Shown here in pieces: positions 1 through 64,000 of a stretch of DNA of 64,000 nucleotides. Position numbers and translations under genes: made by a program. Source of the DNA: Meghimatium bilineatum (taxonomy: Eukaryota > Mollusca > Gastropoda > Stylommatophora > Philomycidae); assembly GCA_034231615.1 (NCBI GenBank), contig CM067317.1:2910801-2974800 (forward strand), read 5' to 3'. The number at the start of each line of letters is the position of its first letter. Within the stretch, counting starts at the first letter, position 1. The notes under the pieces are model-generated. The model ran no database searches and was not told where the DNA came from. It was given only the letters and a program-made list of their open reading frames with translations.

Positions 1-218
1 AATTCCGATAATTGTTCAGGAAACCCCCCCCCCCCCCCCTAATTGTTCAGAAAATGTTTTCAAATTTCGGCAATGTAACAGGTGTAAAATGTGTATTGCT
101 GATTTTATGTTTTGTCACACACCCCCTCCCCCCCCATTTCTCCTTGTCAACAAGTGTCAAACCTTTTTCAGTCTCATTACCCATACTCTTAAATAGTTGA
201 CGTAATTACTGGGCAGGA
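1..218. mobile_element. possible MITE (family M1), truncated by window start
   Basis: Two poly-C runs (about 24-39 and 121-136) and a right end near 196-218 (TTGACGTAATTACTGGGCAG) resemble the C/G-rich interior and the terminus of the better M1 copies at 57281-57642 and 48429-48893. The left end lies outside the window or is lost. Weak similarity; it could be unrelated low-complexity sequence. Confidence 0.25.
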
Positions 219-1190
219 AATTACGGTTCTATCCCAGATTACGTGCCTACCTGATTTCTTAAGAATGTGAACGAAGTTTGATATTATGCACATCTTCATT
301 TCAAGTGTGCTGTGGTGCGCACAGTTTTCATGTCATTAAGTAAATACGTCACAGACTGCTTTGTTAGAAAAAACAAAATGGCTAATGTCAGCGGAGATTA
401 AATTATGCCACGATATAATGCCAGGAATGCGCATCGGAGGAGATGATCGTGGACAGTAGGGGTAGGGGTAAACCTTAAACTCTATCCACCCCTATTAAAC
501 TTTATGCAGCTCTTTCTTACCTATATTAGATATACAAGTATTTCTAATAAATGCAAGATATTGTACCAGAGATGGGTAGGCACATTTCAGCAAGAAGAGA
601 GAACCCTTCAAAAGCTGGTGGCTTCACAGTGAATAGTAATAACCCCTCAATAGAGAGCGAGAGATTGACGGTGTGAAATGTCACGATACATTGCGTGGCC
701 AGCCCATAAGGGCTCATGTGTAAATATGTCGCTCCACCAGCATTAGGGTTAGAATAACCATTACAGATGGGGCGACGAGCAAATGCAAAGACAGAATGGC
801 GAGTCAATAAACATAGTTCTTCGGACCACGTCGTGACAACAAACGACAAGGTAGAAAGCTAGACAAATTATTAATCTGAAAACGTGTGTTTATTTAAGGA
901 TGTGTCACACGTTTGTGTAGAATATACATATGGGAGCGAGTTAAAACATATGGGAGCATGTGCGATGCATAAGTATTTTGATTGGTCGGGATTTTTTCGC
1001 AAAATTGGAGAGAACTGGAAAGTTGCAGAATTAGAGATCGGACTGTGATTCGAAAATTGGACGGCGACCTGAGGGTTTTGGAAGTGTCAGCTGTAAGCCG
1101 AATAGCGTAGTACCGGAAATAATTCCCGCATTCCTAGATTTTAATTAGAAGTCTTAGTAGAAGTGGTTATATATTTATTTTTTTAGTTAG
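219..1190. other. no recognisable feature
   Basis: AT-rich unique-looking sequence. The open frame at 544-849 on the minus strand has no recognisable domain or start context, and I regard it as chance. Confidence 0.5.
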
Positions 1191-1765
1191 GAGTTGTTAG
1201 AGTGATAGTAGTTGTTGGAGTGATAGTAGTTGTTAGAGTGATAGTAGTTGTTGGAGTGATAGGAGTTGTTAGAGTGATAGGAGTTGTTAGAGTGATAGGA
1301 GTTGTTAGAGTGATAGGAGTTGTTAGAGTGATAGTAGTTGTTAGAGTGATAGTAGTTGTTGGAGTGATAGGAGTTGTTGGAGTGATAGGAGTTGTTAGAG
1401 TGATAGTAGTTGTTAGAGTGATAGGAGTTGTTGGAGTGATAGGAGTTGTTGGAGTGATAGTAGTTGTTGGAGTGATAGGAGTTGTTAGAGTGATAGGAGT
1501 TGTTAGAGTGATAGTAGTTGTTGGAGTGATAGGAGTTGTTAGAGTGATAGGAGTTGTTAGAGTGATAGTAGTTGTTGGAGTGATAGTAGTTGTTAGAGTG
1601 ATAGGAGTTGTTAGAGTGATAGTAGTTGTTGGAGTGATAGGAGTTGTTGGAGTGATAGTAGTTGTTAGAATGATAGGAGTTGTTAGAGTGATAGTAGTTG
1701 TTGGAGTGATAGGAGTTGTTAGAGTGATATTAGTTGTTGGAGTGATAGGAGTTGTTCGAGTGATA
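1191..1765. repeat. 18-bp minisatellite, about 32 copies
   Basis: Tandem unit AGTTGTTRGAGTGATAGK with R (A/G) and K (G/T) variation between copies. Because 18 is a multiple of 3, the array gives a long Val/Ile-rich open frame, which is an artefact. No LINE similarity is visible in the flanks. Confidence 0.95.
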
Positions 1766-2192
1766 GCTGAAATAGCTTCAAGTTGGGAGACGGCGGCAGC
1801 TCTATAAGTAAAACAGAATTTTCGTTGGATAGCGGAAAATCGAAACAGACATTATCCAGGAGTTGAACCGACATTGAGATCCTAAATGTCCAGGATGTCG
1901 AAATAGTAACGCACAAGTCACAGAACTTGTACTTAAACATGTTGTATATTCTACAGGCAGGTAGGATCCAACGATCGCCACTACCATCGCGACACTGCCT
2001 TTTAGAACACAAATTGTGATATATGGACCCGAGTTGTAAATTCTAGCCGCTTACCATCGAGGACGGGGAGTCCGAAGGTTAGGTAGAAGAAGAATCTTAG
2101 ATTGCAGAACAGGACGAACGAATGTATCAGCGGCAAACAAGTGAACGATGAAATGTGTGATATATCTAAACTGCTGTACATTCCAGTTATAG
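1766..2192. other. no recognisable feature
   Basis: Unique-looking sequence between two arrays; open frames are short and unconvincing. Confidence 0.4.
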
Positions 2193-2436
2193 ATGTTCTA
2201 ACACTGGACGTTGTAATCTTGATGTTGTAACACTGGACGTTGTAACACTGGACGTTGTAACACTGGACGTTGTAATCTTGATGTTGTAACACTGGACGTT
2301 GTAATCTTGATGTTGTAATACTGGACGTTGTAATCTTGATGTTGTAACACTGGACGTTGTAATCTTGATGTTGTAACACTGAACGTTGTAATCTTGATGT
2401 TGTAACACTGGACGTTGTAATCTTGATGTTGTAAAC
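2193..2436. repeat. composite 14/15-bp minisatellite
   Basis: Two related units alternate, GTTGTAACACTGGAC (15 bp) and GTTGTAATCTTGAT (14 bp), about 16 units in all. The alternation gives a higher-order period of about 29 bp over much of the array. Confidence 0.9.
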
Positions 2437-2597
2437 CAACACCTTATAAATATATAAACTGGTTATATACATTGAAAGACTCCGGTGTCTCGCTGATATT
2501 TGACTACTGGTATTAGTACATATAGAACTAATGTACCCTCACAATATCATACTGTCACAATATCAGTGGAAAGCAATCATTTCACTAATAGAGATTC

Positions 2598-2768
2598 CAC
2601 CGAAGGCGAATGTGTCGGGCTATTGGCGTAAATAAAATGGCGACACATCGCATTTCCATTTTCTGGACTACATCCTGCTGGAAATCTAGAATGGATCATG
2701 GTCCTGCAACAAGAGAGATTCAGCAGTTTGAGAATGAACGCCGAAGAAGACTAATGGAGATAAACCGG
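2598..2768 (+). mobile_element. SINE-like repeat S1, 3' part
   Basis: Starts near CACCGAAGGCGAATGTGTCG, contains GGACTACATCCTGCTGG and ends at GAATGAACGCCGAAGAAGA. The same segment recurs at 37918-38072 and 44415-44530 on the minus strand. It shares its tail with the longer S1 copies at 17375-17665 and 50722-50995. The (GAA)n-type end suggests LINE-mediated mobilisation. Confidence 0.6.
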
Positions 2769-2863
2769 CAGTGTGACGTCAAAAAATACTTTTGCTGTTG
2801 TTCGTCCATCACAAGTGATGATGACCATTTGTTACATCCACTTTTGAAAATTCAATTTTAGTT

Positions 2864-3475
2864 TTGTCCTTGATTATGAGTTCGTAGATGGCTAATGAGC
2901 CATATTCGAGCTGTAAATGTCCTTGGACAGTTCGGACATGGAATGACGACAGTAGATTGTTGGTCTATCCGTGACTTTCTAGCTGCTCTCCGCTGTTGAG
3001 CTGCTGCATTTGTCCTCTTTTCACAAGATGATGCGCTCTTATTGATTTTAGAACGCCATGTAGATCTATTTTGTGCAAGTTCTTCCCATGTATCGTGGTC
3101 TATTTCAAAGGCTTTTTAGTGAGTTCTTTAACGAGTCTTTGTAGCGCTTCTTTTGGCCACCTTGAGATAGTATACCCTTCTCCAGCTCACCACAGAGAAG
3201 TATCTTTGGCAGACGATGGTCTGGCATACGCACCAAATGACCTGCCCAACGAATCTGTCTGCATCAGGATCGTGTCAATGCTGTGGATACCAGCTCTATC
3301 AAGGACAGTGGTATCTGGAATCTTGTCTTGCCATCTGATATTCATAACTTTTCTGAGACAATTTGTGTGAAAATGATTGAGTTTTTTTCACATGACGTCT
3401 ATACACAGTCCATGTTTCACTAAATATTAAACAATTGCGTTCAGCGATGACATCACAAGCTATTAAAAAATTACG
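2864..3475 (-). pseudogene. RTE-like LINE, family E, 3' end of ORF2 (degenerate)
   Basis: Reading leftward on the minus strand, frameshifted pieces follow the family order: ETWTVYRRH near 3400, a Q-D-S-R-Y motif near 3310, DRAGIHSID near 3290, then LRRLVKEL-like and AHHLVKRGQ stretches. Near 2945-2880 comes a C-x2-C-x12-H-x3-H zinc finger. This is the C-terminal domain order of the endonuclease-RT LINEs carrying the E-T-W-T-V-Y-x-R-H motif. Several stops and frameshifts make it a dead copy. The RT core is absent, so it is a 5'-truncated insertion. Confidence 0.8.
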
Positions 3476-4401
3476 ACCGGACAATTAGGTCAATTTAAAA
3501 ACTGTGAGCGCTGGTTGGCACACAATTTGGGATATATCCCCCTCCTCACGTCTTAAGTCTCGTGTTGTGTTGCTAACGCAATACCGAAACACCGTACATT
3601 CTCTTTTAGAAAACTATAACCTAGACCTGTTAAGATTTTGTTTATAAACACTCTAATTATAACCGTGACAAAAATTGTGTTCGCGTCACCATTCTTAATA
3701 TGGACGTTCATGTCATAAACAAATCACACGTTGTCACGGAAACGTACACATTTAATGGACCTAAAATGTTGAATTTAGACGAAATAATTAAGGCATAAAG
3801 GATCAAAAATGGAGAGACTAATTGGAACAACAAAATACGCCAGCTAATAATAAACCTTTACTGTTGACGGAACTAATGTAGGAGAGCAGAAATAGATTAA
3901 TTATTTCTCAAAATACGGCAGATTTTAATCCGGGCTCTCATGGGGCATGTTCACGGCGCGAGTTACACGCCTTTTATTATCACGTCAACTTTCCTTCCCG
4001 TCTTTCTCTCTCTCTCTTTTACGTAATGTATATACTTTTGTATATTTTTAGTATATACAAAGCTGTGTGGCTATGGTATTAACTATTTGATACGAAATTC
4101 AGGAAAAGGTTTCAACAACATATGGACAGAGAAATCAATATAGTTCTGGCAGATTTGAAACAGACCAGAGGTACTAGAGATATACATCTTCAACATAAGA
4201 ATGCACCAGTGTGGGACCACACTGTTCCCTGATACATGAAAATCCCTGAAAAACATACCGTTGGTGAAATATTTGAGTAAGAACGAGGGGCCATACTGTT
4301 ATATTACCTGTTGAGGAACGTTTACACATAGGAAAACCCCTGGCCACCATACTGATATCAGCTATACGGATAACCTATTACGGTCCAAGAGTAAAAAATG
4401 C
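3476..4401. other. no recognisable feature
   Basis: AT-rich, no repeats or frames of note. A (CT)n stretch lies at about 4003-4018. Confidence 0.4.
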
Positions 4402-5625
4402 TATTGGAATGGTGATCCTGGTCAAGGCACCAGAGAACAGAATCTTATTGTTCTTATGTATCTAACGGAACAATCGATTACTGATACAAGAAATATAATA
4501 GAGAAGTGAAGACAGTTCAATACAGATTTAGACACCTGTTACATTGACTACTCAATGTTTGACTGCGTAACACACCAGAAATTATGGAACATAATGGGAA
4601 ACATGGACTTCCCACACCATCTCATATCGCTCATTAAAATGCTTTATCAGGAACAACAGACTTCTGTCCGCCTCCAGGTAGAAACATCTGACCGGTTTAA
4701 GGTCCAAAAAGGAGTCAGACATGAATGCATCCTCTCACCATACCTGTTCCACAAATACACAGAAAACATCATGCGAAATATACGAGAAGACCCACATTAT
4801 AAACAGTTTCAACCCCTTAATATATGAGGCCACGAGATCCCAGATATTGGATATACAGATGATATCACACACTAATATCAAGGAGCTTCACATGTTTAGA
4901 ACACATGAATAGGCATATGTCAGTTAAACATCACACAGTGAGGCACACAATCTTTTCATCACTTCACACACAAACACTTATATTGCATATATAAACATAC
5001 ATCAACTCACGCGTACAATACTCATTGACAAAGAACAACTAGAAAATGTCAGCAACTTTGAATATCTCGGGTCAACCATCAACACCACAAGCGATTGCTC
5101 TGCTGGGGTCAGAAAGAGATTAGCAATGGTCCTACAAAAACATCACAGATGAACAAGTTCTGGCAAGGTGCAAACAGAAAAAAACAGAGTTACAACTATT
5201 AAGAAGCTATATTTTTTCTGTGAAAATATATGCTTGTGGGACGCAGACAATGACATCCGTAATAAAAAAAATATCGGAATTTGAAATGAAATGTTACAGA
5301 AAGTTTCTAATAATATCGTGGGCAGAAAGATGTCCGCAAAGAATTATTTGAACATGGAAGAAAACTGGTTCTTCAAAACTATTAAAAAAAACACTCGCTA
5401 ACATATTTCAGACGTGCAAAGAGAGAAAGTAGTTTAGAAAGATTATTCATATAGGAAACAGCTCCAGGAGAGAGAACAAGAGACAGACCAGGACTACGAT
5501 GTGTACATGACATTGAAGACCTTCTGAACATGACACTGGAAGAGGCTGGATAGCTTTCACAGAACCGAGAGGCTTGCGGAGTGGCATTGAGGACAACGTT
5601 CTGTAAAGGACACATTGCATAGATA
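4402..5625 (+). pseudogene. RTE/BovB-like LINE, family K, RT to C-terminus
   Basis: RT palm pieces run in order: GTREQNLIVL near 4420, CYIDYSMFDC (the first catalytic-Asp motif, F-D-C) near 4540, then KLWNIMGNMD, KGVRHECILSPYLF near 4710-4750 and YTDDI (catalytic YxDD) near 4855. After a short damaged region come NFEYLGSTINTT (about 5055), RKRLAM, FEMKCYRKF, NMEENWFFKTIKK and a C-terminal frame ending near 5625. Stops and frameshifts inactivate it. It is the same family as 25060-27045, which carries a giant internal array; this copy shows the pre-expansion structure. Confidence 0.85.
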
Positions 5626-6785
5626 CGAAATTTTATCCACGACAACATTCCGACAAGAGACATGTGATAAACGTCATTGTCTAACGACGAAAGATGTCTG
5701 CAAATATGATTATGTGGAGTTATACATGAAGTACTATTGGATGATTTCTAGTGATGTGACCAATCAGATTATTCAATCAGAAATGTATCAGTTTGAATAC
5801 GGTTTCGATACTTTATATAACATACTTGTATAAGTTAGGCCTGCAAGATGGCTGGAACTGTTAATGACCAATTTATTGCTAAACATGGCCGGATTTCAAA
5901 ATTGTGTTTAAACTGCTAAAACAAACTACAATTTACAAGAATGCTATCTTTCTGTAAACGTGTAGGCTTATTACTTTTCTCCAATTTTCAACATTCATTC
6001 ATTTCACAGTGACACAGATGTTACTGTGAACATAATTTCAGTTCGTCTTATTATTTTGAGAACCTGAGATTTTCGTAGACATGAACACAAGTAGAATACT
6101 TATACAATTTTGTACATAGTAAACATTACACATCTTACTTTTTACTATTTAGTAACTAGATGTTCAGTTAAAGTGCTCTTCCAACTATTATCTAGTGCTT
6201 GCTGCTACCATGAAAATGTATTATCTTATTGTTTGCTGTATCCGGTTTCACTATAGTAACAACGTTTCCACTTAGACATTATGAGAATAGAAGGACAAAA
6301 TACATGTTTATAACATGCATTCTTTAGTCAACATTCATACAGAGCGTGCGTAGAATAGACAGTGTTTATAAATTAAGTTGTATGCACACAATAACATGCC
6401 ACAGAATTGTAGCGAAACTTAAAAAAAGGTGTGGGAAAGTAGATACGTTTTTAGAAAAAGTAACACATGTGCAAAATAAAATTCATTAGCAGTAAAAATG
6501 ATCAAATTTGAGAAATATGGCCATAAAATGAACAATGTGGTAACCCTGGTATAAACTAAGAAATACAACCTCGAATTTAACCAATGATAATGTCTCTTCT
6601 ATTTCACAGCGTGCTATTCCGTTTTTCTGAGAAGTGGTTCTCAGCATTGGCCACAAGGTCCAACCGGGAGACACAGTTTAATGCTGGGGAACCATGAAAA
6701 AAATATAGAATTTATAGGGCTGTAGTAGTCTGCAAATACGCTATCTATGATACTGGCAATGATACGGAATCGTGGACACATAATC
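5626..6785. other. mostly featureless; possible hAT-type tip
   Basis: No coding similarity. At 6641-6665 the sequence GTGGTTCTCAGCATTGGCC resembles a hAT transposon terminus (C/AGTGGTTCTCAA-type), but no partner end was found. Confidence 0.3.
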
Positions 6786-7838
6786 ATCATCAAGTGACAT
6801 CTCCGCAACGAAGGTTAGTTGCAACAGATCTCCAACATCCCCTGCCTCTTGTTTTGGTGGTGCACTCTGCTAGCCTGTCCATTTTGTGAAGTTGCTCTTC
6901 CATTCGTATCTCTGTCTACCTCTTGCTCTATTTTCTTTGACTTTACCCTCAAGTAAGGTCTTCAATAAGGTGTCATGTCTTTTAATGTGTCCAAAATATG
7001 TTATTTGCCTAATCTTTATTTCTCTTAGTAGTTCTTTCTTCATATTAAGTGTTTTAGCACCTCTTTATTTGTTTTCTTCTCTTTCCATGATGTTCTCTCT
7101 ATTCTTCTATATACCCACATCTCAAAGGCATCAATTTTGTCTTCGAATTGCTTGTTTAGTGTCCATGTTTCTGAGCCATACATTACTATAGAATGTAGCA
7201 TTTTATAATTCTCATTTTTTAACTTGTTTGTAATTTGTTTAGATGTTACTATTTTCCTCATGCCATTGAAGGTACTTTTAGCCATTACTATTCTCCTTTT
7301 GACTTCTGTTTCACATCTGCCATCATTTGTGAGTATGTGTCCAAGATATTGATACTGTTTTACTTGTTGTAGTTTCTCTCCATGTATGTTTATGTTTAGC
7401 TCTTGTTCTTCTGTGTCTTTGCTGATTATCATGATTTTTTTTAAATATGTATATTCAGTCCATCTTCTTTACTTGATTTATTGACTTGATCTATTAGTCT
7501 TTGTAGTTCATGTTCACTTTCTGCTAAAAGAACAGTGGCATCTGCATATCTCAGGTTGTTTATTATTTTCTCATTGATCTTGAGTCCTGGCATTTCTTCT
7601 ATATTTTTAAAGATATTCTTTGTCAAGATATTAAATAGGCTTGGTGATAAAATGCATCCTTGTCTTACCCCTCTTCTTATTTCTATGTATGGTGAGTAGC
7701 TGTTTTCACACCTTATTGATGCAGTTTGTTCCCAATATATATTTCTAATCAGTCTGATGTCTTTTCCATCTATGCCTGCTTCTTGAAGACATTTGATTAA
7801 TTCTTCATGTTGGACTCTGTCAACATATTTTATTTGCC
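6786..7838 (-). pseudogene. RTE-like LINE, family C, RT plus C-terminus, nearly open
   Basis: On the minus strand from about 7838: DRVQHEELIKCL, then RRGVRQGCILSPSLFN (RT core) and NLRYADATVLLAESEHEL (YADx, catalytic Asp kept), with a one-step frameshift in a poly-A run near 7435. Then QYQYLGHILTNDGRC, VMYGSETWTLNKQ, FEMWVYRRIERTSW and KELLREIKIRQITYF; the 3' end at 6786 carries the GATGATGATT-type tail. It is one of the better preserved copies but has lost its endonuclease and RT N-terminus. The right end abuts another C copy directly. Confidence 0.88.
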
Positions 7839-8035
7839 AAATCTTTATTTCTCTTATAAATTCTTTCTTCATATTAAGTGTTTTTAGAACCTCTTTGTTT
7901 GTTTTCTTCTCTTTCCATGATGTTTTCCCTATTCTTCTATATACCCATATTCAAAGGCATCAATTCTGTCTTCTAATTGTCTATTTAGTGTCCATGTTTC
8001 TGAACCATACATTAATAAAGAATAATGTAGTCTAT
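7839..8035 (-). pseudogene. second family C fragment fused to the upstream end of the first
   Basis: Minus-strand frames give GSETWTLNRQLEDRIDAFEY then KKEFIREIKIWQIK. This is the C-terminal part of the same family, joined at about 7838 in frame to the RT motif Y-V-D-R-V-Q-H of the neighbouring copy. The protein order is thus C-terminus followed by RT, which is not colinear with an intact element. It is either a tandem insertion or a template-switch chimera. Confidence 0.75.
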
Positions 8036-8939
8036 GAAGCAAATATAGATATAAGTATGGACTTCTATATATTTATCTATCACTAGTCGGATACTAAGAT
8101 GCTATCATTGATGCTGTCGTATTTCACTGAGAAGAAAGGTTAGGAATGTATAAGGACAAAGAAGAAAGTGGTTGTAATTAACTCAAGGGATGCACGTCTA
8201 AAGAGACACACAAACATCACACGACAGTATAAGAGAATCTGTGATGTCCTTGTACATAATGTGGGAGACTGTGGCTAAGATTGGACTTGTGAATTGCATC
8301 TATCACCGTCATGGATCGTTTATTATATGTCGTATCACAAAAATATACTATCATCTTCACAGTTGGAGGGATGTGTGCTGTACGTCATCATCGCCATAGA
8401 TCGTAGATTATATTTCTTATAGCACAACAATAACACTATCGTCTGCAAAGACAGAAAACTGCCTACTACAATACGATAATACACCGCGAAAAAGTTGACA
8501 AGCTGCTAATTAGGTCCATGGGGACACATAACAAAATTTGTCCCGATAGGAGGCTGCAGGCAAAAAAGTTTTAGAACCACTATTCCAGTACAGTGCTTCT
8601 CAACATTTATGCACACGTACCCACATAAATTCCCCTCCTCCTCCCAGCAGAATATTTAGCCAAGCTCTGATAGAAAGATAATATAGATAGACATATTAAA
8701 TAGAAAGGCACTTTACCGTTTGACAATAAATATGTTAAATTGCTCCCACACGTTGCAAAACAATTCTCTAAAACTAAATTGGAAAAAAAACCATTTTATT
8801 TTCTAATTACACAGAATTTCTGGCATACTGTGGTGAACTGGAGGATGTAATCGATCGCAGACGACTCGATGGAAAACAAACCTCGTGTATAAAGCTCGCA
8901 CATTGTATTTTAACATAAAAGCGGCACTAGTCCTCTTCT
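8036..8939. other. no gene; two hAT-like tips near 8555-8620
   Basis: GTTTTAGAACCACTATTCCAG (8566-8589) resembles an outward-facing hAT right end, and CAGTGCTTCTCAACATTTATG (8594-8615) a hAT left end a few bases away. Neither has a convincing partner. The rest is unremarkable. Confidence 0.3.
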
Positions 8940-9290
8940 TATAGTTCATGTTGTGTGGTTCTGGCTATCATGTCTTTCCACAGTCTTATGTATCGTGTGA
9001 TGTCAATCATTTTCTATACCCATGCTCTCCATGCCACAATGCCAGACTGTCTAGCATCTTCTCTCTTGGTCTTCCAATACCCCTTTTTGATCTTCAACGT
9101 TCCTGTTGTGTATATATGTTCCATCTTTCCTCTTCTCATGATGCAAACATGTGGAATGTCTCTTTCTGATGCTTGTAAGCAGCTCTCTTTTTTTAAAACC
9201 AACTTCTTTCAAGATATCTTCATTGTGCTTGTTATTTTATCCAGGCTGTTTTCGACAATCAGGAGACATTTCTATTAGCAAATCTTCCAT
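8940..9290 (-). pseudogene. RTE-like LINE, C-terminal fragment (family B-like)
   Basis: Minus-strand translation across frames gives KRELLTSIRKR, then HIMRRGKMEHIYTTGTLK, an IKKGYWKTKRED stretch (G-R-P-R-x-R-region equivalent), then the 3' end near 8940. It matches the layout of the intact copy at 58590-59300 (RKRQSTFIGHIMRREG, KIEGKRPRGRPREK). 5'-truncated and frameshifted. Confidence 0.65.
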
Positions 9291-9478
9291 AAAACTACAT
9301 GTCTAGTGATTAATTATTCACATTTCTGCGGATTGTCCATGATTCACTGTCTAGAAACGGCACAAATATTATATATTTTATAAGTATGACCAAGATTAAT
9401 ATAATATATGACAAGCATATGGGCTACAGTAACACTAATAGAAAGTGATATTACCAAAGATAAATGTGTTAGGTATCA

Positions 9479-9632
9479 TTAATGACATTTTTAACGCTAA
9501 CATGCTTCCAAATTTATTAATGACATTTTAACGCTAACATGCTTCCAAATTTATTAATGACATTTTTAACGCTAACATGCTTCCAAATTTATTAATGACA
9601 TTTTTAACGCTAACATGATTCCAAATTTATTA
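9479..9632. repeat. 37/38-bp tandem repeat, 4 copies
   Basis: Unit begins AATGACATTTTTAACGCTAA and continues CATGCTTCCAAATTTATT. Starts are at about 9481, 9519, 9556 and 9594. The copies are nearly identical, so the array is recent. Confidence 0.92.
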
Positions 9633-9721
9633 TTGTTTTCATATAAGAAATATTAGAGGCTACATGGAATTTTTCAGGTGTGCGATAGTTGAACAGATCC
9701 CAGCAGCTTGGTAACGGTTAT

Positions 9722-10165
9722 GAGGGTACATAGTAGGGTACATAGTGGAGCACATACTAGGGTACATAGTTGAGTACATACTAGGGTACATACTGGGGTA
9801 CATACTAGGGTACATAGTGGAGTACATACTAGGGTACACTCTGAGTACATAATGGAGTACATACTGGGGTACATACTGAAGTACATACTGGGGTACACAC
9901 TGGATACATAATGAAGTACATACTGGGGTACATACTGAAGTACATACTGGGGTACACACTGGGTACATAATGAAGTACATACTAGGGTACATAGTGGAGT
10001 ACATACTAGGGTACATACTGAGTACATAATGGAGTACATACTGGGGTACACACTGGGTACATAATGAAGTACATACTAGGGTACATACTGAAGTACATAC
10101 TGGGGTACATACTGAAGTACATACTGGGGTACACACTAGAGTATATCCTGGAGTACATACTGGAC
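9722..10165. repeat. GTACATACTGGG-type minisatellite abutting LINE E
   Basis: About 30 short units of roughly 15 bp built on GGGTACATACTGRAGTACAT, with C-A-C and T-A-G variants. The array ends exactly where the LINE E frame at 10168 begins. Translated in the LINE sense, the last unit reads like the Y-L-G-S-T motif that precedes L-D-D-E-V in this LINE family, so the unit may be amplified LINE code. Confidence 0.9.
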
Positions 10166-10167
10166 TT

Positions 10168-10345
10168 GATGATGAAGTGTATACAAGAATCACCAAAGCA
10201 AGCAGCACTTTCAGCAGATTGTACGCAAATGTTTGGCATAGAGATGGTATTAGCCTACAAACTAAACTGAAAGTGAACAGAGCAGCAGTATTTCTAGTGA
10301 TGTTATGCACTAATGAAACATGGACTGTGTCTAGACGTCACGTGA
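10168..10345 (+). pseudogene. RTE-like LINE, family E, short internal fragment
   Basis: In one frame: LDDEVYTRITKASSTFSRLY, ANVWHRDGISLQTKLKVNRA and NETWTVSRRHVRSC. This is the thumb/connection segment of the E-T-W-T-V-x-x-R-H LINE group, directly downstream of where Y-L-G-S-T should be. It ends without a C-terminus. Same family as 2864-3475 and 31330-31575. Confidence 0.78.
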
Positions 10346-10599
10346 GAAGTTGTAATTTTATAATAATAGTAGCAATAATAATTACTCATGATTCTTCTTC
10401 TATTGTTGAGTTATTCCACACGGACATGAAAAGTAATATCAACTTTGGAAGGGGGTGGAGGATGGGGGTTGGCATTTAAAAAATATTTAAAAATTTAGTT
10501 TTTGATGACCTTCTTGTGTGAAAAAAATTGATAAATTCACAGTATTTGTGTTACAGTGGTAGATGGAGGGACAATGTTTGCATTTTGTACTTGTTTGAT

Positions 10600-11035
10600 A
10601 GTGCTAAATATTATATCTTACCTCAAGGAAACGTGGACACTAACTGAAGAACAGGAGAGAAAGCTTACTAGATGTGAAATGAGATGTCTAAGAAAAACAG
10701 CAAACAGAAGAGCTCGTGCGCGGAATGAAGAGATGACAAGAACTGTTGAAACAACGTCTGTAGTCAAATATATTGAAAAACAAAGACTGTAACGGTTTGA
10801 CCACCTAACGAGAATGAAACCTTATTGAACAGCGGCAAGAGCATACAACATGAAAAGGGAGCACAAAGAGGCAGAGGAAGACCAAGAAGATGGATTGAAG
10901 GAGTTACCAACATTCTGACACGGCACAGTATTACTGCATATCAAGAAACCAAACGTGTCATATCTCAAACACCGATCGTCATTCACTCGTGCGGAGCCTC
11001 ACGGCAAAAGCAGAGAAAATACAATAGATAGAATA
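10600..11035 (+). pseudogene. RTE-like LINE, family D2, C-terminal fragment
   Basis: LKETWTLTEEQERKLTRCEM, RCLRKTANRRARARNEEM and VVKYIEKQRL, then a stop and a shifted frame with FDHLTRM, YNMKRE, a G-R-P-R-R-W-I-E-G-V-T stretch (two frames) and HSITAYQETK. The same family is at 45345-45770. 5'-truncated and frameshifted. Confidence 0.8.
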
Positions 11036-11284
11036 TACCCCCGGATGGTAAGGGTTAGGGGAGTTAATCATGTTATCCTTCCATCCATCTTCTATGTATC
11101 TGTGTCTTGAGTGTCGAGAGGGGGGGGGGGAGCACACAAAAACACACATTCACAAATTCCATTCAACAATGATTTTTCACACAAATATCTGGAAACATTG
11201 ATGCCAGTAATTCTGCTTAAAGTTGTTATTCCACTATTGATCACGCAATCATTTATAACACGATTACTGGATCAATTCCACAAT

Positions 11285-11384
11285 ATAAACAACAGTATAA
11301 ACGATGAGATATAAACAACAGTATAAACGATGAGATATAAACAACAGTATAAACGATGAGATATAAACAACAGTATAAACGATG
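11285..11384. repeat. 26-bp tandem repeat, about 4 copies
   Basis: Unit ATAAACAACAGTATAAACGA followed by TGAGAT. Copies start at 11285, 11311, 11337 and 11363 and are identical, so very recent. Confidence 0.92.
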
Positions 11385-11604
11385 CACATTGAATTTAAAA
11401 TGATAAAAAAATAACATATCATTTAGCACTCACATAAAAATAAATAATTATTGCAACGTGTCCCTGTCATTTTCCTAAAATAACTCAACGAGATACAAAT
11501 TTGAATTATTAATTGTTACTTTTGCTAGACGTTTCTAATTAATATATTTGTATCGTTTACCTATTGAACATCGTGATAAGTAAATGAAAAACAAAACAAT
11601 AAAA

Positions 11605-12182
11605 AAGAATTTATGAGAATTAGCAAGTCTGCAACACCAATTAATATAGCAATATATGACACCAAAGTAAAACAAACCAAAGAATTAAAATATCTAGGCA
11701 TCATTTTTTTCCCCGAAAATGGACGACTAAACAGAGAATTAGACACAAATATTCAGAAAGCATGCAGAGTAACTTACCGACTTTCACCATTATTTATTCA
11801 CCCAAAGATATAGATGAAAATTTAAAAATAAATAAATAATATCTATAATTTTTATACAAACACTCTGCTACCAATGTCAGACATGGTCTAAACAGTCTCG
11901 CACTAAAGGAAAAATCATTACGTGTGAAATGAAGTGTCTGAGAAAAGCTGCAATGGTTACTAAACTAGACAAAATAAGGAATGAAGAAATTAGAGAAAAG
12001 ATTAGGTAATAATATCATGTATTGAACATATCGAAAGACAGTAAGTAAAATGGTTCGGTCACCTTATGAGAATGAACCCAAATCAAATACCAATAAGAAC
12101 ATATAACAAACGAATATCCGGATATAGAACCAAATGTAGACCAAGAAAAAGGCGGATGGAGAACGTCTGGATAACCCTGAAG
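11605..12182 (+). pseudogene. RTE-like LINE, family D, C-terminal fragment
   Basis: MRISKSATPINIAIYDTKVK then ELKYLGIIF and NRELDTNIQKACRVTYRLSP. After frame changes come CYQCQTWS-like, MKCLRKAA-like and IEHIERQ, KWFGHLMRMNPNQIPIRTYN and the R-P-R-K-R-R tail. The F-G-H-L-M-R-M-N/D-P signature is shared with 28205-28529, 58060-58350 and 61445-61870. The 3' end stops at 12182, where an oppositely oriented LINE piece follows. Confidence 0.8.
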
Positions 12183-12234
12183 TAATATGAACTCAACACA
12201 TCTGTCCGTGGAACGACAATTTGTAATGGCAAAT

Positions 12235-12350
12235 GCTGTGCTAGTTTCCACACCAAATTCATCTTCTAGAGTTTTTATTATGTCTGTTGTTATGATGTCA
12301 GAGCCTGTGGCCTTTGTTACATTATTTAATGTCCATTCATTGCTACAATC
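12235..12350 (-). pseudogene. LINE RT N-terminal linker fragment
   Basis: The minus strand reads WTLNNVTKATGSDIITTDII then KTLEDEFGVET, the L-K-N-G-K-A-x-G-x-D-x-I linker found just before the RT fingers in RTE-like LINEs. Only about 35 residues are recognisable. It sits head-to-head with the D fragment on its left. Confidence 0.55.
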
Positions 12351-12632
12351 TGTGATTCATGGATATATTTTATTTGTCAGCAATATTTGAATCAAGATAG
12401 AACGTATTAACTTGAATTATTTGAAATCTGATAATGAACCCACGCCAGATTACTTCTATCTGTACATAGGAAGCTGTCTGCATAAATCAAGCTCATCAAT
12501 GAAAGGAGATTATAAAACGTGCTGGGTTGGATTTGCCACGAACTACTTGGATTTTGCCTAAGCTTGTACATACTGTTGGTGAGGGGGTGGGTGAAACTCA
12601 ACCGTACTGTAGAGAAATAGTAGTTGTATTTA

Positions 12633-12738
12633 ACGTAGAGCACAGGTTTTTGATGTTTCACTTGAACACAACAGGCGGACTATCACTAAGAGTAAAGGGT
12701 TATGAGGTATAAACACGAAAACAGGCAAATTACAATAC
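12633..12738 (+). repeat. left arm of ~105-bp inverted repeat
   Basis: Pairs with 13824-13932 at roughly 90% identity by eye; shared blocks include TTTTTGATGTTTCACTTGAA and ACACAACAG, then GGACTATCACTAAGA. Loop about 1.1 kb, containing the PLE GIY-YIG frame. Confidence 0.9.
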
Positions 12739-12965
12739 ACAAGACAGCAATTTTCAACGTTTCGGTCTTTCTCAAGAAAATATAAAACAAACAGTGAAAA
12801 ATAATAAAAACAGTAAAAACAATGTTACCACCACAGAGGCACTAGATACACTATTAACATGTAAAAAATACAAATTTCAAGGCGACAATGGTATATGGAA
12901 ACATGTAGTCGTGGAAGCTGGAAGTGTGGAAAATTGAACGGGATGCGACAACAGATATAACAAAT

Positions 12966-13133
12966 TCATACCCAATACAACATGGATAGCAATACAACAA
13001 TAATAGCAATACAACATGGATAGCAATACAACAATAATAGCAATACAACATGGATAGCAATACAACATGGATAGCAATACAACATGGATAGCAATACAAC
13101 AATAATAGCAATACAACATGGATAGCAATACAA
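12966..13133. repeat. 17/18-bp minisatellite, about 10 units
   Basis: Units ATAGCAATACAACATGG and ATAGCAATACAACAATA alternate. The array lies just 3' of the PLE endonuclease frame inside the inverted-repeat loop. Confidence 0.9.
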
Positions 13134-13221
13134 TAAGGACCGCACCAACACAAATTTTAACAGATGAATTTTCGGAAGTCCAAAAGACTTGAGTGTACTA
13201 AACTAAAAAATAAATCGATTC

Positions 13222-13800
13222 TCAAGGATTATACCTAGATATGTCATCCATGGTGCAAGATATGAGGGCAGTGACCTGGATATTGGGGGCAATATGGGCC
13301 ATGGTGCAGGATATGAGGGCAGTGACCTGGATATTGGGGGCAATATGATGACCGTCACCATTGAAATGAATGACGACAGGGGTATGTTGTCTGTGTTTTA
13401 TGGCATGGATATGTCTACAGAAGCCGTCACTCAATCTCAAGCCCGTTTCACCTATATAGTTCTTGTCACAAAGTTTACATACGATAACTACATAGAGACA
13501 TGTGTAGCAACGATCGCGTTTGCAGCAAATAGTGCCAAAATTAACCGGAACATAAGACCTGAGGTGAATGTGGACCAAGATGTCATTAAGATTTTTGTCA
13601 CGCCTATAGGCAACCAAAGGAAAGTCATGGAAAGTGGCACGAGTTTCAGAATCAAACTGGAGATGGGAATAATGCTTGAACAAGATTCAACGGACGGTAG
13701 AGTTATGGAGATGAAAAATAAGGATAAGTTAAACTCTATCAGAGGAGGACGAAGTACACTGAGTATTAGTCAAGGTATCAAATCGAGATAACTTACGGAC
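13222..13800 (-). pseudogene. PLE GIY-YIG endonuclease domain (partial ORF)
   Basis: The minus strand from about 13690 downward reads FKHYSHLQFDSETRATFHDF, then PLVAYRRDKNLNDILVH, CCKRDRCYTCLYVV, CKLCDKNYIGETGLRLSD and CRHIHAIKHRQHTPVVIHFN. The C-x2-C then x-Y-I-G-E-T-G-R/L-x-L core is the GIY-YIG nuclease signature of Penelope-like retroelements, with the preceding C-K-x-x-R-C-x-x-C linker. The frame is open for 153 residues from the first in-window Met-type codon but lacks the RT. Its C-terminus carries a perfect in-frame 51-bp duplication (13249-13348). Confidence 0.82.
13249..13348 (-). repeat. in-frame 51-bp tandem duplication inside the PLE ORF
   Basis: The segment encoding HIAPNIQVTALISCTM plus one linker residue occurs twice in succession. 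The copies differ by one base (CAAGATATG versus CAGGATATG). The reading frame is kept. Confidence 0.92.
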
Positions 13801-13823
13801 ACGAAGCCATTCCGATGAAATTT

Positions 13824-13932
13824 GTATTGTATTAATTTGTATGTTTTCGTGTTTAAACTTCATAACCCTTCATTCTTAGTGATAGTCCGTCTGTTGTGTT
13901 CAAGTGAAACATCAAAAACTTGTGTTCTACGT
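13824..13932 (-). repeat. right arm of ~105-bp inverted repeat
   Basis: Reverse complement of 12633-12738; see the PLE entry. The two arms could fold into a long hairpin. Confidence 0.9.
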
Positions 13933-14060
13933 AAGTACTATTATTGTTCAGTTTCACTGCAGTGTTACCTTATATTTAGGGAATTCGCGAATTCTATTGA
14001 ACAGTATTAACAAGATTGGTGAGGGTTGGTTTTAAACTCAACCGTACTTTAGGAAAATAG

Positions 14061-14819
14061 AGCATTACATTCAGCACGGGGTGCAAAGGGTCTCGCATTG
14101 CTCTCATGCGGACCCATTGTTAGTAGATAACCAAGATCCTAAAAGTACCTCCTCGTGGCTCGTGGTGCATACTGGAAAGAGAAATACAGATGCTCTTGCT
14201 GTATTTCTGGCTAACACTTTTAGACTCGCGTCCGTAGATGCGGATGATGTAGATAGAATGAGAATTGCCTGCAGAGAGACAGGAAATATCTCCGAAACAT
14301 ATACGCCATTACATCCAACATATGCAAGGTATCTGCATTCCGTCTTGACCAGCTTAAAAAGCAGAAACATTGGAGGGGCGACCAATGTCAATGTCCCTAA
14401 CAAACGGCGATCTTACGAGTATACACTGAATCTAGAAAAGGTAACACGCTGGAGGGCAGCGTAGTGTACTTGAGTAGATTCAGTGGCCACGGAGCTAGAA
14501 TAGTCCAGCACGAGACCGAATGACGGAAGTGCTGCTCATGCTCGAGAACACACAGAAGCCCACATGTCCCATCGCAATCGACCCTTTTTTAAAGTAGGAA
14601 TCATGACTCAGGTATTTGATACGCCAACTTGAAAATGCACTTCTATGGTATGGAAGGAAGCTTTGAATACATCTTCCCATTGCACACAGGACAAGCGTTG
14701 AACAAACGCCTGGCAGCGCATTGTTTACATGTCTGATCAAAGTAGTGTTGAGACTCGGAATCTAGGTACTGGGGGCAACGTAGTGGGGGGGGGACGCAAG
14801 TCTCTAACGACACTGAAAA
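14061..14819. other. open frames but no recognisable gene
   Basis: A 127-codon frame at 14081-14464 (+) and minus-strand frames over 14495-14852 (one with C-x2-C pairs, CKQCAARRLFNACPVC) match no family I know. GC is higher than in the surroundings. It could be decayed transposon or chance. Confidence 0.3.
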
Positions 14820-15112
14820 CTTAGCCCAATTCGACTGTCGGCCGTTGCCCAACGCGGCTCATAGAGAGAGAATTGGGTTCAGTACATAATGACCCACGGG
14901 GAAGAGTCAAAACACAGACCGCACCTGGCGATGGATTGGAAGGCCATCTCAAGTGGACGAGGCGAGTGCGTGAGAAATGCACAGGTCAAATACCACCTAC
15001 GTGTTTGGCAAAGCAGTACCTCGTCTAGAAAGGTGTATCAACCCTGAGTTTAATTCGACCGTCTCCGTTGCCCAGCACGGCCCATACAGAAGAAATTAGG
15101 TCTGGGACCTAA
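14820..15112. repeat. diverged direct repeat pair, ~60 bp
   Basis: 14826-14886 and 15052-15110 share AATTCGACYGTC, CGTTGCCCARCRCGGC and GAAATTRGGT-like blocks, spaced about 230 bp apart. They may be ends of a short element; no coding content between them. Confidence 0.5.
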
Positions 15113-16499
15113 AAACACAAAGCGTGGTAATGTAATGGAATGATCTTCCTACACTGGTTTGCTTGGGTCACCCATTGTTTGTCTATCCTCTGACGAGGTG
15201 CTTCGCAGCTAGTACCCATTTTTTTCCCCATAAAGGTAGGAATATAAATTGTACATGTTCTTCTTTTTATAATTCCCCACTCTACAAAAATAAAAACCTC
15301 GATCAAAGTGAGCAGCACTGTGTCAACTGTCGAGAACACATCTGAATTTCATATGTTTAGGAAAATTCAATATTAAACAGGCTGATTAATCTATAGAAAA
15401 CAAAAAAAAATTCGGCAACGGGTCTACAGGGAACAGATGTTTGGGATACACTGGTCTAAACCAAACAAGTTCATCCACAAGCAACGAGAGATAACTCTAT
15501 CATGACAAGTCAAGTGAGTTATGGCTCATAGGAAAATGGAATGAGTTGATTTGTCCACATGAGACAAGTTACGGTAAATTATTGTTGCTATTTGCACAAC
15601 TGGGCAATTCTATAGGCCACTTTATACGATGTCAAAAGTGTATTGCTGTTGACTTGAGAATGTTTGGAAAATGCAGACTTTTGTTTGTATGTTGCTGTTA
15701 ATTTTCTCTTTCGGAAAAGGTCCCTTGGTTTACCAACCATATTTGGGTGAAGAGTTTACAAGTGTCTTTCAAGTTTTCTCAGAAGTATATATTCAACAGA
15801 TAAAACCTTCATACAAAGAACACATTAAGTATGCTCTTCACCATTGACATGCACAAAAAAACCCCATAATCTAAATATTTTTCGTCATACATTTCTATAT
15901 TTAGTTTTAGGAGTCCCCAATGGAGCTCATATCTTCTCCAAACCTGGTGAACCCCCTTCATTTTTCGATGACGACATTGGCGATAAAAACCTCTTCATAA
16001 TGAACACAATCACAACTCACTTGTCACTCAATTACTTCACGATGAAACTCTCAGTTTAGTTGAACACAAGTCTACTGACACTGACTCATGTCACTACGCT
16101 AGCGCATTTTTATATGGAAATACGAGTTGTTCCGAATGTACATGAAATTTATAGGCGCTTCTGTAACATTTCACAAAAGCATGACAATGATTGGTTTACT
16201 AAAATTGGGTGAGCTGTGTTGTTTACCAACACAGTTGCTTAGACGCGCGAGTACACACACACAGACAACCTTTTGTCTCTGCCGAGCACACATGCTCACT
16301 TACAGACGATGGACCTTTTATTATTAGACCAAGTGATATTGACTCCGCTGAGATTTCTACAAGCTATTTTAACATTAAATCTAACAGTCAATTTACAAAA
16401 TGATCATATTTATTTTGAGTAAATCAATGTTGATTATACTTACAATCAAGTGTAAAAAAAAGCCGTTTTATAAAATCAATTTTATAACAATATATTTTC
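15113..16499. other. no recognisable feature
   Basis: AT-rich. The frames at 15844-16059 and 16209-16403 are short and lack domains. Confidence 0.4.
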
Positions 16500-16606
16500 A
16501 ATTTTTTTTTTCGTTTTGGCGAGGCTGCCGCGGCGTCCCTAGAGAATCTTTGCGGCGCCACAGGGAGCCGCAGCACACATTTAGGGAACCGCTGTTGTAT
16601 CTGAAG
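16500..16606 (-). mobile_element. hAT-like terminus
   Basis: Read on the minus strand it begins CAGCGGTTCCCTAAATGTGT and continues with G/C-rich blocks (CTGCGGCTCCCTG, GGCGCCGCAAAGATTCTCTA). A CAGnGGTTCYCAAA-type start followed by alternating gcc/ggc palindromes is typical of hAT-type non-autonomous elements. No matching right end was found. Confidence 0.4.
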
Positions 16607-16770
16607 CTTGCATGGGAACAGTACTTATACTGACTTTATTCAACTCTCTATGCTGTATCTGAAGCTTGCCTGGAAACAGTACTAGTACGGTCTGTATGCA
16701 AGTCTTTATGCTATACCTGAAGGATGCCTGGGAACAGTACCGGTACTGACTTTATTTAACCTCTATGTGA
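16594..16770. repeat. 58-bp tandem repeat, 3 copies
   Basis: Unit start TGTATCTGAAGCTTGC at about 16597, 16655 and (diverged) 16713, followed by TGGGAACAGTAC. A short inverted copy of the TGGGAACAGTACTGGTACGG part occurs at about 16912-16940. Confidence 0.85.
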
Positions 16771-17374
16771 AGTATTATTTATATATATATATATATATGC
16801 CCGTTACTGACCGCGGACTCTGACTATTGGTTTTTACCAGGGCGGCCATTATGTCGACATCCTGGCGGTAATCAGACAGAGCTGTTGATATGACGCCCCA
16901 TAGAGAGATTAGAAACCGTACCAGTACTGTTCCCAGACAAACTTTAGACGCAATATAAGAGTCTATTGTCAGAATGTGAATGGAATGTACTTTTGTAAAT
17001 ATATTTGCTTTTTGATTACTTTCCACGCGTTCGTTACATACATAAAGACCTTTATGAACAGTAATCTGCACACAGCGGCAGCTCTAAGACATGTGACGTA
17101 AGCTACGCTGCAAATATGTCCTCAAGAAAATGAAACACTTGCATAATGCACAGACTATACCTAAAATGTTACTTGTAGAATGTTAAACGAAATTGTCAAT
17201 GTGCATATGGTCACACGAGTTGGTGAGAGTAGAAAGGGACCAAGCACCTATTGGCGCACAGAATACATGAGCTCTATAACACGTTAAACATAATGCTGTA
17301 ATATGATATTATTATTGTAGTGTATCTTATCAGCACGCGCAGGCAATAGTACATTCCCTCAATCATATCATAGT
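16771..17374. other. (TA)n and featureless sequence
   Basis: (TA)n at about 16780-16798; otherwise nothing recognisable apart from the inverted piece near 16912-16940. Confidence 0.4.
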
Positions 17375-17665
17375 CCGCCCGTGTGTTGCCGGAGCCCGAA
17401 AGGGGAGCAAAGGATTGCAACACTGTTTACCTTCCACACATGTCGTAATAGGCGACTAAGGAGGTTATGAGATGGAGTTGGCTGTCCCATCCCATATAGG
17501 GTCAGTGACCCAAAGCCATGCTGAAGTCGGATGTGTCAGGCCGAAAGGCACAGATATCGCACCAATGCTGTAAACCATGACACCGCATATTCCGTTCCCC
17601 GGACTACATCCTGCTAATCTGCAAGAGTTTGAGAACGAACGCAGAAGAAGAAGAAGAATATCATA
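17375..17665 (+). mobile_element. SINE-like repeat S1, long copy
   Basis: Runs from CCCGTGTGTTGCCGGAGCCC through GGAGTTGGCTGTCCCATCCC, ATAGGGTCAGTGACCCAAAG and GTGTCAGGCCGAAAGGCACA to GAACGCAGAAGAAGAAGAAG. The near-identical copy at 50722-50995 has the same boundaries, so this is a discrete dispersed repeat of about 270-290 bp. The (GAA)n tail implies LINE-type retrotransposition. I see no clear tRNA A/B boxes at its head. Confidence 0.8.
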
Positions 17666-17784
17666 GTCAAGAAGTCATTAAGTATTTGACAAAGCGACTA
17701 GTGCTACAATGACACAAACAAGAAAATAAGAATAGGGAATAATAATGCGTAATGCTATGTTCTCAAACTACCGCTGAATCCCTT

Positions 17785-17855
17785 CTTGTAGCAGATAAAT
17801 GACCCAACTATATTGCCAGCAGGATGTAGTCCAGAGAGCAGGCGATGTTCGCTCA
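17785..17855 (-). mobile_element. S1 fragment, inverted
   Basis: Contains CAGCAGGATGTAGTCCAGAG, the reverse complement of the S1 3' region. It lies about 120 bp from the S1 copy on its left, in opposite orientation. Confidence 0.6.
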
Positions 17856-18014
17856 TATTAAAATATTTTGTTATAAATAAAATCTAATTAAAAAAATTAA
17901 ATTATTATAACCTCTAATAATACTATATAACCAAACAATTTCTACTTTGCGGCCAAAAGCTCTTTATAAAAGAAAGAGCACCACTACAAGTAGTCAAATA
18001 AAATAGAACGTGTT

Positions 18015-18550
18015 TACGAATTCCATTCTACATCCCACTATATGTTTACAGATTCCATTTTACATCCCACTATATGTTTAAAGATTCCATTTTACATCTC
18101 ACTATATGTTTACAGATTCCATTTTACATCTCACTATATGTTTACAGATTCCATTTTACATCTCACTATATGTTTACAGATTCCATTTTACATCTCACTA
18201 TATGTTTACAGATTCCATTTTACATCTCACTATATGTTTACAGATTCCATTTTACATCCCACTATATGTTTACAGATTCCATTCTACATCCCACTATATG
18301 TTTACAGATTCCATTTTACATCCCACTATATGTTTACAGATTCCATCCTACATCCCACTATATGTTTACAGATTCCATTTTACATCCCACTATATGTTTA
18401 CAGATTCCATTTTACATCCCACTATATGTTTACAGATTCCATCCTACATCCCACTATATGTTTACAGATTCCATTCTACATCCCACTATATGTTTACAGA
18501 TTCCATTCTACATCCCACTATATGTTTACAGATTCCATAATACATCTCAC
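18015..18550. repeat. 32-bp minisatellite, about 16-17 copies
   Basis: Unit TATATGTTTACAGATTCCAT followed by TTTACATCTCAC, with CCC/CTC and TTT/TCT/CCT variants. As 32 is not a multiple of 3 and no unit contains a stop in the + frames, all three + frames stay open; none is a gene. The array directly precedes a LINE 3' end. Confidence 0.95.
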
Positions 18551-18574
18551 AATATGCTTCTCTCTTATTTTACA

Positions 18575-18690
18575 TCTCACTTTAATCAAGAACTGCACAT
18601 AATAGCTTTGAACGAACAGAATTGAAGAGATCTGACCTCTGCCCTATGCGCTAACTTCAGCGCAAAAGGAAAATGAATGAATGAATGAGA
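18575..18690 (+). mobile_element. LINE 3' end with (GAAT)n tail
   Basis: CAAGAACTGCACATAATAGC through GCGCTAACTTCAGCGCAAAA to a (GAAT)n tail matches, in opposite orientation, the 3' end of the LINE at 63484-64000. It is an extreme 5' truncation of about 100 bp. GCGCTAACTTCAGCGC is a perfect-stem hairpin near the 3' end that may matter for RT recognition (inference). Confidence 0.8.
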
Positions 18691-19004
18691 AATATGCTTA
18701 CAAATTCGTTGTCTGTTTTTGTTTCTCTTTAAATGCCCTTTGACCAAAATTGGACCACAAATTACAGAAAATTGTCAAGAATATAGATGGCGTGCGTGTT
18801 TGCGTTGCTAATATGAGAGCTATTGTCATAATGGCGTCAGTTATAGCAATAAAATATCTCTGTCATCTCTTGTCTCATTGACCCATTGAATTTATCGGTT
18901 TTCATAATCTATGAAATGAAGTTGAACAAAAAGATGCTTCACAAATTCAGCGCCCAAGATGGCTAGCTTCTAAACACCATATTGAAAAGGAAGTTAGGTT
19001 TCTC
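18691..19004. other. no recognisable feature
   Basis: Unique-looking AT-rich sequence between LINE fragments. Confidence 0.4.
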
Positions 19005-19145
19005 GGCCATGTAGACATAGTGATATGGATTGAGGGAGAGATAGAAGGGAGCAGAGGCAAAGGTCACCCAAGACGCCTGTGGATATTTCAAGAGATTCAT
19101 AAGGGAGACAACGTTTTGGAAAGAATATGTTACATAACAACAACA
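19005..19145 (+). pseudogene. LINE C-terminal fragment
   Basis: VRFLGHVDIVIWIEGEIEGS then RGKGHPRRLWIFQEIHKGD: the F-L-G-H-V ... G-R-G-x-P-R-R-x-W order of RTE-like C-termini. About 45 residues. Confidence 0.6.
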
Positions 19146-19254
19146 TAAACTATTAAAGACCTTTAGTCTAAGTCGTACTAGAAGAATGGCGGCCGTCCAT
19201 ATGTAATCCTAATCAACTAGATATGCGAGCTGAATCAATACAAAACTATAGCGC

Positions 19255-19545
19255 CATAACATCATGGAGCTTCAGACACGCACATGGAAATACCTGGGTC
19301 ACGTTTTAAGACTTTATGAAAAGAGAGTAACCCAACAAGCTCTAACGTGGACACCTGAGGGTAAAAGAAAACGAGGAAGGACTAAAACATACATAAAAAT
19401 ACCATACTTAAAGAAGGGGAAATATTAGGCTGCAAGACCATACAAGAACTAAAACTGCAGGCAGCGGATCGCAAGTCGCGGAGAACACATCAAAACCTCT
19501 GCCCTATGTGTCACCTGCGGCACGATAGGAACTAACTAACTAACA
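19255..19545 (+). pseudogene. LINE C-terminus with (AACT)n tail
   Basis: MELQTRTWKYLGHVLRLYEK, then QALTWTPEGKRKRGRTKT, a frame break, TALCVTCGT-like end residues and (AACT)n from about 19531. L-T-W-T-P-E-G-K-R-K-R-G-R-P-K-T is a strong LINE C-terminal signature. The tail type resembles the reverse-oriented (ACTA)n of 42925-43350, though the protein differs. Confidence 0.8.
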
Positions 19546-20276
19546 TAACATCATACTATTCTAGATATGTCAAAAGCTTGCATCAAGGAAACACGACATA
19601 TTATTGCTCATTACAGCGCCTAACTGAAACGCTCATTTTTGGCTGACACGAATTATCAGCGCTTTTCATTAGTTGACGACAGGAAGTATAGGCAAGCTGA
19701 CCAATGCAAATCACGGGTAAGTCAGATCAACAAAATTTGAGTCGCATTTTCCGCAGTCCCTATATTCTAGATAAGGAAGCTATGCTAATCACCGGAAAGA
19801 TACATAATAACACACACAAATAGACTTTTTTGCCAAACGGCCTTTATCAAAAACCCAGTCACGAAATAACCACGAGTAAAAACATCACTATTAGTTTTGC
19901 AGCAGCGAGTACATATCTATATTCTGCAGTAGGCTGTGTTGTAGCAATCTGTTTATTTTTAGCGTTATACCAGACTATAGAGCCATATTTCTTTGTCCTC
20001 CAGAAGTTTAACGTCGATGTATTACCCATAACTCTCTTGCCCATTTCAATAGTGGTTCACTGTAGCTCTTTTTGTATTCGATTACAATATTGTTTCATTC
20101 ATTAGACACTCACTACTACTGTTTCATTTTCCGAATCTGTGTGAATGATTTTCTTGATTATCGTTAATTCGATTCTACATGCCGCAAAGCTGACCGTATT
20201 GTTTAGCACACAAAAATGTCTACGTTTACAGATTTTTTAAAAACTGATCTATTTTCATCTGACCTTCTGTATAGAG
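19546..20276. other. mostly featureless; PLE-end-like motif at 19800-19860
   Basis: ACACACACAAATAG ... CCAAACGGCCTTTATCAAAA resembles the terminal motif of the hairpin element at 62215-62545 and of 46075-46200. No coding content. Confidence 0.35.
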
Positions 20277-20506
20277 CACTGTTTTCCAACGTGGAGCCTA
20301 CGCCCCACAGGTTAGGGGGGGGGAAAGGAGCAATTTGATTGTACAGGAGGCAATTCAAATAAGTTATAATTCGGCTTCATTTAGGGAATAATTCCATTTT
20401 TCAATATACAAAAATATGTATATGTTACATAGATGGACATCAGAAATTTAGAAAGACTTAGGTGGGGGTATGGTTACAAATAAAAAAAAGTAGGAAACAC
20501 TATTCT
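20277..20506. mobile_element. hAT-like MITE, ~230 bp
   Basis: Left end CACTGTTTTCCAACGTGGAG and right end AAGTAGGAAACACTA are imperfect inverted repeats of the CAGTGTTTCCCAAC type. The interior is short and non-coding, with a poly-G near the left end (20316-20324). Flanks GTATAGAG and TTCTAGAA are only weakly similar, so the 8-bp TSD has decayed. Confidence 0.55.
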
Positions 20507-20878
20507 AGAAAGTTTGCCCACACACACCTTTAGGGTATAATTGATCAAAAGGGAAATTATTGGAATACCAGACTGAATAATGTATGGAACTTGTACCAGG
20601 ACACCTGTTAATTCTGTCTGCGAGAGAATTGTATATGTAGGATGTGCACCGTATGACTAATGGAGATGTATTAAAATGGGATTTTCTGTAGATGACATAA
20701 ATCTTACTCGACACCGTCTGTCATTCATAGCCGGTGCTTCTGGTACAAACTAGTTGATTGCTGACTGAGCGGCGATCAGTGATGTGGTACCGATCAAGTG
20801 TTATCAGATTGAAACTGATTCTATTTTAGTACGATCAATTATTTTGATTGATCACTTCAACCCAGAATAATCCGCTTA
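20507..20878. other. no recognisable feature
   Basis: Unique-looking target region of the LINE A insertion on its right. Confidence 0.4.
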
Positions 20879-20891
20879 ATAAACGGTTAAT
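20879..20891. repeat. left TSD of LINE A1 (ATAAACGGTTAAT)
   Basis: The identical 13 bases occur at 22153-22165, directly after the (GATA)n tail. Confidence 0.9.
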
Positions 20892-22156
<1,265 letters not shown>

Positions 22157-22165
22157 ACGGTTAAT

Positions 22166-22970
22166 TTATTGTGGGATTAGCATTATGATATTTCTTTTTA
22201 GCTGTCATATTTCTTGGTAGGATGTCCTGATAGGTCATTTATGGTAGACCTAGACTTGACTGGACATCCTCAAAACAAGGCGGAATATAATCAGATAATG
22301 TGATGATTATAGGCACCAACTGCAGTTTAGGTCAAATAATTCAAACTTGAAAACATGGTTAGGAAACCTGTTCACCCTAAGAATGAAGTGTGTCAGTGCT
22401 TCTGATTGGTTGTTGTACGTAGAACGCATTATAATCGATTTTTAGGTGCCCAATAATATTGTTTCTAAATTTCGTTTGTATTTTTTTAATATTTTTTTAA
22501 ATGTTGTTTTTAATTTTTGTTTTAATGTTTTAAATAATATTGTTTTTACATGTCATCAGGTGTTTAAAAATCACCTGTTGTCGCAGAGTAATGTGGGGGT
22601 GTATTTTCACCCACTTTATTCTTAAAGTGAACAGAGTATAATCATTTAAACCACACATTATATTATTCAAAAATCAAAGTTTCGACCAAAAGTCAAGAAC
22701 ACGATGCCAAGAACGCAATACAACAAACTACGAGTAAACAACGGCATTGTTCATAACATAAATCATAACAGAACTCAATAGCATAAATCGTGGTAATCCA
22801 GAAGAGTATGAATAATAACTGCAAATGTAAAAAAACAACTTAGGATAGACGTTGAAACAAAACAAACAGAAGTTGAAAACATACGACAAGATATATACAA
22901 AAAATATTAACATTACAAAGCAGTTAGAGATATCATATGTGAATTTGATGGACTGGTGGAATTTGTCGAT
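22166..22970. other. no recognisable feature
   Basis: AT-rich sequence; no repeats or domains seen. Confidence 0.4.
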
Positions 22971-23165
22971 GAAGCGTGTATAAAGTCAAACAAATCAGAC
23001 TTGATCATGTCAATGATGCCAACTTCATTGACCGATGGAAGTTGTTGATGAAGCGTTTAACATCTGACAAATCAGACTGGACCATGTCAATGATGTCAAC
23101 TTGAAGGCCTGGTCGATGAAGCGTGTAAGTCAAACAAATCAGACTCGACCATGTCAACACCATCA
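22971..23165. repeat. ~65-75-bp tandem repeat, 3 diverged copies
   Basis: GATGAAGCGTGTA/TTTAA followed by CAAATCAGACT(T/G/C)GA(T/C)CATGTCAA recurs at about 22971, 23050 and 23114, with TGATG(C/T)CAACTT between copies. Confidence 0.75.
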
Positions 23166-23189
23166 TTTATGTACCTAATAGATTACATT

Positions 23190-23720
23190 TATATTCGTGC
23201 TAGGGCATGTGGGTGTTGAAGGCAAAGAGCGAGCCGATGCACTGGCAATCATGGTCACAGTTTCAACAGTTACATCAAAAATGGATCGATCTAACATTGC
23301 GAACGCGTTAAGATTTTCAAAATTGTGAATCATGGTCACTCCTAAGACTTGGGTTTGTGTGAAGATCAAAACATCATGTAAAGAGAAACACATACGAAGA
23401 GACTGACATATCAGCATCGAGCTGAGAAACACATACGAAGAGACTGACCTATCAGCATCGAGCTGAGAAACACATACGAAGAGACTGACCTATCAGCATC
23501 GAGCTGAGAAACACGTTCGAAGAGACTGACATATCAGCATCGAGCTGAGAAACACATACGAAGAGACTGACCTATCAGCATCGAGCTGAGAAACACATAC
23601 GAAGAGACTGACATATCAGCATCGAGCTGTACCTGTCAGTCACTACACTCCGAATGGATTTACTGAGACGGGGAACGAGCACCTATCAGCTTGTCAATTG
23701 TGCACAATACTGCAGTCATA
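23190..23720 (+). pseudogene. I-like LINE: RNase H end and distal C-terminus, with internal array
   Basis: LGHVGVEGKERADALAI is the G-H-x-G-x-x-G-N-E-x-A-D-x-L-A motif of RNase H domains in non-LTR ORF2. It is followed by KMDRSNIANALR. After the 41-bp array, KHIRRLTYQHRAVPVSVTTL and RMDLLRRGTSTYQLVNC resume the family's distal region. The related minus-strand copy at 42925-43350 reads M-D-R-A-D-I-L-N-S-L-R-D, GGRRRMMVNQHRTGTVSRSV and LKERTEQLLMCPVC at the same places. The array is therefore an insertion of duplicated code. Confidence 0.82.
23383..23628 (+). repeat. 41-bp minisatellite (6 copies) made from LINE code
   Basis: Unit GAGAAACACATACGAAGAGA then CTGACCTATCAGCATCGAGCT. In the LINE frame it reads EKHIRRLTYQHRA, the equivalent of R-R-R-M-M-V-N-Q-H-R-T-G in 42925-43350. 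Copies start at 23383, 23424, 23465 and 23506 and at the same spacing beyond. As 41 is not a multiple of 3, the frame is lost after each unit. Confidence 0.92.
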
Positions 23721-24130
23721 GCTTATAGCATCAGTACTAATATCCACTGCAACCTAGTATTTGTAGCAATCCAGTTGTCTATCGCTTCGTTCCAGGTTGA
23801 TTGTCACACTACGGGTCAGCAATTGGCGTTAAACGTTAAATGTTGTAACTGACTTACATAGATGATTCTATTGAGTGTGTCCTCCAACGTTCTATAACTG
23901 ACTTACATTCTCTGTTTTGGATGATAACTTTTAGACTTCTATATGTCGCTGGTTTATAATAATTGCATGTCACTTACAGGTTCTGCATTTTGGACGTGAC
24001 ACAGAAAACAATAACCAGTCATCGTCTAACTAGCATAACTAAGATGTTTTTACAGAGCAGAGATGCTTCGATAAGGGATGGTGCCGGTTGCCTCATTAAA
24101 ATAGTATTTTCTTTGGGTTTTTTTATGTTT
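23721..24130. other. no recognisable feature
   Basis: Contains a short imperfect repeat of TATAACTGACTTACAT (23845-23910); otherwise nothing. Confidence 0.4.
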
Positions 24131-24650
24131 GATTTGAATAGACTTTTTTTGTGTGGAGGTTTGTATATACTTTTTTGTGTGGGGTTTGTATATACTGTTT
24201 TGTGTGGGGTTTGTATATACTGTTTTGTGTGGGGTTTGTATATACTGTTTTGTGTGGAGGTTTGAATATACTTTTTGGTGTGGGGTTTGTATATACTGTT
24301 TTGTGTGGGGTTTGAATAGACTTTTTGTGTGGAGGTTTGAATAGACTTTTTGGTGTGGGGTTTGTATATACTGTTTTGTGTGGGGTTTGAATAGACTTTT
24401 TGTGTGGAGGTTTGAATATACTTTTTGGTGTGGGGTTTGTATATACTGTTTTGTGTGGGGTTTGAATAGACTTTTTGTGTGGAGGTTTGAATATACTTTT
24501 TGGTGTGGGGTTTGTATATACTGTTTTGTGTGGGGTTTGAATAGACTGTTTGTGTGGAGGTTTGAATATACTTTTTTGTGTATGCTTTGAATATACGTTT
24601 TTGTGTGTGGTTTAAATAGACGTGTTTGTGTGGGGTTTGAATATATTTTT
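24131..24650. repeat. ~26-bp minisatellite, about 19 copies
   Basis: Alternating units TTTGTATATACTGTTTTGTG+TGGGG and TTTGAATAGACTTTTTGTGT+GGAGG form higher-order blocks of about 78-104 bp. The long open frames on both strands are artefacts. Confidence 0.93.
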
Positions 24651-25055
24651 TTTGAAAACAATTAAAGTTGTGTGAGGATAGGGGAATGGCGCGAGGTGTA
24701 GGAGCGGGTAGGGTGTTGCCAGATTTTGTGTTTGCTACTAGTATTAAATGTAATGTTTTGACTTCCTAAGAGGTCAAACCCCCAACCACACCCTTTCTTT
24801 ACCAGGTTGATAAACGCACTATGACTATATCCAGATACAGTCCAGGTTGATCATATTAATCATTGGTTGGACAGCAGTAAAACTGTCTTCCAAAAGATGT
24901 GAACGGAGACTGAAGTTTTCCAGTCCCCCCTCCCCCTTTACACACACAACCATTAAATATGACGAAAGAAAATATAGCCAACAATGTGACACATTTTAGA
25001 TTAATTCCACTTCTCGACTAAAACGCTAATATATATATATTAAGATATTAAGATA
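24651..25055. other. no recognisable feature
   Basis: Short C-runs and a (TA)n near 25030; no domain. Confidence 0.4.
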
Positions 25056-25059
25056 TATT

Positions 25060-27045
25060 AAGAGCAACTAGAAAATGTAAACAACTTTTAATATCTAGGA
25101 TCAACTATAAACACCACAGGAGATTGCTCGGCAGAGATAAGAGATTAGCAATGGCACTGCAAAAAAAACATCAGAGGAAAAATCTATAGCAAGAAGCAAA
25201 CAGAAAAACAAAGTTACAACTACTAAGTAACTATTTCTTTCCAATGGCAACATACGGTTGTCAGACGTGGGCAATAACATCGACAATGTACAGAAATTAT
25301 CTGCATTCGAAATGAAATGCTATAGAAAGGTCCTAAGAGTATCATGGACAGAAGAAAGAACTAACGCAGATGTCAGCAAAGATCTGAACATAGAAGAAGA
25401 CTGACTCCTCAAAACTATCAAAACACGCAAACTGACATATTTCAGACATATAAAACACACAAACTGACATATTTCAGACATATAAAACACACAAACTGAC
25501 ATATTTCAGACATATAAAACACACAAACTGACATATTTCAGACATATAAAAACACAAACTGACATATTTCAGACATATAAAAAAACAAACTGACATATTT
25601 CAGACATATAAAAACACAAACTGACATATTTCAGACATATAAAAACGCAAACTGACATATTTCAGACATATAAAAACGCAAACTGACATATTTCAGACAT
25701 ATAAAAACACAAACTGACATATTTCAGACATATAAAAACACAGACATATTTCAGACATATAAAAACACAAACTGACATATTTCAGACATATAAAAACACA
25801 AACTGACATATTTCAGACATATAAAAACACAAACTGACATATTTCAGACATATAAAAACACAAACTGACATATTTCAGACATATAAAAACACAAACTGAC
25901 ATATTTCAGACATATAAAAACACAAACTGACATATTTCAGACATATAAAAACACAAACTGACATATTTCAGACATATAAAAACACAAACTGACATATTTC
26001 AGACATATAAAAACACAAACTGACATATTTCAGACATATAAAAACACAAACTGACATATTTCAGACATATAAAAACACAAACTGACATATTTCAGACATA
26101 TAAAAACACAAACTGACATATTTCAGACATATAAAAACACAAACTGACATATTTCAGACATATAAAAACACAAACTGACATATTTCAGACATATAAAAAC
26201 ACAAACTGACATATTTCAGACATATAAAAACACAAACTGACATATTTCAGACATATAAAACACAAACTGACATATTTCAGACATATAAAAACACAAACTG
26301 ACATATTTCAGACATATAAAAACACAAACTGACATATTTCAGACATATAAAAACACAAACTGACATATTTCAGACATATAAAAACACAAACTGACATATT
26401 TCAGACATATAAAAACACAAACTGACATATTTCAGACATATAAAAACACAAACTGACATATTTCAGACATATAAAAACACAAACTGACATATTTCAGACA
26501 TATAAAAACACAAGCTGACATATTTCAGACATATAAAAACACAAACTGACATATTTCAGACATATAAAAACACAAACTGACATATTTCAGACATATAAAA
26601 ACACAAACTGACATATTTCAGACATATAAAAACACAAACTGACATATTTCAGACATATAAAACACACAAACTGACATATTTCAGACATATAAAACACACA
26701 AACTGACATATTTCAGACATATAAAACACACAAACTGACATATTTCAGACATATAAAAACACAAACTGACATATTTCAGACATATAAAAACACAAACTGA
26801 CATATTTCAGACATATAAAAACACAAACTGACATATTTCAGACATATAAAAACACACAATGGTTTGGAAAGATTAATCATGGAGGGGAAAGTTCCAGGGG
26901 AGAGAACAAGAGGCAGACCAAGACTACGTTGGATACAGGATATCGAAGACCTTCTGAACATGACACTGGAAGAAGCTGGGCAGCTAGAAAACAACCGTGA
27001 GGTGGCAGTGAGGACAACGTTCTGTAAAGGACACGTCGCATAGAG
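25060..27045 (+). pseudogene. RTE/BovB-like LINE, family K, C-terminal half with 1.4-kb internal array
   Basis: Left of the array: STINTTGDCSAEI-like and VTTTK-like stretches, then ASTMYRNYLHSK-region frame FEMKCYRKVLRVSWTEERT, NADVSKDLNIEED and LLKTIKTRKLTYFRHIK. Right of the array: GLERLIMEGKVPGERTRGRP, RLRWIQDIEDLLNMTLEEAG and FCKGHVA before the stop. Removing the array joins the halves exactly as in the family K copy at 4402-5625. Without it the fragment is only about 550 bp. Stops upstream make it inactive. Confidence 0.88.
25426..26858 (+). repeat. 31-bp minisatellite, about 46 copies, amplified from the LINE ORF
   Basis: Unit AAACTGACATATTTCAGACA followed by TATAAAAACAC. The first unit is the LINE sequence encoding K-L-T-Y-F-R-H-I-K, the conserved K-L-x-Y-F-G-H-I/V-K motif of this family. 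Edge units have ACACAC or lack one A; central units are almost identical, as expected of recent expansion from the middle. Confidence 0.97.
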
Positions 27046-27235
27046 AGTGATATATCAAGTGACATATTCTTTACAGAATGTTGTCTTCGTCGTGGATACT
27101 CTGCACCCCTCTCTGTTCCGGACAAGCAGGCCTGCATTGGTCAGAAAGATGTTCATACATTCTTCAATGTCGCCGGTCCTTTTCTTGGTCTTCCTCTTCT
27201 TCTCTTACCCGGCACTCTGCCGGCCATTAAAAAAT
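27046..27235 (-). pseudogene. RTE-like LINE, family F, 3' end, tail-to-tail with K
   Basis: The minus strand reads FNGRQSAG, a K-K-R-K-T-K-K-R-T stretch, DIEECMNIFLTNAGLLVRNR and TTKTTFCKEYVT before the stop. F and K are relatives (T-T-F-C-K-x-x-V-A/T ends). The two 3' ends meet head-on at about 27045 and form a hairpin. Confidence 0.75.
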
Positions 27236-27929
27236 ATTTTCCGTTATTTATATTATTTATGTCTACGTCTCTGTTGTATTTGTTTTCGCGATAAAGCAGT
27301 TTTGATCTAAAAATGTTTTCAATCGTTTTCTAATATATTTGTTGGCGTGGATTACTCTATTCTGTTAACTGTAACACTGATTATTTCATGTCTCCGATCC
27401 TATTGATACAATTTGTATATTGACCTGATGATGAATGAAAAATCCATAGTTAAACTAGACCCCAGTCAGAATAGAAACGGTTTATAGATTTCCCTGGGGT
27501 ATAAACTGGTCAATTTTGACACTCGGAACAGAAGGTAAGCAACCTCACGGGTAAATCATGGAAAATCAGCTAAGTAACGAGCACTCTTCGAGTCTATTTC
27601 TAGTTCTAGACTTCTCTGTCGATAATGCCTTGACAACTAGTAAAGTGCTCACTTTTCATAAACCTCACACATTAAAACATCTTAACACTCTCGATTCCCC
27701 TGAGATGTTAACACCGGAAGGCGATGATTAGGGTGAAATTTGTGATGTATACATTTTAATCGAATAATCCGCTTTGCTAATTTTTTTTAATGGTCTTTGT
27801 AAATGAATGTATGTGTGTGTGTGTGTGTGTGCGTGCGGGCGAGAGTGATCACAAAGAAAAATGACGGCAAATATTTATATGCTGCTTTATAACTGAATAA
27901 CATCATTGTTTCCTACGACTATTCTATAT
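27236..27929. other. no gene; (TG)n at 27811-27830
   Basis: Nothing recognisable besides a short dinucleotide run. Confidence 0.4.
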
Positions 27930-28204
27930 ATTGATGTATGGTTCAGAATCATGGACAATGAACAAATAACAATAGGGAAGAATTGGTGCATTTGAAATGT
28001 AGATGAAAAGTGAGAACTTCAGGGAATGTGAAGAAAACGAATACAAAGGTTACAGAAACACTTCGTATGAAAAAATGAACTATTAAAATAAATATAGAGC
28101 AAATAAATAAAGTATTTTGGACATATTTACTTGAGGGTAAAGTCGATGTGAGGCGAGCAAGAGGTATGCAGAGATACAAGTGAGAGAGAAATACCACGAG
28201 ATAG

Positions 28205-28529
28205 ATAGACTTGGAGAGATCAAGTGGTTTGGTCATATTATGAGAATGCATCACGACAAGTTGCCTGACAAGGTGCCTGACAAGGTGCCTGACAAGGTGC
28301 CTGACAAGGTGCCTGTACAGGCATATAATCAAATAAGAACATGGTACAAAGCTAGAGGAAGAAAACAAAAAAAGATGGATAGAAATTGTCACGGATACCT
28401 TGAACAAACACGGTCATAGCACTGTCGAGGCGACACATCTGGCATTGGAACACAAGCTTGAGTTCCAATCACCTCTACGTTTAACGGCAAGAGTGGATAA
28501 CAAGCCACCTGAGGAAAGACAATAGACAA
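28205..28529 (+). pseudogene. LINE family D, C-terminus, nested in C
   Basis: IKWFGHIMRMHHDKLP, then four extra D-K-V-P units, VQAYNQIRTWYKARGRKQK, a frameshift, TDTLNKHGHSTVEATHLALE, a L-T-A-R-V-D-N-K-P-P end and an ACAATAGACAATAGATA tail. The tail (GACAATAGATA)n also ends the D copies at 61445 and 45770. Flanking AGATA is a weak candidate TSD. Confidence 0.83.
28255..28314 (+). repeat. 12-bp in-frame minisatellite inside LINE D
   Basis: GACAAGTTGCCT once, then GACAAGGTGCCT four times. It encodes D-K-L-P(D-K-V-P)4 directly after F-G-H-I-M-R-M-H-H. Other D copies have a single N-Q-I-P or H-Q-L-P here. Confidence 0.93.
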
Positions 28530-28649
28530 TAGATAAGCTACAGTCTAGCAGAGTTAACCACCAAGGCAAGAGACAGGGGATGTTGCAGTCTACCTTCGTT
28601 GCGGTGACGGCACTTGATGAACATCATTGTTAGATGGCAGCATATCCTA

Positions 28650-29005
28650 TTCAGAAGATATCCATCAAACCAGAAGGTATCCATCAAACCATAAGGTATC
28701 CATCAAACCAGAAGGTATCCATCAAACCATAAGGTATCCATCAAACCAGAAGATATCCATCAAACCAGAAGATATCCATCAAACCAGAAGATATCCATCA
28801 AACCACAAGGTATCCATCAAACCAGAAGATATCCATCAAACCAGGAGGTGTCCATCAAACCAGAAGATATCCATCAAATCAGGAGGTATCCATCAAACCA
28901 CAAGGTATCCATCAAACCACAAGGTATCCATCAAACCAGAAGATATCCATCAAACCAGAAGATATCCATCAAACCAGGAGGTATCCATCAAACCAGAAGG
29001 TTTTC
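28650..29005. repeat. 21-bp minisatellite, about 17 copies
   Basis: Unit GATATCCATCAAACCAGAAG+G/A with AAGGT, AGGTG and ACAAG variants. It is 7 codons long, so it gives an open frame; not a gene. Confidence 0.94.
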
Positions 29006-29069
29006 CCTGTAGTGCTTTTCTAGGCAACATAAATACATACAACCAGTAGTTTGTCATTACTTTCTGAAC

Positions 29070-29155
29070 GGCACAGTTGAACGTGGCGGAGTTTGAACCT
29101 GGAACTTTTTCCGTACGAGACGCGTTCTGTACCAATCAGTCACAGAGCTGGACCA
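29070..29155 (-). mobile_element. tRNA-headed SINE remnant
   Basis: On the minus strand an A-box-like TGACTGATTGGT (29131-29142) is followed by a B-box-like GGTTCAAACTC (29089-29099), about the spacing of a tRNA-derived promoter. It does not fold into an intact tRNA. Confidence 0.5.
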
Positions 29156-29184
29156 TTGTTAGTTAGAGGGCCTAATCTAGGATC

Positions 29185-29275
29185 TCCATGGCGTAGTGGT
29201 TAGCTGTTTACCTTATGATTAAGAGGTTACTGGTTCAAATCCAGCTATAGATGTTCAGGTTGAAAAATGCATTTG
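29185..29275 (+). mobile_element. tRNA-headed SINE remnant
   Basis: A-box TGGCGTAGTGG (29189-29199) and a perfect B-box GGTTCAAATCC (29232-29242). The 3' body is short and undefined. A pol III promoter-like head, but acceptor and T stems do not both close, so SINE rather than tRNA gene. Confidence 0.6.
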
Positions 29276-29504
29276 TTTAAGATCTGTGAGGATTTTCGAT
29301 AACACTACGAGTTTACGTACTGTCATTGGCTCTTTCGGCAGATGACGCTCAGTTTTCATGTTCTCTCACTTAAAATGCACTTCTTATCTTGAGGCAACTA
29401 TTGATGTTAGTACAATGTGATTATATAAGAGATGTACTGCCAAACTGTAAAATACTACATGTTTCCAGTTGAGGATTTGCGGGGAAGGATTTTGTAGCTG
29501 TGTG

Positions 29505-29672
29505 ATAAAAGCCGCATGCTCTTGCTGTCGCCACGTCATGTAAAGGGTGAGTTTTTTTAAATTTTACCCTCCGACAGAAAAAGAAACCCAGCCCATAACC
29601 GGGGATAAAACTCTAGACTTCACTTGTGTGAGACCAATGCTCTAACCTCTCAGGCATGCGTTCGCAGTTTTA
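29505..29672 (-). mobile_element. tRNA-derived SINE S3
   Basis: The minus strand reads GCCTGAGAGGTTAGAGCATT (A-box region), GAGTTTTATCCCC (B-box region), TTTCTTTTTCTGTCGG and AACTCACCCTTTACATGACG then TGGCGACAGC. The copy at 46206-46375 on the + strand has the same order with a better B-box. Two colinear copies define the family. Confidence 0.75.
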
Positions 29673-29802
29673 GTAATCAAGTCACTTTGCTCTTCGGGTT
29701 TGTGCCGCGTCGTTGAGAGAGACCGAGCATATATGGGGAAACGAATACAATGAAGCCAATCCTCTACAATATTTAGTCATATAAAAATATTTTAAAGACA
29801 TG

Positions 29803-30073
29803 TACCGTATACAGTCTTCGCAGTCTTTACTTCCCGAATTAATCCGGTACCCATTTAAGGCTGGGTCGACCTGGGAGCCGTTGCGATCTGAAAACATTTC
29901 CGCTTCAGCTGGGGAATGAACCACTCATATGCGAAGCCAGTGCACTGCGAGGGAGAGGAGATGGCTACCGCCCTCATTTGCAGAGCCTGTGAAATGTGAG
30001 ATCGCTAACATCTCACACCCCTACGGCATTAATAAATGCTATGGGTTACTTTACTTTTTTTTACCGTATACAG
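29803..30073 (+). mobile_element. SINE S2 copy with inverted 5' half (twin-priming structure)
   Basis: 29819-29945 is the S2 head and middle in reverse orientation (CGCAGTCTTTAC ... GGTACCCATTTAAGGCTG ... CAGCTGGGGAATGAACCACT). 29946-30061 is the S2 3' half in forward orientation (GGGAGAGGAGATGGCTACCG ... ACATCTCACACCCCTACGGC ... GGTTACTTTACTTTTTTT). Both halves end with GCG at the breakpoint. TACCGTATACAG flanks the whole at 29803-29814 and 30062-30073. The intact S2 at 35082-35347 shows the normal order. Confidence 0.88.
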
Positions 30074-30765
30074 GACAAGTACCGTATACAGGACAAGTAC
30101 CGTATACAGGACAAGCACCGTATACAGGACAAGCACCGTATACAGGACAAGTACCCTATATAGGACAAGTACCCTATACAGGACAAGTACCGTATACAGG
30201 ACAAGTACCCTATACAGGACAAGTACCGTATACAGGACAAGTACCCTATACAGGACAAGTACCGTATACAGGACAAGTACCCTATATATGACAAGTACCC
30301 TATATAGGACAAGTACCCTATACAGGACAAGTAACGTATACAGGACAAGTACCCTATACAGGACAAGTACCGTATATAGGACAAGTACCGTATACAAGAC
30401 AAGCACTGTATATAGGACAAGTACCCTATATAGGACAAGTACCCTATACAGGACAAGTAACGTATACAGGACAAGTACCCTATACAGGACAAGTACCGTA
30501 TATAGGACAAGTACCGTATATTTGACAAGCACCGTATACAGGACAAGTACCGTATACAGGACAAGCACCGTATACAGGACAAGTACCCTATATAGGACAA
30601 GTACCCTATACAGGACAAGTACCGTATACAGGACAAGCACCGTATACAGGACAAGCACCGTATACAGGACAAGCACCGTATACAGGACAAGTACCCCATA
30701 TAGGACAAGTACCCTATACAGGACAAGTACCGTATACAGGACAAGTACCGTATACAAGACATTAC
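30062..30765. repeat. 18-bp minisatellite, about 39 copies
   Basis: Unit TACCGTATACAGGACAAG with C/G and T/C variants (CCCTATATAGG). It starts at the right TSD of the SINE; the 12-bp TSD plus GACAAG is exactly one unit. Long open frames on both strands are artefacts of the 18-bp period. Confidence 0.97.
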
Positions 30766-30813
30766 CTTATAGAGGTCATGAATACATATTCCGCTTAGCA
30801 CCACATTCATAGA

Positions 30814-31328
30814 TACAAGTCATGGAACCATATCCTGCCGATGTCGGATGAAATCATATATACAAGTCATGGAACCATATCTTGCTGATGTCGGATGAGA
30901 TCATATATACAAGTCATGGAACCATATCATGCTGATGTCGGATGAGATCATATATATATACAAGTCATGGAACCATATCTTGCCGATGTCGGATGAAATC
31001 ATATATACAAGTCATGGAACCATATCATGCTTATGTCGGATGAGATCATATATACAAGTCATGGAACCATATCCTGCCGATGTCGGATGAAATTATATAT
31101 ACAAGTCATGGAACCATATCTTGCCGATGTCGGATGAGCATATTTACAAGTCATGGAACCATATCCTGCCGATGTCGGATGGAATTATATATACAAGTCA
31201 TGGAACCATATCTTGCCGATGTCGGATGAGATCATATATACAAGTCATGGAACCATATCCTGCCGATGTCGGATGAGATCATATATACAAGTCATGGAAC
31301 CATATCCTGTTGATGTCGGGTGAGATCA
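30814..31328 (+). repeat. 47-bp minisatellite, about 11 copies
   Basis: Unit TACAAGTCATGGAACCATAT then CYTGCCGATGTCGGATGARATCATATA. In one + frame it reads SWNHILPMSDEI, resembling the R-W-x-G-H-V-x-R-M-x-D-E-R segment of LINE E. The LINE E frame starts right after the last unit. Confidence 0.93.
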
Positions 31329-31329
31329 T

Positions 31330-31575
31330 AGATTCGAAAAGCTGGTGGACATATAAAGCGCTTCAAAGACACGCTCACGTCATCACTGAAACATCTAAAC
31401 ATTGACGTAGGCTCTTGAGATAGCCTCGCTCAGGAAAAAAAACAGCATGGCGTTACATCATTAGAACGGGAGCACTATCGGCGGATGAGCCCAGACAAGA
31501 TACTGCAAGACAGAAGCGGACACGTAGAAAAGAAAAAAAACACCTCTACGTCCCAAAGACACCCTCTACAGTTGT
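31330..31575 (+). pseudogene. LINE family E, C-terminal fragment
   Basis: KAGGHIKRFKDTLTSSLKHL, NIDVGS, then a stop and frames with GVTSLEREHYRRMSPDKI and LQDRSGHVEKKKN. K-R-x-K-D-T-L-K-x-S-L-K is the conserved stretch of E-family LINEs. It is joined on the left to the 47-bp array. Confidence 0.75.
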
Positions 31576-31730
31576 CAATTATGTAGTAGAACATTTTGTG
31601 CGCGCATTGGACTTGTTAGTCATTTAAAAACGCACTATTAACTTTATTATTTGTATTACTTATTGTTATTATCATTATGGTTGAGTTATGGTCATCGTCG
31701 ATTACGACGGACAAACATCATCATCAGATA

Positions 31731-32025
31731 ACGAGAAACGACCTGTTTAGCTTGTACATGTATTGAGAAACGACTTGTTTAGCTTGGACATGTATCGAGA
31801 AACGACTTTGTTTAGCTTGGACATGTAACGAGAAACGACCTGTTTAGTTTGTACATGTATTGAGAAACGACTTGTTTAGCTTAGACATGTATCGAGAAAC
31901 GACTTTGTTTAGCTTGGACATGTAACGAGAAACGACTTGTTTAGCTTGGACATGTATCGAGAAACGACTTGTTTAGCTTGGACATGTATCTAGAAACGAC
32001 TTGTTTAGCTTGCACATGTATCGAG
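31731..32025 (+). repeat. 32/33-bp minisatellite, 9 copies, amplified from the LINE ORF
   Basis: Unit CTTGGACATGTATCGAGAAA then CGACTTGTTTAG. In one frame it reads L-G-H-V-S-R-N-D, the F-G-H-V-S-R motif of this LINE's C-terminus. The last unit leads straight into the rest of that C-terminus. Confidence 0.93.
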
Positions 32026-32235
32026 AAAAATGATTCTATAATTATTTTGCAAGAAACAGTCGAGAGTAAAAGGAGACTAGGAGGCCAGAAAAAATCTTGG
32101 ATTGATAACAACAAGAAATACCCTGGCCGTGATTTCTCTACACCATTCCAAATGGTTGAGGATAGAGATACATGGACAGATTTTTGTGCTGATGTCTCCA
32201 GTGTGGTACCCCTACGACCCTGATGTATCCAATGT
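32026..32235 (+). pseudogene. LINE C-terminus (ADVSS-ending group)
   Basis: EKNDSIIILQETVESKRRLG, GQKKSWIDNNKKYPGRDFST and VEDRDTWTDFCADVSSVVPL, then R-P and a stop. Families ending in A-D-V-S-S-G/V-x-P are common in marine invertebrate genomes (established knowledge). The fragment is short but has no stop. Confidence 0.82.
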
Positions 32236-32342
32236 GGTATCCCTACGACACTGATGTCTCCAGTGTGGTACTCCTACGACTCTGATATCTCAAGTGTGGT
32301 ACGCCTAGGTCCCTGATGTCTCCAGTGTGGTACCCCTACGAC
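32195..32342 (+). repeat. 31-bp tandem repeat, 5 copies, from the LINE 3' end
   Basis: Unit CTGATGTCTCCAGTGTGGTA then CCCCTACGACC encodes A-D-V-S-S-V-V-P-L-R-P in the first copy, i.e. the LINE stop region. Later copies are diverged and out of frame. Confidence 0.9.
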
Positions 32343-32679
32343 CATGACGATTATTATTAATATCATTATTATTATTCTAAAGTTCTAAAACCTGCAAGTA
32401 CTTGTATTCGAAGGTCTGTACTCATCTCTCAATGCCTGCAGTAAGTTCATACAACACAAAAGATCGAATTTTTAAAAATCGATACAATCGTGTCTCTATT
32501 CGAACACCGGTGCCACTTTAAAAAAAAAACTCATTTACAACATCACACAAAATATCTTAGAATTATCTATAAAAACTACATTAGTACTACAAAGGATAAC
32601 AGTTCCTTGTGTCATCCGTGGTAACCACACAAAAAACACCCCCCCCCAAAAAAAAAAAACAACAGAATATTGGCAAAAC
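32343..32679. other. no gene; poly-C/poly-A at 32638-32660
   Basis: (ATT)n near 32350-32375 and homopolymers; nothing else. Confidence 0.4.
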
Positions 32680-33010
32680 CAGGAGGCAACTTTCCTCAGA
32701 CCTATTTAACTCAAAGTATCAGGGATGTAAAGTCTCTGGTAAAAATATATGCAACTCCAATGCAGAGAGTTAAACGGAAACTACAGAGCCGAGCAAAACA
32801 ACATTAAGAAGTTGAACAGGAATGAAAGTGTCACGATGTTTCGACGGATAAAGGAACACTGCAGTCTAAAAGCACACTTACACCGAATCAGTATCATCAA
32901 CTCTGCGACCCGACATCCACGGATCAGCAACACCGACTCCAGAACACATATTACATAATTGTCCCAGTTTTGTTGTTTAGAGAACGACAATCTGGTCCAC
33001 ATCAGTTTCT
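32680..33010 (+). pseudogene. Jockey-like LINE, distal C-terminus
   Basis: NIKKLNRNESVTMFRRIKEH, CSLKAHLHRISIINSAT, then out-of-frame SNTDSRTHIT / T-P-E-H-I-L-H-N-C-P equivalents. Matches the order L-N-R-S-x-x-T-T-M-F-R-L-R-T-G-H then L-x-A-H-L-H-K then Q-T-P-E-H-I-L-Q-x-C-P in 54170-54720. Confidence 0.75.
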
Positions 33011-33188
33011 TTGCCTAAAAAGTTGTGGGGAATACAAGATAACATGAAACAGACCGATCTATCAATAAGTCAAATTCCATGGCGAGTGGCGTAGGCGACC
33101 ATGTTTCTCCACAACTCTATGTCGGTTGTGTTGTTAATAAATTCACTTGGTGACTTCTTTTTGTGCCACAGTGACAACCGATCCAAAA

Positions 33189-33287
33189 ATGTATCTCTTT
33201 GTCTTCCTTTGTGTCTTGTCCCTTTCTAGTGGTTATTATTGGACTGGATGTTTAACAATTGATGAAAAAAGTTGTGTTGCAGCATAG
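33189..33287 (+). CDS. candidate 32-residue secreted peptide or signal exon (weak)
   Basis: ATG at 33189 opens a 32-codon frame, MYLFVFLCVLSLSSGYYWTG then CLTIDEKSCVAA. Residues 2-14 form a signal-peptide-like hydrophobic core with a small-residue exit (S-L-S-S-G), followed by two cysteines. Just upstream, TTCTTTTTGTGCCACAG looks like a splice acceptor. The last part (ATTGGACTGGATGTTTAACAATTGAT) is repeated at 33393-33418, and no polyadenylation signal or donor is evident. It may be chance in T-rich DNA or a small toxin-like or neuropeptide exon; I cannot decide. Confidence 0.2.
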   Translation: MYLFVFLCVLSLSSGYYWTGCLTIDEKSCVAA

Positions 33288-34704
33288 ACGCGTCACCAGT
33301 TGTTGTGTAGCAGCGTAAACAAGTCATCAATTGTTGCATCGTATCACAAACCCAAGATGATTTAAAACAAACCGCTCTATACATGCCAAATATTGGACTG
33401 GATGTTTAACAATTGATCGCAGAAGGAGTAGAAGGGTGAAGCATACTTTGCCTTACTGGTGATATATGATACGTCTCTCCTGAAATATTTTTATCAAGTT
33501 GCACCTGCATACCTGTGCAACGTAGTTATTTATTGAAATCAAATTATCGCCCTGAAAGTTATATTCTATGATTTTTAAATGAGAATACCTAAATTCCCAT
33601 CCAACATTAATTTGGAAATATGGATCAAATTGAAACTTCTGTTGAAATATGCAGACAACTGGAGACGACTGTACAGTATTAAAAGTGGTAAGAATGAAAC
33701 ATGAAACGTAGCAAAAATAAGCAGAAACAGTTATGTCCAGAAAATGTACTGGGTTGTATTGTATAAGTTCTGTAGGTCAGTTGTTAATGAATATGAAAAT
33801 ATTCAAGAGACAAACAAATAATAAAGAACTGTAGACACCCACTGAATGTTGCTGTCACGTTGAAGAATAGGACCTACATTTGAAAAACCATGTCGCAGAA
33901 TGAATGTCACAAAAACTAATAATAAATTTGACAATAATACTCGGCTCGAACGACTAAATCTATACATATATTCAAGGAAGAACGTAAATATAAAAATAAA
34001 CATTGTTACAGGGTGAATTCAACTAAATATGAAACATACAACAGATCGAATTGAAAGATAATTATGTACTAACACTGAAGAATAGTAAAATAAAACCAAA
34101 ATATGATAATGAAAAACGCATAGATGGCGTGGGATTTTCGTGGAATGAAAATCTTTGTGTGTTTGTAAGATTTGAAGATAACTAGAAAATACGTATTGAT
34201 GTCACATGATACGGTAACGAAATCAGAGACTGACGCAAATAGATCTTTCCAATACGGATGAATTGGCAAAGAAATATGCCAGACACGTAAGAGTGGGATG
34301 CAAGATTAAAAATAATACATTTACATAAAATGAAACACAATATGTATTTTTATTTTACCAGAATGTACATGTTTTATTACAGTTGGGAAAAATACAGAGC
34401 GTCAGACAAATGAAGATTATGTCAGCAAAAAACATTAAAATTTAAAGTTTACTTTATTGTAGCGAAATCTGGCATATATGCAAATGAATGAATATGCCAG
34501 ACAAGCAGTGCATTACCACTGTTTTTTGTGTGTGTGTTTGTTCTTTAGCTTTGAATTTATGGCCTCTGAAAGTTATGCAATACGAACATTTCGGAAATAA
34601 TGAATAAGCGATATTTTAGTGCCGTTATTAATTTTCTGTTCTTTTGGTGAATCTATTGCTTTTCTAATATTTTTAATGCTCTTAGAGCATTTTATAAATC
34701 TATC
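33288..34704. other. no recognisable gene
   Basis: AT-rich. A 26-bp segment at 33238-33263 is repeated at 33393-33418. No LINE, SINE or domain similarity seen. Confidence 0.45.
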
Positions 34705-35045
34705 TATCTGTCTGTCTGTTTGTCTGCCTTGCTTTTGGTCTGTCTGTCTGTCTCTGTCCCTCTGTCTGTCTGTGTTTGTCTGTCTGTCTGTCCGTCCGTC
34801 CGTTCCTCCGTCTTTCCATCCATCCATCCATCCATCCAACCATCCAACCATCCATCCATCCATCCATCCATCCATCAATTCATCCATCTATCCATCCATC
34901 CATCCATCCATCCATCAATTCATCCATCCATCCATCCATTCATCCATCCATCCATTCATCCATCCGTCTGTCTGTCTAACTGTCTGTCTAATTGTATGTC
35001 TGTCTGACCGTCCGTCCGTCCGTCCGTCCGTCTGTCTGTATGTCT
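34705..35045. repeat. compound tetranucleotide array (TGTC)n(CATC)n(TGTC)n(CGTC)n
   Basis: About 340 bp of TGTC, CCGT, CATC and CATT units. All frames are open in places (Ser/His/Pro-rich), not coding. Confidence 0.95.
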
Positions 35046-35081
35046 CTGTAATGTTCCTTCAGCTCCGAATACGATGCATAT

Positions 35082-35347
35082 ATGGGATCCGCGTTAGCGC
35101 AGTGGTTAGCGCACTGCCTTCACATATGAGTGGTCCTGGGTCCATTCCCAGCTGAGGCGGAAATGTTTTTAGATCGCAACGGCTCCCAGGTTGACTCAGC
35201 CTTAAATGGGTACCGGATTAATCCGGGACGTAAAGACTGCGTGGGAGAGGAGATGGCTACGGCCCTCATTTGCAGAGCCTGTGAAATGTGAGATCGCTAA
35301 CATCTCACACCCCTACGGCATTAATAAATGCGACAGGTTACTTTACT
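35082..35347 (+). mobile_element. intact tRNA-derived SINE S2 with perfect TSD
   Basis: Flanked by TACGATGCATAT at 35070-35081 and 35348-35359. The head has A-box TAGCGCAGTGGTTAGCG (about 35095-35111) and B-box GGGTCCATTCC (35138-35148). The body contains GGTACCGGATTAATCCGG and ACATCTCACACCCCTACGGC, and it ends GGTTACTTTACTT. Full-length with an unmutated TSD, so a young insertion. The rearranged copy at 29803-30073 is the same family. Confidence 0.93.
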
Positions 35348-35399
35348 TACGATGCATATGAGAGAACTCCAGTTGGAGCCACATGATGATGCTATTGCA

Positions 35400-35720
35400 T
35401 GTAATTCTTGTATGTTGTTGCTGCCCATAGTCAACCACAAAACTGTGTGTGTCATGTGACATATTCTCTCCAATACGTTGTCTTCCCAATGAGCTCTCTG
35501 AACACTGCTCTGTCTTGGGCCACTCGGCTTGAATTTTCCAAGGATATATTCATGCTATCTTTAATATTGTTAGTCCATCGTTTTCTTGTACCGCCCCTTC
35601 TCCTTTCCCTCCCAGGTGGTCTTTCCTCCATAATTTGTCTGTCTAAACAGTAGTTTCTCTTGTTATGTCCAAAATGTGTAGATAGTTTTCCTATTGCTAT
35701 TGTATTTAGCAATCAACCCT
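35400..35720 (-). pseudogene. LINE family F, C-terminus, nearly intact frame
   Basis: The minus strand reads GKLSTHFGHNKRNYCLDRQI, MEERPPGRERRRGGTRKRW, TNNIKDSMNISLENSSRVAQ and DRAVFRELIGKTTYWREYVT before the stop. This is the FGH-x-K-R ... R-P-P-G-R ... V-A-Q-D-R-A order of the RTE C-terminus, related to K and to 27046-27235. The upstream side runs into the 42-bp array at 35687-35820. Confidence 0.83.
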
Positions 35721-35820
35721 CTGCCAGCTTCAATATTGCTATTTTATTTAGTAATCAACACTCCGCCAGCTTCAATATTGCTACTGTATTTAGCAATCAA
35801 CCCTCTGCCAGCTTCACTTG
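35687..35820 (-). repeat. 42-bp tandem repeat (3 copies) from LINE F code
   Basis: Minus-strand unit AAGCTGGCAGAGGGTTGATT then GCTAAATACAATAGCAATAG reads K-L-A-E-G-x-L-L-N-T-I-A-I. The last copy continues as K-L-S-T-H-F-G-H in the LINE. L-L-x-T-I-x-x-x-K-L is the segment preceding F-G-H in this group. Confidence 0.88.
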
Positions 35821-36976
35821 TACAACACTGTAGATATATTTATTAACGAAAGAACTAGTTATGCCCTCTTTGATGGTACCTATTTTAATACTTGTTATGC
35901 CAGTCTGTTTTCATTCATTCTAAGTATATGTCCGATATAAGTCCATTGTTTTCTTCTTATTGTTGTAGAAACATATTGCTGTTTTGCGTCTTCTTTTATT
36001 TGCATGTTTGACTTCAATTCTTCCCAACCAAATATTTATTAGTTTTCTAAGACATTTATTTTCAAAGGAATTTAATGTATTCTCTAGTGTTTTTGTTATT
36101 TTACAATTTTCACAACAATTTGTCAATACAGATATAACATTGGAGATAAATAGTCGTATTTTGGCATATGTACTTATTTTTGATTTCCAGATGTTTGTTA
36201 GGTGATTGAACGCATTTGCTATGAATCAATATACAAGATCTATCTAGTGTTTCTTTCTGTTTTTTGCGATTGACATTACCTCAGTTTTGTGTGTGTTTAT
36301 CTTCATGTTAAAGTCCCTACATTTTGTGTGGAGTCTATATTATGTTGTAGTTGTTCCTATGATGTTGATATTATTGCTTTATCACCTGCAAAAAAGAAGT
36401 TCGCTCACGAGGTTTTTTTTATATTGTCTTCTTCATTATTTTTGGCAATTTTACATAAACAATCGATATGTGTGATGAATAGCAAGGTAGATAAGACACA
36501 TCATTGTCGCACTCAATTGTGTATGTGGAGTTTGCCTGAAAGACCACCACTCGTTCTAACTGCGCATTGACTTCATGTGTAACTACTGCACAGGTTGATT
36601 AGGTGTTGTGGGACTCTGTATTTTGATAATATTTTCCATACTTGTTGTCTGTCTCCTCTGTCGAATGCTTTTTCTTGGTTGACAAACGTGATATACAGTT
36701 CTTGGTTGTTTTCCGTGGTTTTTTATGTCATTTTCTGAGTGTAAAAATTGCATCTGTACAGCTCTTGTTCTTACGAAATCCCATGTGAGTGTTGTTAAGT
36801 TGTGGTTCGATGAATACTTGTAATCTTCTTTCTAGAATGAAAATGTTTCCAGTGTGGCTTAGAGGTCAGATTTTTCTGTTTTTGTACCATCTCTTATTCT
36901 GTCTTTTTTCTTCCAAATATGTATTATTACAGCGTTCGCCAGTCTTCTGGTGTTTCTAGTGTATTCCATATTATGT

Positions 36977-37537
36977 ATGACGGCAGACACGAGGCGGAGA
37001 TAAACGCAAGATGTAATAAGACTGTCAGGTCATTGGTCAATTAACACCTTTACTAAGAAACAAAGATATTACATTAAAAACAAAGAAAGCGCTTTTCAAC
37101 ACCATTTTTTTTTACCAACATTGTGTTATCAATGTCAAACTTGGACATTAGATTCTAGAACAATACATAAGATTAACACCACTGAAATGAAATGTGTGAG
37201 ACGTATGATTGGAGTTAGCTTGAGAGACAAAATCAGGAATGAAGCACTAAGGAACAATTAGGGATCAAGTCAACAATAGAATACACCTAGAAACAACAAG
37301 TTAAATGGTACGGGTACATAACCAGACAGAAAGTTCAAAGTATTATCCAAAAAACATTTAACAAACGATACGAAAACAGGCGACCTATTGGACGCCGCCC
37401 TCGTAAAAGGTGGATATATAGTGTATTAGAGACACTCGGAAATATAACAGCAGAGGAAGCAAATAGAAGGGCAAAAGACCGTACTCTCACTCTCCCCTCA
37501 ACACCGAAAGGTACACGAGGACAGAAAGAAGAAGAAG
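36977..37537 (+). mobile_element. LINE family H, nested in G, 9-bp TSD
   Basis: Flanked by ATATTATGT at 36968-36976 and 37538-37546. The sense strand reads DGRHEAEINARCNKTVRSL, LRNKDITLKTKKALFNTIFF, then (shifted) CYQCQTWTLDSRTIHKINTT, EMKCVRRMIGVSLRDKIRN, KWYG-like, RPIGRRPRKRWIYSVLETLG and a T-P-K-G-T-R-G-Q end with an AGAAAGAAGAAGAAG tail. It is 561 bp and 5'-truncated. It splits the G frame between K-E-A-A-E-I-R-I-K-W-L-H and N-I-W-N-T-L-E-T-P-E-D-W. Confidence 0.92.
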
Positions 37538-37917
37538 ATATTATGTTAAACCTTCCATGCAGCCATTTTATCCTTATTTCTGCTGCTTCTTTACTTAACT
37601 CGACTTGTATGTTATCGGGTCCTGTGGCTTTGTTTTGTGGAGCTGTTTATATTGAATTTTCTATTTCTGCTCCCAATATGCTTGACTCTAGTTCTTCCGT
37701 TACATTGTGTTCTATGTTATCGTCCCTTCCTTCTTTAAGATTTAGCAATTCTTTCAAATACTGTTGTTACATTTCCATGATTATTTTCGGGTCATTGATT
37801 GTCTTTCCATTTTCATCAATTATGATTTTAGTTGGCTCACATTTATCTTCCCTGTTTCTCATGTTCTGAATTTTCGTGTCACATTTATTTGGTGCGTGTT
37901 TCTTCTATTTCTTCAGC

Positions 37918-38072
37918 CTTCATTCTCAAACTCCCGCCAGATCTCTCTTGTAGCAGGACCATGGTCCTACTAGATTTTCAGCAGGACAGCAGGATGTAGT
38001 CCAGAGAATGGAAATGCGTTGTGTCGCAGTTTTATTTGCGCCAATGGCTCGACACATCCGTCTTCGGTGGGT
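37918..38072 (-). mobile_element. S1 SINE-like insertion in G linker
   Basis: The reverse complement matches 2598-2768 (CACCGAAGACGGATGTGTCG ... GGACTACATCCTGCTG ... AGTTTGAGAATGAA). The G linker protein is interrupted here. Confidence 0.75.
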
Positions 38073-38660
38073 GGTGTTTGTTTGTACTCTGTATTTAATG
38101 ATTCGCCAAATTCTTGCCAAGCTTTTGTTTTGGCATCTTTAATGATTTTCTTAGATATTGATTTAGCAGACCTGTATTCGATATCTCTTTTTTGAGATTT
38201 GCTTGCAGCTCATTTCTTGAATTTTTGTTATATTTTATGGCACCTTTGACTTCTTAATTCCACCATGGTGTTACTTTGGGTTTTCTACATTTATGTTCCA
38301 TGTATCCACAAGTTTCTCCTGCTATTTGCGTTACCATTTTCTTGAATATTTCCCATTCTTCTTCAATTGATTTGGTAGTCATTGGTAGCTTTTAATATTA
38401 TTAGAAGATTATTTGTTTATATTGTTTCCTTATATTGGTATCTGATAACTTCTTGAGTTTAGCTTGCATGTTTATTCTACCTGTTTTGTTGCGTTCCTTG
38501 TTGTTCTTGTTTCTATTTATTTTAACTGATGTTATTGCAGCTTTATGATTGGTTTCTGCACACTTATTTGGAATTACTCTTGTATCTCTTCCTATGGAAC
38601 GTCTATTATTTCTTTTTTTCTAACATAAATTCTGTTTGACTTTTGCAGTTAAGGTCGTTC

Positions 38661-38850
38661 CATTTGTACCACATGTACATTTGTACCACATGTACATTTG
38701 TACCACATGCACATTTGTACCACATGCACATTTGTACCACATGTACATTTGTACCACATGCACATTTGTACCACATGTACATTTGTACCACATGTACATT
38801 TGTACCACATGTACATTTCTACCACATGTACATTTGTACCACATGTACAT
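38661..38850 (-). repeat. 17-bp minisatellite, about 11 copies, inside the LINE G endonuclease
   Basis: Minus-strand unit CACATGTACATGTGGTACAAA (17-bp period; T/C variation GTACAT/GTGCAT). The upstream flank encodes NTFFKHRESHMYMWYK and the downstream flank HMYMWYKWNDLNCKSQ, so the unit is the H-M-Y-x-W-Y-K codons of the EEP endonuclease, expanded in place. Confidence 0.95.
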
Positions 38851-39248
38851 GTGGGATTCTCTGTGTTTGAAGAAGGTATTTGTTGTTGAATTTGTTGTAT
38901 TTGTTGTAGGTATTTGTTGAAGGTATATATTGTTGTGATTACATGTTTATATCAGTCTATAGCCATTGTCGTTTTTCTTGTTCGTCCTACCACCAAATGG
39001 TGTTAGATATTCTTAAATTCCGTCCCTGTCCTTTCCTAAATGTGCGTTCAAGTCTCCCATGACATATAAATCTTCTCTGTTTACGCCGTTCACTGTGTTA
39101 TTTAAGGTGTCCAAAAATTTTCGCATCCATCATCGTTGTTTCAGGCACACATGGTGCGTAAACCTGGATGTATGGTGTACTGACCACGTTTATGGTCACA
39201 CAAGCTGTTATTATTCTTTCTGGCAGGTAATTTGTTTCAATAATGTCC

Positions 39249-40185
<937 letters not shown>

Positions 40186-40327
40186 TAATGTCCTGCGCTG
40201 TTACGGGATCAATTATAAATGCGATGCCGTGCTTGACTCGTAAATTTGGACCAACTCCTGAGTAAAGTAAAGCTACGCCAATCTTGAGTGCGACGCCAGT
40301 CAGATCTGTACTGAGCCACTCACCAAA

Positions 40328-41025
40328 ATGAATGTTTCTATTGAACTGGGTGATAACTTAAGTGTATCAATCAATATTTCTATTGAATTGAGTGATAACC
40401 TAAGTGTATCAATCAATATTTCTATTGAATTGGGTGATAACTTAAGTGTATCAATCAATATTTCTATTGAATTGGGTGATAAATTAAGTGTATCAATCAA
40501 TATTTCTATTGAAATGAGTGATAACTTAAGTGTATCAATCAATATTTCTATTGAATTGAGTGATAACTTAAGTGTATCAATCAATATTTCTATTGAATTG
40601 GGTGATAAATTAAGTGTATCAATCAATATTTCTATTGAAATGAGTGATAACTTAAGTGTATCAATCAATATTTCTATTGAATTGGGTGATAACTTAAGTG
40701 TATCAATCAATATTTCTATTGAATTGAGTGATAAATCAATCAATATTTCTATTGAATTGAGTGATAAATCAATCAATATTTCTATTGAATTGAGTGATAA
40801 CCTAAGTGTATCAATCAATATTTCTATTGAATTGGGTGATAAATTAAGTGTATCAATCAATATTTCTATTAATGAGTGATAACTTAAGTGTATCAATCAA
40901 TATTTCTATTGAATTGGGTGATAACATAAGTGTATCAATCAATATTTCTATTGAATTTGATGATAACTTAAGTGTATCAATCAATATTTCTATTGAATTG
41001 GGTGATAAATTAAGTGTATCAATCA
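40328..41025. repeat. 42-bp minisatellite, about 17 copies
   Basis: Unit TGATAACTTAAGTGTATCAA then TCAATATTTCTATTGAATTGRG, with two shortened 30-bp units at about 40732-40790. It abuts the 5' (right) end of LINE G. In the G sense it reads I-E-I-L-I-D-T-L-K-L-S-P-N-S, which could derive from the endonuclease N-terminus (uncertain). Open frames on both strands are artefacts. Confidence 0.95.
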
Positions 41026-41084
41026 AAAGCCTCTTCTGTCCTCATGATTTCGAGAATTGAATAAAGAGTTCTCCATACAACAGT

Positions 41085-41402
41085 TGATATACACGCATAC
41101 GTACATACATACACACATGCATACATACATACACACATAAACACTTAGGCTTATACATCTTTACATGCAGTTAGATAGGCAGACAGACAGACAGATGAAC
41201 ATAGACGCTTATTACGCATGTCTCTCATCCGCCATCTTAATTTAACAAAAGACACAGAACTTTGTAAAAAAAAACTAAGAACACGGATTCAGATCAAAAT
41301 AAAACTGTTTATTAATGTTCGCATACGAACTTAACTTGTGTATGTACATTAATTTTATTCATGTTCGCATACGAACTTAACTTGTGTATGTACATTAATT
41401 TA
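41085..41402. repeat. (ACAT)n tract and a 44-bp direct duplication
   Basis: ACATACATAC-type microsatellite at 41088-41150 and (AGAC)n at 41180-41195. TTCGCATACGAACTTAACTT plus GTGTATGTACATTAATTT occurs at about 41318 and again at 41363. Confidence 0.85.
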
Positions 41403-42009
41403 ATGAACATTCATTATTGTTTAGAACAAAATAATATTCTTTGTTTTTTCAATAATATTATAATTCCTCGACTTTTGACCTTCAGTCCAAGTCCAAATTT
41501 GTCATTTATTTATTGTTTCGTATACTATGTTCAGTTTATGTCTACATTTTAAAATCTTAGCTTTGTTTCACTTCTTGTGCTCAATTTACGTCTAAATTGT
41601 ATCAATTCTCGCTTCCTATCATTTGTTGTGTCCAATTTATGTATATATTTTTTTAAAAACTCTGCTGTGTCTGATTTGTTGTTCAATTTATTTGTCTGAT
41701 CTGTTGTTCAATTTATTTGTCTGAATTTGTAATTGTTGTGTATTTTATCTGTCGTTGAAAGAAAAATGGGATCTTCCTGGCATGATTTCAATTGTTGCAC
41801 CCCAAGAGATGATGGTCAAAATTTGTATCATAATGTTGGGTGAAAATGCATATATATTGACTTCCTTGTACCTAGTTTCGCCATATGTATTCATAGCTTT
41901 CCTCTCAACGAAGCGGCATGCCGCCTGTGGAAAGTACAAGTCATACCACGTAACTCCGTAAATGCAGACGACAGTCTATAGGAAGCCGCGAAAAATATCC
42001 ATTTTGTAA
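41403..42009. other. no recognisable gene
   Basis: A 68-codon + frame (41755-41961) and its antisense have no known domain. Short repeats of CAATTTATTTGTCTGA at 41685-41725. Confidence 0.35.
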
Positions 42010-42090
42010 ACATGATGTCACGAGCTGCATTTGAACCCGCAACCACCTCAGTACAAGACGAATGGCTTGGTCACTACGCCACAGATATCT
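42010..42090 (-). mobile_element. tRNA-headed SINE remnant
   Basis: On the minus strand, A-box TGGCGTAGTG (42072-42081) and B-box-like GGGTTCAAATGC (42027-42038). Similar head to 29185-29275. Confidence 0.55.
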
Positions 42091-42352
42091 ATGTTTTGCG
42101 GTTGGATAATGAACGTGCAGATGTAGGTAGTTAATGAGTTTGCCTCTCTTTTTGAGAGGCGTGCCCTTTCAACCAGCGGACAAAGTCCAATTAAGTTATA
42201 TCAGGACACACTACCATAAAATATTAGAGGTAACAAAGAGTATTTATTAAGTGGTATATATTCGTTTTTTGTGTGGAATCTGCACTCATTTCGTGACAGA
42301 CGTATAGGTGGCGGGGAATGTCTGTCTATAGGCACAAATTTGCCTCGCCGCG

Positions 42353-42660
42353 TCAGGGGTGAAAAAGTTCTCTGGAAATGGCCTTCTTGTGTGCTGTTTG
42401 TAAACTTATTCCTGTGGCTTCTTTGATTTCTGTGATCCATTTTTTACATGGTCTGCCTCTGGCTTTATAGCCGTTATGTCTACGTGTCATGGCCATTTGT
42501 GGCATGCTACATGTTGGTAGTCTGGAAGCTTGTGATAACCACTTGATCTGTTGTCTTTTGATGTGTTCCAATACTGGTATTGTTTTGGTTATCTGTCTGA
42601 TGTTATCGTTTCTAATTCTATCTCTTAATGACACTCTGAATGTCTGTAAGCGCCACAATT
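42353..42660 (-). pseudogene. LINE family A copy 3, C-terminus, no GATA tail
   Basis: An unbroken minus frame: VSLRDRIRNDNIRQITKTIP, LEHIKRQQIKWLSQASRLPT, GYKARGRPCKKWITEIKEAT and HKKAISRELFHP before the stop. The 3' UTR begins TGACGCGGCGAGGCAAA like its relatives but then diverges, with no GATA run. 5'-truncated next to the 40-bp array. Confidence 0.88.
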
Positions 42661-42667
42661 AATGTGT

Positions 42668-42880
42668 CACAAGCGTTGTCTGTAAACTAGGGGTCTCAAG
42701 TGTTGTCTATAAGTGTTGTCTGTAAACTAGGGGTCTCAAGTGTTGTCTATAAGTGTTGTCTGTAAACTAGTGGTCTCAAGTCTTGTCTATAAGTGTTGTC
42801 TGTAAACTAGGGGTCTCAAGTGATGTCTATAAGTGTTGTCAGTAAACTAGGGGTCGCAAGTGTTGTCTTATAAGTGTTGT
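42668..42880. repeat. 40-bp minisatellite, about 5 copies
   Basis: Unit GTCTCAAGTGTTGTCTATAA then GTGTTGTCTGTAAACTAGGG. It sits at the truncated 5' end of LINE A3; I see no coding relation to it. Confidence 0.9.
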
Positions 42881-42924
42881 CTGCTCTATATCCCAATTAG
42901 ACTCGCAGTCACGCAAACCCACAG

Positions 42925-43350
42925 ACATAGTTAGTTAGTTAGTTAGTTAGTCGTCGGATCATCATCACTGCAAACTGGACACATCAATAGTTGCTCCGTT
43001 CTCTCCTTGAGTGTATCCGCCATCACACTTCTGCTGACAGTACCGGTCCTATGCTGGTTGACCATCATTCTTCTGCGCCCTCCAAAATGTTCACCTCTAG
43101 CAACACCGCATCTCAATCCCTGATCTTTAATCCTAGCCATTGAAAAGGAATCATCATCCACATTCGTCTCACTCTCGCGTGTTATATCTCTTAAGGAGTT
43201 CAAAATGTCAGCGCGATCCATTGCCCCATCGCCCTTTGCCACAATCGCACACGATGCCAGTTGATCCGCTCTTTCATTTGACATAATATTACCCACAGAC
43301 ATAATTTGGCTAGATGTAGGGCAGTGTAGCATGAAACTAAATATATTAGA
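42925..43350 (-). pseudogene. I-like LINE, RNase H end to 3' tail
   Basis: The minus strand reads MSNERADQLASCAIVAKGDG (RNase H N-E-R-A-D-x-L-A), AMDRADILNSLRDI, ESETNVDDDSFSMARIKDQG, ARGEHFGGRRRMMVNQHRTG, TVSRSVMADTLKERTEQLLM and CPVCSDDD, then (ACTA)n at 42929-42948. One frame is open over about 125 codons. It is the reference for the array-bearing relative at 23190-23720. Confidence 0.85.
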
Positions 43351-43382
43351 ATTTTTTGGGCAAATATTTGTATGTTTATATA

Positions 43383-43735
43383 GCATTAGAATGTATTTGA
43401 GATGTGGATATATATCAATCGAATGCCATAGATATGTGGATATATAGCAATCGAATGCCATAGATATGTGGATATATAGCAATCGAATGCCATAGATATG
43501 TGGATATATAGCATTAGAATGTATTTGAGATGTGGATATATAGCAATCGAATGCCATAGATATGTGGATATATAGCAATCGAATGCCATAGATATGTGGA
43601 TATATAGCAATCGAATGCCATAGATATGTGGATATATATCAATCAAATGCCATAGATATGTGGATATATAGCAATCGAATGCCATAGATATGTGGATATA
43701 TAGCATTAGAATGAATTTGAGATGTGGATATATAG
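43383..43735 (+). repeat. 32-bp minisatellite, 11 copies, amplified from LINE C code
   Basis: Two unit types, TGTGGATATATAGCAATCGA+ATGCCATAGATA and TGTGGATATATAGCATTAGA+ATGTATTTGAGA. The final ATTTGAGATGTGGATATATAGA reads F-E-M-W-I-Y-R and continues as the LINE C sequence. C-family code here is F-E-M-W-V-Y-R-R (7130-7160). Confidence 0.95.
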
Positions 43736-44140
43736 AACTCACGGGAAGTGGAGAAAACAGACATAAGAAAGAGCTGATGCTTTTTTGATATGGATTTCTA
43801 GCTGAACTTCAGGGAAAGAGAAGAAAATTAACAAAGACATTACAACAACACTTCGTATGGACAATATTAATATTTAAAGAAATAAAGATCAAACCATAAA
43901 ATATTGTGGACATATTTTAAAAATACACGACATCTTGTTGAAAACTTTACTTGAGGATAAAGTCGAGGAGGAGGTAAGCAAGAGGTAAGCAGAGATGCAA
44001 GGGGAAGAGAAACATTACGAGATGGACTGGTTACAGTCTAGCAAAGTGCACCACCAAAACAATAGAAAGGAGATATGGAGGTCCATTGCAGCCAAACTTC
44101 GTTGTGGATACGGCACTTGGTGATGATGATTGATTGCATT
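43705..44140 (+). pseudogene. LINE family C, C-terminus to tail
   Basis: FEMWIYR(T)HGKWRKQT aligned to the F-E-M-W-V-Y-R-R-I-E-R-T-S-W-K-E-K-K-T of 6786-7838. Then damaged frames with KILWTYF, EEVSKR-like and CAGTCTAGCAAAGTGCACCA to GGCACTTGGTGATGATGATT. It shows the uninterrupted C structure used to interpret 27930-28625. Confidence 0.82.
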
Positions 44141-44414
44141 AGGAGCACACACAGCATCGGTGGTCAATCTTTCTGTGTTGATTGGGTAAATGTACGGGTG
44201 GTTAACCATATTTTGTTGAAATTTGGAATATGGTAATGAAGTTTTACTAATGAATAGAGAATTGTCAATATTTAGATGCATGGACAGAAAGTAGAAGCGA
44301 GCAGAGATACTAAACACCAACTCCTGTTAATATTTGGATGAATGGACAGAAAGTAGAAGTTAATAACTTTAATTACTTAGAGTATTATATTCTTCTTCAG
44401 CATTCATTTTAAAA

Positions 44415-44530
44415 CTTCCACTGGCACTCTCTGTCCTACTAGATTTCCAGCAAGATATAGCCCAGAGAATGGAAATGGCGCTGTGTCATCATTTCATTTG
44501 CGATAATGGCCCGACATACCCGTCTTCGGT
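44415..44530 (-). mobile_element. S1 fragment
   Basis: The reverse complement carries CACCGAAGACGGGTATGTCG and CATTTCCATTCTCTGGGC, as in 2598-2768. Confidence 0.6.
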
Positions 44531-44696
44531 GGTGGGTATTATATGAGCTGGTAATCTTATATTAGATGAAACAGTGTAGATTAGGAGATAACCTTATATT
44601 AGATAAAAAGAAAGAAATCAGGACTAGATGACCTCGACTACAGTATACAGATAATTCCAGAAAATGAGGCAGGGTGCTAACCCCCCCCCCCATGAT

Positions 44697-45113
44697 AAAA
44701 ATCAGAACTTAACTGTTAGTACTAGAAACTTGACCAACAAAAGTTGTTCCAGACATAGAACATAAATGTTAGTACTAGAAACTTGACGAATAAAGTTGTT
44801 CCAGACATAGAACATAACTGTTAGTACTAGAAACTTGACCAACAAAAATGTTCCATACATAGAACATAACTGTTAGTACTAGAAACTTGACCAACAAAAG
44901 TTGTCAAACAGAACATAACTGTTAGTACTAGAAACTTGACCAACAAAAATGTTCCAGACATAGAACATAACTGTTAGTACTAGAAACTTGACCAACAAAA
45001 GTTGTTCCAGACATAGAACATAACTGTTAGTACTAGAAACTTGACCAACAAAAGTTGTCACACAGAGCATAACTGTTAGTACTAGAAACTTGGCCAACAA
45101 AAGTTGTTCCAGA
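44697..45113. repeat. ~53-bp minisatellite, 8 copies
   Basis: Unit CATAACTGTTAGTACTAGAA then ACTTGACCAACAAAAGTTGT and TCCAGACATAGAA; some copies lack 10-14 bp. Poly-C at 44680-44691 and 45168-45177 flank the array. Confidence 0.92.
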
Positions 45114-45344
45114 CATAGAGAGGTATTTTCACACGAAGACGCACACACTTTTACTTAAATGTAAATCCCCCCCCCCCATCTTTTAAGGAAAACGTTTATA
45201 TGGCCGTGGTCTACATGGAAAAATATATGTAAATGCAGAATATGTACAGGTGTGAAGAGCAACTTCTATACATCTGGAATAACAGGCCATACCCATTATT
45301 TTATACGAGAGTGGGAATTCGGCAATTACAAATGGCACAGAGAT

Positions 45345-45770
45345 AAGAAGAAATAACTAGAAGTAAATAACGAGAGAGAGAAAAGCTTATTTGGTGTGAC
45401 ACGAAATGTCTAATAAAACAGAAAACAGAACAAGAAGAGAACATGTGAGGAATGAAGTGATTACCAGAACTGTTAGAACACCGTCTTCGGTCAAATATTT
45501 TTAAAAAAAACAGAGACTGAAATGGTTCGTTCACTTAATGGGAAGGAACCCGTATTGGACAGCGGCAAGAACATACAACGTGAAAATGGAAACAGCAAGA
45601 TGCAGAGGAAGACCGAGAATAAGATGGATTGAAGGAGTTACCAACGTTCGGAGACGTCACATTATTAGTGCATGTCAAACTACCAAATGTGTCATACATA
45701 GCATGAAAACAGATCGTCATTCTACCCAGCGACGCCTGACATCAGAATCAAAGAAAAGACAATAGATAGA
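45345..45770 (+). pseudogene. LINE family D2, C-terminus with GATA-type tail
   Basis: Aligned to 10600-11035: GAGAGAGAAAAGCTTATTTG, GAAATGTCTAATAAAACAGA, then NPYWTAARTYNVKMETARCR, GRPRIRWIEGVTNVRRRHII and SACQTTK, ending ACAATAGATAGATAGATG. Frameshifted in the first third. Confidence 0.8.
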
Positions 45771-45974
45771 TAGATGAAGATATGGATAACTCCTTTAGAA
45801 AACATGTTACAGAAACATTGCACATCTAGTCCACACAACATAAAGCCAGGGTCTGTGTGAGACTACAATATACATGCCGGTGCTGATCAACAAATACATC
45901 TGCAGGTAATGATGAAGCGTGTGCACATGTTAAAATGTTCTGTACATGATTAGGAATGATTCTCTTTCTAAGAC

Positions 45975-46060
45975 TGTCTTATAGAGGACAGAAAAAGAGG
46001 AGGGAAAAGGAAAATATGGATTGATGAAATAAGAATGGTCAGGATTAAGATTCTTGATAT
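45975..46060 (+). pseudogene. possible LINE C-terminal scrap
   Basis: EDRKRGGKRKIWIDEIRM resembles the G-R-G-R-P-R-x-x-W-I-D-x-I of LINE C-termini. Too short to assign. Confidence 0.4.
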
Positions 46061-46074
46061 ATACTCACTGCAGC

Positions 46075-46200
46075 AATACTGAAATCCAACGGGCAAATCT
46101 TGGAACAGGGTAATGAAGTTTTACTAATTACTTGAAACACACAAAACAACACATGCAAATCGACATTTCGATAAAAAGGCCTTTATCAAGGCTATACACA
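46075..46200 (-). mobile_element. PLE-end-like repeat (single arm)
   Basis: GGTAATGAAGTTTTACTAAT ... CGACATTTCGATAAAAAGGC then CTTTATCAAGGC matches the arms of 62215-62545. The minus strand reads CTTGATAAAGGCCTTTTTAT then CGAAATG, similar to a C-U-x-A-x-G-A / stem / G-A-A-A hammerhead layout. Confidence 0.5.
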
Positions 46201-46205
46201 TAAAG

Positions 46206-46375
46206 CATGTCGTGTGGCGCACGGCCGAGAGGTTAGAGCTTTGGTCACATACTCGTGAAAGCCAGAGTTCGATCCCTAGTAATGACTGGATTCTTTTCTG
46301 TCGGACCTTAAATTTTTTTTTTAACTCACCCTGAACATGACGTGGCGACAGCACAAGCCAATCTTTGTAACTCCC
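46206..46375 (+). mobile_element. tRNA-derived SINE S3
   Basis: A-box region GGCCGAGAGGTTAGAGC, B-box GAGTTCGATCC (46265-46275), then TTCTTTTCTGTCGGACC and AACTCACCCTGAACATGACG + TGGCGACAGC. Colinear with 29505-29672. Confidence 0.78.
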
Positions 46376-47311
46376 AAACGGAAAAAATACAGTATGACAG
46401 TTTTCTTTAATACATACACATACAACAAACAAACAAAACCGACCATTAAGAACAACATTATTAACGTTCACATGACAAAGCTAAATGTGGAGATAACCCG
46501 GAAGGGTGCAACTAGGTCAGAGGTGAAACATCACAAACAGAAAATATACAAAACACACCTAAATACATGTCAAAAAGACATAGAAATAACGAGAAAACGC
46601 CATATCATCCATACGACTGGCAGGCATTGATGAAGAAAGGTTCAACCGTACCAAATGTATATAGGTTCTTATATAGCGGTTCTGCAGAAAGTTTAAGAAT
46701 CTCCCCACTTAAACAGGGAACTGAAAACATGGCAGCGTAGCGGAATTTTGTATTGATATTTACGCAGATTATTTATTGATATTCAAAGTGACACTCCTAC
46801 GATCCTGAAGAGTTGTACGAGTAGTTTGATGATGAAATATCAATCACTTATCAATCCCACATAGGAGATTTTGTGGAAGAATGGGCAACGTCAGAATAAC
46901 TACATCACAAAATTGTCTTTTCTTGTATGGCATTGAGTTCATTTTGTTAAGATGGTATAACAAAGAATTGGCATTGCTTCTCTCTTTTTTTTATATTTAG
47001 TGCTGTTGATTTCAAGAAATAAACTGGGTCATTTAGGCGTATAGAGAAAATGTGTATAGATAGAGGGATAAAAACCGAGACAAACTCGGATAAAACTGGT
47101 AATCTGTGACTCACAACCGCGGCGACTATCACAGTGTTTACCGCAGATCGTTTATTCAGTCATATTTTTTTATTTGCTGTTTTAGTGGTTTGTTTGACTA
47201 TGGAAATGGTTGTTGTTGTGAACAGTTGGTCTTGTTTTTAGGATTTGTTTCATTATGTAAATAGTTACTATTGTGAGCAATTTTCTTTGCTAAGTGTCTG
47301 TTTCATTAATG
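46376..47311. other. no recognisable gene
   Basis: Frames at 46337-46630 (+) and 46947-47132 (-) have no domain. AT-rich. Confidence 0.4.
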
Positions 47312-47571
47312 TGAATGTCCATTCAGTACGTCAATCATTTTCCCCAAAATACAAAAACAAATTATGTAGTTTTTAGCGATTGTTGTTGATGTTGTTTTGT
47401 TGTTGTTTTTTGTTGTTGTTTTTTTTTTGGGGGGGGGGGGGGGTGTTAGTTTTTGTTGTTGACATAGTTAAATAATTAATCATGGTAATCCCTGAATTCT
47501 TGACACCTGTTGACAAAAGAGAATTTGGTCAAAATTGGTAAAAAAATTGCGGACGTAATATATGGACAGTC
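47312..47571. mobile_element. MITE M1 copy, ~260 bp
   Basis: Left end GAATGTCCATTCAGTACGTC and right end (minus) GACTGTCCATATATTACGTC are inverted repeats; a long poly-G (about 47429-47443) lies in the interior. Same ends as 57281-57642. It lies just 3' of the secreted-protein gene. Confidence 0.65.
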
Positions 47572-48075
47572 ATTTATTGATACGTTTAAGTTGCCAGTGA
47601 TTCATTTGACAATTATTAAAATGTCATTTGACGTGTTCGGCTGATCGATGTAAAGGTTTAGTTTTCAAACATGTCAAATTTTGAGGTGATAGTTTTGTAG
47701 AGCTTGAAGTGATAAAGAATCGGAATTGAGTTGATACAAGGCATATGTCTAAATGTATGTAGAATACGCAATTATTCATGTGCAATGCATGTGACATTTC
47801 TAAATTTAACAGTAAAATAATTTTACACATATTTCATTTCTGTTGAAGCCATTATTAAATGAAATTCTAAACTAAAATATGTGATATTTAAATAAGAACA
47901 ATTTGTTGACCTAACATGTGACCCTCGATACTGGAGACAGGTCATGTCTAACTTCGACATTACCACGTTTTTTAATTTAACATTTGACATAAACTGTTAA
48001 GAAATCTGGTCATAAAGACAAAACGATTTGGATGTTATTTGTATGCCATTTCATTTAACCGGTATATCATGTCAT
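47572..48075 (-). other. 3' flank / 3' UTR of the secreted-protein gene
   Basis: Downstream of the stop at 48076 on the minus strand. A variant polyadenylation signal ATTAAA lies at 47971-47976 (about 100 nt past the stop) and an AATAAA at 47573-47578. No repeats between. Confidence 0.4.
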
Positions 48076-48368
48076 TTAACCAACAAAACTGTACTTGAAA
48101 GACGGACTAGAGTGAGAACTAAATAAAGCATTCTTGATTGCAGACAATAAACTCGAAGACGTGACCTGTAGTTTGTGTTTACCAGGAACTGTACCTAAAC
48201 CACTCTCAGCATTTTCTTGTATCTGTCCGGTTACTGTCTTATGAAGTTGATGCGTTTGGAAATACAACTGTTGGTCAGCAATTTCTTGTAATCTTTTCCG
48301 CTGTTCTTCCTGCTTTTGGAGAAGCCTCAACTTTTGAATTCTCATCAACAAGTTTTCTGGGGCGAGAC
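48076..48368 (-). CDS. small secreted protein, exon 2 (residues 26-122)
   Basis: Minus-strand exon starting after a splice acceptor (pyrimidine-rich tract TTCTTGTTATGTTTTCTCGA then TAAG at 48371-48369). The first two bases complete the Gly codon left open by exon 1. It encodes LAPENLLMRIQKLRLLQKQE, EQRKRLQEIADQQLYFQTHQ and LHKTVTGQIQENAESGLGTV, then a Ser/Lys-rich end to a TAA at 48076-48078. Residues 30-70 are Leu/Gln/Arg/Glu-rich and strongly helix-forming; R49-K50-R51 is a possible prohormone cleavage site; there is no Cys in the mature part. The look is that of a helical peptide hormone or other small secreted protein, but I recognise no family. A donor inside the exon (e.g. after C-C-T-G) cannot be excluded. 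Confidence 0.6.
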
Positions 48369-48428
48369 CTTATCGAGAAAACATAACAAGAATGAGTGAA
48401 ACATGGGCATGTAAGCATACAGAATACT

Positions 48429-48893
48429 GGACGGTCCATAAATATTGTTACAAATATTTGTTAATTTTATTACCCTCTCCTCCTGTCAAATTTTACTAGG
48501 AATTCATGAAAAGTAATCTTTGTTTAATTATGTCACAACACTTTTACCCCATTTCCGACTTCAACAATTGTTTTAGTTGAAAAAAGTACGAACAAGTACA
48601 CGTTTTGTTTCCCATTTCTAGAAAGAAAATGATTAAAATTTCACCAATTTAATTGTTGAAAAAAAATTATTGTTGATGTCAACCACACCCACCTATTGTC
48701 TAAACAACTGTCCAACCTTTGCAGATTCCCCCCCCCCCCCCAATTGTTGATGTCAACCCCCCCCCCCGGTCTAAACAATTGTCCACTTTTTTCAGATATC
48801 TCACCTAATTGTTGACGTCAACGCCCCACACTTGTCCACCTATATCACATCCGCCTCCACTCCCCAAATTGCTGAGTTAATATATGGACAAAA
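48429..48893. mobile_element. MITE M1 copy in intron 1, 61 bp from the splice acceptor
   Basis: Left end GGACGGTCCATAAATATTGT, right end (minus) GTTTTGTCCATATATTAACT. The interior has poly-C runs (48727-48740, 48758-48767) and GTTGATGTCAACC segments repeated about 3 times (48672, 48746, 48820). Confidence 0.65.
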
Positions 48894-49252
48894 CTTACAC
48901 ATGTTAATAAATGGAAATAGAATTCTCTAAACGCGTGAAATATAGCAGTTTTACCGTAGTCTATTCTGCATTAAAGTTCCTATAATATAAATATAGGCTA
49001 CAACATTCTACAATGTTATTACAGTAAAACATCCGTTTTATTGTATGAGAGATTGGTCATAGAAGGACAGGGGAAGACAGCATCCATATATACAGATGTT
49101 CAATAGATACATTTGGAAAACACTGCCTATACACAATTTAAAATTCGTGACCGCGGGAAACAAAATCAAACTTAATAATTAATGAACCGAGTATTGACAT
49201 TTTCCATGACGAGATTTACTTATGAAATATAATTTAATGTTTAATCCTACAA
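48894..49252. other. intronic, no recognisable feature
   Basis: AT-rich sequence within intron 1 of the minus-strand gene. Confidence 0.4.
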
Positions 49253-49500
49253 TTACACAGAACAGTTTTTGTTTTGTTTTTGTGGTTCATGTCTGGGGGA
49301 AATAGACTCGTTGTCAAACCATATTTGACAACCACATATTATTCTGTACCCTTGTATCCTGGTGTGGTCCTTCCCAGGTTTGGGTAGTGGAACTAAACAG
49401 CCATGCAACCAGTCTTCTTTCACTGTGCCCTTTAGAAGGCTATTATTGAACATGTCCTTCAGCTCTCCCAACTCCTCATCCGTTCTCCGACTAATGTACT
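49253..49500 (-). pseudogene. Jockey-like LINE RT N-terminal fragment
   Basis: The minus strand reads RTDEELGELKDMFNNSLLKG, TVKEDWLHGCLVPLPKPGKD and HTRIQGYRII: the F-N-x-S-x-x-x-G-x-V-P-x-x-W-x-x-x-x-L-V-P-x-P-K-P-G-K-D motif at the start of the RT fingers. The rest of the RT is missing. Confidence 0.8.
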
Positions 49501-49507
49501 AAACAGA

Positions 49508-49640
49508 TTAATCATGGGGAATCTGTCAACCATGACAGATTGGTCAAATGGATTTTGTCAACCAAGACAGATTGGTCATGCGGAATCTGTCAACTAAAAC
49601 AGATTGGTCACGGCAAATCGTCAACTAAGAATGGTCACGG
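49508..49640. repeat. ~36-bp tandem repeat, 4 diverged copies
   Basis: GGAATCTGTCAACCAWGACA then GATTGGTCAWRYG; later copies shortened. Confidence 0.82.
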
Positions 49641-49699
49641 TGAATCTGCCAACTAAGAGTTTTTAAAGTCAATGCAATTAATATTCATTAATATATAAT

Positions 49700-49843
49700 A
49701 GCAAAACCGCCAGAGGATATCCGACAAGATGGGGAGAACCACAGTAACAAACTGTCAGAGGATATCCGACAAGGTGTGGGGAACCACAGTAACAAACTGT
49801 CAGAGGATATCCGACAAGGTGTGGGGAACCACAGTAACAAAAA
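49700..49843. repeat. 46-bp tandem repeat, 3 copies
   Basis: CGCCAGAGGATATCCGACAA then GGTGTGGGGAACCACAGTAACAAACT. Confidence 0.9.
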
Positions 49844-50221
49844 TAAGAAATGATAACAACAATGATAATGTATTATTGTCAATGATTGGAAAGAGTCGCT
49901 GAATAAGTCCCTGTCACTTTGATTTTTGTTATTGTTTTCGTCGACATTACTTTACATTTGCCATTTGTGCTATTTATTAGTTGTATAAGTAATCAGTAAC
50001 AATAATCCATCATCGAATCTGTTATCAAGGATTCATTACGCCATCTTCGGATCTTACCACAGAGGACACACTTTTTCCCTTCACCTCTGGTCACTCACAT
50101 GGAGAAATACCATCAAGGCTTCTGTCGTCTGCTTCTTATTTATACAGTTAATTTAATGTGCAACAGCCAACTCATTATTCATGACATCCACCAATTATTG
50201 CAAGACGAATAACAATCGTGT
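49844..50221. other. intronic, no recognisable feature
   Basis: Nothing seen besides short AT-rich runs. Confidence 0.4.
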
Positions 50222-50350
50222 TGTAGTTAAACATTATACTCTAGGTCACGTATTGTGGTTAAACATCATACTCTAGGTCACGTATTGTGGTTAAACATCA
50301 TACTCTAGATCACGTATTGTGGTTAAACATCATACTCTAGGTCACGTATT
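50222..50350. repeat. 32-bp tandem repeat, 4 copies
   Basis: Unit GTATTGTGGTTAAACATCAT then ACTCTAGGTCAC, near-identical. Confidence 0.92.
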
Positions 50351-50721
50351 TGCCGAAGCGCAAGCAAAACAAAGTCATAATAAAGTAAACATTTCAAGAT
50401 AACAATACACAGACATGGATGACATAATTCTAGTATTTACGTAGTGATCGCCAGAGGAACACAAAAAAACCCCACAATAATGATTGTTTAAAAAAAGAAT
50501 GAATGGTCAATAAAGCAGAATCAGCGCACTCAAATAGAAAAAAATATGTATTCAATGATTTAAGTAAATAATTGAATGACTACGCAATAATACATTTACG
50601 AGAAGATTTAATACGGCAAAGAGAGACATTGCGATTTCCGACAGCTTGACATGACACGGACATTAGTGGTGTCTCAGTTGTGAGCACTTAAAGTAATTCC
50701 GCTGGAAATCAACCCCGCTAT
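50351..50721. other. intronic, no recognisable feature
   Basis: AT-rich sequence. Confidence 0.4.
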
Positions 50722-50995
50722 TAGCCCGTGTGTTGCTGGGGCCCGAAAGGGTAACAAATAATAGCAACACTGTTTACCTTCCATGCATGGCGTAAAAGGC
50801 GACGAAGGAGGTTATGGGATGGAGTTGGCTGTCCCATCCCATATAGGGTCAGTGACCCAAAGCCATGCGGATGTCGGATGTGTCAGGCCGAAAGGCACAG
50901 ATATCGCAGCAATGATGTAAACCATGACACAACGCATTCCGTTCTCCGAACTACATCTTGCTAATCTGCAGAACGAACGCAGAAGAAGAAGAAGA
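50722..50995 (+). mobile_element. SINE-like repeat S1, long copy
   Basis: CCCGTGTGTTGCTGGGGCCC ... GGAGTTGGCTGTCCCATCCC ... GTGTCAGGCCGAAAGGCACA ... GAACGCAGAAGAAGAAGAAG. Close match to 17375-17665; slightly shorter before the tail. Confidence 0.8.
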
Positions 50996-50996
50996 A

Positions 50997-51125
50997 CTCC
51001 GCTATTGAAAATGAATCCCGCTGGAAATAAACCCCGCTATTGAAAATGAATCTCTTTAGAATCAACCCCGCTATTGAAAATGAATCCTACTGGAAATCAA
51101 CCACTCTATTGAAAATGAATTCCGC
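50997..51125. repeat. ~33-bp tandem repeat, 4 copies
   Basis: CCGCTATTGAAAATGAATCC then YRCTGGAAATMAACC. A related piece (GGAAATCAACCCCGCTATTA) lies before the S1 at 50702-50721, so S1 may have inserted into this array. Confidence 0.8.
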
Positions 51126-51136
51126 TGGAGCCAAAA

Positions 51137-51421
51137 TGAATTAAGTTTATGTAGGGTCGAATGTTGTGCACAGCAGGGCCAAATGGTGTGCACATCAGGG
51201 CCGAATTGTGTGCACAGCAGGGCCGAATGGTGTGCACAGCAGGGCCTAATGGTGTGCACAGCAGGGTCGAATGGTGTGCACAGAAGGGCCGAATGGTGTG
51301 CACAGCAGAGCCAAATGGTGTGCACATCAGGGCCGAATGGTGTCACATCATGGCCAAAAAGTGTGCACAGTTGGGCCGAATTGTGTGCACAGCAGTGCCG
51401 AATGATGTGCACATCAGGGTC
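51137..51421. repeat. 22-bp minisatellite, 13 copies
   Basis: Unit GTGTGCACAGCAGGGCCGAATG, with CATCAGG and AGAAGGG variants. Confidence 0.94.
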
Positions 51422-52020
51422 GTATATACATTTTCAGTAAGAAAGGGGTTCTACCTAAAACAAAAACATTCACGCCCATTCTCTTTTGATATTCCATTTT
51501 CATCACAATTCCATTGTGATGACTTTTGGGGAAAATTGAAGGATGGGGTTTGGGGGTATCTACCCCCTCTGCCCCACGTTTTGGTTAAATTCCTATTGCT
51601 GTACTATAAGTTATGTTTCGTTTACAATAGACAACATCACAATTGTATCAGTGGAGAAGAAACTGTGTTTAACTAAATTTTTTAGATCTGAAAACGAAAC
51701 TATTAAAAATGTTCATGTGCTCTATGTTTTTGTTTTAATGCAGCAGCATGTGATAGATTGAATTATTGATTCTGAACAATATTAATGTAACTACAAGCAT
51801 ATGATGAAATCCTACACGAGATTACATCCCTCTTGTGTATACATATCGTATCTGTGATTAAATTTCGTTATTGGTATTGCATTTTTGCTTCTCGAAAGTG
51901 TCTGTGTTAGAATGCCCTGGGCATGTGTCAACAGTGCGGATAATTTCTTCTGTTATATAATGTAGCGAAGCTATTTCTCTATCATAAAAACGAAATATGT
52001 CTAAAGAGATTAAGAAAGTT
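51422..52020. other. intronic, no recognisable feature
   Basis: Ends with TTGTGTTTTTGGCTGCAG (52027-52044), an acceptor-like tract before the transposon-type exon. Confidence 0.4.
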
Positions 52021-52024
52021 TACA

Positions 52025-52835
52025 ACTTGTGTTTTTGGCTGCAGGATGAGAGATCAAGATAAGAGTTGGGCATCTGGCATATGCTGCAATATATGTGATA
52101 CACATCTTAAACTGTGTTTGGTTGGCAAAATTCAAGCAATGCCATTTGCAATTCCAATAATTTTTTGGGTACTATTCCTTGTACTAATAGAATTGACACA
52201 CAAAGTACTTTTGTTTTCTCTGCGAGTGGGATAGTTGTGCACGAAGCGACAATTACATCAGAAGACATTGGCCAATCAGGCAGTCATTACAACTTGGAAT
52301 TAAGAACGTGGAGAACCCAGTACTTGTTGACGGTAGCAAGATTTTGTTGCCACTCTTGCACATTAAGATGGGTCTCATGAAAAAATGGGTCATGACAATG
52401 GATAAAACTGATAATGATTTCAATTACCTCTTCAAAATATTGTCAAGACTGGGTAAAGTTAAAATAAGAGAAAGAGTATTTGTTGGTCCGCAATGTGAAC
52501 AATTCTTCGCGATGATGTTTCTTTGCTTGTTGCATGGAAAGGAAAAATAAGCATGGATTTAAGTCACTGTGGACAATTTTCTTGGAAACAACAGATCTGA
52601 TCATTTCAAAGAAACTGTAGAAAATCGGTTGAAGTATAACAGTCTAGGCTGCAACATATCATTAAAAATTGTTTTCCTGGATTCGCGACTGGATTTTTTT
52701 CAACTGAAACTGCGGAGATATCAGTGATGAATATGGCGAACGATTTCACCAAGACAGTGTTGCTATGGAGACAAGGTATGAAGGCAATTCGAGCCCTTCA
52801 ATGCTTGCTGATTACTGTTGGACTGTGATAAATCT
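52025..52835 (+). pseudogene. DNA-transposon-associated protein of unknown type, degenerate
   Basis: After an acceptor-like TTTTTGGCTGCAG: RDQDKSWASGICCNICDTHL then LCLVGKIQAMPFAIP (paired cysteines). After a gap: ENPVLVDGSKILLPLLHIKM, GLMKKWVMTMDKTDNDFNYL and REVFVGPQ-like RERVFVGPQCEQFF. Then frames FLGNNRSDHFKETVENRLKY, NSLGCNISLKIVFLDSRLDF and a G-E-R-F-H-Q-D ... ADYCW-like end. I recall this layout from a widespread uncharacterised protein in hydra, insect and aquatic-animal genomes that occurs in many copies and so is probably a transposon product. Multiple frameshifts and stops. Confidence 0.6.
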
Positions 52836-52965
52836 TTCAGCCGATGGAATCAATCTTAATTATCCCAAGTCTTTCAGACGATGGAATCAATTTTGATTAT
52901 TTCATGTTTCCCAGACTATTAAATCAATATTGAATATTCCAAGCCTTTCAGAATGGAATCAGAAG
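52836..52965. repeat. ~40-bp tandem repeat, interrupted by LINE A4
   Basis: Unit GATGGAATCAATYTTGATTA then TTCCAAGTCTTTCAGAC. Related units appear right after LINE A4 (53716-53745) and again at 55255-55330. Confidence 0.75.
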
Positions 52966-53712
52966 CCAAATTGCAAGAACATATGAACAGACTCCACACA
53001 ACATGCCAAAAATTCAACATGATGACTAATATTGAAAAAAACCGAAATTATGGCAATAGCAAAGAAAGAAAGAAATATCACTATCTTCATCGATAATAAA
53101 CACTTTAAATAAGTTAAGGAGTTCACTTACTTAGGAAATATTATAACGAGTGAAGAGAAAAACAGTAAAGAGATACAAAATGGATACAAAAAAACATACC
53201 AGATCTTAGGACAGATGACACGTATTTTCAAGAACAAAAACATAAACATAGACACTAAAGTTGCATTACACAAGGCTATTATTATTCCATCACTGTGCTA
53301 CCAGTATCAAACCTCGACAATGACAGCACAAGACAAAAGAAAAATAGTGACAACAGAAATTACATGTCTACGAAAAATACTCGGAGTGTCATTAAGAGAT
53401 AGAATTAGAAACGATAACATCAGACAGATAACTAACACAATACCAGTATTGGAACACATCAAAAGACAACAGATTAAGTGTTTTCACACGCTTCCAGACT
53501 ACCGACATATAGCATGCCACAGATGGCCATGACATATAGACATAACGGTTATAAAGCCAGAGGCAGACCATGTAAAAGATAGATCACAGAAATCAAAGAA
53601 GCCACATGAACAAGCTTACAAACCGCATACAAGAAGGTCATCTCCAGATAACTCTTCTACCCATGACGCCGCAAGACAAACAAGGGACACAGCGTATAGA
53701 TAGATAGATAGC
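52960..53712 (+). mobile_element. LINE family A copy 4 with short GATA tail
   Basis: SEAKLQEHMNRLHTTCQKFN, damaged region, TKVALHKAIIIPSLCYQYQT, TEITCLRKILGVSLRDRIRN, IPVLEHIKRQQIK, then shifted HASRLPTYSMPQMAMTYRHN and GYKARGRPCKR. The 3' UTR TGACGCCGCAAGACAAACAA + GGGACACAGCGTATA ends in only about five GATA units (53697-53712). 5'-truncated. Confidence 0.88.
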
Positions 53713-54169
53713 AATTCATGTCGATTGTTCCAAGTCTCGCTCACAATTAAATTTTTATCTTCAGCGTTCTCAGATAACCAAAACAAAATGTGTGTGATTT
53801 TCGACAGGAGCACGAAGTGCGTTGTGCTGCTGGTCTCACAGCAGAATTATGTTATTTTGCACTTTCTGGCTCAGCACATCCGTTGTCGGCATGCATTCAG
53901 TTCAACTGACATAGCAGCTTGTAACTGGCTTCTTGTATTTCGCCAGGCAAACGCCAAGCGAGAATCTGATCAAAGCCATGACTTGTCTATCACCCACTGT
54001 GCCACTGGACTTTACAGGCCAAAACGTGTTCTTTTGGTGGTAGTTTCCGAGGAGATGGTTAGTAGGGATTTAGACGTAGGTCGCTTACGTCTATCTCGTA
54101 CGAGTAATTCCGTTGTTAGTAAACTTATCTCGTGTAATTAGACGTCATTTCCCTCTCTGCCCTTGCGTA
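53713..54169. other. intronic; residual array unit then unremarkable sequence
   Basis: 53716-53745 resembles the array unit at 52836-52965. The 138-codon + frame 53725-54141 has no recognisable domain. Confidence 0.35.
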
Positions 54170-54720
54170 CTGATACTTATCTCGACTACTAGTTTCTTCC
54201 AGGACCCTGCACAAGCCTGCTGACAGACTTGCAAAAGCAGGGACAAAAAAGGAACAATTCCAGCACAGAGTATCACTAACTGAATCAAACACTCTCATTA
54301 AAAGAAAATACAAACATACATTGAGTCAGAGAACAGGCAGTAACTTTCCACATGATCCAATTCTAAAGCTAAACAGGTCACAGCAAACCACAATGTTTAG
54401 ACTCCGCACAGGACACTACAGACTACAAGCACATCTCCACAAAATGAATGCTGTCCAAACTTACCAATTACCATGTCAAAAGGTTCCCAGACTCCAGAAC
54501 ACATTCTGCAGACATGCCCACTTTTTGATGACGTGAGAACTAAAATATGGCACCAAGAAACAGATCTGAAGGTAAAGCTGTGGGGCAACCGTGAGGACCT
54601 CCTGCTGACAACTGAATTCATGGAGGTGGCTCACCTTCCTGTAAAGACTTATGAGCATAGGAAACTGATCGCAGAAGAAGAAGTTCACCGACATCGTGAA
54701 CAGGTCGTCCCAGTCTGAAC
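54170..54720 (+). pseudogene. Jockey-like LINE, RNase H end and distal C-terminus
   Basis: PADRLAKAGTKKEQFQHRVS (x-A-D-x-L-A-K-x-G of RNase H), LTESNTLIKRKYKHTLSQRT, LNRSQQTTMFRLRTGHYRLQ and AHLHKMNA. One frameshift at about 54475, then SKGSQTPEHILQTCPLFDDV, KLWGNREDLLLTTEFMEVAH. A single frameshift and no internal stop make it a relatively young 5'-truncated copy. Confidence 0.85.
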
Positions 54721-54837
54721 TTCTACTCACATTTTCGTCGTACCATATATTGTATCTACCATGTCTTTACGATTCCACACAACTTGTTGCCCAAAACATC
54801 TGAAGGTTAGTTCTTAAACACGAACATTGCCTTCGGT

Positions 54838-54940
54838 TACGATGTTCTCGCGTATTCTTGCACACGGCTCTATAATCCAGCTATATTTTACGATGTTCTC
54901 ACGTATTCATGCACACGACTCACTAATCCAGCGATATGTT
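54838..54940. repeat. ~50-bp tandem duplication
   Basis: ACGATGTTCTCGCGTATTCT + TGCACACGGCTCTATAATCC repeated with about 10% difference. Confidence 0.85.
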
Positions 54941-55418
54941 GCCTTCACGTGTATTCAACCGACGAATTATACTTATTCAGGGGCATTCTGACTTTTCTTG
55001 CCTTAGTGAGGTTTCGAATATAACAGCCCGGCACTGCAGACCAGCCGCTGTTTTTTTGCTGTGGGGACCTATTCAGAGATATTGTTTGTCTGTGCTGCCT
55101 GGGCACATCAATAAATAGTTAGCCAAATTGTTTTGCATGATATTCGAAACAATCTGTTTCTAGGGTGCAGCACAAGGGGTTGCATTTAGCATTTGTGTTA
55201 TCTGCTAATCATAGGATTGCACGAGACCAATAAGCATCACTTTGCACCCAAATGATTGAATCGATTTTTATTATTCCAAGTCTCCCAGACGATTAAATCA
55301 ACGTTGATTGTTCCAAATCTCCCAGACACTAGCGATTTATAAATACTAACAATGTGAATATATTGTTCTGTTTCTGAACTACTGATCTTAGTTTACCAAA
55401 TCATACAGGTTATGCGTC

Positions 55419-55420
<2 letters not shown>
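54941..55420. other. intronic, mostly featureless
   Basis: 55255-55330 contains two units like the array at 52836-52965 (ATTCCAAGTCTCCCAGACGA). Nothing else. Confidence 0.4.
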
Positions 55421-55592
<172 letters not shown>

Positions 55593-56305
55593 TACCAAAG
55601 TGTGTTTTCATTCAAGTAAAAAAGATGTTCGTGTCAAGCCAAATATGTCTTCCAAGGCATATAGTTGGGTCCATTACGGGGAAAGGTTCCTATATTCCAA
55701 TTTTATAATATTATGCGCAGTTTCAATCCAACTTGGTTATTTTGTGCGTCAATGAAATAACGTCACCAGCAAACCTAATACGTTTATTACAGAGTCGTGG
55801 AGATGAAACAAAATGAAAAAGATCATCCAATGGGGGGGGGCATGGGGTAGGGGGGCCTCCTAGAAGGTAGTGCGAAGATCGATGAATCTGGTAGCAGTCC
55901 TAGAGATTGTGAAATGCGTACTTCATCTCTATCGATATTTATGCTAATACTGCTTATCTGCCTCTATTTCGTTTTTCGCTACATTCTAATGTTTTAATAT
56001 TATAATCTTCCTTTTTGTTCCACAGAAAATTTAGACTTTCTCCCGGTTAAGTACCTATATTTGATATCAAACCAGCTACTTCAAAAGCATAAATACGTTG
56101 GATATGCCCTACCACACGATCAGATGTGTATATAAATATGTTTTTGATTAAAGGGGGAGGGAGGGGGTATTTAAAAAACAACAATTTCTCTGCTTTTGGT
56201 AGGTTGTTGGTGACATTTTCCATTAAATTATAAAATGCGTATAAGATTTGAGACTAGATAGCATTCAAGTTTAAAGACAGACCGAAATTACATATGTAAA
56301 TTTAA
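55593..56305. other. intronic, no recognisable feature
   Basis: Poly-G at 55832-55839 and 56156-56168; no coding content. Confidence 0.4.
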
Positions 56306-56310
56306 CTTAC

Positions 56311-56386
56311 CATAAAGTAATCCATAGGACATGTGAAGAAAGCACAAGAGAACAAACAGCAGTAGAACCAGTTTTGAGACTGTCAT
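56311..56386 (-). CDS. small secreted protein, exon 1 (signal peptide)
   Basis: ATG at 56386-56384 in a good context (GCAGCCATGA). It encodes MTVSKLVLLLFVLLCFLHMS then YGLLY plus one base of a Gly codon. Residues 6-17 are a classic hydrophobic signal core, with likely cleavage after S-Y-G (residue 22). The exon ends at a consensus donor G|GTAAG (56310-56306) in phase 1, which matches the acceptor phase of exon 2 at 48368. The intron is 7.9 kb, full of repeats. The predicted precursor is 122 residues, secreted. This is the only place in the window where signal peptide, donor, acceptor, phase and a long repeat-free open frame agree. Confidence 0.6.
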
Positions 56387-56715
56387 GGCTGCTTTGATTG
56401 ACGATTGCTGCACACCGACAGTGCTGTAAAAGTGATCTTTCTGGATGATTGTTGAGAAGTCAATTCAATAGCAACGCTGAAACTATTTGTACTAAAAATG
56501 TACTCTGTGTCGTAATTCTGCAGTTTACAAGATGTCTTCAATAACTGATCAAGTGTTGCTTGTTGTGAGTATAAAATGATAATTTTAATGGTCTGTTTCC
56601 TAAATAATCAAGTTACACAGTCTATACAGAAGTAGTTGATTTCTGATGCTCTTTCAGTATGTAGGCCAGGCTTGCTTCATCATTTTAATACAGTGCAATC
56701 CCTCTTTCGCGCACA

Positions 56716-56723
56716 CTTTTATA
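56716..56723 (-). promoter_or_regulatory. candidate TATA box (TATAAAAG) of the secreted-protein gene
   Basis: TATAAAAG on the minus strand, 330 bp upstream of the start codon; transcription would begin near 56690. The inferred leader holds an upstream ATG-ATG mini-frame of 9 codons (near 56680), so either translation is damped or a 5' intron is removed. Confidence 0.35.
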
Positions 56724-57280
56724 ACAAATCAATTTATTTAACAATACTTTTCAAAATCCCTAATTATAGGGCCTATTTATTCTTTTTTGTTTAAACTGCG
56801 CATAGCAAATTTCTGTTACTACAAAAATATTTCGTCGGTCTGGAACAAGTTCTTATAATGGGATTTGACAGTACGCTATTTCAGACGTCTCATGCGCAAC
56901 TTCTAAACTTTTGGTCTTCAAAATGAACATAAGCAGACCTAATAATTAATAACAAATAGTTGTCAAGTTTGAGCTCATAATGAATTGTTTTAGCAGGGTT
57001 ACAACGCACAATGTATTTCTAATGTCTGATGTTTGTTCCAATCCAACATTAGTAGCTAATCCTAACGTTCGTTACATGTTACGTCCCTTAGTATGACAAC
57101 GTGAAAATATTATAGCATGATCGCTATTTGCATTTGATGGCTAGATTATATAAGGATGGAAACATAATCTGCCATAGAACGCTGTTCCAACAATGCACGC
57201 GCAACCATTCTCCTTGTTGCGTGGTCTGTACAAAACACACGCGCCCGCACAGTCACAAATTTGAGTAGGTATCTGTTAAG
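56724..57280. other. 5' flank of the secreted-protein gene, no other feature
   Basis: No repeats or coding frames recognised. Confidence 0.4.
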
Positions 57281-57642
57281 GGGACTGTCCATAATAACGT
57301 CAACAATTATGGGGTGAGGGGAAGGGGGTAGAAACAGTTACAGTTGGTGGCCAATTAAAGGGGGGGGGGTGGACAAGCGTTGACATAAACAGTAGAGTAT
57401 TGTTTTGTATACACCAATGACATTGTTTGAATTTGAAACATGTATCTAAATGGGAAACAAAACGGGGTTTTTGTGGGGGGTCGGGGGAGGAACACTTTTT
57501 CTGCAAATTTTGTATTGGGGGATGGGGAGCAAAATTTAACATAATTAAACGAGGTGGGGGTCTCTAAATTCTTGAGTTATTGACATCTTGGGGGGGGGGT
57601 GTTGAAGAGGGAAAATTCCTTGATGTAATTTATGGACAGCCC
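57281..57642. mobile_element. MITE M1, best copy, ~362 bp
   Basis: Left GGGACTGTCCATAATAACGT and right (minus) GGGCTGTCCATAAATTACAT form terminal inverted repeats. The interior has poly-G runs (57361-57369, 57590-57599) and no ORF. Other copies: 47312-47571, 48429-48893, 60263-60375 (one end). Confidence 0.75.
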
Positions 57643-58059
57643 TCATGCACATGAGTCGTCATGGTTGAGATTACCGGGGTAACCAGATTTCCGAAATAAT
57701 AATTTAAAAAAAAACAACCACTAACAAAATACACAATTACCACAAAAATATGCCAGAACAGTCAATGTATTTAGATTGAAGTAATTTGATTGTAAAGGTT
57801 ACATTTATTGCTTTCATTTTGTTCTTAATAATTGTTTTTGTTGACTTTTCAGATAAAATTTGTATGCATGTTAATATATATGATTTCGACATATATTCAA
57901 TCAATTAAACTATTTTTTTGATGGATAATCTACCGATTAAAAAAAAACGGGATACTTTTCCGCTCGAATAAAGTGGGTTTTTTTTGGGGGGGGGGGACAC
58001 TGGTAGAAATAATCCAAAAACAGCAATTATTATCTTTCCCCATGTGAATAATGGTTATT
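57643..58059. other. no recognisable feature
   Basis: AT-rich with a poly-T/poly-G at 57978-57996. Confidence 0.4.
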
Positions 58060-58350
58060 CGTATCCACACTTGCCGTTAAGCGTGTGGACTGGGGCCTTA
58101 GTTGTCGTTTCACGGTCAAATGTGTCGTGTTGGTTGCGTAGAGTCCATATTTTTTCAAGATTATCTTCATACTTTCTATCCAACGTTTTCTTGTTCTACC
58201 TTTGCCTCTATATCCGCATATTCTTTTGTTATATGCTTTTATTGGTATTTAGTTTGGCTTCATTCTCATAAGGTGACTGAATCATTTGACTTGCTGTCTT
58301 TCAATATGCTCAATACATGATATTATACCAACTCTTTTCCTCATTTCCAC
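58060..58350 (-). pseudogene. LINE family D, C-terminus
   Basis: The minus strand reads I-E-H-I-E-R-Q-equivalent KTASQ, then (frame-shifted) SPYENEAKLNTNKSI for H-L-M-R-M-K-P-N-Q-I-P-I, GYRGKGRTRKRW-like and T-H-L-T-V-K-R-Q, up to the 3' end at 58060. Same family as 11605-12182 and 61445-61870. Confidence 0.7.
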
Positions 58351-58589
58351 GGAGGTTATAAATTTACACCACAAGAACTATAACACTAAATATATGTGGT
58401 CAGGGTAACAAAACAACAGATAGGATATAATTTATGATAAAGAAACATATGGACATTTTAATCATTGCTGGTACAGTGTACCAGGAAGAAAAGGACCACC
58501 TTGCATATTATATATTCTAAGCACTCGTTTATCTATGTATAACACATTTTATAGCGATAATAGTAGGGGCATATTCCCTTAAATAAGAC

Positions 58590-59300
58590 GGTGATAGAAA
58601 GTGAACAAAAAGGTCTTAGTTTAAACATTAAAAAGACAGAGACAATGATAATATCAGGAAATAGTACCCCACCAAATCGTAACATTGTATTAAATGAGAA
58701 AAACTTAAAGCAGGTGAATAGTTTCAAATATTTAGGAACATTAATAACTTCAGATGGTAAATGCAAGACCGAAATTATAAGCCGAATAGGACAAGCAAAA
58801 GCAGCATTCCATAAAATGAAAAATATCCTATGCAACAAGTCCATATCGATGGATACTAGAAAACGTGTGCTCAAATGGTACATTCAACCAGTGTTACTCT
58901 ATGGAAGTGAAGCATGGACAATAAATAAGATATCACAAAAATCAATGGAGGCAGCAGAAATGTGGTTTATTCGAAGAATGTTACACATTCCTTGGACAGC
59001 AAAGATTACTAATGAAGAATGTCTTAGAAGGATGGATATGAAAACATGCATTATTGATAATATAAGAAAAAGACAGTCAACATTTATTGGGCACATAATG
59101 AGAAGAGAAGGAATTGAGAATATAGTGACAACACGAAAGATAGAAGGGAAAAGACCAAGGGGAAGACCCAGAGAAAAGATATTGAACAGTTTGACTAAAT
59201 GGCTTCGATTGACGACACCAACAGAGATGATGACATATATGAGAGATCGATATGGAGAAATATGATCGCCAACGCCATTCGGCACGGCACTTGCTGATGA
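58590..59300 (+). pseudogene. RTE-like LINE, family B: intact 224-codon C-terminal frame
   Basis: Uninterrupted from SEQKGLSLNIKKTETMIISG through FKYLGTLITSDGKCKTEIIS, VLLYGSEAWTINKISQKSME, AAEMWFIRRMLHIPWTAKIT, RKRQSTFIGHIMRREGIENI and KIEGKRPRGRPREKILNSLT to the stop at 59265, then a GGCACTTGCTGATGATGATT tail. It covers the RT thumb and C-terminus; fingers and palm are lost by 5' truncation. The lack of stops marks it as one of the youngest LINE copies here. Confidence 0.9.
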
Positions 59301-59954
59301 TGATTCCCTTCACGATTACTTAACAGTTACATATATGCCTATACAGCTTATATTTGGATATTTAATAACAAATACATGTAGGCCTAGGTGAGTCTCATTG
59401 AGAGAGTGTGCTTAGTAATACATAAAACACATCGGTCGCAGGGGTAATACAGTGGATGCTCCAACACACAGTCCACCAGTGATTTCTATCTTCAGGTGGT
59501 GTCTGCAAATCTGAACTGATCCCGTCCTTGATGTATTATTGTTGTCTGCCGGTTATTTTTTTTTATTGTTGTTCACCTCTGCTTCTTCTACCCTCGACTG
59601 TTTCAGTCTAGTTTTTGCCATGAAATCATGCAAGTTTTGTCGTTTTATTATAGAAAATCATGATTCTTGAGGAAAGGTATACTTATATACTTTATATCTC
59701 AGGAGAATGTGAACATCGAAAGTGCCGTTCTTACTCTTCGTATTTTTATTGTGTATAATTTTTTTTGAAGGGAGCATTTTCGCCCTCCTGCCCCCGGTCA
59801 TGAATTCAGAGGGCCCTCCCCCCAGCGTAATTATGGCAAATTTTGCTCCCCCTCACTAAGAAAAAAATATTAATTAATTATTAATTATTTAGCATTAAAA
59901 GTGCGAATAAACGACACAATTTTTCCAATTGTAATTCTCTATAACATTCACCCA
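59301..59954. other. no recognisable gene
   Basis: C-rich patch at 59783-59830; otherwise plain. Confidence 0.4.
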
Positions 59955-60262
59955 ATGAAATTAGTGTACCGAAAATCTTCTTGTAATGAAATTAGTGTAC
60001 CGAAAATCTTCTTGTAATGAAGTTAGTGTACCGAAAATCTTCTTGTAATGAAGTTAGTGTACCGAAAATCTTCTTGTAATGAAATTAGTGTACCGAAAAT
60101 CTTCTTGTAATGAAATTAGTGTACCGAAAATCTTCTTGTAATGAAATTAGTGTACCGAAAATCTTCTTGTAATGAAGTTAGTGTACCGAAAATCTTCTTG
60201 TAATGAAATTAGTGTATCGAAAATCTTCTTGTAATGAAATTAGTGTACCGAGAATCTTCTTG
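59955..60262. repeat. 31-bp minisatellite, 10 copies
   Basis: Unit TGAAATTAGTGTACCGAAAA then TCTTCTTGTAA with AAATT/AAGTT variants. Confidence 0.95.
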
Positions 60263-60375
60263 TTGATGTCAACTTTTGCCAACCTCACTCCCCCTTATCT
60301 ACTACTATCAAATATTGACAGGCCCCTAATCCTTTAATTGTTGTAATTGATGTAATGGACAGCCCCTCACAAACA
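60263..60375. mobile_element. MITE M1, right end only
   Basis: GTTGATGTCAAC interior motif and right end (minus) GGGGCTGTCCATTACATCAA. The left end is not found; the 31-bp array may have grown inside or beside the element. Confidence 0.5.
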
Positions 60376-60434
60376 TTTATCTTCCTATGTTTTAGATAAA
60401 TCGTCTGCAACACTTGAATTCGAAGACATATGTG

Positions 60435-61140
60435 TCAGTGCTAGAGAATAATTCAACATGAAGATGGATATTGAAAAGACAGGAATAATGACAATAGCAA
60501 AGAAAGAAAGAAGTATCCCTATCTCCATCAGATAAACACCTTAAACGGGTAAAGGAGTTCACTTACTTAGGAAGCATTATATCGAGGGAAGGGAAAAACA
60601 GTAAAGAGATACAAAATATATGCAACAATACATACCAGATCCTAGGACAGATGGCACGTATTTTCAAGAACAAAAATGTAAACATAGACACTAAAGTTGC
60701 ATTATACAAGACTTTTATTATTCCATCACTATGCCACCAGTGCCAAACCTGGACAATGACAGCACAAGACAAAAGAAAAATAGTGACAGTAGAAATTACA
60801 TGTCTACGAAGAATACTCGGAGTGTCATTAAGAGATAGAATTAGAAACGATAACATCAGACAGATAACTAACACAATACCAGTATTGGAACACATCAAAA
60901 GACAACAGATTAAGTGTTTTCACACGCTTCCAGACTACCGACATATAGCATGCTACAAATGGCAATGACACATAGACATAACGGTTATAAAGCCAGAGGC
61001 AGACCATGTAAAAGATAGATTACAGAAATGAAAGAAGCCACAGGAACAAGCTTACACACAGCGCACAAGAAGATCATCTCCAGAGAACTCTTCTATTCCT
61101 GACGCCACAAGGGAAATAAGAGCCACAACGTATAGATATA
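60435..61140 (+). mobile_element. LINE family A copy 5, minimal tail
   Basis: Damaged N-part, then MARIFKNKNVNIDTKVALYK, TFIIPSLCHQCQTWTMTAQD, KRKIVTVEITCLRRILGVSL, RDRIRNDNIRQITNTIPVLE; shifted GYKARGRPCKR and the end ELFYS. The 3' UTR TGACGCCACAAGGGAAATAA + GAGCCACAACGTATAGATAT has about two GATA-like units. Confidence 0.87.
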
Positions 61141-61444
61141 GTTCATATAATGGTAGGTTTAGGAGGTTCAATTCCTCCCCTTCCCCCGTAGCAAATATGA
61201 ACATGACTTTTAGTAGGCTACTGGGAACTTAGCCAAAAGGTGGACCAAGAACCAAGCAACACCCCCCCCCACCCTTCTGATTTTTCACAAATGGTCATCA
61301 AATTTTCCATTACAATGAGTAATTGACACACAAAAGCGCAACGATAACCTTTTCCCCCCTTTAGGTAGACATTCCCCCGCCCTGCAGTTTGAAACCCAAT
61401 ATCTACGGCCTTGTCTTGTCGTTCTACAAGTTTGCGGCGAGTGT
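61141..61444. other. no recognisable feature; poly-C at 61261-61270
   Basis: Nothing else seen. Confidence 0.4.
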
Positions 61445-61870
61445 CCAACTTTCTATCTGTATCTATTGTCTATACCCCAGGTGGAAGCTGGTTGATAGCA
61501 TCCGCACGTGCCGTTAAGCGTAGGGTTGGGAGCTGTACGGTTCAAGGCCAGGTGTGATGCCTCAGTCGTACTGAGTCTAGGTTTGTGGAGGGTGGTCGTG
61601 ATGTTATCGATCCATCTCTTTCTCAGTCTTCCCTTGGTTCTGTATCCAGCTGATCGTTTGTTATAAACTCTCAGTGGTAATTGGTGGGGGTCCATTCTCA
61701 CAAGGTGACCAAACTACTTTATCTGCTGACGTTCTATATATTCGATACGAGGCATCACCCCTACTCTTTTACTGATATCCTCGTTTCCTACTCTATCCAA
61801 TTTGGTGACCATAGCAGCTTTTCTCAAACACTTCATCTCACATGTGATGCTTTTTTGTCTGCTGTGAGGT
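61445..61870 (-). pseudogene. LINE family D, C-terminus
   Basis: Minus: MRMDPHQLPLRVYNKRSAGY, RTKGRLRKRWIDNITTTLHK, STTEASHLALNRTAPNPTLN and GTCGCYQPASTWG, then the GACAATAGATACAGATAG tail at 61445-61475. The upstream part is frameshifted (K-C-F-R-K-A-A-M-V-T equivalents). Confidence 0.82.
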
Positions 61871-62214
61871 TATTAAAGACCATGTTTGGCGCTGATAACA
61901 AAGTGTCATACATTAAGCAAACAACATAGGGCCTATGCCTAATAAAAAACACTTGTGGGTGAGTTATACATTCGGATTTTCATTCAAAACAGAACTGATG
62001 TCACTTTTTGTATGAAATATTTCGCTTCCACACAGTAGATAAGGCTATTTCCAACATAATCTGGAATACAGTTTTATATTTTCCATCGCTGCATATACAG
62101 GGTACGAGATATTTGAACAAGTATTTGCCTCCTCGAGTTTATAACCATTCATGAAAATGTTGGACTAAACGTCTGTTTCTCTGCTGTTAACCAATATATC
62201 AGTAGTATGCACCC
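61871..62214. other. no recognisable feature
   Basis: Plain AT-rich sequence. Confidence 0.4.
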
Positions 62215-62545
62215 ACTGAAACAAATCTGAAATCAAACAGGCGAAACTTCAAACAGGGTAATTAAATTTGGCTAATCCCTGGAAACAAACGCACACTTGA
62301 AACGACCAAAAGGCCTTTATCAAGAATACATACACAACAAAATACGACGAGAAAGAACGGCAAAATTGACGTTCACATTAATATTTAGCTCTGTCATGTG
62401 ACCGTCACCGTTCTTACTCGCCGTATTTTATTATGTATGTTTTCTTGATAAAGGCTGTTTGGTTGAAATGTTGATTTGTGTTATTGTGTGTGTTTTAGTA
62501 ATTAACAAGACTTCATTACCATGTTCCAACTGTCGCAAGTTAGCC
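62215..62545. mobile_element. hairpin element made of two inverted PLE-end-like repeats
   Basis: The left arm (about 62215-62372) and right arm (about 62395-62545) are imperfect inverted repeats of about 140 bp: GGTAATTAAATTTGG / GGTAATGAAGTCTTG, CAAAAGGCCTTTATCAAGAA / CAAACAGCCTTTATCAAGAA, AAAATACGACGAGAAAGAAC / AAAATACGGCGAGTAAGAAC. Each arm contains CTTGATAAAGGCYKTTTGGT then YGAAA. A single arm occurs at 46075-46200. Confidence 0.7.
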
Positions 62546-62579
62546 AATAGGGGACTACCTTTTTTTCAGTATTTATTTC

Positions 62580-63175
62580 CATTTTGTAGGCTTACTTGGT
62601 AATTTTATCTCCACTTTACTGTTAACTCTTGTGGTTCATGTTCGAACCCAGTTATAAGATCAATATCAGGGAAGCGCAAGTTTCCGATCTGGGCTACCGA
62701 TAGATACGTGTTGTAATCCGGCTACCGATAGATACGTGTTGTAATCCGCCTACCGATAGAGACGTGTTGTAATCCTGCTACCGATAGAGACGTGTTGTAA
62801 TCCGGCTACCGATAGAGACGTGTTGTAATCCGGCTACCGATAGATACGTGTTGTAATCCTGCTACCGATAGAGACGTGTTGTAATCCGGCTACCGATAGA
62901 GACGTGTTGTAATCCTGCTACCGACAGAGACGTGTTGTAATCCTGCTACCGATAGAGACGTGTTGTAATCCGGCTACCGATAGAGACGTGTTGTAATCCG
63001 GGCTACCGATAGAGACGTGTTGTAATCCTGCTACCGATAGAGACGTGTTGTAATCCGGCTACCGATAGAGACGTGTTGTAATCCGGGCTACCGATAGAGA
63101 CGTGTTGTAATCCTGAAGTGTCTCCTGTATGATGCGCTCTATGTATATGTTGAAAAGCAATGGAGGTTGGGCGTG
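62580..63175 (-). pseudogene. LINE RT palm fragment carrying a 28-bp array
   Basis: The minus strand from 63175 reads PPLLFNIYIERIIQETLQDY then NTSLSVAG, i.e. the S-P-L-L-F-N-I-Y-x-E-x-I-M-Q-E-T-L motif. Left of the array: AQIGNLRFPDIDLITGFEHE then PQELTVKWR, the N-L-R-F-A-D-D-I-D-L catalytic box (here F-P-D-I-D, mutated) and following helix. In intact relatives these are separated by about 12 residues; here by about 420 bp of repeats. Confidence 0.85.
62693..63113 (-). repeat. 28-bp minisatellite, 15 copies, inside the LINE RT
   Basis: Minus-strand unit GATTACAACACGTCTCTATC then GGTAGCCG reads D-Y-N-T-S-L-S-V-A, matching the D-H-H-T-S-I-S-I-G-G segment before the YADD box. Variants: T/C at one site, G/GG, AGA/AGT. 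Confidence 0.96.
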
Positions 63176-63344
63176 TTTCAATGACCCCCCCCCCCCTCAA
63201 TGATTTTCAACAAACGTCACCAAAAACACGAAAAGAAGAAATGCTCTCCCCCTCATCTATACATTGTGTAACAAGCATGTTTGGTTCAATTATTCACCAA
63301 GTAATAATGATCTACGAAGGTCATCAATATATTGATGATTCATT

Positions 63345-63480
63345 ACTTTATGTCAATACATAATTGAGTGTTATTCATTACTTTATGTCAATACATAATT
63401 AAGTGTTATTCATTACTTTATGTCAATACATAATTGAGTGTTATTCATTACTTTATGTCAATACATAATTGAGTGTTATT
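63345..63480. repeat. 35-bp tandem repeat, 4 copies
   Basis: Unit ATTCATTACTTTATGTCAAT then ACATAATTGAGTGTT. It abuts the (ATTC)n/(GAAT)n tail of the LINE on its right, and the unit includes that tail motif. Confidence 0.93.
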
Positions 63481-63483
63481 CAT

Positions 63484-64000
63484 TCATTTTCCTTTTGCGC
63501 TGAAGTTAGCGCATAGAGCAGAGGTCAGATCTCTCCAATTCTGTCTGTTCAAAGCTATTCTGTGCAGTTCTTGAATAGAATGAACATTGGTTGTTTTACT
63601 TTCTCTAAGTATTGTTCTTCTGAGTGTTTCTTTTGGTCTACCCCTGGCTCTTTTGCCTGAATGTATCCATTCAAGAGATTGGTGGTGTATTCTGTTGATG
63701 TCTGCGTGTATGTTTGATATGTCTCTTCTATGACTTTATCATTCGATTTGAATTCACTCCAATCAAAGGCTTTTTGAAAATCAACGAAGTTTATTATGAG
63801 ATTAAATCTAAATTCTAGACAACATTCTTCAATTATTGTTCTAAGAGTGAATATATGGTCGAGGAGCGACCTGTTCTAAAGCCTGCCTGCTCTTCTCAAA
63901 GTCTTTTGTCTAAGAATGTCTTTACTCTTGCAAGCATCATATGGCTATTACAAAGAATTTTGCCAGGTACGGATAGCAGTGTGATTCCTCTACAGTTATC
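63484..64000 (-). pseudogene. LINE RT with internal deletion, continues beyond the window
   Basis: From 64000 leftward: DNCRGITLLSVPGKILCN, RVKTFLDKRL, EEQAGFRTGRSSTIYSL and F-Q-K-A-F-D-W region (D-F-Q-K-A-F-D by frame), then a jump to the C-terminus (QTSTEYTTNLLNGYIQAKEP-like, then T-K-R-N-T-Q-K-N-N) and the 3' end GCGCTAACTTCAGCGCAAAA with a (GAAT)n tail. The palm and thumb are deleted at about 63720. The 5' part lies outside the window. Confidence 0.83.

What the first reader, a model, noticed from the sequence alone, without database searches (positions are those of the whole stretch)
9722..63113. LINE coding segments as founders of many minisatellites
At least nine arrays have units that are pieces of LINE ORF2 amplified in place, with the matching LINE protein continuing on one or both sides: 23383, 25426, 28255, 31731, 32195, 35687, 38661, 43383 and 62693; probable ones at 9722, 30814 and 40328. 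They come from different LINE families and strands. Several (25426, 28255, 31731, 35687, perhaps 30814) start in or beside the conserved F-G-H-x-x-R region. TE-internal tandem repeats are known in general, but so many independent cases in one window suggest a systematic process, such as replication slippage or break repair after insertion.
Basis: partly seen in the sequence, partly recalled or inferred. Interest (0 to 1): 0.88.

Follow-up and report, generated by a model that had tools for sequence, protein, structure and literature searches.

The report
Minisatellites born inside LINE copies
Several tandem repeats in this animal DNA did grow in place from a single short piece of a jumping-gene (LINE) reading frame, but tandem repeats fill about a fifth of the DNA sampled and are not commoner in LINEs than chance, so LINEs look like ordinary soil for them rather than a special source.

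Summary
Paralogous LINE copies in the same 1.6-Gb genome show the founder as a single copy for 6 of the 9 arrays listed as definite: 25421, 28255, 31729, 32189, 35692 and 62692. In two listed cases, 43377 and 30807, homology starts at or beyond the array end in 39 of 39 other scored copies. Arrays 23383, 38661, 9724 and 40327 remain unproven.

The inference of a LINE-directed process fails. Arrays make up 20% of the window and 24% of 140 kb of random genome (18% without one all-array locus). They touch LINE coding DNA no more often than pseudo-arrays: 10 of 45 against 11.8 in the window, 6 of 84 against 12.9 in random loci. FGH clustering is seen only in the window.

Best mechanism: chance duplication, often between short direct repeats already in the LINE, then local expansion. 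One site stands out: the family D 3' end has CTGATG twice, 31 bp apart, in its consensus. Its arrays come with periods 30, 31 and 38, and one type is shared in order by three copies, so I infer several foundings and one mobile lineage. All this is a known kind.

The parts
25421..26856 (+). 31-bp x46 array founded from one copy of the KLTYFGHI stretch of LINE family B (family letters are mine)
   Evidence: 37 of 39 other scored copies end after about one unit
25050..25420 (+). LINE family B left flank
26857..27060 (+). LINE family B right flank (C-terminal ORF2)
28255..28315 (+). 12-bp x5 array (DKVP) inside LINE family E, just after WFGHIMRM
   Evidence: 27 of 39 other copies show adjacent flanks without an array
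31729..32028 (+). 32-bp x9 array; unit matches family D consensus positions 15-47 (FGH region)
   Evidence: LINE on the right side only
32029..32188 (+). LINE family D C-terminal ORF2 between the two arrays
32189..32347 (+). 31-bp x5 array at the 3' end of family D ORF2 (ADVSSVVPLRP and stop); recurrent tandem site in the family, between CTGATG direct repeats of the consensus
35692..35816 (-). 42-bp x3 array; unit is the LLNTIAI stretch just before FGH of LINE family G
35450..35691 (-). LINE family G C-terminal part
35874..36218 (-). Different LINE (family F) on the other side of array 35692
62692..63113 (-). 28-bp x15 array inside a LINE RT palm segment (after PLLFNIYIERIIQETLQDYNTSLSV)
33271..33336 (-).
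43377..43735 (+). 32-bp x11 array near a LINE on its right; unit not found in paralogues
30807..31330 (+). 47-bp x11 array abutting a high-copy element on its right; homology starts at the array end in 39 of 39 other copies
   Evidence: element type not shown by any search
9724..10164 (+). Array with LINE coding on the right only; unit not tested
23383..23629 (+). 41-bp x6 array; left flank resembles the fragment at 42946-43296(-)
38661..38850 (-). 17-bp x11 array; LINE origin read by eye only, one weak panel match
40327..41026 (-). 42-bp x17 array; LINE origin not shown

Best explanation
These are ordinary TE-hosted minisatellites in a genome with a high minisatellite load. A LINE copy suffers a chance tandem duplication of 12-42 bp, often between two short direct repeats already present in its sequence. 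Slippage or unequal exchange then expands and homogenises the duplicate locally. LINE copies are hit no more often than other DNA; they only make the event readable, because paralogues preserve the single copy. Shown: the single-copy founder in paralogues for six arrays, a base change older than one array, short direct repeats at the period for several founders, and no excess in LINEs. Inferred: the enzymatic step (slippage, end joining or unequal exchange), and that at the 3' end of family D founding has recurred and one array lineage has been copied along with its element.
For: Single-copy founders in paralogues. Timing: 46 of 46 units of 25421 carry the changed base. Array density. No excess over pseudo-arrays: window 10 of 45 against 11.8 +- 3.0, random loci 6 of 84 against 12.9 +- 3.1, LINE-centred loci 12 of 67 against 21.3 +- 2.4. 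Direct repeats at the period: CTGATG, 31 bp (family D consensus; joint longest there with ATGGGT at 7 bp); GACATAT, 11 bp (L050 site, longest in the family B stretch); AAAAA, 31 bp (25421); ACT, 32 bp (31729); TAAT, 28 bp in L075 (62692). Unit types with periods 30, 31 and 38, and shared unit order in L061, L069 and L071.
Against: Direct repeats are weak for some founders: about 1 bp for 28255 (read from the sequences), 3 bp for L064 and 31729, undetermined for 35692. I made no formal test of repeat length against random breakpoints. Of the four single-copy family D elements fetched, only L065 keeps both CTGATG intact. In the window 5 of 45 arrays lie within 15 aa of FGH against 2.2 expected, and over all samples 11 of 196 lie at ORF2 C-termini against 5.8 expected, so some position effect remains possible. 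The panel covers only the late RT and C-terminal part; array 62692, for example, was not counted as a LINE contact. Array turnover may hide LINE flanks.
Confidence: 0.78

Rival explanations
1. LINE-specific process: ORF2, above all the FGHxxR region, is a preferred birthplace of minisatellites, through a fragile sequence or target-primed repair at insertion.
For: 5 of 45 window arrays within 15 aa of FGH against 2.2 expected. The family B site has three different duplications: 25421, L050 (11 bp) and L056 (19 bp).
Against: Outside the window 3 of 151 against 4.5 expected. LINE contact is at or below expectation in all three sample sets. A base change preceded the 25421 array. 62692 and 32189 are elsewhere in ORF2.
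Confidence: 0.1
2. Element-borne arrays: the tandem repeats belong to the LINE families and were spread by retrotransposition.
For: Family D 3' end: 22 of 40 scored copies have more than one unit. L061, L069 and L071 on three contigs share an ordered unit series. For 25421 and 35692, 2 of 39 other copies each run past one unit.
Against: Most scored paralogues of 25421 (37 of 39), 35692 (37 of 39), 28255 (27 of 39 informative) and 62692 (26 of 39 informative) show one unit. Family D copies WIN, L063 and L064 have different unit types. The family D query held two units, which favours array copies.
Confidence: 0.12
3. Coincidental neighbours: an element inserted beside an array, and unit similarity is read into it.
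For: Fits 43377 and 30807: homology starts at or beyond the array end in 39 of 39 other copies each.
Against: Not possible for 25421, 28255, 31729, 35692, 62692 and 32189, whose unit occurs once, contiguous with the element, in paralogues.
Confidence: 0.15

Closest known systems
TE-derived minisatellites of the human genome (PMC3389668, passages read)
   Same: Tandem arrays of a piece of a TE, many at single loci, with a group expected because the TE consensus itself holds a repeat (LTR12, L1PA). The paper finds flanking direct repeats of 5-20 bp for 300 of 7,276.
   Different: Here LINE ORF2 in a genome with about 20% tandem arrays in the samples. Paralogues give the founder directly. No excess in LINEs.
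Haber-Louis slippage model and Alu minisatellites of Jurka and Gentles (as described in PMC6947457 and PMC3389668, passages read; originals not read)
   Same: Duplication between short direct repeats, then expansion. The family D consensus and L050 fit.
   Different: Several founders here have only 1-3 bp of homology.
LINE ORF2-derived satellites PROsat, Pvc20 and HinfI (table in PMC9659126, passages read)
   Same: Units drawn wholly or partly from ORF2.
   Different: Those are satellite DNAs (larger families, as I recall). The six here are minisatellites of 12-42 bp units at LINE copies.

Membership tests
TE-derived minisatellite | Unit occurs once in TE paralogues lacking the array | tested here: met
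   6 of 12 listed arrays; not met for 43377 and 30807; 4 not settled
TE-derived minisatellite | TE sequence continues on both sides of the array | tested here: met
   25421, 28255 and 62692; one side only for 31729 and 35692; 32189 lies at the element's 3' end
TE-derived minisatellite | Array arose after insertion | tested here: inconclusive
   25421: changed base in 46 of 46 units, but one of 8 paralogues (L048) shares it; not tested by this mark for the others
Haber-Louis founder | Direct repeat of 5-10 bp at the period distance in the ancestral sequence | tested here: inconclusive
   6 bp family D consensus, 7 bp L050 site, 5 bp 25421, 4 bp 62692; 3 bp 31729 and L064; about 1 bp 28255
LINE-directed minisatellite process | More arrays in LINE coding DNA than in matched random placement | tested here: not met
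   at or below control in all three sample sets
LINE-directed minisatellite process | Units cluster at one ORF2 motif (FGHxxR) | tested here: not met
   8 of 196 against 6.7 expected over all samples; 5 of 45 against 2.2 in the window alone
Element-borne tandem repeat (LTR12/L1PA type) | Same ordered unit variants in copies at different places | tested here: met
   Only for L061, L069 and L071 of family D; not for the window's own array
LINE (non-LTR) ORF2 | RVT_1 domain | tested here: met
   RVT_1 in window ORFs 4510-4824 and 7444-7950 and in L037, family E. The C-terminal pieces that host most arrays were assigned by the homologue panel

The most novel reading that the evidence does not exclude
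Some LINE families carry a built-in minisatellite seed: a pair of short direct repeats at the ORF2 3' end (family D: CTGATG 31 bp apart, spanning the stop codon). This seed is re-founded independently in many copies, and a resulting array can become part of the mobile element. Such mobile nurseries could have supplied part of the roughly 20% minisatellite load of this genome.
Probability: 0.2. Interest if true: 0.65.

Novelty: new member of a known kind. Interest (0 to 1): 0.42.

Why it matters
How minisatellites start is largely unsolved; the human survey could account for only 6% of TE-derived cases (PMC3389668, passage read). A genome that combines high-copy LINEs with about 20% minisatellites lets founders be read off from paralogues. 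The length and place of direct repeats at birth then become measurable across many cases. The finding also warns that counts of TE-internal arrays must be compared with how much of the genome is TE.

Tried and rejected
Considered and rejected: a LINE-directed process; FGH as a general hotspot (seen in the window only). Insertion-time repair as the source of 25421 is made less likely, not excluded. Pfam at E up to 0.1 or 1 gave no above-threshold LINE domain for most C-terminal pieces tested (exception DUF6451 at its cut-off for 35923-36225). For the 40271-40876 ORF it listed many unrelated families, which I take as an artefact of the repetitive peptide. Paper searches (one search found none) gave general prior art.

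Solved-structure, fold, structure prediction, the search for related loci and annotated-record tools were not used.

L042 (one 10-kb array) was left out of the edge test, leaving 84 of 85 arrays. In the LINE-centred set (43 loci; the window's own copies L001, L009 and L045 left out) arrays inside the matched stretch were left out. Arrays with period under 10 were left out of edge tests. 67 of 251 panel proteins without a clear FGH anchor were left out. In one search the minus-strand loci were not turned, so only its plus-strand rows inform.
Full report
WHAT IS THERE. The window is G000:C20:2910801-2974800 of a 1.61-Gb assembly in 32 contigs. Homologues of its LINE C-terminus include proteins named from sea slugs (Elysia, Plakobranchus) and other animals. 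Tandem Repeats Finder lists 78 rows, which merge to 49 arrays covering 12,924 of 64,000 bases; 45 of these have periods of 10 or more. A panel of 251 LINE-related proteins marks 29.5% of the non-array bases of the window and 15.1% of those of 14 random loci as LINE coding.

FOUNDERS. I searched the own genome with array edges plus about one to two units (with a longer stretch). Each search scored only the 40 best candidates out of 1,068 to 7,486, so statements about other copies hold for those. Array 25421 has 46 units of 31 bp. 37 of 39 other copies end after about one unit and 2 run to the query end; both flanks continue in 6 of 7 aligned copies. Array 28255: 27 of 39 copies have the flanks adjacent. 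Array 35692: 37 of 39 copies end at about one unit, 2 run on; the LINE on its other side is a different family that begins at 35874. Array 62692: 26 of 39 copies end at one unit and 13 before it; L075 aligns on both sides, and the sequence encodes the RT palm. Array 31729: the unit matches a 32-base stretch of the family D consensus, which 20 of 39 copies hold once, nearly in full.

NEGATIVE CASES. For 43377 a LINE on the right is real, but homology starts 19 or more bases beyond the array in 39 of 39 other scored copies. For 30807 homology starts at the array end in 39 of 39; its neighbour is a high-copy element that my panel does not recognise as LINE. Origin of these units from the neighbour is not shown. 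For 23383, 38661, 9724 and 40327 I have only partial evidence.

FAMILY D 3' END. The 32189 unit is tandem in many copies: of 40 scored, 18 have one unit, 22 more, and 18 at least three. This is biased upwards because the query held two units. The consensus of four single-unit copies reads CTGATG, 25 bases, CTGATG; the two are 31 bases apart and are the joint longest direct repeat in that stretch. Among the four copies only L065 keeps both intact. The window copy (31 bp), L063 (30 bp), L064 (38 bp, taking in GGGTT) and the L061 group have different unit types. I infer three or four foundings; a 30-bp type could also be a homogenised deletion of a 31-bp one. L061, L069 and L071 on three contigs share an ordered series of unit variants, so I infer that this array moved with its element.

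MECHANISM. Direct repeats at the period distance: 6 bp (family D), 7 bp (L050 site), 5 bp (25421); 3 bp (31729; L064 type); 4 bp (62692, in L075); about 1 bp (28255). This is compatible with slippage or end joining and is not a formal test. All 46 units of 25421 carry a base change that 7 of 8 paralogues lack, L048 being the exception. So the change came before amplification.

IS IT SYSTEMATIC? In 14 random 10-kb loci arrays cover 23.8% of 140 kb, or 18% without L042, which is one single array (by hand). In 43 LINE-centred loci they cover 9.4%, which also speaks against a LINE source, though those loci were chosen for intact matches. Array edges in LINE were compared with pseudo-arrays (N blocks placed at random in the same masked sequence and re-annotated). 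Window: 10 of 45 against 11.8 +- 3.0 with LINE on either side, 2 against 5.5 on both. Random: 6 of 84 against 12.9 +- 3.1, and 2 against 4.9. LINE-centred: 12 of 67 against 21.3 +- 2.4, and 5 against 9.7. By place in ORF2 over 196 arrays: FGH +-15 aa 8 against 6.7; C-terminus (+45 aa or more) 11 against 5.8; rest of LINE 9 against 34.7 (sums by hand). So LINEs are not preferred and the body of ORF2 seems avoided, perhaps because copies that keep it are young. The C-terminal excess may reflect sites like that of family D.

WHAT IS KNOWN. TE-derived minisatellites, internal repeats carried by TEs, and the direct-repeat model are in print (PMC3389668, PMC6947457, PMC9659126; passages read, not the whole texts). 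I therefore file this as a new member of a known kind, useful as a test bed. On rechecking, 25421 and 35692 are less strictly private than I first wrote (2 of 39 copies each), and the post-insertion mark is softer; my odds did not need to change.

Noticed in passing
window 21857-22155 and 39483-40185: Long AGAT/ATAG microsatellites directly follow the 3' end of two copies of the LINE family at 21223-21822, as if a microsatellite tail belongs to that LINE.
   Followed up: partly
L039-L044 and L053-L060: The random sample of 140 kb is 23.8% tandem arrays (18% without L042), which I find a high minisatellite load for a 1.6-Gb genome.
   Followed up: partly
L042:5-10000: A whole 10-kb random locus is one array of a 93-bp unit, about 72 copies.
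   Followed up: no
window 13248-13347: A 51-bp in-frame duplication in an ORF (13225-13686, minus) that looks by eye like the GIY-YIG part of a Penelope-type element; Pfam gave no match above its cut-off.
   Followed up: partly
L036:1324-1480: 39-bp x4 array at the C-terminus of another family E LINE copy (LTARVDNKPPGES repeated), a second array in that family.
   Followed up: partly
L056:3449-3496 and L050:1490-1520: Different 19-bp and 11-bp duplications at the same family B site as array 25421.
   Followed up: partly
window 29920-30050 and about 35240-35330: Similar peptide (PSFAEPVKCEIANISHPYGINKC) at two places, perhaps a SINE-like dispersed repeat beside arrays.
   Followed up: no
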